Shown here in pieces: positions 1 through 36,914 of a stretch of DNA of 36,914 nucleotides. The notes under the pieces are model-generated. The model ran no database searches, had not been told where the DNA came from, and was given only the letters and a program-made list of their open reading frames with translations. Made by a program: the position numbers and the translations under genes. The DNA lies in assembly GCA_903919925.1 (NCBI GenBank), contig CAIXKO010000536.1, positions 1 through 36,914 on the forward strand. Reading direction: 5' to 3'. Within the stretch, counting starts at the first letter, position 1. Each line of letters opens with the position of its first letter. The DNA comes from an uncultured Bacteroidota bacterium. GTDB lineage: Bacteria > Bacteroidota > Bacteroidia > Bacteroidales > UBA12481.

Positions 1-372
1 AAAATATATTTCAGTTTATTGATTTTTACAGCCTCTGCAATTGCCTTCGGTCCATCGAGTAAAACCAATGTGCCGGATGCTCTGGTTATTGCAAATTGCG
101 ATAATATCCGCATTTCTTCGCCCGACAAGGCACTGGTTAAAATCTTTAAAAGGGCACAAATCACCTCCCATGGTTCTGTTGGCAAAGACAATGATCCGGT
201 AGGTCCCTGGTATGAAGCAGCTCTGCCTAATCGGGAGGTATTCTGTATCCGTGATGTCAGCCATCAGTGTATAGGTGCCGAAATTCTTTGGCAGGGGAAA
301 CAGAACCTGAACATCAGTGTAAATGGGAAAACCGCTGTAACAGCGGAAGCAGGTAAGACGGTTTTGGATTGA
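1..372 (+). pseudogene. Truncated secreted glycosidase-like gene (probable six-hairpin type), N-terminal region joined to a short C-terminal tail; start codon lies just outside the window
   Basis: Frame 1 is open from base 1 and reads KIYFSLLIFTASAIAFG, a signal peptide, then ...DPVGPWYEAALPNREVFCIRDVSHQCIGAEILWQGKQNLN, then abruptly ISVNGKTAVTAEAGKTVLD*. The first part looks like the start of a large glycosidase and the second like the end of one, with no catalytic domain between. Confidence 0.5.
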
Positions 373-379
373 AAAGGTC

Positions 380-387
380 TACCTTTG
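380..387 (+). promoter_or_regulatory. Possible Bacteroidetes -7 element (TAnnTTTG) upstream of the yedF-selD pair
   Basis: TACCTTTG at 380-387 matches TAnnTTTG; about 50 nt upstream of the ATG at 438. No convincing -33 TTTG at the right spacing. Confidence 0.25.
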
Positions 388-437
388 GCGACTCAATATC
401 TATTCGAAGTGGAAACAATAACAACCAGAATTAATAA

Positions 438-1046
438 ATGAAAATTGTAGATGCCAAGGGACTTAAATGCCCGATGCCGCTGATCCTGACCAAAAGGGCA
501 CTATTGGAAATTGAACAGGATGAAACGCTGGAGATTCTGATCGATAATGAGATATCGGTTAAAAATGTAAGCCGCTTCCTGGAGGAGCATCAGATGCAAG
601 TTGGCACTGAAAACCTGGACGGGCTTTACCGGCTCACCGTTTGCAAAACGGGAGTGATAGCTGAACAAACCCGTGCAGAAGAGTATTGCGAAACCCCTCA
701 ACCAGATCCGTCAAACTACATCATCAGCTTTCAAAAGAATATCCGGGGCGAGGGGTCAGATGAACTGGGATCGCGCCTGATTCAACTGTTTATCAATACC
801 CTTCCTGATATCGATCACAAGCCAAATGTGATTGTTTTTCTGAACAGTTGCGTGTTCCTCACGCTTATGGACTCTGTTGTTTTGGAGCCTCTGAAAAGGC
901 TCGAAATCGAGGGTGTCAGAATACTTGTTTGCGGCAACTGCCTCGACTATTTTCAAAAAAAGGAGGAACTGGCGGTTGGTATCGTATCCAATATGTATGA
1001 GATCATGAGTTTGATGTCGGATTCGCCGAAAGTTCTTTATCCCTGA
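438..1046 (+). CDS. yedF: YedF-like selenium metabolism protein (TusA/SirA-like domain plus DsrE-like domain)
   Basis: N-terminal MKIVDAKGLKCPMPLILTKRAL contains the TusA CPxP motif; a second DsrE-like half follows; immediately upstream of selD. Confidence 0.85.
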   Translation: MKIVDAKGLKCPMPLILTKRALLEIEQDETLEILIDNEISVKNVSRFLEEHQMQVGTENLDGLYRLTVCKTGVIAEQTRAEEYCETPQPDPSNYIISFQKNIRGEGSDELGSRLIQLFINTLPDIDHKPNVIVFLNSCVFLTLMDSVVLEPLKRLEIEGVRILVCGNCLDYFQKKEELAVGIVSNMYEIMSLMSDSPKVLYP

Positions 1047-1052
1047 TTTACG

Positions 1053-2096
1053 ATGAGTACTTTCGATTTATTAAGTACCGTTGAGTATGGGGGATGTTCG
1101 GCGAAACTTCCGGCTGCTGAGCTGAGCAGGGTGTTAGAGGGACTTCCGCTCACCCCGGATGACAATATCCTGGTGGGAATCGAAACGCATGATGATGCTG
1201 GTGTTTACCGTATCAGCTCGGAACTTGCCCTCATACAAACCACCGATTTCTTTGGTCCGGTTTGCTCCGATCCGTTCGACTTTGGCCAGATTGCTGCTGC
1301 CAATGCACTGAGTGATGTGTATGCCATGGGAGGGGAGGTGCTAACCGCATTGAACATTGTAGCCTTTCCGGCTGATGTGCCGCTGGAGATACTGCGGGAA
1401 ATTCTCAGGGGAGGTATCGAAAAAGTTAAGGAAGCGGGTGGGGTGATACTTGGTGGTCACACTATTGTGGATGAGGTGCCCAAATACGGATTGGCTGTTA
1501 CCGGCACCATTCATCCGGATCGGATTGCTACCAACGCTGCCGCAAAGGCCGGTGAAGTGCTGATCCTTACCAAGCCCATCGGTGCTGGAATCATCATGGC
1601 AGGAAGGCGGATCCGGGAGATCGGCGATATTCCTTATCAGGTGGTGATTGATAGCATGAAACAGCTCAATAAGGGGGGCGCCGTGGTGATGCGAAAGTAC
1701 GGCATACGCAGTGCCACTGATATTACAGGATTCGGTTTAGCCGGGCATGCACTGAAAATGGCTAAAGCATCGGGGGTAACTATCAGGATTTTCCCCGCTG
1801 AGGTTCCGGTATTCGAAGGGACAATGGATCTGCTTAATCTTGGCTGCATCCCGGGAGCCTGCTTCCGCAACCTGGAATATGTGGAGACCGATGCCACTTT
1901 TGGGGAAGATTTGAACTACGAACAAAAAATGCTCGTTATGGATGCACAAACATCCGGAGGGTTGCTGATTTGCTGTGATCCTGACCACGTTCGTGATATT
2001 CTGCTGGAGTTAGCCGAATCCGGGTTTATGAGGTCATCGGTGGTGGGGGAGGTTTTGCCCTTTAATGGCAAGCACCTGTTTGTATCCAATTTGTAA
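1053..2096 (+). CDS. selD: Selenide, water dikinase (selenophosphate synthetase)
   Basis: GGCSAK N-terminal Cys...Lys motif, TTDFFGPVCSDPFDFGQIAAANALSDVYAMGG, LGGHTI, GFGLAGHALKMA and TSGGLLI signatures of SelD. Confidence 0.93.
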   Translation: MSTFDLLSTVEYGGCSAKLPAAELSRVLEGLPLTPDDNILVGIETHDDAGVYRISSELALIQTTDFFGPVCSDPFDFGQIAAANALSDVYAMGGEVLTALNIVAFPADVPLEILREILRGGIEKVKEAGGVILGGHTIVDEVPKYGLAVTGTIHPDRIATNAAAKAGEVLILTKPIGAGIIMAGRRIREIGDIPYQVVIDSMKQLNKGGAVVMRKYGIRSATDITGFGLAGHALKMAKASGVTIRIFPAEVPVFEGTMDLLNLGCIPGACFRNLEYVETDATFGEDLNYEQKMLVMDAQTSGGLLICCDPDHVRDILLELAESGFMRSSVVGEVLPFNGKHLFVSNL

Positions 2097-2129
2097 TATT
2101 AAAGTCCATCCTAAAACTTATCAATTCGT

Positions 2130-4682
2130 ATGAAAAAACTGATTCTGGTTGCTTTTTCCGTCATCCTGGCGGTCGCTACCTTTGGTGGATGCAAGTTGAT
2201 ATCTCATGAAAGTGCCGTGGTTGTTTACCCTCAGCAGGCAGGGCCTCAAGAGGAGTTTGCAGCCAGAGAGCTACAGCGGTATTTCTACTTACGGACAGGG
2301 ATCCTTGCCGATCTGGTACGGAGTGACACAGTACCTTCGGGGTTCAACCATAGTTTTATTCTGGGTAACAAAAACTCAGATTTATTCAGAGGCCTGACTG
2401 ATTCGGATGATATTCTGAGGTATTCGGGCAACCTGGGTGCCGATTGTTTTTTCATCAAATCGTATACATTGCCAAAGGGCAGGCAACAGGTAATTGCCGG
2501 TGGCGATGGAATGGGTACTCTGTATGGGGTATACCGGTTGCTGGAAAGCACGGGTATTCGTTACAGCATTGACGGCGATGTGCTGCCCGATGAAAAGTTT
2601 GATCCCGATCTTCTTGCGGTCAACGAAACCGGGAATCCGAGGTTCGGCAAACGCGGACTGCAGCCTTTCCATGATTTCAATGTGGGTCCGGATTGGTGGA
2701 ACCTTACCGATTACCATGCTGTGTTGTCGCAAATGGCCAAGTTACGGATGAACATCATCGGGTTCCACACTTATCCAAGCTGGAACAAGTCGGCCGGACC
2801 TGAAGCCAATGTATGGATCGGGTTACCTGAGGATGTTGACTCACAAGGCGATGTAAAAACCGGCTTTGAGGCCGGTGTGGTTACCACGCGCCGGGGTTGG
2901 GAGGTTAAGCCGTTCCCCACCGGTGAATATGCCTCCGGGGCGGGCCTCTTATTTGAGGGCGACGAATACGGTCCGGATTACTTGCTCGACTGCCTGGATT
3001 GGCCCAGGAATGAAAAGGATGCCGTAGCCATGTTTAACCGTTACGGCGATTTCCAGCAGCGGGTTTTTGCGGATGCCCGGTCAATGGGTATCAGCGTTTG
3101 CACTGGTACGGAACTTCCACTTGGGATTCCGCCGATGCTGGCCTCGGGGCTGAAGTCGAAGAATCTGAATCCGGACGATCCGGAGGTGATCGGGAAATTG
3201 TACGAGGGAATGTTTCTCCGGATCAATCGAAAAACTCCGGTGGATTATTTCTGGTTTTGGATGCCCGAGATCTGGCTTTGGTCGGAACCTGGCTGTGCAG
3301 GCTGGGAGATCACCACAGAGAAGAATGTACAACGCGATATTAAGCTAATCCAATCCGCAGCTGAAAAAACCGGCATCACCTCCGGATTCGCTACCAGTGC
3401 ATGGAGGCTGGGAACAGTGAAGAATCCCCGCTGGACGGATGAAAATACCCCGAAAAGCTGGGCCATGTCGTCCATCAATACCAGCGGTGGAGCCGATCCG
3501 GTTGAGAAATATTATGGGGAAAATATGGGCAGGCCAAAGTGGGTGATCGGTTGGGCAGAGGATGACGGAGCTGCTGGAGCCCATTGCTGCACTGCCTGGG
3601 ACGTTCAATTCTGGGTAGAGCGGATGTTTGTTAATTCAGCCGATGCATTCAAATATAAATGCGAAGGGATGATGGCTATCCATTGGCGCACTGCCTCCAT
3701 TGCACCCAATATTTCGGCCCTTTCCCAAGCCGGATGGCGCTTTATCGCCCCAGGAACAGAAAACTCACCAGATCTGGGTGTGGCTCACAACCTTCCTCAA
3801 TTCTGGGAAAGTTGGGGTAGCTCGATGTTCGGCAACGAGGTGGGAGCCCGGGCCGGACGGATTTTGCAAAAATTCGACGGCTGCCACCAAACCCTCAACC
3901 GCCTGATTAATGACGGCTGCAGAACCACCGATAAAAGCATCCTCGATCTGTTTGCACCGCTCCAGGAATTTCAGGCGCTTGAAAAAGAGATCATTGGGAC
4001 CAGTAATAAGGAGAGATTCGATTATTGGTTTAATTATTTAGATGCCAGTCGTTTGCGGGTAACTACCTGGGTTCTTTCCTCCCGACTCGATTCAATCATG
4101 AGCAAGGCAGTAACCCTCACCAATAAGGAGGAGAGACTCCGGTTCACCAGGGATAAGGCGCTACCTGCACGAATCGGGCTGGCCAGATCGTGGGAACAAA
4201 TGATAGGTGCATACCTCAACTGCGCAAAGTCGACCGGAGAGGTTGGAACGATAACCAGCATCGAGAGCGGCAACCGGAAAAGGATTCTCCACAAGCAGGA
4301 TTCTTTGATTACAGGAATTCTGGGAATTCCGCTTCCGGCCGAGGCTTCCGTGAATACTGGCTATAGCGGTAAGTCGCGAATATTTATCTCATCGGTATGC
4401 ACTTCCTGGAAAGCAGGAGAACCCATGGAAATCCGCCCATTCGTGCTATCGCAGGAGGAATGCAAGAAAGTCAGCCTGTATTGGAGACCATTGGGAAAAG
4501 GCAGTTACTCCAGGGTTGAGGCCGGGCACAGGGCGCGTAATGCCTGGCGGGTGAATCTGCCAGAGAGCTCTGTAGGCTGTGTGGAATACTATATAGAGGC
4601 CAGCCTGGCCAATGGCAAAAAGATCCGTTATCCAGCAACATCCCCTGAAATCAATAGCACGGTCGTTTTTCGGAAAGATTGA
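2130..4682 (+). CDS. Lipoprotein glycoside hydrolase-like protein with alpha-glucuronidase (GH67-like)/GH20 domain-2-like N-terminus
   Basis: Lipobox FGGC; VVVYPQQAGPQEEFAARELQRYFYLRTG..., GGDGMGTLYGVYRLLESTGIRY, typical of the N-terminal domain that precedes GH67/GH20/GH84-type barrels; central barrel-like region YFWFWMPEIWLWSEPG. Exact family not resolved. Confidence 0.6.
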   Translation: MKKLILVAFSVILAVATFGGCKLISHESAVVVYPQQAGPQEEFAARELQRYFYLRTGILADLVRSDTVPSGFNHSFILGNKNSDLFRGLTDSDDILRYSGNLGADCFFIKSYTLPKGRQQVIAGGDGMGTLYGVYRLLESTGIRYSIDGDVLPDEKFDPDLLAVNETGNPRFGKRGLQPFHDFNVGPDWWNLTDYHAVLSQMAKLRMNIIGFHTYPSWNKSAGPEANVWIGLPEDVDSQGDVKTGFEAGVVTTRRGWEVKPFPTGEYASGAGLLFEGDEYGPDYLLDCLDWPRNEKDAVAMFNRYGDFQQRVFADARSMGISVCTGTELPLGIPPMLASGLKSKNLNPDDPEVIGKLYEGMFLRINRKTPVDYFWFWMPEIWLWSEPGCAGWEITTEKNVQRDIKLIQSAAEKTGITSGFATSAWRLGTVKNPRWTDENTPKSWAMSSINTSGGADPVEKYYGENMGRPKWVIGWAEDDGAAGAHCCTAWDVQFWVERMFVNSADAFKYKCEGMMAIHWRTASIAPNISALSQAGWRFIAPGTENSPDLGVAHNLPQFWESWGSSMFGNEVGARAGRILQKFDGCHQTLNRLINDGCRTTDKSILDLFAPLQEFQALEKEIIGTSNKERFDYWFNYLDASRLRVTTWVLSSRLDSIMSKAVTLTNKEERLRFTRDKALPARIGLARSWEQMIGAYLNCAKSTGEVGTITSIESGNRKRILHKQDSLITGILGIPLPAEASVNTGYSGKSRIFISSVCTSWKAGEPMEIRPFVLSQEECKKVSLYWRPLGKGSYSRVEAGHRARNAWRVNLPESSVGCVEYYIEASLANGKKIRYPATSPEINSTVVFRKD

Positions 4683-4816
4683 AAGCTGGCTGGGAAGCTC
4701 CTCCCTTCCTGAGCAAAATATCAAATGATAAATTTATTTCCCTGCCGATAGGTGTATCTGGCCCTAAGTGGATATTACTATATGTTTAATGGTTAAAACA
4801 AAAGGTAGTTTGGAAA

Positions 4817-4848
4817 TTGTGACAGTCTTTATCTGATGAATATTTTTG
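4817..4848 (+). promoter_or_regulatory. Putative Bacteroidetes sigma-A promoter (TTG-N21-TAnnTTTG)
   Basis: TTG at 4817-4819, TATTTTTG at 4841-4848, spacing 21 nt. AT-rich context, so chance matches are possible. Confidence 0.4.
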
Positions 4849-4882
4849 CTCACATAGGTTTTTTTAGTATTTAGGTTAGAAA

Positions 4883-4920
4883 AGTGGTTCTCCTTAATTG
4901 GGGAACTACTTTTTTTTTTT
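4883..4920 (+). terminator. Intrinsic terminator between the glycosidase gene and fecR-like gene
   Basis: AGTGGTTCTCC-TTAATT-GGGGAACTACT stem (11 bp with two G:T pairs) followed by ten T. Confidence 0.8.
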
Positions 4921-4967
4921 GAAGTGACGGGATAGATTGTATTAATATAATATTGAATATCAGCTGA

Positions 4968-6023
4968 ATGGCAAACATTGAATTTGATAGTGAGAAAATT
5001 GAGCAGTTTTTCAAAGCTGATTCCCCGGGTAAGGATGAATCCTACATAAATGAAGTTTTTTGCGACAATACCAAAGAGAGAGAATTAAGGAAGCTTTTAT
5101 CGCGGCAGTTCAGTGAAGTTTTGCCGGACGAAAAAGCTGATAGTAAGAATCTTGACCATATCCTGTACAAGATTCATTACGACATAAACACCAGGCTGGC
5201 AAATCAAAAGGGTTTTAATTGGAATATTATAATGCATTGGGTATCAAGTATAGTAGCCGCAATCCTACTTCCATTGGTTATTTTTATGGGCATTAGAAAT
5301 CAAAAGGAAACTTTACTTAAAAAAGACACTTGGGTTGAAATCAAGGCACCTGCCTGGACCCGTGCGCAATTCAGTCTGCCTGACGGCACCACGGGCTGGC
5401 TGAATAGCAAATCCAGTATAAAATATAGTGGAAATTTCAATGCCGACCGGCAGCTTTCACTTGACGGTGAAGCTTTTTTTGATGTATTTCAGGATAAGAA
5501 ACGCCCGTTTATTGTGCATACTCCTGAAATAAATGTTCAGGTAATGGGAACCCGCTTTAATATAGCTTCTTATCAGGACGAAAAAACGGCAGAGGTAGTT
5601 CTTGAGGAAGGGGTACTGGTTTTTAGTGATAATGAGATGAAGAAATCGTACCTCATGAAACCCAATGACCTTGTTACCTATAACAAAGCCCGTAAGCAGT
5701 TTTCAACCGAAGTGGTACAACCTCAGAAATATATTTCATGGAAAGATGGCAGACTGGTGTTCCGCAATGATCCGCTTGATGTAATTGCCAGACGATTGGA
5801 GAGATGGTATAATATTGATGTAGAGCTAAATGTGAGTTCACCCGAAGATATCAGGTGGCGGGCAACCTTTGTGGATGATAGCCTTGAAGAGGTTCTGAAA
5901 TTACTGAATCGAAGTTTACATGTTGATTATAAAATGGAGAAAAGGGATTTAAAGTCTGATGAAACATTTACTAAAACGAAGGTGATCCTTTCTTTTAAAA
6001 ATACTAAACCTTTAAAAAAATAA
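4968..6023 (+). CDS. FecR-family anti-sigma factor / transmembrane sensor
   Basis: Single TM segment (WVSSIVAAILLPLVIFMGI), FecR domain motifs SLPDGTTGWLNSKSSIKYSGNF..RQLSLDGEAFFDV and PFIVHTPEINVQVMGTRFNI; directly precedes susC. Confidence 0.92.
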   Translation: MANIEFDSEKIEQFFKADSPGKDESYINEVFCDNTKERELRKLLSRQFSEVLPDEKADSKNLDHILYKIHYDINTRLANQKGFNWNIIMHWVSSIVAAILLPLVIFMGIRNQKETLLKKDTWVEIKAPAWTRAQFSLPDGTTGWLNSKSSIKYSGNFNADRQLSLDGEAFFDVFQDKKRPFIVHTPEINVQVMGTRFNIASYQDEKTAEVVLEEGVLVFSDNEMKKSYLMKPNDLVTYNKARKQFSTEVVQPQKYISWKDGRLVFRNDPLDVIARRLERWYNIDVELNVSSPEDIRWRATFVDDSLEEVLKLLNRSLHVDYKMEKRDLKSDETFTKTKVILSFKNTKPLKK

Positions 6024-6162
6024 TACTAATACATCTGCCTATGAAACAGCCTTTTATCAGTTTTTAAAAGCAAAAGCAGGAAAGCGTTGAAGCCGCCTCC
6101 CTGCCATATTGCTAAGTTACTATTGTTAAATAATAACCTAAATTTTAAAACATTACAAAAGT

Positions 6163-9100
6163 ATGAAAAAGAATTTTGATCTATGGGTGCATTCACACCC
6201 GGCATTAAAAAAGCTAATTATGGAACTTAAGATTGCCTTTCTCCTGATTTCGATCAGTGTTTCTACTCTCCTGGCAAACCCAACCTATTCCCAAACAGCA
6301 AAAGTTTCGCTGGATATGGGGAAAAAGAGTGTGGAACAGGTTATGGATGAGATTGAACGCCAAAGTGAGTTTTATTTCATCTTCAATCAGAAGCAGGTTG
6401 ACGTTGGCAGAATCGTGAGTATTCAATCGGAAAACCAACTGATTACCGCTATTCTTCCGGAGTTATTCAATGGAACCAATGTGAATTATGTGGTGTTAGA
6501 CAGAAAGATTCTGTTAACCACCGATCCACTGGAGAACCGTCTAATTTCTTTAGCAACAGAAGATGAGCCGCAGCTGAAAAGAATTACCGGCACCGTGAAG
6601 GACCAAAATGGAGCCGCACTTCCAGGAGTCAACGTTTATATTAGCGGAACCTCTCAAGGTACCGCAACTGATATGGCTGGCAAGTACAGTATTGAAGTTC
6701 CTGACGGGGCCAAAAGTCTGATGTTTTCGTTTGTCGGAATGGAATCCAAGGAAGTGGCTATCGGAGCATTGACTGTGATTAATGTGATTATGACGGAAAC
6801 GGCAATTGGCATGGATGGGGTGGTGGTGGTTGGTTATGGGGTTCAGAAAAAGGCCAATTTAACGGGTGCGGTTGGGCAGGTTACCAGTAAGGTATTGGAA
6901 AACCGGTATATGCAAAATGCAGGCCAGGGCTTGCAGGGCACGGTTGGGAACTTAAACATTATTACTAATCCTGGCGACCCCGGAAAAATCGGACAGGGAG
7001 CATCTTATCAGATCAGGGGACAAGGTAGTATTTCAGGTGGTGCCCCACTTGTTCTTATTGACGGTGTCCAGGGTGACTTAAACCAACTTAACCCAAGTGA
7101 TATTGAAAGTATTTCAGTATTGAAGGATGCCGCTTCAGCCGCTATATATGGTGCAAGGGCTACTTATGGGGTCATGCTTGTAACTACAAAGAAAGGTTCA
7201 GTTCGCAAAACCACCGTATCTGTAAACAGTTCCGTTTCATCCAGTTCGATCACAAAATTTCCGAATGTGGTAAATTCACCGAAGTATGCAGAGGTCATGA
7301 ATGCAGCTTCCAAAAATGCAGGGATAGCAGATTATTTCCCGCCGGAACAACTTGCCAGAATTCAGCAATACTTTAATAATCCCGGAAGCATTCCCACTAC
7401 GATTCCTGATCCTACTGATCCGTCCAAATGGAGCTATGCTTCGGGTAATGATAATATTAATTACCAGAGGATTTATTATAAGGATCAAATGTTCAGCAAC
7501 AAAAATGATGTAGCGGTCAGTGGTGGCACTGGAGCTACCGATTATCGTTTTTCGTTGGGATATTTGAACCAGGATGGTGTTTATGCTTTTGGCCAGGATG
7601 TTTTCAAACGATACAACATTTTGGGAAATGTGAACACCCAGCTGACCAAATGGATGAAGTTCAAGTTCCAGACCATGTACAATAAGGGAGTAACCGACGA
7701 ACCCTATGAGTATGCAGGTAATATGGGTAACTATTTCCATACCGCCTTTACCCGTCAGCCTCAATGGGCATTATATGACCCCAATGGCCATCCTATGTGG
7801 ACTTCACAAATTCAGTACTTTGAAGGTGCAAGGCGCGTCACTAAAAATGATGAAATGAAAATTGTTGGTGAAGTAATTATTGAGCCGGTTACGGGATGGA
7901 AAATTAATTCGAGATACTCCTGGGATAAACAAATTGAAGATGGCGTGGGACATGAGGCAAAATTATATGCATATACTGTCCAAAATACGCCATACTCAAT
8001 TTTTCCTAACAACTCAGTAACCAAATCCAATTCAACAAAAGATTATAACAGCTTTGAGGTTTTCTCTTCCTACGATAAAGAATTTGGCGGTCATTCCATA
8101 ACATTGCTCGCAGGCGGACAAATAGAGAATTATTATGCTAATAGTATTGGCGGCTATGTGCCGAATCTTGTAACCGACGACATACCTTCATTGAATACCG
8201 GTACAGGGAAGAAGAACACCTGGGATGCCATCGACGAATGGATGAATATGGGGTATTTCGGTCGTGTAAATTACAACTACATGGGGAAATATTTAATTGA
8301 GGCAAATATAAGATACGATGGTACTTCAAAGTTCCCGGATGGAAAACGCTGGGGATTGTTCCCGTCGGTATCCGCTGGATGGAATATTGCCAAGGAGAAT
8401 TTCTTTAAAGTTGAAAAGATAGACAATTTGAAGATAAGGGCTTCTTACGGTTCTTTAGGTAATCAGCAGGTTGGCAATTACCTCTTCTTCTCAAAGGTGC
8501 CAATTTATTCCAATCTGGGCTGGATTTTGAGCGGCGACAGACCCTATTATATAGGTGCTCCCGGTTTGGTCAGTAATAATCTGACCTGGGAAACGGCTAA
8601 CACGCTTGATTTTGGAATGGATTTGTCCGCCTTCAAAAACCGTTTGGATTTTAGTTTTGACTGGTACAGCCGTCAAACCCTGGATATGATTGGCCCTGCC
8701 AATGCATTGCCTTCTGTATTAGGGGTGTCGGTGCCCAGAACGAACAATGCTGATATGGTCACCAAAGGATTTGAAGCATCCATTGGCTGGAAAGACAGGG
8801 CCAGTGATGATTTCCAATATTCAATTTCATTTAATCTATCTGACTATGTTTCTAAAATTACCAGGTACAATAATCCTAACAAGCTCCTTTCCACCTATTA
8901 TGAAGGGATGACCCTGGGAGAAATCTGGGGGTATGAAACGGTAGGCATCATTCAAACCGATGAGCAATTGGCTAACATGGCCGACCAAAAGAAATTCATC
9001 AACAGTAATCCATGGAAAAAGGGAGATATTGAATACAAGGACTTAAACGGCGATAAAGTAATTTCTCCTGGTAAAAGTACTTTAGATGATCCGGGAGATA

Positions 9101-9615
9101 GAAAAGTGATCGGGAATAGCACTCCCAGATATTCATTTGGATTAATTTTAGGTTGCAACTGGAAAGGGTTTGACTTTAGTATGTTTTGGCAAGGTATCAT
9201 GAAAAGGGATATTTGGTTGGGCGACATACCTTTCTTTGGCATTACCGGGAGTTGGACACAACAGGTATATGAGACGACAACCGATTATTGGAGCCCGGAA
9301 AATACAGATGCATATTTTGCACGGCCATATGCCACTGGTGAAATAACTAAAAACCAACGGCCTCAAACAAGGTTCCTGCAAAGTGCAGCGTATACGCGTT
9401 TGAAAAATATTCAATTGGGTTATACTCTTCCGGACCATATCCTGAAATCATTAAAAATTCAAAAGATCAGGGTATATCTGAACGGGGAAAATCTTCTGAC
9501 CTTCTCGCCGATAGATGAAAATTTCGACCCTGAAAGAATAGGCGGCAGCTGGGGTAACGGGAAAACCTATCCTCTTTTCCGGACTGTAACCGCCGGTATA
9601 AATATTGAATTCTAA
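6163..9615 (+). CDS. SusC-like TonB-dependent outer-membrane transporter with N-terminal STN (secretin/TonB short) domain
   Basis: STN region VEQVMDEIERQSEFYFIFNQKQV, carboxypeptidase-regulatory-like domain TGTVKDQNGAALPGVNVYISGTSQGTATDMAGKYSIEVP, plug VLIDGVQGDLNQLNPSDIESISVLKDAASAAIYGARATYGVMLVTTKKG, C-terminal aromatic strand ending NIEF. Confidence 0.97.
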   Translation: MKKNFDLWVHSHPALKKLIMELKIAFLLISISVSTLLANPTYSQTAKVSLDMGKKSVEQVMDEIERQSEFYFIFNQKQVDVGRIVSIQSENQLITAILPELFNGTNVNYVVLDRKILLTTDPLENRLISLATEDEPQLKRITGTVKDQNGAALPGVNVYISGTSQGTATDMAGKYSIEVPDGAKSLMFSFVGMESKEVAIGALTVINVIMTETAIGMDGVVVVGYGVQKKANLTGAVGQVTSKVLENRYMQNAGQGLQGTVGNLNIITNPGDPGKIGQGASYQIRGQGSISGGAPLVLIDGVQGDLNQLNPSDIESISVLKDAASAAIYGARATYGVMLVTTKKGSVRKTTVSVNSSVSSSSITKFPNVVNSPKYAEVMNAASKNAGIADYFPPEQLARIQQYFNNPGSIPTTIPDPTDPSKWSYASGNDNINYQRIYYKDQMFSNKNDVAVSGGTGATDYRFSLGYLNQDGVYAFGQDVFKRYNILGNVNTQLTKWMKFKFQTMYNKGVTDEPYEYAGNMGNYFHTAFTRQPQWALYDPNGHPMWTSQIQYFEGARRVTKNDEMKIVGEVIIEPVTGWKINSRYSWDKQIEDGVGHEAKLYAYTVQNTPYSIFPNNSVTKSNSTKDYNSFEVFSSYDKEFGGHSITLLAGGQIENYYANSIGGYVPNLVTDDIPSLNTGTGKKNTWDAIDEWMNMGYFGRVNYNYMGKYLIEANIRYDGTSKFPDGKRWGLFPSVSAGWNIAKENFFKVEKIDNLKIRASYGSLGNQQVGNYLFFSKVPIYSNLGWILSGDRPYYIGAPGLVSNNLTWETANTLDFGMDLSAFKNRLDFSFDWYSRQTLDMIGPANALPSVLGVSVPRTNNADMVTKGFEASIGWKDRASDDFQYSISFNLSDYVSKITRYNNPNKLLSTYYEGMTLGEIWGYETVGIIQTDEQLANMADQKKFINSNPWKKGDIEYKDLNGDKVISPGKSTLDDPGDRKVIGNSTPRYSFGLILGCNWKGFDFSMFWQGIMKRDIWLGDIPFFGITGSWTQQVYETTTDYWSPENTDAYFARPYATGEITKNQRPQTRFLQSAAYTRLKNIQLGYTLPDHILKSLKIQKIRVYLNGENLLTFSPIDENFDPERIGGSWGNGKTYPLFRTVTAGINIEF

Positions 9616-9641
9616 TAATAACCTAATAAATAGTATTTATT

Positions 9642-11405
9642 ATGAAAAATAGAATATTAATGATTAGCATAATAGCTATATCGTTAGTTATGGTATCCTG
9701 CGAAAAAAGTCTGGATATTCAGCCGAAAGATAGCATAACAGATAAAGGATTGACCTATACCGCCACCGAGATGGAAATGTACAGTAACCAGTTTTATACG
9801 AGGTTACCTGGTTCCCTGTCATGGTGGGCATGGGCATCCGATGGAGGTTCAGACAACGGTGTGTCAGCTGTTTATGGATATTGGGATGCATTGCCTGCAG
9901 GCACCCAAACAATTCCCTCATCAGGAGGTGGCTGGGATTTTACCGGTGTAAGAAGCGTAAACTTTTTCCTTGCGAATTATAAAAAATCCAATGAAGCAAC
10001 GGACATACAAAACAAGTATGCCGGCGAAGTGTACTTTTGGAAAGCATGGATTTATGCCGACCTGATGCGAAGATTCGGAGATCTGCCTTGGCTTACTGCA
10101 CCTTTGGATGTGGACTCTCCGGAATTGTATGATGGACGGATCTCACGTTCAATAATTGCGGATTCAATTCTTGCCGTTCTGGATAAGGCTATAGCCATGC
10201 TTCCTGCGAAAGCGCAGACTGCACCGGGTCGCATACACAAGGATGTGGCTTTGCTTTTCAAGGCAAGGATAGCATTATATGAAGGCACTTGGGAAAAGTA
10301 TCATGCCAGTGATGCATTTAAAGGAGACGGAAGAGATGTTAATCGTTTTTTTACTCAGGCAAAGGATGCTGCTGAAGCTGTTATGAACGGAAGATACAGG
10401 TTATATAAAGAATATGCAGATCCTGCATTGCCTGAGGGCTTTAGCTATTGGCGCTTATTCTCGGCTCCCAGCACTGAAACAAGAAACAATCCTGAAGTTA
10501 TACTGGCCAGGGAATTCAATTATGCACTGAACCTGATTTACTGGGGACAGCAGATCATTACTTCCGGTGGACCTGACGGACAAGGCGTCTCAAAGTCACT
10601 GGTTGATGCCTATCTGTGCAAAGATGGTTTGCCGACATCCGTAAGCCCATTGTATAAAGGAGATGACTCTTTGTTAGCCGTTGTAGCAGACCGCGATCCC
10701 CGACTTAAAATGACGGTGTTGACACCCGGAGTTCCAATCAAGATCTATAAGGGTGTAACGAATTATTTTAAATTGCCACTGTTGACACTGGTACCCTGGC
10801 CTAATACAACAGGTTACCAGATCTATAAGTGGCTGAGCCCGTTTATTGCCACTGAAGATGAAGGCGGCAACAGCACCAGCAACGGAGTTCCGATTTTCAG
10901 GTATGCAGAGGCATTGCTAATAGCAGCAGAGGCTCACGCTGAATTGGGAACCTGCACGCAACAGGTACTGGACAAGACAATTAATGAATTACGCGGCCGG
11001 GCCGGTGTTGCACCACTTTCTGTCGGAGTTGGTTTTACTGATCCCAAGTGGGAATTCCCGCAGGTCTCTCCGCTTCTGAATGAAATCCGCAGGGAAAGAC
11101 GAGTCGAGCTGGCTTATGAAGGTTTCCGTACGGACGACTTATACCGATGGGCTGCCACACATTTGCTCCAGGCCCCGAAACTGGGTTCGAAAATCGAACA
11201 ATGGAGAGGCAAACCCTTCTCCCCGGCATATAATGTTGATGAGGTATCTAAAACTATGAAAAATGCTGCCGGCTATCTCTCTCCCTATTTTGCATTCTAT
11301 GGAGAGGGCGTTTTAAAGTTCAATCCAGCTAGAGATTATTTGTATCCATTGCCAACAGATCAAATGGTCCTTAATACAAACTTAAAGCAGAATCCTGGAT
11401 ATTAA
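9642..11405 (+). CDS. SusD/RagB-like glycan-binding outer-membrane lipoprotein
   Basis: Lipobox VMVSC; TPR-like SusD architecture; RYAEALLIAAEAHAELG, LNEIRRERRVELAYEGFRTDDLYRW, C-terminal DYLYPLPTDQMVLNTNLKQNPGY. Confidence 0.96.
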   Translation: MKNRILMISIIAISLVMVSCEKSLDIQPKDSITDKGLTYTATEMEMYSNQFYTRLPGSLSWWAWASDGGSDNGVSAVYGYWDALPAGTQTIPSSGGGWDFTGVRSVNFFLANYKKSNEATDIQNKYAGEVYFWKAWIYADLMRRFGDLPWLTAPLDVDSPELYDGRISRSIIADSILAVLDKAIAMLPAKAQTAPGRIHKDVALLFKARIALYEGTWEKYHASDAFKGDGRDVNRFFTQAKDAAEAVMNGRYRLYKEYADPALPEGFSYWRLFSAPSTETRNNPEVILAREFNYALNLIYWGQQIITSGGPDGQGVSKSLVDAYLCKDGLPTSVSPLYKGDDSLLAVVADRDPRLKMTVLTPGVPIKIYKGVTNYFKLPLLTLVPWPNTTGYQIYKWLSPFIATEDEGGNSTSNGVPIFRYAEALLIAAEAHAELGTCTQQVLDKTINELRGRAGVAPLSVGVGFTDPKWEFPQVSPLLNEIRRERRVELAYEGFRTDDLYRWAATHLLQAPKLGSKIEQWRGKPFSPAYNVDEVSKTMKNAAGYLSPYFAFYGEGVLKFNPARDYLYPLPTDQMVLNTNLKQNPGY

Positions 11406-11425
11406 TATCTGGTCTTAGAATGATG

Positions 11426-11468
11426 AAACTGCTGTCTGCAATTAATCAGCAGACAGCAGTTTTATTTT
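11426..11468 (+). terminator. Strong intrinsic terminator after susD
   Basis: Perfect 14-bp inverted repeat AAACTGCTGTCTGC (11426-11439) / GCAGACAGCAGTTT (11449-11462), 9-nt loop, then TATTTTAATT. Confidence 0.88.
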
Positions 11469-11685
11469 AATTGCGAATAATCCAATTTATTATACTCTTG
11501 TCCTGAAATGGTTTGGGGCAAGTGTGTTTACTGAATTTCATATACGATAATTCATGATTGTCGGTGACGATTCCGGTCGGAACAGAATACCCTGAATGGG
11601 TCACCATGACGAATCCAACACAATCCGGGCTAAAAATTCGCTTGTCAGCCCAATATTTTTCATTATCCATAGGAGGGAAATTCAA

Positions 11686-13920
11686 ATGCATATAAAACGA
11701 TTTTCATTAATAATCCTGACCATTATTATCAGCGTTTTTCTACATGCGTGTTCTTCAAGTGACAGTCTCATACTTAGCTGCAAATCTGATAACGACTTAT
11801 TTGCCGTCTTACAGGAGAATAAAATTGCCAATCAAAGATTTGATACTCCTCAGGAAGCAGTCAGCAAAGCACCTGAAGGTTCGGGAGTTATGATATTGGC
11901 TGATGAATATCCTTCCACACCTACACAATTGGATCAATCCCTGTTTGATGAAGCCGCAAGGAAAAACTTGCGGCTTTATGTTGAATTTCCTTCCTATTTG
12001 CCGAATTTATCAATAGGAGAATCCAGGGGAACGCATTGGGAAAGGGCTGTAATTTCGTCAGATGCGTTTGGTCCGGAATTGCAAAAATTTAGAATATTGG
12101 CGATCCACGATTGTCGATATGTTACAATGAAAGCTGATAATCCTGATATTGTGATAGCTCGTGTAGCGGGTTTTGATAATGCTGTTTATGGATTACCAAT
12201 GGAAACCGCACCGATCTTGACGAAAATTTCTGAAGGCAAAGAAAATGGGGAATTATTGGTGTCAACAACTAAGCTGAGTCAGTTTATGACAGCTCGCTAC
12301 TCCCCCACAGATGCCTGGAAGTCAATATGGAAGCATATTTTTACGTGGTTGCAGCCCGGCAGAAAAGCACCTGAATTAATATGGACAGCCCATGTACGTC
12401 CAAGTTATGATGCAGAGGAGAGCTTGCCTGAAGATGTTGAGCGGACAGCACTCATACGGGGAATCGATTGGTTTTTTAATTCCAATATGATTCTTCATTC
12501 AAATATGCTGGAACAATACAATAAACCCGCAAATGATGCGAAACCTTCCAGCTCCAATCCCGATCTGACCCAGGATTGGCCTTATGGGCACAGGATTAAT
12601 AAGATGATTAAAGATCCCGGAACCGGAGATGGCACATTGGGAATCATGGAAGGATATGATGCAAAAATATTTTTTGATGGTTCACAATTGGTACGCTGGT
12701 GGAATCGTGGTGATTGTAACGGGGAAATTGCCGGAGCTATGGGGATTGCCGGTATGGGTTTAAAAAATGATAAATATTTACAAACCGCCTCCAATATCGG
12801 AGACTGGCTTTTTTTCCGTTCCATGATGTCGCTGGGTGACCGGGCAAATCCCGACAATCCTGCTTATGGTTTATTTGGCTGGAATGATGCTGCGCAATAT
12901 GTAGGACCTGGTTCAGGTGATGGTTTTGGTGTATACTATGGTGATGATAATGCAAGGGTGGCTCTGGGCATGATGCTTGCTTCAGTTGCACAAAAAACCG
13001 ACCGTTATGACAAGCGATTGCTAAATCTTATTCTGGGCAATTTGCGCATAAGCGGAATCAACGGATTTCTACCTGATCGGATTGACCAGCGTCCTTTAAT
13101 GAAAAAAGGTTGGGAACAATTATTTGCCAATAATAATACTTCGTATTCACCACATTACCAGGCGAATATGTGGGCTTGCTTTCTTTGGGCATATCAACAA
13201 ACGGGATTTGAATTGTTTCTGGAACGTGCAAAAACGGCCATTCGCCTGACCATGGAAGCCTATCCTGATAAATGGGTGTGGACGAACGGGATTCAACAGG
13301 AAAGAGCCAAGATGCTGCTGCCTTTAGCTTGGCTGGTGCGTATTGAAGATACCGCTGAACATCGCGGATGGCTGGAACAGATGGCAGGGGATTTATTGTC
13401 TAAACAAGATATTACAGGCGCTATCCGCGAGGAGATTGGTGAAGCTGGCAAAGGAGGTTGCCCACCGCCAGCTACCAACGAAGCATACGGTTCAGCCGAA
13501 ACTCCATTAATACAGGAAAACGGTGACTGCGCCACTGATCTTCTTTATACTGTGGGATTCGCATTTATCGGTCTGCACGAAGCGGCAGCAGCTACCGGGA
13601 ACCCATTCTATCGCACCGCGGAGGACAAGTTGGCAAAATTTCTCTGCCGGATACAAATTCGCAGTGAAAAACACACCGAATTGGATGGCGGCTGGTTCCG
13701 TGCCTTTGACTTTAAACGTTGGGAATATTGGGCATCCAATGCCGATGCAGGTTGGGGAGCCTGGTCTATTGAGAGCGGCTGGTCACAAAGTTGGATAACA
13801 GCGGTACTAGCCCTGCGACAATTAAATACCTCCTTCTGGGATATTACACGCGACAGCAGGATAGAAGCGCATTTCATGACCTTGCGCGAAGAAATGTTTC
13901 CTGATAATTTGCTAAAATGA
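11686..13920 (+). CDS. Paralog 1 of a five-member locus family: exported lipoprotein, N-terminal GATase1/Rossmann-like domain + C-terminal probable (alpha/alpha) barrel, function unknown
   Basis: The ORF track starts at 11596, but ATG at 11686 has a good SD (AGGAGGGAAATTCAA) and a lipoprotein signal (MHIKRFSLIILTIIISVFLHAC). Shares DNDLF, TTKLSQF, GDGTLGIMEG, RWWNRGDCNGE, ELDGGWFRAFD, GWGAWSIESGWSQSWI with the other four. Confidence 0.85.
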   Translation: MHIKRFSLIILTIIISVFLHACSSSDSLILSCKSDNDLFAVLQENKIANQRFDTPQEAVSKAPEGSGVMILADEYPSTPTQLDQSLFDEAARKNLRLYVEFPSYLPNLSIGESRGTHWERAVISSDAFGPELQKFRILAIHDCRYVTMKADNPDIVIARVAGFDNAVYGLPMETAPILTKISEGKENGELLVSTTKLSQFMTARYSPTDAWKSIWKHIFTWLQPGRKAPELIWTAHVRPSYDAEESLPEDVERTALIRGIDWFFNSNMILHSNMLEQYNKPANDAKPSSSNPDLTQDWPYGHRINKMIKDPGTGDGTLGIMEGYDAKIFFDGSQLVRWWNRGDCNGEIAGAMGIAGMGLKNDKYLQTASNIGDWLFFRSMMSLGDRANPDNPAYGLFGWNDAAQYVGPGSGDGFGVYYGDDNARVALGMMLASVAQKTDRYDKRLLNLILGNLRISGINGFLPDRIDQRPLMKKGWEQLFANNNTSYSPHYQANMWACFLWAYQQTGFELFLERAKTAIRLTMEAYPDKWVWTNGIQQERAKMLLPLAWLVRIEDTAEHRGWLEQMAGDLLSKQDITGAIREEIGEAGKGGCPPPATNEAYGSAETPLIQENGDCATDLLYTVGFAFIGLHEAAAATGNPFYRTAEDKLAKFLCRIQIRSEKHTELDGGWFRAFDFKRWEYWASNADAGWGAWSIESGWSQSWITAVLALRQLNTSFWDITRDSRIEAHFMTLREEMFPDNLLK

Positions 13921-16154
13921 AAACACGACAAATCTCACTGCTGAAAATATCAGAATACTTTTTTTTAGTGCTTTTACTGGTTTCTTTTCTATCATGTACC
14001 AATACCAAACAGAACAACATCAGCCTGAGTTGTAAAGAGGACAATGACCTGTATCTCACATTACTTGAAAATAAAATCAGCTGTTCAAGGTTTAATACGC
14101 CCGAAGAAGCTATTAAAAGTGCTTCTGACGGTGGAGGAGTAATGATATTGGCGGATGGTTATCCCGGGATAACCACACAGATGGATGACGCGCTGTTTAA
14201 AAAAGCACGTGATAAAAAACTCAGGCTATATGTCGAATATCCATCCTATTTGCCAGGTATAAATGTTGGAGAACCCACGGGAACGCATTGGGAGCGTGCT
14301 GTGATTGCTTCCGGGGCATTTACTCCAAAATTGCAGAAACTTCGCATTCTGGCCATTCATGATTGTCGTTATGTGCCTGTCAATATTGAGAATCCTGATA
14401 TAGTAATTGCGCGGGTGGCTGGATTCGATAACGCCGTTTATGGCTTGCCAAAGGAAACTTTCCCTATCCTGGGCGAAATTCCTCAGTCTGAGAATAGCGG
14501 AAGCCTAATGGTATCCACTACCAAACTGAGTCAGTTCATCACCGGGCGTTACGCTCCGGCTGGTGCCTGGCCAGCGGTATGGAAGTACGTTCTCACATGG
14601 CTTCAACAGGACAGGAAAATTGAGGACCTAAAATGGACACCTGATGTGCGTCCAAGTTTTAGCGCTAATGAAGCTTTGCCGGCTGATGCAGAGAACAAGA
14701 CCCTGGAACGTGGAATAAGATGGTATTTCAATTCCGGGATGATAGTGAGTGATCAGTTATCGGCAAAATACAATCTGCCGTCAAACGGACCCGAACCTGC
14801 ATCAGCAAATCCTGATACGACAAAAGATTGGCCGTTTGGTCATCGGATTGGACTGAAACCTGATCCAAATACCCCGGTCGGTGATGGGAAATTGGGGGTA
14901 ATGGAGGGCTTCGATGCGAAAATATTTTCATCCGGCGACCAACCGGTCAGGTGGTGGAGGAGGAATGATTGCAACGGGGAAGCAGCCGGTGCGATTTCCC
15001 TGGCTGGCCTCGCTTTGGGAAATCCTGATTATGTGAAAATTGGCGGCAACATCGGTGATTGGCTCTATTTCACTTCGCCGATGTCGCTGGGTGACCGATC
15101 AAATCCGGATCATCCGGCTTATGGCCTGGTTGGGTGGAATGATGTGCCTGAATACACAGGTCAAAAATCAATGAACGGTTATGAGGTTTATTATGATGAT
15201 GATAATGCCAGAACCGGTTTGGGTATCATCTTATCAGCCGCGATTCAGAAAACAGACCGGTATGATGTGAGATTGTCTCAGAATCTGCTGGGGTTAATGA
15301 GAATTACGGGCAAACAGGGTTTTTTGCCTGACCGGATCAACCAACCCTCTTTGGTTCAAAAAGGATGGAAAAGCTATTTTAATGATACGGTTACAAATTA
15401 TTCCCCCGGGATGCAATCTTATGTATGGGCTTATTACCTGTGGGCATACAATCAAACCGGATATGATTTGTTTTTGAAACGAACAAAGAATGCAATAACG
15501 GAAACGATGAGAACATTTCCTTCCCATGATATTTGGAATAAGAGTAATCGATCAAGAATGCTGCTGCCACTGGCCTGGTTAATCAAAATAGAAGATACGC
15601 CCGAACATCGTAAGTGGCTGCGCGACATGGCAGAAAGTCTGTATCAGGAACCCAACGGTGCCATTAGCGATGAAATGAGAAGCGGAGCATGGGCATCACC
15701 GCCAAAGTCGAACGAGGAATATGGGACCAATGAGGCAGTTCTGTTGCAAACCAGGGATGATTTAGTGGGGGATATTTTATATACGATGAATTTCGCCTTT
15801 GTGGGATTGCACGAAGCGGCAATGGTAACGGGAGAAAGTTACTATAAAGAGTTGGAAGATAAATTGGCAGGGTTTTTATGCCGGATACAAATCAGCAGCG
15901 AAAAGCACCCCGAATTGGATGGTGGTTGGTTTAGGGCATTTGACCTGAAGAATTGGGAATATTGGGCTTCAAACACTGATGCAGGTTGGGGAGCCTGGTG
16001 TATTGAGAGTGGCTGGTCGCAAAGTTGGATTACAATCGTATTTGCCCTGCGGAAAATCAATAGTTCCCTCTGGGGTTGTACCCTGGATAGCAAGATTAAG
16101 GAACCATTCGATCCTATACGCCGACAAATGATACCTGATGATTCTCTGAAATGA
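13917..16154 (+). CDS. Paralog 2 of the five-member family, exported lipoprotein, function unknown
   Basis: Overlaps paralog 1 by ATGA; lipobox FLSC; DNDLY, TTKLSQF, GDGKLGVMEG, RWWRRNDCNGE, ELDGGWFRAFD, GWGAWCIESGWSQSWI. Confidence 0.85.
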   Translation: MKTRQISLLKISEYFFLVLLLVSFLSCTNTKQNNISLSCKEDNDLYLTLLENKISCSRFNTPEEAIKSASDGGGVMILADGYPGITTQMDDALFKKARDKKLRLYVEYPSYLPGINVGEPTGTHWERAVIASGAFTPKLQKLRILAIHDCRYVPVNIENPDIVIARVAGFDNAVYGLPKETFPILGEIPQSENSGSLMVSTTKLSQFITGRYAPAGAWPAVWKYVLTWLQQDRKIEDLKWTPDVRPSFSANEALPADAENKTLERGIRWYFNSGMIVSDQLSAKYNLPSNGPEPASANPDTTKDWPFGHRIGLKPDPNTPVGDGKLGVMEGFDAKIFSSGDQPVRWWRRNDCNGEAAGAISLAGLALGNPDYVKIGGNIGDWLYFTSPMSLGDRSNPDHPAYGLVGWNDVPEYTGQKSMNGYEVYYDDDNARTGLGIILSAAIQKTDRYDVRLSQNLLGLMRITGKQGFLPDRINQPSLVQKGWKSYFNDTVTNYSPGMQSYVWAYYLWAYNQTGYDLFLKRTKNAITETMRTFPSHDIWNKSNRSRMLLPLAWLIKIEDTPEHRKWLRDMAESLYQEPNGAISDEMRSGAWASPPKSNEEYGTNEAVLLQTRDDLVGDILYTMNFAFVGLHEAAMVTGESYYKELEDKLAGFLCRIQISSEKHPELDGGWFRAFDLKNWEYWASNTDAGWGAWCIESGWSQSWITIVFALRKINSSLWGCTLDSKIKEPFDPIRRQMIPDDSLK

Positions 16155-18412
16155 AATACTTGCTTAATATGAAAACATATCTAAAATCCTGGTCGAACAT
16201 ACTTGTTTTTTTTTCTTTAACGTTTTTATTGGGTGTTGCTCAATCATGTACCAATAATTACCGGAACAAAATAATCCTCAGTTGCAAAGAGGATAACGAT
16301 CTGTACAGGACGTTGGTTGAAAACAAGATCGAATGTATTAGGTATAACACACCGGAAGAAGCAATAAGCCATGCCGTTAAAGGCGCCGGTATACTGATAC
16401 TGGCTGATGGCTATCCGAATCAAACAACAGTATTGGAGGCTTCCCTGTTTGAGAAAGCAAGCAGTAAAAAACTGAGGCTTTATGTCGAATACCCATCTTA
16501 TTTGCCAGGAATTGAAATTGGTAAACCAAGAGGAACGCATTGGGAACGAGCTGTGATATCTTCCGAAGTATTTGCCCCGGCTTTACAAAAACATCGCATC
16601 CTGGCCATTCATGATTGTCGTTTTGTACCGGTAAAGGTCGAAAACCCTGATATTGTTATGGGGCGGGTGGCTGGTTTCGATGTTGCAGTCTTTGGTTTGC
16701 CAAAAGAGGTTTTTCCAATCCTTTTTGAAATGCCCAAGCAAAATGGCAACGGAGATTTATTAGTCTCTACAACCAAACTTAGCCAGTTTATAACTGCCCG
16801 CTATGCCCCATTGGATGCCTGGAAATCAATATGGGAAAGTGTTTTCAAATGGCTCCAGCCGGATAGTAAACCGCTTGACATTAACTGGACCCCCAGTGTA
16901 CGTCCCAGTTTCAGTGCAGATGAACAACTTCCGGCAGATGTTGAAAAGCAAGCCTTGAAACGTGGAATTGACTGGTACTTCAATTCTGGAATGATTCTGA
17001 GTCCGTCGATGCTGGGAAAATACAACCAACCTGCAAATCTTCCGGACGCATCGAGAGCTGACCCTGATCTTACCCAGGATTGGCCGTATGGCCACCGCAT
17101 TGCATTGAAGCCCGGTTTGGATTCCGCCGGAGGAGATGGGACACTGGGAGTTATGGAGGGTTTTGATGCAAAAATCTTTGCTGATGGAACACAACCGGCG
17201 CGATGGTGGAATAGAGGTGATTGCAATGGGGAAACGGCAGGAGCAATGTCGGTTGCTGGTGTTGCCATGCAAAATTCCAACTATCAGAAAGTTGGAGGGA
17301 ACATCGGAGATTGGCTTTATTTCAAGTCCATGATTTCGTTGGGAGACCGGGCTAATCCACATCATCCGGCTTACGGGCTTATGGGGTGGACAGATGTGCC
17401 TCAATATTGTGGTCCCGGCACGATGAACTGTTATGAAGTATATTACGGTGATGACCAGGCAAGAAATATGTTAGGGATTATGCTTGCAGCCGCAACTCTG
17501 AAGACAGACCGATACGATGAGCGGATGTTGAAAGGATTACTTGCAAATCTTCGTATAACCGGGCAGTCGGGATTTCAGCCTGATCGTATTGACCAGGGTC
17601 CCCTGGTGCAAAACGGATGGAAATACTATCATAAATTGAACAGTATTAATTACTCTGGTAATTTTCAAGCTTATATGTGGGCATGTTATCTATGGGCATA
17701 TCAGCAAACCGGCTATGATCTGTTTCTAAAGCAGGCAAAGGCCGGTATCAATACCATGATGGAAGGTTATCCTCATCAATGGGGAGTTACCGGCATGCAA
17801 ATGGACAGGGCCAGGATGGTTTTGCCTTTAGCCTGGTTGGTGAGGGTTGAGGACATACCCGGGCACCGTTCATGGTTACGCATGGTGGTGGATGATATGA
17901 CTCAGGATTCCATCACCGGAACCATTCCCGAAAGAATAGAGGCGGAGGTAAGCAACTACGGCAAGGGACATTATAAATCACCCAAGTCAAACGAAGAGTA
18001 TGGTACAGCCGAATCCACCATCATACAAAACGATGGAGACCCTTGTTGTGACCTTTTATATGCGGTCAATTTTGCATTTATTGGACTGCACGAAGCCGCT
18101 GCAGCTACAGGGGAAAAATACTATCGTGAAGCGGAGGACAAGCTGGCAAAATTCCTTTGCCGCATACAAATCCGTAGTGAAAAACATCCGGAATTAGATG
18201 GAGGATGGTTTCGTGCTTTCGATTTCAATCGTTGGGAATATTGGGCTTCCAGCACCGATGTTGGCTGGGGGGCCTGGTGTATTGAAAGTGGATGGTCACA
18301 AAGCTGGATCACAATGGTACTGGGTCTTCGCCAGTTAAACACTTCCTTTTGGGAAATTACCGGTAATAGTAAGATAAAAAATAACTTCGACCGTCTGGTC
18401 AAACAATTTTAG
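16151..18412 (+). CDS. Paralog 3 of the five-member family, exported lipoprotein, function unknown (alternative start 16169)
   Basis: Overlaps paralog 2 by ATGA; lipobox AQSC; DNDLY, TTKLSQF, GDGTLGVMEG, RWWNRGDCNGE, ELDGGWFRAFD, GWGAWCIESGWSQSWI. Confidence 0.85.
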   Translation: MKYLLNMKTYLKSWSNILVFFSLTFLLGVAQSCTNNYRNKIILSCKEDNDLYRTLVENKIECIRYNTPEEAISHAVKGAGILILADGYPNQTTVLEASLFEKASSKKLRLYVEYPSYLPGIEIGKPRGTHWERAVISSEVFAPALQKHRILAIHDCRFVPVKVENPDIVMGRVAGFDVAVFGLPKEVFPILFEMPKQNGNGDLLVSTTKLSQFITARYAPLDAWKSIWESVFKWLQPDSKPLDINWTPSVRPSFSADEQLPADVEKQALKRGIDWYFNSGMILSPSMLGKYNQPANLPDASRADPDLTQDWPYGHRIALKPGLDSAGGDGTLGVMEGFDAKIFADGTQPARWWNRGDCNGETAGAMSVAGVAMQNSNYQKVGGNIGDWLYFKSMISLGDRANPHHPAYGLMGWTDVPQYCGPGTMNCYEVYYGDDQARNMLGIMLAAATLKTDRYDERMLKGLLANLRITGQSGFQPDRIDQGPLVQNGWKYYHKLNSINYSGNFQAYMWACYLWAYQQTGYDLFLKQAKAGINTMMEGYPHQWGVTGMQMDRARMVLPLAWLVRVEDIPGHRSWLRMVVDDMTQDSITGTIPERIEAEVSNYGKGHYKSPKSNEEYGTAESTIIQNDGDPCCDLLYAVNFAFIGLHEAAAATGEKYYREAEDKLAKFLCRIQIRSEKHPELDGGWFRAFDFNRWEYWASSTDVGWGAWCIESGWSQSWITMVLGLRQLNTSFWEITGNSKIKNNFDRLVKQF

Positions 18413-18535
18413 CCTGATTGAACCTGATGATAATTATTTAGAGGATGGGAACCTTTGGCAAATTGCTTAATATGAATTATTTGAGAGACTAGAATCCGTA
18501 TGAAAACCAGCTGATAATCCGGTTATTCCTGGCCT

Positions 18536-20383
18536 ATGAAATGGAATCAAATAGACTTCTGGATTGTAATGGGCTATCTGGTACTAATGTGCAGCATGTC
18601 ACTATTGCACAGGCGCTTCGCTTCAGCCAATCTGGAAAACTTCTTTTTGGGCGGAAGGAAAATACCCGGTTGGCTGAATGGCATATCGTATACTGCTGCG
18701 CTCGTCAGTCCGGATGCCGCCACGGGGTATGGCGGTCTGGCAATAGTTACCGGAGCTTTTATTTCCTGGTGGTACCTGAGCCGCTTCGGGTTGGCGCTTT
18801 TTATAGGAGGAGTACTATTTGCCGTATTTTGGAGGCGGTTGAACCTCTTCACAACCCTGGAATTTTATGATCTGCGTTTCCCCAAACGTGCGGCCAGTGC
18901 CATGAGGCTATGGATTGCAATTCGTACCTCACTGATCGCCTTGCCTGCCTGGACCGGGATCACCTTGCTGGCTGCCTATAAAATCATGGGCCCTGCTTTC
19001 GGATTGACAAAATCAGAGACAATGTATCTGATCGTGCCAATATCTTTACTCTTTGTATTCATCTCGGGATACAGGGGAGTGGTGATTTCAAACCTGATAC
19101 AGATGATCCTTTTCTTTATAGGTACCATAACCCTGGCAGGGTTTACTCTGGCTCATTTTGGAGGACCTGAAGCCATGACTGCAACACTAAGCCATGCTTT
19201 TGGCAACTCTCACCCTGAATTGCTGCAAATGACACCGCCGTCCAATCATGATATATTTCCGTTGGCGGCAGCAATGGCCTGGCTGTTTGGCCAAAGTATC
19301 GGTTACGGCGGAGACGCAGCCCCGATGGGAGGTGCTATGGAAGGTCAGCGTATTTTATCGACCCGAACTCCCCGTGAAGCATTAACCATGTATGTGGTAA
19401 CAGCCATAAGCATGTTTGTGCTATTGTTGCTGGTTACTTTACCAAGCATTTCGGCAGCTGCGCTATATCCTGATTTGCGTGAGGCGGGAGCTGACCGGGA
19501 ACTGGTGTATGGCAGATTGATGAAGACTATGTTGCCGGCAGGTGCAATAGGTTTATTGGTGGCAGCTATGATGGCTGCCGCTATGTCGACTGTTAGCGAC
19601 AATCTGAACTTTGGAAGCCAGGTGCTGGTAAGCGATATCTACCGGCGATGGTTTGTAACAAAAGCCAGCGAAAAGCACTACCTGCTGATGGGAAAAGCCA
19701 GTATGGTTCTTATTATTTCACTGGCGATTATTGTAGTATTCAATGTCAGGATCATTACTGATGTAGCTATATTCATGCTGCAGCTCAGTGCCGCTGAATT
19801 ACCGGCAAACTGGGCACAGTGGTGGTGGTGGCGATTTAACGGGAAGGCCCGGATAGCTGCCTCATTTGGTGGTGCTCTAATCTTCAGCATTATTGTGCTC
19901 GGCCCTAAACTGTTGTTATACTTTGACATTTCATGGGCGCAAAAGCTGATATTTCCATGGTGGTGGCAGGCATTATTAGTGATGGGGCTAACCACCCTGC
20001 TGTGGTTTTCAGTTGCCCTGTTGACAAAACCCGATCCCGACAGATTATTGAATGATTTCTATCACAGAGTTCGCCCTTTAGGATTTTGGAAGCCATATCG
20101 ATTAAGACATATTCCTTTGCCAAAAACCAGGACTAGCCCGATATTCAGAGGATTAGCCATAGCTGTTATTGGTTTCTCGGCAACTTGCCTATTAATTCTG
20201 GGCCTTACAGAATTGTGGTTCGGGCGGTATTGGATGTGTTTAACAGAACTTTTTCCCTCTGCCGGTTTATTTATTGTGTTTAAAAAAATGTCAAAGTCTT
20301 TCCTTGAATACCTTGCTTCCCGTAAGGAAAATGATGAAACTCCACACCAAAATCATACAGTAAAATTGCCAGTAAAAAATTAA
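18536..20383 (+). CDS. SSS-family sodium:solute symporter (SGLT/PutP type)
   Basis: Many TM segments; ENFFLGGRKIPGWLNGISYTAALVSPDAATGYGGLA, AAMMAAAMSTVSDNLNFGSQVLVSDIYRR and WAQWWWWRFNGKARIAASFGG typical of Bacteroidetes SSS sugar symporters. Confidence 0.92.
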   Translation: MKWNQIDFWIVMGYLVLMCSMSLLHRRFASANLENFFLGGRKIPGWLNGISYTAALVSPDAATGYGGLAIVTGAFISWWYLSRFGLALFIGGVLFAVFWRRLNLFTTLEFYDLRFPKRAASAMRLWIAIRTSLIALPAWTGITLLAAYKIMGPAFGLTKSETMYLIVPISLLFVFISGYRGVVISNLIQMILFFIGTITLAGFTLAHFGGPEAMTATLSHAFGNSHPELLQMTPPSNHDIFPLAAAMAWLFGQSIGYGGDAAPMGGAMEGQRILSTRTPREALTMYVVTAISMFVLLLLVTLPSISAAALYPDLREAGADRELVYGRLMKTMLPAGAIGLLVAAMMAAAMSTVSDNLNFGSQVLVSDIYRRWFVTKASEKHYLLMGKASMVLIISLAIIVVFNVRIITDVAIFMLQLSAAELPANWAQWWWWRFNGKARIAASFGGALIFSIIVLGPKLLLYFDISWAQKLIFPWWWQALLVMGLTTLLWFSVALLTKPDPDRLLNDFYHRVRPLGFWKPYRLRHIPLPKTRTSPIFRGLAIAVIGFSATCLLILGLTELWFGRYWMCLTELFPSAGLFIVFKKMSKSFLEYLASRKENDETPHQNHTVKLPVKN

Positions 20384-20399
20384 TTAATAGGATATTATC

Positions 20400-21683
20400 A
20401 TGAAAAGAATGGAACGTCTTACTTTTCTGAAAAGTGCAGCCGCTGTTTCGGCTTTTACAATTTTAAAACCGGTTACCGCCTTTGGTACCCGGGCTAACTC
20501 TGCCATCCGGGTGGGGATTATCGGCTGTGGAGGAAGAGGAACAGCCGTTCTATCTTCCATGTCGCAAAATACTGATATCGCTATTATTGCAATGGCGGAT
20601 CTTTTTGATGACAAGCTGCAGAATGCTCATCCCATTTTTAATAAACTTAATACCACAAAAGGATTACCTGAAGTACCCAAGACGAATATCCATCAGGGAT
20701 CAAAAGCTTATCTGCCGTTGCTGAACAACAAGGATGTGGATGCAGTCCTGATCTCCTCTCCTTGTTATTCTCATCCCGGATACATTGATGCCGCGCTTGC
20801 TGCCGGGAAACACGTTTATTCTGAAAAGCCGGTCGCAGTTGATGTTGCTGGTTGTGAGCAGGTAGTAAGACTGGGTGAAATGGTTAAAGGGAAACTGAGT
20901 CTGGCTATCGGGTTTCAGATCCGGTTTGCCTCGGCATATGTCGAAATGGTAAGAAGAATACACCAGGGCGATTTAGGTGAGATGATTAATGCTCAATTGT
21001 ATTATTTTTCGGGTGGCGTTCCCCATAAACCTTATCAAAATGTATCTTACGATGAGGCGCGGATCAGGAATCAATATCATTTTCATGCCTTGTCGGGAGG
21101 TATTTTGCTCGACCAGGGAATCCATATCCTTGATGTCTGCAACTGGGCTTTGCAGGCTCACCCGGTAAAAGCAACCGGCAGTGGTGGTAAAAGGGCAGGA
21201 GTCGATTTTGGAGATGCCTGGACCAATTATCAGGTATTGTATGAATATCCTGATCAGGTGAATGTCAGCTTTCATGGTACCCAGTTTGGCACCCAATCCG
21301 GAGGAGTTTGTGCCAGGTTTATCGGTACAAAAGGCATCGCTGAGGCCCATTACAGTGGCGGAGTTTTTATTCAGGGTGAAAAACCATGGGATTCGGGTAT
21401 TGCCAGGTGCAAGGATGCTGAACTGACAGCTGAGCAAAGAGCTGCAGGTATTTTCCTGTCTTCGCTTCATGATGCGGATACCAATAAGGATTTCGCTTTT
21501 ATAAAAAGCATTGAAACTGGAAATTTTATCAATGAGGCGCGTTCCGGAGCAGAATCAACTCTCTCCGCTATATTAGGCCGGACCGCTGCAGCCGCTGGTG
21601 AAGAAATTACCTGGGATGAAATGATTCTTTCCAATGCCAGGCTGGATCCCATGTTAAACCTTTCTCAATTTGATAAAAAATAA
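20400..21683 (+). CDS. Gfo/Idh/MocA-family NAD(P)-dependent oxidoreductase with N-terminal signal-like region
   Basis: Rossmann motif IRVGIIGCGGRGTAVL; DAVLISSPCYSHPGYIDAALAAGKHVYSEKPVAVD; LLDQGIHILDVCNWAL. N-terminus MKRMERLTFLKSAAAVSAFTILKPVTAFG resembles a degenerate Tat signal. Confidence 0.93.
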   Translation: MKRMERLTFLKSAAAVSAFTILKPVTAFGTRANSAIRVGIIGCGGRGTAVLSSMSQNTDIAIIAMADLFDDKLQNAHPIFNKLNTTKGLPEVPKTNIHQGSKAYLPLLNNKDVDAVLISSPCYSHPGYIDAALAAGKHVYSEKPVAVDVAGCEQVVRLGEMVKGKLSLAIGFQIRFASAYVEMVRRIHQGDLGEMINAQLYYFSGGVPHKPYQNVSYDEARIRNQYHFHALSGGILLDQGIHILDVCNWALQAHPVKATGSGGKRAGVDFGDAWTNYQVLYEYPDQVNVSFHGTQFGTQSGGVCARFIGTKGIAEAHYSGGVFIQGEKPWDSGIARCKDAELTAEQRAAGIFLSSLHDADTNKDFAFIKSIETGNFINEARSGAESTLSAILGRTAAAAGEEITWDEMILSNARLDPMLNLSQFDKK

Positions 21684-21700
21684 GAAATTCTATCGAAAGC

Positions 21701-22621
21701 ATGAACCGAAGGAAGTTTCTCTATTCAAGCGCCATGGTTGCCGGCACATCCGGAATTGTTTCGTCTTTTGGGGTTGGGGCAACCTTAAAAGCCGATGGTG
21801 CTGCAAAGAATATTTTGCTGGGAGTGATCTCGGTCGCGGACAATCCGGAAGAAGATTTAAAAGTGGTCAGGGACCTTGGCTTTCCAACTTGCCAGCTCAG
21901 CATTGAAAGTTATTCCCCTGAATTGGCTGTCAGGTTATCGGCGGCACTTGAAAAATACCGGATAAAACCGACTACATTAATCTGCATGGGGCCAGGTATT
22001 TACAAGTGGAACCTTACTGAGGGCCCTTCAACTATCGGTTTGGTGCCCCGCCAAAACCGGGATGCACGTGTGGAGCGGCTGAAACAGGGTATTGATTTTT
22101 GCAAGGCGGCTGGAATCCCTGCGGTTCATGCCCATTTCGGTTTTATTCCGGAAGATCCCAAGGATGTTTTGTATCTGGAGTTTATCGAGACTATGAAACC
22201 TATTGGTGAATACGCACTAAAACAGGGGATCGACATCTATTTTGAAACAGGGCAGGAAACTCCGGTTACCCTGCTCAGGGTAATACAGGATATAGGAACG
22301 GGAAATCTTTTTGTGAATTACGACACCGCAAATCTGGTGATGTATGGAAAAGCTAATCCTCTTGATGGTTTAAAGGTGATTGGGAAATACGTAAAGGCTC
22401 TGCATGCGAAAGACGGTACCTATCCTGTAAATCCCAATGAGTTGGGGAAAGAGGTTCCGATTCCGGAAGGAGAGGTGGATTTTCCGGCAGTAATTTCCTG
22501 CCTCATGGAACTGGGTTTCAAGGGAAGTATTACGATAGAATGTGAACTTTCCGGACTCAATAGAGATTACATCTTAAAAACAAAAGAGTACCTGGGGAAA
22601 ATTATTTCAGCAGAATCCTGA
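21701..22621 (+). CDS. Sugar phosphate isomerase/epimerase-like (xylose-isomerase-like TIM barrel, AP_endonuc_2 type) with Tat signal
   Basis: Twin-arginine leader MNRRKFLYSSAMVAG; IYFETGQETPVTLLRVI, LFVNYDTANLVMYG, YVKALHAKDGTYPV, GEVDFPAVISCLMELGFKGSITIECE. Confidence 0.9.
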   Translation: MNRRKFLYSSAMVAGTSGIVSSFGVGATLKADGAAKNILLGVISVADNPEEDLKVVRDLGFPTCQLSIESYSPELAVRLSAALEKYRIKPTTLICMGPGIYKWNLTEGPSTIGLVPRQNRDARVERLKQGIDFCKAAGIPAVHAHFGFIPEDPKDVLYLEFIETMKPIGEYALKQGIDIYFETGQETPVTLLRVIQDIGTGNLFVNYDTANLVMYGKANPLDGLKVIGKYVKALHAKDGTYPVNPNELGKEVPIPEGEVDFPAVISCLMELGFKGSITIECELSGLNRDYILKTKEYLGKIISAES

Positions 22622-22694
22622 TCTGTCCAATTAAACGTGCCATGTCACAACTTCCATAAGTCTTAACAATCACTTCATCAAAATAAAAACAATT

Positions 22695-23507
22695 ATGAGA
22701 GCAAAAAAGGAGTTCAGGAGTAAAGATGAGCATGTACTTTATGTTGGCGACTGGGTATTTCATCTTGGCCCCATGTTTATTGAAACGCCTTTTGGATCAG
22801 AAACCAAGGATGCCGATCTTCATTTCTACGGAGAGCGCCTGACAGAAGCCCTGGAACACCTGGTCGATGTTACCCCCCTGGCTAATTGGGAACTTTATCG
22901 GCTTGAACCGGGCAAACTTGAAGAATTTCTCAAACAGTCGGTTTGTTTGATTATCAGCGATGTTGAAGCTAAATGTTTCCATTTGTATCCCGGGTTTTTT
23001 GACAGGGCCAGGAGAGAAAACCGAGTGGTTACATTCCCTGACAGGCTTAATGTGATAAAGGAATGGATCAATAATGGAGGGGGGCTGATGATGCTGGGAG
23101 GATGGCTATCCTTTAGCGGAGTGCAGGCCAGAGCCGGATGGGGAAGAAGCTCCTTTTCAAATGTTTTGCCTGTTGAATGCCTCTTAACAGAAGATTTAGT
23201 GGAATCATCAGAGGGTTTTACTGCCGAAGTATTAATGCCTGATCATCCTGTCGTAAAAGGATTACCATGGCATAAATTCCCTCCAATATTCGGGTACAAT
23301 GAGGTTAAAGAAAAACCTGATGGGCTGGTGTTGGTTCGCGTAAAAGAAACCGGCCACCCATTGGTAGTAGCCGGCAGTTACGGGAAAGGCCGTATCTTAA
23401 CCTATATGTCAGATCCTGCGCCTCATTGGGGAATAAACTTTGAACTGTGGGACGGCTATGATGCTTTTTGGCAACAATCTTTAATGTGGGTAACCCATAA
23501 AATATGA
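22695..23507 (+). CDS. Putative glutamine amidotransferase-like protein (GATase1_like/ThuA-like)
   Basis: VCLIISDVEAKCFHLYPGF..., IKEWINNGGGLMMLGGWLSFSG, HPVVKGLPWHKFPPIFGYNEV, GHPLVVAGSYGKGRILTYMSDPAPHWG; no Cys at the usual nucleophile elbow. Confidence 0.78.
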   Translation: MRAKKEFRSKDEHVLYVGDWVFHLGPMFIETPFGSETKDADLHFYGERLTEALEHLVDVTPLANWELYRLEPGKLEEFLKQSVCLIISDVEAKCFHLYPGFFDRARRENRVVTFPDRLNVIKEWINNGGGLMMLGGWLSFSGVQARAGWGRSSFSNVLPVECLLTEDLVESSEGFTAEVLMPDHPVVKGLPWHKFPPIFGYNEVKEKPDGLVLVRVKETGHPLVVAGSYGKGRILTYMSDPAPHWGINFELWDGYDAFWQQSLMWVTHKI

Positions 23508-24718
23508 AGGAATCAACATTAATGGCCGGAACTTCGGTTGCAGATATCACACCGCCTCTGGAAGTTGGCCTGCTGACTTCAGCGGTAAAGGGGTTATACG
23601 CTCCGTTTGAATCTGTCAGGCTGCCATTAAAAGCCAGGGTTTTAGTATTAAAATCCGGAAATGAGCTGGTAGCTGTAGTTACGCTGGATCTTTTATCATT
23701 AAATGATACATCAGTGGGCGGTTGGGAAACTTTTAAACAGGAAGTCTCTGATGTTATCCCTGCTGAAAGAATCATTATTTGCTGCACCCATACACATACC
23801 GCTCCGGAATCGGCTGCCCTGACCGGATTATATTTAACCAAGCCCTATCAGATCTGGCTGACGCAGGTTCAGCTGAGAATCAAGGAAGCTATTAACGAGG
23901 CAATCCGTACAGTCAGGTATTGTTCTCTCTCAGTCTCTATCTCCAACCTGGAAGGTTTTTCCATGCAGCGCCGGATAAAAACACCTTCAGGGATTGTCCT
24001 GTCTGATTCTGTCCAACCGATTGCTACGGACATATTAAATCTTCCACCGGTAGATCGCCGGGTCGTCTCTCTTCATTTTCATGACACCAATGGGATTGGG
24101 ATTGCTGTTGTTGTGCATGCAGTATGTCATGCGGTGCATGAAATGTGTATGCCGCATGTATCTTCTGAATTTCCGGGCGAAATGTGCAAAGAATTAGAAA
24201 TGTCCTCTAAAAACGGTATGGCAATGTTTTTAAATGGTGCTGCCGGTGATACCAATCCGCCGACAGTTTCTATGGGGCCTGAATATTCGCGCCGGCATGG
24301 ACTTGCCTTAGCCTATTTAGCTCGAAAAGCGGAAAACCAATATCAAGTTGAAAGTTCTCTTTTTTCATTTGCGAAAAGGAATGTTCAAATGTCAATAAGA
24401 TCCGAATCGAATGTGACCAATGAACTTGATGCGATGGCAAGGCTAAATGCCATACGGATTGGCTCATTGGCGATTCTGTTTCTACCCGGAGAGCCTTTTG
24501 TTGAAATTGCTTTGGAAATAGAAGAAGCTTCCCCGTTTGAGCATACGATTGTGGTTGGTTATAGTGAAAACAATATAGGCTATATTCCTACTGAAGAAGC
24601 ATTTATCCAGGGGGGGTATGAAATCGGTCCGGGCAAATGGTCCTGTTTGGAGAAGGGGGCGGATAAAGTAATCTATGCCAATGCCTTACAATTATTAGAA
24701 GAGCTTTACAATAATTAA
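23504..24718 (+). CDS. Neutral/alkaline ceramidase-like (N-terminal domain family) metal-dependent hydrolase, no signal peptide seen
   Basis: AGTSVADITPPLEVG, IIICCTHTHTAPES (candidate zinc motif), MAMFLNGAAGDTNPP, LFLPGEPFVEIALEI, VVGYSENNIGYIPTEEAFIQGGYE. ATGA overlap with the upstream gene. Confidence 0.85.
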   Translation: MKESTLMAGTSVADITPPLEVGLLTSAVKGLYAPFESVRLPLKARVLVLKSGNELVAVVTLDLLSLNDTSVGGWETFKQEVSDVIPAERIIICCTHTHTAPESAALTGLYLTKPYQIWLTQVQLRIKEAINEAIRTVRYCSLSVSISNLEGFSMQRRIKTPSGIVLSDSVQPIATDILNLPPVDRRVVSLHFHDTNGIGIAVVVHAVCHAVHEMCMPHVSSEFPGEMCKELEMSSKNGMAMFLNGAAGDTNPPTVSMGPEYSRRHGLALAYLARKAENQYQVESSLFSFAKRNVQMSIRSESNVTNELDAMARLNAIRIGSLAILFLPGEPFVEIALEIEEASPFEHTIVVGYSENNIGYIPTEEAFIQGGYEIGPGKWSCLEKGADKVIYANALQLLEELYNN

Positions 24719-24799
24719 ATCGTGACTAGCCTTACCGAAAATTAAGTGATATCGAAAAGTTGGACAGGTAGGGAAATTGAACTAAAAACCCAATTAAAA

Positions 24800-27034
24800 A
24801 TGAAAAACTGGTCTGGTTTCCAAATCATCATTGCCGGGATACTGCTTTGGGCAGGATTATCAAGTTTCCCCTTAAATGTAAAGGATAATGCTACAGCCTC
24901 AGCAAAAGTAGCATTAACCAGTAAGGGAAACAGCCTTATTCTTAGCTGCAGAGCCGACAATGATCTCTATCAGGTTTTGGTTGCAAATCGTATAAGATGC
25001 AAACGTTACAGCAGCCCTTCAGAAGCTGTGGACAGGGCATCCGCGGGTGGAGCCGTGATGATCCTTGCTGATGAGTACCCCGCAAAAACCACCACCCTTG
25101 ATACATCCCTTTACGAAAAGGCAGCTAAAAAGAAGTTGAAATTATATGTTGAATATCCTTCGTTTCTGCCGGGTTTAGCAGTCCAGCCGCCTCGTCCCAC
25201 ATCCCTGGAGCGCGTGGTGGTTTCTACCGGTGAAATTGAAAATCTGACCCTCATGCAGATATTGTGTCTGCATGATTGCAATTATATTCCGGTTTCAGTA
25301 GAAAATCCTCTATTGACAGTAAGTAAGGTTGCCGGATTCGACCGTGCTGTTTATGGTTTGGATAAAGACGCACATACCAGCGCCATCCTATTCGAACAAC
25401 TTCCCGGCAGATTGCTGGTATCGACTACTAAACTCAGCCAATTCGTTACAGCAAGATATGCGCCGAAAGATGCCATGCAGGCCATATGGGCATATGTCCT
25501 GCAATGGCTGGGGGTAGATAAAGCTTCGGCTCAAAATCTTGAATGGACACCTGCTGTTCGACCAACCTATACAAGGGAACAATCGCTTCCCCCGGATGCT
25601 GCCCGTTTAGCCGTTCAGCGAGGAATAGATTGGCATACAAAGGCCAAAATGCTGCTTAACGACGAGGGGTGGGAGGAATATAAACAGTTTTGGAAGCTGA
25701 ATGATTCGAATATACTGACTACGGTAGAAGCGATAATTAATTCAGCTCCTCAGCCCAAAAGCCAGGTTGGTGACGGAACTTATGGAGTATTGGAAGGGAT
25801 TGTTTCCCAGGTAAACCAGGATGGCAGTCAACCTACCCGCTGGTGGCTTCGAACAGATTCGAACGGAGAAAGCTCCCTGGCTTTTGCCCTCAGGTGGGCA
25901 ATGGATGGTGATGAAAGAAGCAGGCAGGTAGCCGGAAATTTGCTGGACTGGGTTTATCAGCGTTCCGGATTGTTCCAAAATGATCCGAAAAAAGCAAATT
26001 ACGGTTTGCTTTTCTGGGCACCGGGAAATGCACAGGCGCTTTATCAGGATAATGACATAAAGACGATTCTCGGTTGCATGGGGACAGCTGGGTTAATGAA
26101 TACCGATCGTTGGGACGAAGTGCTTGTTAAAAATATATTGGGAAACTTCAGGACAACGGGTGCGAATGGATTCCGGGGCCAGCGAATAGAAAACCCTGAA
26201 TTACTTCGTGATGGATGGCAGAAATATTGGAACAGAAATAAAATCCAGCTGCAGCCTCATTATGAAGCCTGGACATGGGCTTCCTATTTATGGCTGTATG
26301 ATAAAACCCAATGGAAGCCGCTGTTGGAAAAAACAGCAAAAGGGGTGAATATGATGATGAAGGCGTATCCCAGGGATTGGCGATGGACCAATGGAATCCA
26401 GCAGGAACGAGGCCGTATGCTGCTTGCTTTGGCATGGCTGATCAGGGTGGATGACCGACCCGAATATCGGGCATGGCTAAAACAACTAGCCAATGATATT
26501 GAAAAATGCCAGGATATTTCCGGAGCGATCCGGGAAGAGCTTGGGGCTCTTGATCACGGAGACATGGCGCCTCCAACCTCAAATGCTGCTTACGGCACCG
26601 GTGAAGCCCCCTTGATTCAGGAGAACGGAGACAGTGTGTCCGACCTTTTATATACTTGTAATTTTACCTTCTTAGGGCTTCACGAGGCCTATGCAGCAAC
26701 AGGCGATGAGCAGTACAAGATTATGGAGGACAGGCTTGCAGATTTTCTTATCCGTATCCAGGTAGGAAGTGAAAAACACAGCGAGTTGGATGGTGGCTGG
26801 TTCCGTGCCTTCGATTACCGGCAATGGGAGTATTGGGGGTCAAATGCCGACGCCGGATGGGGAGCCTGGTCAATAGAAGCGGGGTGGACCCAGGCATGGC
26901 TACCTACCGTTCTTGCCATGCGGGAGTTGAATAAAAATCTTTGGGACATAACCAGCAAAAGTAAGGTGGAAAAACACTTTGATAGTATTCGCAGGCAAAT
27001 GATACCAGATGAAGTACTAAAGAACGTGAAATAA
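24800..27034 (+). CDS. Paralog 4 of the five-member family, exported but apparently not a lipoprotein, function unknown
   Basis: The ORF track begins at a GTG (24746), but ATG 24800 gives a clean signal peptide MKNWSGFQIIIAGILLWAGLSS without a lipobox Cys. DNDLY, TTKLSQF, GDGTYGVLEG, RWWLRTDSNGE, ELDGGWFRAFD, GWGAWSIEAGWTQAWL. Confidence 0.82.
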   Translation: MKNWSGFQIIIAGILLWAGLSSFPLNVKDNATASAKVALTSKGNSLILSCRADNDLYQVLVANRIRCKRYSSPSEAVDRASAGGAVMILADEYPAKTTTLDTSLYEKAAKKKLKLYVEYPSFLPGLAVQPPRPTSLERVVVSTGEIENLTLMQILCLHDCNYIPVSVENPLLTVSKVAGFDRAVYGLDKDAHTSAILFEQLPGRLLVSTTKLSQFVTARYAPKDAMQAIWAYVLQWLGVDKASAQNLEWTPAVRPTYTREQSLPPDAARLAVQRGIDWHTKAKMLLNDEGWEEYKQFWKLNDSNILTTVEAIINSAPQPKSQVGDGTYGVLEGIVSQVNQDGSQPTRWWLRTDSNGESSLAFALRWAMDGDERSRQVAGNLLDWVYQRSGLFQNDPKKANYGLLFWAPGNAQALYQDNDIKTILGCMGTAGLMNTDRWDEVLVKNILGNFRTTGANGFRGQRIENPELLRDGWQKYWNRNKIQLQPHYEAWTWASYLWLYDKTQWKPLLEKTAKGVNMMMKAYPRDWRWTNGIQQERGRMLLALAWLIRVDDRPEYRAWLKQLANDIEKCQDISGAIREELGALDHGDMAPPTSNAAYGTGEAPLIQENGDSVSDLLYTCNFTFLGLHEAYAATGDEQYKIMEDRLADFLIRIQVGSEKHSELDGGWFRAFDYRQWEYWGSNADAGWGAWSIEAGWTQAWLPTVLAMRELNKNLWDITSKSKVEKHFDSIRRQMIPDEVLKNVK

Positions 27035-27046
27035 AATTAAAAGAAC

Positions 27047-29152
27047 ATGAATCAGAAAATGGTCAGAAGGTTATTATGTAAATTGAAATGTTTTTTTATT
27101 GTAATGGGATTATTTTCTCCGTGCATTGCACAAGAGACTTACATTGGTAAATATTGCGAAGGAGAAGGTGATGGGGAATATTTGCGCCTGATAGATGAGT
27201 CCTTTGCTTTTTTTCATCCTAATCCGATAGTGCCCAACCTTTCTATGCTCTATCAAACTGAATGGAATACTTTCGTAGAAGGCACTGAATGGCGCGGCTG
27301 GTGGATACAAAACAGTTATGGATTCTCGTATGCTGTTACCCCATTTCTCCAGGAGCCATGGTTCTCTACTCTTCAACGGTCGTGGGATCTTTTTTGGAAT
27401 AAACAGGGGAATGGGAAGGAAATGGCTTTATGGGGAGGTAGCCCCACAGCAAATGGAATAATGTCATCCATGGTTGCACCTGATGGTTGTTTGGGCGATT
27501 GTGCAAGACCAGGAGAGATTGTTTATAAGCAAGGAGATGGGGATTTGAATAAGCACGACTGGTTTTATGAAGCCACTGCTGCAGGTGTTGTCATGCAGGC
27601 AGAGATCTTATTGGCCGGGCGCAATGGAAAGGCATTAGCCTATTATCTCCCGAAAATGGCGCGGGCTTGTGATTTTATTGAAAAGGTTCGCGACCCCAAA
27701 AACAATCTCTTTCTTGTGGGACCAGCTTGTAATCTTATTGCGCCTTCTTATGGAGGAGTTAAACAAGATGATGGCTCCTTTGGAAAGGGCTATTTGGCAG
27801 GGCTTTCTATTACCTATCTTGCAGCCCTTGATAGAATGGTTGAGCTTTACAAACTATTTGGAGACCAGGAAAAGCTTGCTGAATATAAACGCCGGCAAAA
27901 TAACACCCGAGAATCATTATCTCAGCTGCTGACTCCTGCCGGCTATTTTGTAAAATCTCTGGAACCGGATGGAACCAAGCATGGTGTTCTGGGGCAGAAA
28001 CAATATGGATACCTTGAAGGTGTAGCTAATGCAGATGCTGTAGCGATGAGGGTTGTTGATAATGAAACTGCTGAAAGCATTTACAAACAGATTGCGGAAT
28101 ATCCGGGCATCCGGCCCTTCGATTTTCTCTTAACCAATGCTCCCGGCTTAGACGATACATATTATGGTTGGGGCAGAACCACCGGTGAGGGATTGGAGGG
28201 GATTAATCAATTCGGAGACTGGGTTAACGGAGGTGTATGGGGTACGGTTGAAGGCAGAGCCATTCTGATGTATGCGCGGTTGGGAAAATTTGAAGATATA
28301 CGCAAGTCGGCCATTCGGGCCATGAAGTGGGCAAAGGATTTCCGTATGGATGCACCTTTTTCCCAACGTGGTGAAAATACCGATAATTCCTGGTTTGACG
28401 CCGGTAAGTGGCTCCATGGCGATGGTGTTAAGATTATGATTGACAACTTTGCGATTCCTGCAGCTACAATAAGAGGTTTATTCGATTATGAATATCTATC
28501 AGATTGTCTTGTTCTCCGTCCGCGTGTCCCGGGCTCAATTACCAGATACAAACAAAAGGACGCCGTACGATTCGGCGAGAAAAAAATTTATCTTACCTGC
28601 CTTAATGGAGGACCAAAAGTCAAGTCTGCTACCATCAATGGTAAAGCGATTAATATCAAATCTCCCGATGCCCTGCTGCTATTTTATGATCAGCTGCCAC
28701 AAGAAGCATATATAGAAATTATTACCTATGGTGGCTGGCCGCAAGAATATAAAGCGGCAGTATCTTACCCTCTTATTCCAGCTCTTGTCCCGAACAAAAA
28801 TCAAAAATTATCGGAATCTGCAGAATTAGTGGATTCATTGAAAAAACCGTATGCCATCCTAAATAAGATGCACAAAGCTCTGATTAAAAAGAGACAAGCG
28901 GAATACGAACAGGCTTTCGTTTCATCAATTATCGAAACATTTGAGGCTTATAGAGTTCGTGCAGCTATGGAGGTTCTTCCCGGTTATTATCGACCTGGAA
29001 ACGATGAAAATATTCTAAAATTTTACGCACTTAGATCCATAGCATTATATGACAATTATGAGAAGCGAATGGTTGATTATGCAGAAAAAGGAGATCCAAA
29101 TCAAAAACAGATAGCGATGCTCTTTTTAGAGGCTAAGAATAGTAAAAGGTAA
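27047..29152 (+). CDS. Exported (alpha/alpha)6-barrel glycosidase-like protein (six-hairpin/alpha-L-rhamnosidase-like) with C-terminal helical extension
   Basis: Signal peptide CFFIVMGLFSPCIAQ; EWRGWWIQNSYGFSYAVTPFL, KHDWFYEATAAGVVMQAEILLAGRNGKALAYYLPKM, KGYLAGLSITYLAALDRMVELYKLFGD; beta-sandwich-like C-terminal part LRPRVPGSITRYKQKDAVRFGEKKIYLTCLNGG. Confidence 0.65.
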   Translation: MNQKMVRRLLCKLKCFFIVMGLFSPCIAQETYIGKYCEGEGDGEYLRLIDESFAFFHPNPIVPNLSMLYQTEWNTFVEGTEWRGWWIQNSYGFSYAVTPFLQEPWFSTLQRSWDLFWNKQGNGKEMALWGGSPTANGIMSSMVAPDGCLGDCARPGEIVYKQGDGDLNKHDWFYEATAAGVVMQAEILLAGRNGKALAYYLPKMARACDFIEKVRDPKNNLFLVGPACNLIAPSYGGVKQDDGSFGKGYLAGLSITYLAALDRMVELYKLFGDQEKLAEYKRRQNNTRESLSQLLTPAGYFVKSLEPDGTKHGVLGQKQYGYLEGVANADAVAMRVVDNETAESIYKQIAEYPGIRPFDFLLTNAPGLDDTYYGWGRTTGEGLEGINQFGDWVNGGVWGTVEGRAILMYARLGKFEDIRKSAIRAMKWAKDFRMDAPFSQRGENTDNSWFDAGKWLHGDGVKIMIDNFAIPAATIRGLFDYEYLSDCLVLRPRVPGSITRYKQKDAVRFGEKKIYLTCLNGGPKVKSATINGKAINIKSPDALLLFYDQLPQEAYIEIITYGGWPQEYKAAVSYPLIPALVPNKNQKLSESAELVDSLKKPYAILNKMHKALIKKRQAEYEQAFVSSIIETFEAYRVRAAMEVLPGYYRPGNDENILKFYALRSIALYDNYEKRMVDYAEKGDPNQKQIAMLFLEAKNSKR

Positions 29153-29170
29153 AACCGGGGTAACACAACT

Positions 29171-31336
29171 ATGAAAAAAGAAGAAATGCGCTATGCAGCA
29201 AATGTTCTTGCTTTTGCTGTTTTTTTAGCATTTTCATCCTGTCAGCAGTCGGGCAAATTGGTAAATAGTTATCAAATAAATCTTTGTTGCGCTTCTGATA
29301 ATGACTTGTATAGGGTTCTTATCGAAAATAAGATTACCTGTACCCGGTATAACAACACTACAGAAGCCTTAACAAACCTGAAGAACAGTTCAGGGCTGTT
29401 AATTTTAGCGGATCAATATCCTGTTGAGCGTACACCGGTGGATGCCTCACTATTTGCTCTGGCAGCAAAGAAAAATATTCGGATTTACGTTGAATTTCCA
29501 GAAATGGTACCCGAACTGGAATTAGGTGAAGAGGTGTGTTTGTCAACCGGATATTATGGTGCTGTAACAGACCGCGCGGTTGTCAGCTCTGATTTTTTTG
29601 GAAAGGCACTGCCTATACTGAGTATCCTGGAAATGAAAGGTTGTCACTATATACCCGTAGAGGTTAAAAATCCGGATATCGTGCTTGCACGGGTAGAAGG
29701 ATACAATTCTGCCGTTTATGGCTTGCCAGAGAAGATACATCCGATACTGTTTGAGCTTCCGGGGAAAAATATTTTAGTTGCTACCACCAAGCTCAGTCAA
29801 TTTTTAGCAGGACGTTACATGCCAAATGATGCCTGGCCTTTCGTAATTGGATCCTTGATAAGGTGGACCACCCGTGAAGATTCATTTCCATTGCTCAAAT
29901 GGAATCCAACTGTCAGGCCAATGTATGGTGAAACCCAAAAACTACCAAAGGATGCCCAAAGAACAGCTATCAACCGGGGTATTGATTACTATGGGAAATC
30001 GGGGTTATACCTTAATCCGGACTGGCCGAAACAACCATTTCCCGGAAATGATTCATTACCAAGATCATGGATGCAGGGTGATGGTTCTTATGGTATCGGG
30101 GAATGCTATATATCAAAAATGATATTCTCCAACGGACGACAAGCGGTCAGCCGTGAAGCACGAGCCGATTGCAATCTTGAGGCGGTTATGGGATTAGCCT
30201 GTGGAGTAGCGTTATTCAAAGACACCTCTCACCTGGACAAAATAAAAAAGATGAGTGATTTTGTGTTTCGCAATTCGATACTTGCACAGGGCAACCGTGC
30301 CAATCCGGAAAAATCATCTTACGGCCTTTTAGGTTGGAGTTTATCAAATCCGGAATCCTACTGGGGGGATGACAATGCCCGAGCATTATTGAGTGCGATA
30401 ACTACTTCAGGATTAACTTCCTATAAAAATTGGGATGAATATATTGTCAGAGGAATTCTCGCAAATTTCAGGACTAGTGGAATCAACGGATTCCGACCAT
30501 CAAATGTGAACGGGAAGGTCCTGGAGGAAAAGGGTTGGGAACATTTTTTCAATTCAGATATAGTTTTTTTAAATCCGCACATGGAGGCTTATCTGTGGAA
30601 CACCTATTTATGGCTGTACAATAAAACCGGTTATAAACCATTACTGGATCGAACAAAAATTGGCTTTGAAAAGATGATGAAAGCCTATCCCGACTGGGTG
30701 CTGGAGGCTAACCGGTACGAGCAGGAGCGTTGCAGGATGTTGCTGCCATTGGCCTGGCTGGTTCGGGTGGAGGATACGCCGCAACATCGTTCATGGCTGG
30801 ATACGATTGCACAATATGTGATAAAAATTCAGGATAAAACAGGGGCAATACCTCAAATTCCGAATAGGACTGTTTCATCAAATGAAAACTACGGAACCGG
30901 GGAATGTGCTTTGAGTCATCAGGCAGGAGACCCTGTAACGGATGCCCTCTATTCTATCAATTTTGCTTTTATCGGAATGCATGAAGCCGCAGCCGCTACT
31001 GGAAACCGGGCTTATGCCAGATCAGCGGCAAAGATGGCGGATTTCTTTATTCGTACTCAAACACAAAGCCAAAGTCATATGGAATTAGACGGGACCTGGT
31101 ACAGAGGATTTGACTATGTGAAGTGGGACTACTGGGGATCCGACGGTGATTGGGGCTGGGGGGTGTGGACCAATGAAATTGGGTGGACCCATAGTTGGAT
31201 AACTACGACTCTGACATTGCGCGAAATGAAAACCTCTCTTTGGGATATTGCATCAAAAGTGGATGTGAGTCCATGGTTTGAGCTTTATCGAAAAATGATG
31301 TTGCCGGATAATAAAAACCAATTAGATATACCATGA
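29171..31336 (+). CDS. Paralog 5 of the five-member family (most divergent), exported lipoprotein, function unknown
   Basis: Lipobox FSSC; DNDLY, TTKLSQF, GDGSYGIGEC, ARADCNLE, ELDGTWYRGFD, GWGVWTNEIGWTHSWI. Confidence 0.82.
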   Translation: MKKEEMRYAANVLAFAVFLAFSSCQQSGKLVNSYQINLCCASDNDLYRVLIENKITCTRYNNTTEALTNLKNSSGLLILADQYPVERTPVDASLFALAAKKNIRIYVEFPEMVPELELGEEVCLSTGYYGAVTDRAVVSSDFFGKALPILSILEMKGCHYIPVEVKNPDIVLARVEGYNSAVYGLPEKIHPILFELPGKNILVATTKLSQFLAGRYMPNDAWPFVIGSLIRWTTREDSFPLLKWNPTVRPMYGETQKLPKDAQRTAINRGIDYYGKSGLYLNPDWPKQPFPGNDSLPRSWMQGDGSYGIGECYISKMIFSNGRQAVSREARADCNLEAVMGLACGVALFKDTSHLDKIKKMSDFVFRNSILAQGNRANPEKSSYGLLGWSLSNPESYWGDDNARALLSAITTSGLTSYKNWDEYIVRGILANFRTSGINGFRPSNVNGKVLEEKGWEHFFNSDIVFLNPHMEAYLWNTYLWLYNKTGYKPLLDRTKIGFEKMMKAYPDWVLEANRYEQERCRMLLPLAWLVRVEDTPQHRSWLDTIAQYVIKIQDKTGAIPQIPNRTVSSNENYGTGECALSHQAGDPVTDALYSINFAFIGMHEAAAATGNRAYARSAAKMADFFIRTQTQSQSHMELDGTWYRGFDYVKWDYWGSDGDWGWGVWTNEIGWTHSWITTTLTLREMKTSLWDIASKVDVSPWFELYRKMMLPDNKNQLDIP

Positions 31337-33198
31337 AGAATAGAATTGCCCACATTTTGTTTCTGGCATTCATAATGGTGCCCTGTTGGGCACAAACAAT
31401 TCCGGCGAAAACCTCACCTCTCAGGGAGCAAATTGATCTGACCGGACCATGGAGATTTAAGGCCGACCCAAAAAATATAGGTGATTCTGCGGAATGGTTC
31501 AAAGACGAAACTGACAAAACATTCTGGCCCCTTGTCAACGTTCCTGTTGCATTTGATCATTGCGGCCCGGAACTTGATCGTTATTTCGGCACAGGCTGGT
31601 TCTGCAGACGCGTTTATGTCCCTGAATCTTTCCGGGGACGACGTATCCTGATTCACTTTGAGGGGATAAACTATAATGCCAAGGTATGGGTCAATGGCCA
31701 GCCTGTAGGTGAAAACCATGATGCTTTTTTACCCTTCGATTTGCTGATCAATGACGCTGTGATAACCGGAGCGGAAAACAGCATTGCCGTATCGGTCAAT
31801 AATATCCGCCAGCTTGGGCAGTTTCCATTGTTTGAAGGGTGGTATGGTCAGGGCGGTTTTTTGCGTGAAGCCTCTCTGGTGGCAACCAGTTCAACCTATA
31901 TGGTAAGCACGATGATGGTTGCCACTCCAATCACTGGCACAAAAAATGGGCAGGGACAAATCTTTGTCCGTGCATCAGTAAAAAATGAATCCGGACGTGC
32001 TCAGCCTTTGAAGATTCAGGTTCGTGTTTCAGACAAAACCGGGAAATTACTGGCGGTACTATCATCAGCGGTTTTGTTTGTTAATGAGGACCAATTGGTT
32101 GATTTATCGGTTGAGGGTCATGTTCCTAAAGTGCAGTGGTGGTCGCCTGATTCGCCAGCCCTTTACACGGTTGAAGTGTCTGTTTTGCAGGATGGAAAAG
32201 TTGTCGATCAACAAATACGTCGGACAGGGTTCCGAAATATTGAGATCGCAGACGCCAAAATCAGGGTCAACGGCAAACAGGTTTTTCTGCTCGGGTTCAA
32301 CCGGCATGAAGACTCACCGCGTACCGGCATGGCGGTTGATCTTCAGCAGGCACGGGAAGATTTTTGCCGGATGAAGGAGATTGGCTGCAATTACGTTCGT
32401 TTCTGTCACTATCCGCACCATCCCGGGGAACTTGACTTGTGTGACGAACTGGGGTTGTTTGTATTGGCGGAAAACGCAATGAATGAGTGGGGACATATCG
32501 ATCACCCGGCCCCTAATCCGGCAATTCCGCTGGAGCCGAAGGATGCCCCGTTGGTATTGGAAAACGCCAGACGAACCCTGACCAAAATGGTCGCCCGTGA
32601 CAATCATCATCCTTCCATAATAATTTGGTCGGTAAGCAATGAAAATGAAGAATCACGTCAGGATGTTGCTCTTGGCAATGCAGAGTTGATTCAATTCGGC
32701 CGTACCCTGGATAAGTCCCGACCGTGGACACATGTTTCCAATTCGTTCAGGAAGGAAAACTGGGAGAGCTTTTATATTCAGGATGATGTGATTGTAGTTA
32801 ACGCTTATCCCACTCATTGGTACTCGCCAACGGAAGAGGATATCAATGCAGGCCTTCCGGAGTCGACGAGAATAATGGAGAATACTTTAAAGAAGATACA
32901 TGATAAATTTCCTGACAAGCCCATTGTCATTGGTGAGTATGGTTTTCCAAACGGCGATGCCGGTGAACAGGGAGCCAAAAAGCAGGCTGTTGCAACAGAA
33001 GCCGAGTTCAAGGGGTTAACCGCCCCATATATTGCCGGCGGCGCACTTTGGTGTTTTGCGCGGCATCCATGGCCTTGGAACAATGTCAGTAATTATGGTT
33101 ATGTAAGTCGCGACCGCATATCATCTTTCCCCGCATTTTCAGTGGTAGAACGTCTTTACAAGGAGCATACAAAAAAATCATTATCAGATGAAGAATAG
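31333..33198 (+). CDS. Glycoside hydrolase family 2 (beta-glucuronidase/beta-galactosidase-like)
   Basis: Signal peptide ending CWAQ; GPWRFKADP, KVWVNGQPVGENHDAFLPFD, FLLGFNRHEDSPRTG, acid/base region SIIIWSVSNENE, nucleophile region KPIVIGEYGF. ATGA overlap with paralog 5. Confidence 0.93.
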   Translation: MKNRIAHILFLAFIMVPCWAQTIPAKTSPLREQIDLTGPWRFKADPKNIGDSAEWFKDETDKTFWPLVNVPVAFDHCGPELDRYFGTGWFCRRVYVPESFRGRRILIHFEGINYNAKVWVNGQPVGENHDAFLPFDLLINDAVITGAENSIAVSVNNIRQLGQFPLFEGWYGQGGFLREASLVATSSTYMVSTMMVATPITGTKNGQGQIFVRASVKNESGRAQPLKIQVRVSDKTGKLLAVLSSAVLFVNEDQLVDLSVEGHVPKVQWWSPDSPALYTVEVSVLQDGKVVDQQIRRTGFRNIEIADAKIRVNGKQVFLLGFNRHEDSPRTGMAVDLQQAREDFCRMKEIGCNYVRFCHYPHHPGELDLCDELGLFVLAENAMNEWGHIDHPAPNPAIPLEPKDAPLVLENARRTLTKMVARDNHHPSIIIWSVSNENEESRQDVALGNAELIQFGRTLDKSRPWTHVSNSFRKENWESFYIQDDVIVVNAYPTHWYSPTEEDINAGLPESTRIMENTLKKIHDKFPDKPIVIGEYGFPNGDAGEQGAKKQAVATEAEFKGLTAPYIAGGALWCFARHPWPWNNVSNYGYVSRDRISSFPAFSVVERLYKEHTKKSLSDEE

Positions 33199-33214
33199 AG
33201 ATTTGTTAAAAGCC

Positions 33215-34792
33215 ATGAAATATATTGTTTTAGCAATATTCATGGGTACCGGTTCTATCTTTATACATGCACAATCATCAGATAACATCAATCGCCGGGG
33301 AATGCTCTTTTATGAGCCTGCCCCGGATAATCCGGCTGCGGACGTATGGTGTTTTAAAAAGGATAGTCTTTGGTATGTTTATACCCTCGATGGCTTTGGT
33401 CAGAATTCGATTGGAGTTGCGGTATCTCCTGATTTAATGTTTTATGAAAGACGGGGTGTAGCGATTCCCAGTGATCCAGGCACCTGGGAGAATTCACTTT
33501 TTGGGGGAGATGTTTTTAATTGGAAGGGTAAGAATTACATGCTCTATTCTGCTCCCGGACCAGGTTATAATAATGCCATCGGTTTAGCTGAGTCGGAGGA
33601 TTTGCTTAATTGGGTTAAATATCCCGGTAACCCCGTGATGAGGCATCCTGATGCCCGCTGGTATGACGGAGCTTTACCTGATGGTATGAGGGGCGGCACT
33701 TCATGCCGGGATGTGACTGTTATCGAAGATGCTTCCACAGATGAATGGGTTTATTGCTGCTTCACAGCGAGCACAGGCAGGGGCGATTTTTACCGGCGCG
33801 GATGTATCGGACTTGCCCGTAGTAAGAATTTGATTGATTGGGAATATCTTCCTCCCTTATTTTCACCAGGAATTTATACTGCCATGGAAGTCCCCAGAGT
33901 ATGTAAAATTGGCAATAAATGGTTCCTTACCTGGCTGACTGCTCCGTGGTATGGAATCCGTACTGACGAAGATTTCGGGCAACGTGCTTTTTCATGGGGT
34001 GAAACAATGATTCATTATGCAGTAGCAGATAATTCCTTGGGTCCATATCATTTACCTGAAGATCCTACTTTATTCCGGGGATATTTCAGTCCCTATGTAA
34101 TTGACCTGGTTCATGGAGAGCGTGAGATACTTGTAACCACCACCATGTTCAAACAACTAGGGAAAGGTTCCGATGCCAGAGAACGGTGCGGCTTAATGCC
34201 GGCTATGCCGGTTCGCCAGGCAGAAAGCAATAAGGAAAAGCTAGAAGTATGTTTTCCTGAGAAGCTACGTGACATCTTTAATAAACAGATCCCTGTTATC
34301 GAACCTTTATTGGTTAATAACCCCTTGCCCGGGTTTCTTGATGTTGAAAGAAATAAGGATAATTTTTCTTTTACTAATACTTCAAATCGTGTTGTTGAAT
34401 TAACCGAAGCAACTGGCTCTGAGTTTTTAGTGGATGTGAACTTCAATCTTGAATCAGGCAGAGCAGGGTTGATAACACGATATGATGAAAAAAATAGAAA
34501 CGGTTGTGTGGTCCTTGTAGATCCACTACGGAAAGAACTCCAATTTGGAGAGTTGGCTCCCATGTATGAAAAGGGAATAATATTGAAAGTCCGTGACCGA
34601 TTCAATATTCCTTCTGCCATCAACCGGCAATTTAAATTATCGGTAATTCAGTCTGTTAATTATCAATTGGTTTTTATAGATAAAGTTTTCATCGGAGCTT
34701 TTTCTTTTGCACACCGGGGTAAAGGTGTTATCGGTTTATTTTTGGAGAATGCTACCGGGAACGCTTTTATAGAAGGTATACATGCTTACTGA
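33215..34792 (+). CDS. Exported five-bladed beta-propeller glycosidase-like protein (GH32/GH43/GH68 superfamily-like) with C-terminal beta-sandwich
   Basis: The ORF track starts at 33188; ATG 33215 gives the cleaner signal peptide MKYIVLAIFMGTGSIFIHAQ. Repeated blades: DVWCFKKDSLWYVYTLDG, GVAVSPDLMFYERRGVAI, GGDVFNWKGKNYMLYSA, IGLAESEDLLNWVKYPGNPV, SCRDVTVIED, IGLARSKNLIDWEYLPPLF, AMEVPRVCKIGNKWFLTW. Confidence 0.75.
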   Translation: MKYIVLAIFMGTGSIFIHAQSSDNINRRGMLFYEPAPDNPAADVWCFKKDSLWYVYTLDGFGQNSIGVAVSPDLMFYERRGVAIPSDPGTWENSLFGGDVFNWKGKNYMLYSAPGPGYNNAIGLAESEDLLNWVKYPGNPVMRHPDARWYDGALPDGMRGGTSCRDVTVIEDASTDEWVYCCFTASTGRGDFYRRGCIGLARSKNLIDWEYLPPLFSPGIYTAMEVPRVCKIGNKWFLTWLTAPWYGIRTDEDFGQRAFSWGETMIHYAVADNSLGPYHLPEDPTLFRGYFSPYVIDLVHGEREILVTTTMFKQLGKGSDARERCGLMPAMPVRQAESNKEKLEVCFPEKLRDIFNKQIPVIEPLLVNNPLPGFLDVERNKDNFSFTNTSNRVVELTEATGSEFLVDVNFNLESGRAGLITRYDEKNRNGCVVLVDPLRKELQFGELAPMYEKGIILKVRDRFNIPSAINRQFKLSVIQSVNYQLVFIDKVFIGAFSFAHRGKGVIGLFLENATGNAFIEGIHAY

Positions 34793-34866
34793 AAAAATCC
34801 GATAAAATTGGCAGATTCAGTTCTTGAAGCTCAACAAAAGAATATTAAAAACACAGATAAAAAAGT

Positions 34867-36258
34867 ATGAAAAACAAAAACAACATGCTGTATATAATAT
34901 TTATATCGGCTGTTTCTGCTCTGGGTGGTATTTTATTTGGTTATGACACAGGTGTGGTGTCAGGAACCATATCAGAGGTAACCACCCAATTTAATTTGGA
35001 TTCCATTCAGCAAGGATGGTTTGTAAGCAGTGCATTGCTTGGCGCCATCCTGGGTGTTGCCAGTGCCGGTTTGCTGAGCGATTTCTTTGGAAGGAAGAGA
35101 ACACTCATTATCTCTGCCATTCTCTTTACTGTACTTGGTGTGGGCTGTGCCTTGGCCAATAGCTTTTACGAGCTGGTCTGTTACCGGATAATCGGAGGAT
35201 TAGCCATTGGCATTGTGTCCATCGTTTCCCCTTTGTACATATCCGAGATGTCTGTACCTAAATATAGGGGACGGTTGGTTTCCTTGTACCAGTTAGCCAT
35301 TACTATAGGATTTTTATGTTCGTATTTAATAAACTACTTCCTCATGGACTTTGGGAAATCCCACATTTTCGAATCCCCCTTGCTACATAAAATATTTAAT
35401 GCTGAAATCTGGCGAGGCATGCTGGGCATGGAAGCTGTTCCTGCAATTCTTTTTCTGGTGGTTCTCTTCTATATACCCGAAAGCCCCCGATGGCTTGTTT
35501 TAAGGCGCAAGGAGCAAAGTGCGCTGTCGATCCTTCAACGGATTTATAATGACCAACCCGATGCAGCACAAGAATTAAGCAACATAAAAAGTGTTGCAGC
35601 GATCAAGGAGAAATCGGAATGGAAATCCTTGTTTCAGCCAGGTATATTCAAAGTGGTGGTCATTGGCTTATCCATTGCCATGCTGGGACAGTTCATGGGT
35701 ATCAACGCGGTTATGTATTATGGTCCTGCTATTTTCAAGGATTCCGGACTTTCCGATGGGGATTCCTTATTTTATCAGGTATTGGTGGGATTGGTAAATG
35801 TGCTTACCACGGTGCTGGCATTGCTGATTATTGATAAGGTGGGTAGAAAAAAGCTGGTCTATTATGGGGTTAGCAGTATTTTTGTATCCTTGCTTGCCAT
35901 TGCTTTTTACTTTGAATTTGGCAAAACATTGGACATTCCATCGGTGGTATTACTCATATTATTCCTTTTCTACGCATTTTCATGCGCTATCTCCATTTGT
36001 GCAGTAATCTGGGTATTATTATCTGAACTATATCCGTTAAAAGTCAGAGGTGTCGCTATGTCAATAGCAGGATTTTCGCTTTGGGTTGGCAGCTTTCTGG
36101 TAGGGCAACTTACGCCCTGGATGCTGCAAACGCTATCTCCCGCAGGAACATTTGTTTTATTTTCCCTGATGTGTATTCCATATATGCTGATCGTATGGAA
36201 ATTAGTTCCTGAAACAATGGGGAAATCGCTTGAAGAAATTGAATCCAACTGGAATTAA
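34867..36258 (+). CDS. MFS sugar porter (XylE/GalP-like)
   Basis: GGILFGYDTGVVSGT, DFFGRKRTLI, IPESPRWLVLRR, LLSELYPLKVRGVAMS, VPETMGKSLEEIE sugar porter signatures. Confidence 0.95.
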   Translation: MKNKNNMLYIIFISAVSALGGILFGYDTGVVSGTISEVTTQFNLDSIQQGWFVSSALLGAILGVASAGLLSDFFGRKRTLIISAILFTVLGVGCALANSFYELVCYRIIGGLAIGIVSIVSPLYISEMSVPKYRGRLVSLYQLAITIGFLCSYLINYFLMDFGKSHIFESPLLHKIFNAEIWRGMLGMEAVPAILFLVVLFYIPESPRWLVLRRKEQSALSILQRIYNDQPDAAQELSNIKSVAAIKEKSEWKSLFQPGIFKVVVIGLSIAMLGQFMGINAVMYYGPAIFKDSGLSDGDSLFYQVLVGLVNVLTTVLALLIIDKVGRKKLVYYGVSSIFVSLLAIAFYFEFGKTLDIPSVVLLILFLFYAFSCAISICAVIWVLLSELYPLKVRGVAMSIAGFSLWVGSFLVGQLTPWMLQTLSPAGTFVLFSLMCIPYMLIVWKLVPETMGKSLEEIESNWN

Positions 36259-36270
36259 GGGGGAATGCTA

Positions 36271-36914
36271 ATGAATCATTCTAACCACCGGTTGACTGGA
36301 AAAGAGCGGGCCCTTAATGGCATGCTGAATATGAAAACGGATAGGATAAGTGTGCATCCTGCAATTGATGTAAGCTATTCTGCCAGACTGTATGGGAAAA
36401 ATGTCGGTGAATGTTTCATGGATCCCGGACTTCATGCAAGAGCTTTGGAAAATGTGTTTTGTTCACATCCGGAAATAGATGGTTTATATGTTAATCTCTG
36501 TTTATCTCCGGACTCGTTTGAAAAAACCTGGAAAGAAGGCAGTGATACGTATGTTTTAGATAATGGCGGAATGACATGGTTTGTTCCTCCGGATGATGTG
36601 GGATCAGTCAAAGCGCATCAAATACATAAAATCGACGACTTTCTCCTGAAAACACAGAATCCCTTAAAAGAGGGCATTATTGGAACATACACAGCAATTT
36701 CTCAAGAAATAAAAGACCAATATCTTATTGTTCCCGGACTTACGGGCCCCTTCAGCCAATTGGTTTTTATGCTCGGGCTAACCGAAACGCTCCTTTTGAT
36801 TTATGATCAGCCAGATGAATTGAAGCAGGCGTTGGAATGGCGTACTCAAAAAGCCATTGAATGGGCTGACGAATTTATTAAAAAAGGGGTAGAATGTGTA
36901 TGGATTGGCGAAGG
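36271..36914 (+). CDS. Uroporphyrinogen-decarboxylase (URO-D) family protein, probable methyltransferase-like, truncated by window end
   Basis: My translation from ATG 36271: MNHSNHRLTGKERALNGMLNMKTDRISVHPAIDVSYSARLYG...GPFSQLVFMLGLTETLLLIYDQPDELKQALEWRTQKAIEWADEFIKKGVECVWIGE, open to the end of the window. Resembles MtaA/CmuA/HemE-type URO-D proteins. Not in the supplied ORF track. Confidence 0.75.
   Translation, partial: MNHSNHRLTGKERALNGMLNMKTDRISVHPAIDVSYSARLYGKNVGECFMDPGLHARALENVFCSHPEIDGLYVNLCLSPDSFEKTWKEGSDTYVLDNGGMTWFVPPDDVGSVKAHQIHKIDDFLLKTQNPLKEGIIGTYTAISQEIKDQYLIVPGLTGPFSQLVFMLGLTETLLLIYDQPDELKQALEWRTQKAIEWADEFIKKGVECVWIGE

Follow-up and report, generated by a model that had tools for sequence, protein, structure and literature searches.

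The window, that is, the whole 36,914-nucleotide stretch of DNA analysed here, contains five ORFs of one protein family, confirmed on the plus strand over a span of 11596–31336. FecR, SusC and SusD genes lie directly upstream, consistent with the first-pass annotation, which had placed the ORFs in a SusCD locus. The two-part layout it described for the five ORFs is also present, and the copies are co-directional and similar over their whole length. The features of the locus are as follows.

4968..6023, + strand: FecR-type anti-sigma factor
6163..9615, + strand: SusC-type TonB-dependent receptor
9642..11405, + strand: SusD-like lipoprotein, SusC partner (from translation and position; SusD homologs occur in related loci)
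11596..13920, + strand: family copy 1 (FAM1), lipoprotein, 774 aa; N-domain 11758–12405, (alpha/alpha)6 barrel 12406–13917; sister to L001 and L003
12649..12726, + strand: copy 1 codons for the invariant residues E298, R317, D319 and E323, which cap inner helix 1
13537..13773, + strand: copy 1 codons for the invariant residues D594, E608, R648, D663 and E672 and for a Trp-rich loop; region capping inner helices 5 and 6
13917..16154, + strand: family copy 2 (FAM2), lipoprotein, 745 aa; H466 to G, E515 to N; sister to L008
16151..18412, + strand: family copy 3 (FAM3), lipoprotein, 753 aa; H466 to N, E515 to D; sister to L009
18536..20383, + strand: sodium:solute symporter (SSS); 66–70% identity to symporters adjoining family genes in L192, L194 and L195
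22695..23507, + strand: GATase1_like protein (PF07090); 72–78% identity to neighbours in L192, L194 and L195
23504..24718, + strand: ceramidase-like amidohydrolase; 45–59% identity to neighbours in L192, L194 and L195
24746..27034, + strand: family copy 4 (FAM4), exported, 762 aa, GTG start
29171..31336, + strand: family copy 5 (FAM5), lipoprotein, 721 aa
34867..36258, + strand: sugar-porter MFS transporter; same-family transporters lie near family genes elsewhere

Copies 2–5 share 57, 61, 47 and 42% identity with copy 1, respectively (814-column alignment; shared stretch ~720 aa), and the mean column identity across all five is 62%, which excludes a chance likeness. Stop and start codons overlap at 13917/13920, 16151/16154 and 31333/31336, supporting a single operon. 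A lipobox-like Cys follows the signal sequence in copies 1, 2, 3 and 5; copy 4 carries what looks like a signal sequence, but no such Cys follows it. In copy 1, an internal ATG at 11686, the start chosen at first pass, yields a better signal peptide than the start at 11596. A sixth, incomplete copy lies on a separate small contig of the same genome. TTKLSQF is the same in all five copies, as annotated, and the other motifs quoted with it hold as consensus forms, not literally in every copy (copy 5 reads GMHEAAAATG and LVATTKLSQF).

Next to family genes in L192, L194 and L195 stand homologs of the window's SSS, GATase1-like and ceramidase-like genes, again as a group (45–78% identity), and L195 has GH20 and MurQ as well. 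Copy 4 lies directly 3' of the GATase1-like and ceramidase-like genes, and family genes in L192 and L194 are placed alike. Transporters of the same family as the window's MFS protein adjoin or stand near family genes in L030, L043, L045, L072, L073, L162, L185 and L186. PADLOC defence models gave no match.

Family status and predicted fold

None of the five copies reached a family in Pfam or NCBIfam, and a profile built from 79 family members matched no PDB chain at E values up to 1. A strong full-length match to a characterised family was thus found in none of Pfam, NCBIfam and the PDB sequences. Literature searches aimed at an already described family, at GH154 models and at glycosidases releasing N-acetylmannosamine (ManNAc) gave no match. 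By sequence comparison, the family is undescribed as far as Pfam, NCBIfam and PDB sequences reach, within a known superfamily. Homologs come from more than a dozen phyla (taxa taken from entry titles), including Bacteroidota, Verrucomicrobiota, Planctomycetota, Lentisphaerota, Armatimonadota, Acidobacteriota, Kiritimatiellota and Spirochaetota. The family is nevertheless sparse: apart from the window's own genome, matches occur in 2 of 296 evenly drawn Bacteroidota genomes and in 7 of 98 relatives. Other loci examined carry one or two copies each, making five exceptional.

An AlphaFold2 model from the 79-row alignment (pLDDT 95.3, pTM 0.94) places a Rossmann/GATase1-like domain at the N-terminus and an (alpha/alpha)6 barrel at the C-terminus. 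Foldseek searches of the PDB returned AGE (N-acylglucosamine 2-epimerase) epimerases first (E 3e-7, TM ~0.6 on target), followed by GH88, GH76, GH9 and terpene cyclases, all of them (alpha/alpha) barrels; a viral fold library gave nothing useful. The model and these matches bear out the toroid suggested at first pass. Profile comparison of the barrel scored 76% for GH127 (205 columns), 18% for AGE and 1% for GH88, on a scale where the GH127–AGE pair, a known superfamily link, scores 96%.

The resemblance to AGE epimerases, GH127 and GH88 is at superfamily level only, and membership in any of the three was rejected at the Pfam level. GH127/DUF1680 beta-L-arabinofuranosidases (PF07944) share the (alpha/alpha)6 barrel and give the best profile–profile link. 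However, only copy 4 matches PF07944, and weakly (E 0.07; 12.5 bits against a cut-off of 24.9). GH127 enzymes use a Cys nucleophile and a Cys/Glu zinc site, which lack a counterpart in the family: the best-conserved barrel Cys is C320 (80%), with all others at 68% or below. The family proteins also differ from GH127 in carrying the extra N-domain. AGE superfamily epimerases (PF07221) are the top structural matches and are often encoded next door, but identity is 9–13%, PF07221 is not matched and H466 is lost in two copies; the family proteins, moreover, are exported and have the additional domain. The GH88/GH105 unsaturated uronyl hydrolases share the barrel (Foldseek match 3wiw, E 1e-4) but differ in that the family does not match PF07470. 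No relation was seen to solved GH154/uronate dehydratases, of which 8OI4 is the structure named in the GH154 paper (PMC12269599), as judged by the 79-sequence profile against PDB chains.

Modelled alone, the N-domain reached a pLDDT of 94.3. Its best Foldseek match was the N-terminal domain of NDST1, followed by class I glutamine amidotransferases (Pdx2, ADC synthase and GMP synthetase), the latter weak (E 3e-3 to 8e-3, TM 0.34–0.44). The NDST1 domain is Rossmann-like and non-catalytic, and has been compared with a proposed carbohydrate-binding domain of Agd3 (PMC10864358). NDST1 and Agd3 likewise carry such a domain on a glycan enzyme, but TM values are low (0.54–0.56 on query) and their catalytic domains are unrelated to the family barrel. 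Class I amidotransferases depend on the Cys of a Cys–His–Glu triad, whereas no N-domain Cys is conserved at 90% or above in the 79 sequences (best C8, 87%, and C119, 80%). We therefore rejected a working amidotransferase domain: the model favours the GATase1/Rossmann-like fold proposed at first pass, with a weak likeness to the amidotransferase fold proper, and amidotransferase chemistry is ruled out.

Conserved pocket and ancestry of the five copies

Across the 79 sequences, 15 charged barrel positions carry the same residue in every sequence or in all but one (mature numbering, residue 1 being codon 11758 of copy 1). Six long helices, tentatively assigned to the inner ring by the sequence in which they follow one another in the DSSP string, start near residues 318, 395, 469, 512, 595 and 673. 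Of 22 conserved charged residues, 9 lie at the N-termini of these helices where 2.9 would be expected (p 0.0003), and no such enrichment is seen for the outer helices. All five copies retain E298, R317, D319, E323, R430, E581, D594, E608, R648, D663 and E672. The Trp-rich loop within 13537..13773 reads ELDGGWFRAFD..WEYW.S..D.GWG.W..E.GW. The charged cluster at the inner-helix caps is thus intact in every copy, supporting the conserved acidic pocket expected at first pass. Secondary structure and conservation point to candidate catalytic residues, and the C-terminal barrel is the likely catalytic domain.

Two positions vary among the copies. H466 and H607, each conserved at 94%, are candidate counterparts of the two catalytic His of AGE epimerases, but H466 is G in copy 2 and N in copy 3. 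Copies 2 and 3, together with their sisters in L008 and L009, differ at positions 466 and 515.

In the family tree, copy 1 is placed beside L001/L003, copy 2 beside L008 and copy 3 beside L009 (Proteiniphilum acetatigenes). Copy 4 groups with five other Bacteroidota. Copy 5 joins proteins of Planctomycetota, Lentisphaerota and Verrucomicrobiota, in a clade otherwise drawn from those phyla. Approximately unbiased (AU) tests rejected trees in which all five copies form one clade (p 1e-35) or the first three do (p 4e-6). Tree and tests together reject local duplication as the source of the five copies. Because the copies group with different outside lineages, the locus must have brought together, or retained, members of much older divergence. 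These separate ancient lineages, together with the substitutions at pocket positions 466 and 515 in copies 2 and 3, lend support to the earlier suggestion that each copy acts on a different linkage, a putative division of labour.

Gene context and proposed function

We analysed the neighbours of family genes in other genomes. An RnBP-type AGE gene lies on the same strand, at most eight ORFs away, in 9 of 84 loci from four phyla (Planctomycetota, Kiritimatiellota, Verrucomicrobiota and Bacteroidota); a tenth label, in L008, was a doubtful 23% match and was left out of the count. In L045, L072 and L162 the family gene, AGE and an MFS gene are contiguous, and L009 carries AGE, SusCD, GH20, MurQ and a BadF-type kinase. 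The nine AGE loci and the content of L009 gave rise to the idea of an amino-sugar substrate.

Fourteen further loci were fetched after this idea had formed. AGE occurs in four of them (L190, L191, L193 and L196), and AGE, NagA/NagB, MurQ or GH20 in seven. L190 and L191 also carry NagA and a NagB-like gene, L197 has NagB, L184 a kinase–MurQ fusion, and L195 both GH20 and MurQ. Among those tested, two AGE proteins (L162 and L190) exceed the NCBIfam equivalog cut-off; NagA in L190 and NagB in L163 and L197 exceed curated cut-offs, and L009, L184 and L195 reach the MurQ subfamily model. GH20 is found in L005, L007, L009, L036, L040, L041 and L195. As a control, AGE lies within 12 kb of 1 of 70 GH127 genes in 13 genomes related to the window's own, whose taxa differ from those of the family loci. 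The difference (4/14 versus 1/70) gives a Fisher p of 0.002, with L190 and L191 being close relatives and not independent. This context points to N-acetylated amino sugars and leaves the uronic-acid substrates suggested at first pass unsupported.

The window itself encodes none of AGE, NagA/B, MurQ or GH20, nor any other amino-sugar catabolic gene. An AGE gene is present in the same genome on another contig (C806). A true MurQ is absent from the genome, making MurNAc an unlikely end product in this organism.

Our best explanation, which we put at slightly less than an even chance as a whole, is that the five paralogs are exo-glycosidases of a new (alpha/alpha)6 family, exported and for the most part anchored by lipid. 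The barrel, its opening edged by invariant Asp, Glu, Arg and Trp, would free an N-acetylated amino sugar (ManNAc, GlcNAc or MurNAc-type) from oligosaccharides imported via SusCD. The N-domain probably extends the substrate cleft or fixes quaternary structure. The freed sugar would be taken up by an MFS or SSS transporter and passed to AGE, NagA/NagB or MurQ, and the five copies may divide among them the linkages, or neighbours, of a single complex glycan.

Glycoside hydrolases acting on neutral plant or algal glycans rich in fucose, rhamnose or galactose, beside which the amino-sugar genes would be incidental, are an unlikely but serious alternative. Beyond Bacteroidota, most family loci have different genes nearby (Gfo/Idh oxidoreductases, GH95, ThuA and sulfatases), and GH95, alpha-L-fucosidase and GH141-like genes do occur; the window adds a GH2 and a GH32/43-like gene, and its genome 15 GH127 matches. 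Such neighbours are heterogeneous, however, whereas the amino-sugar genes turn up again in several phyla and in the loci fetched later.

We consider it rather doubtful that the proteins are non-hydrolytic modifiers of glycan ends (epimerases, isomerases or dehydratases), like AGE or the former GH154 enzymes. Since GH154 has been reinterpreted as a family of dehydratases (PMC12269599), barrel enzymes from loci of this kind are not necessarily hydrolases; AGE epimerases are the closest folds, and H466 and H607 are well conserved. Yet copies 2 and 3 lack H466, no AGE model or PDB chain is matched by sequence, and GH88, the usual partner of such dehydratases, falls outside the 25 commonest immediate-neighbour families. 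Lipoproteins of SusCD loci are sometimes binding proteins, and the N-domain resembles a proposed carbohydrate-binding domain, but non-enzymatic surface glycan binders or degenerate paralogs are very improbable given the intact acid/Arg cluster in all five copies and the presence of the family in phyla that do not use SusCD.

Within the amino-sugar exo-glycosidase reading, a more specific and speculative version, which we regard as improbable, is a new glycoside hydrolase family releasing ManNAc or another uncommon N-acetylated amino sugar. Release of such a sugar would explain why AGE and a sugar transporter repeatedly accompany the family, in neighbourhoods where no sialic acid lyase was noticed in passing, and the window would then encode five enzymes directed at one such glycan. 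The word N-acetylmannosaminidase occurred in none of the open-access papers searched.

If the amino-sugar exo-glycosidase reading is right, it would add a widespread, unannotated enzyme family with an unusual fused domain to the (alpha/alpha)6 superfamily of glycan enzymes. The gene context provides a directly testable substrate class, and five deeply separated members in one locus form a natural set for studying how the pocket may determine specificity.

Genes upstream of the family locus and the source genome

Window 438-2096: gene pair, TusA/DsrE-type first and SelD-like (AIR synthase family) second
Window 2130-4682: 850 aa protein

The TusA/DsrE-type and SelD-like pair lies a short way upstream of the family locus and looks to have no relation to it. 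The 850 aa protein had no match in a Pfam search; distant homologs are present in two family loci (L006 and L048). The source assembly comprises 7.0 Mb in 916 contigs, with a contamination estimate of 5.4%, and contains 15 GH127 matches.

An exported protein with a weak GH94-like match

Window 27047-29152: exported protein, 701 aa, weak GH94-like candidate

Nothing in Pfam exceeded the cut-off for this protein, and its match to GH94-like sequences is weak (E 0.04). Family genes have close homologs of it as neighbours in two loci, L003 and L005 (two copies).

Neighbours of family genes in other genomes

URO-D family genes lie near family genes in seven loci (L001, L003, L007, L027, L033, L050 and L052). 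In L161, L196 and L197, SusD is separated from the family gene by small lipoproteins with a motif resembling SYWIDIDxRxNNGRGYW, in 1-3 tandem copies.

L184 6191-7909, - strand: ROK-like kinase and MurQ, apparent fusion

This apparent fusion directly adjoins a family gene.
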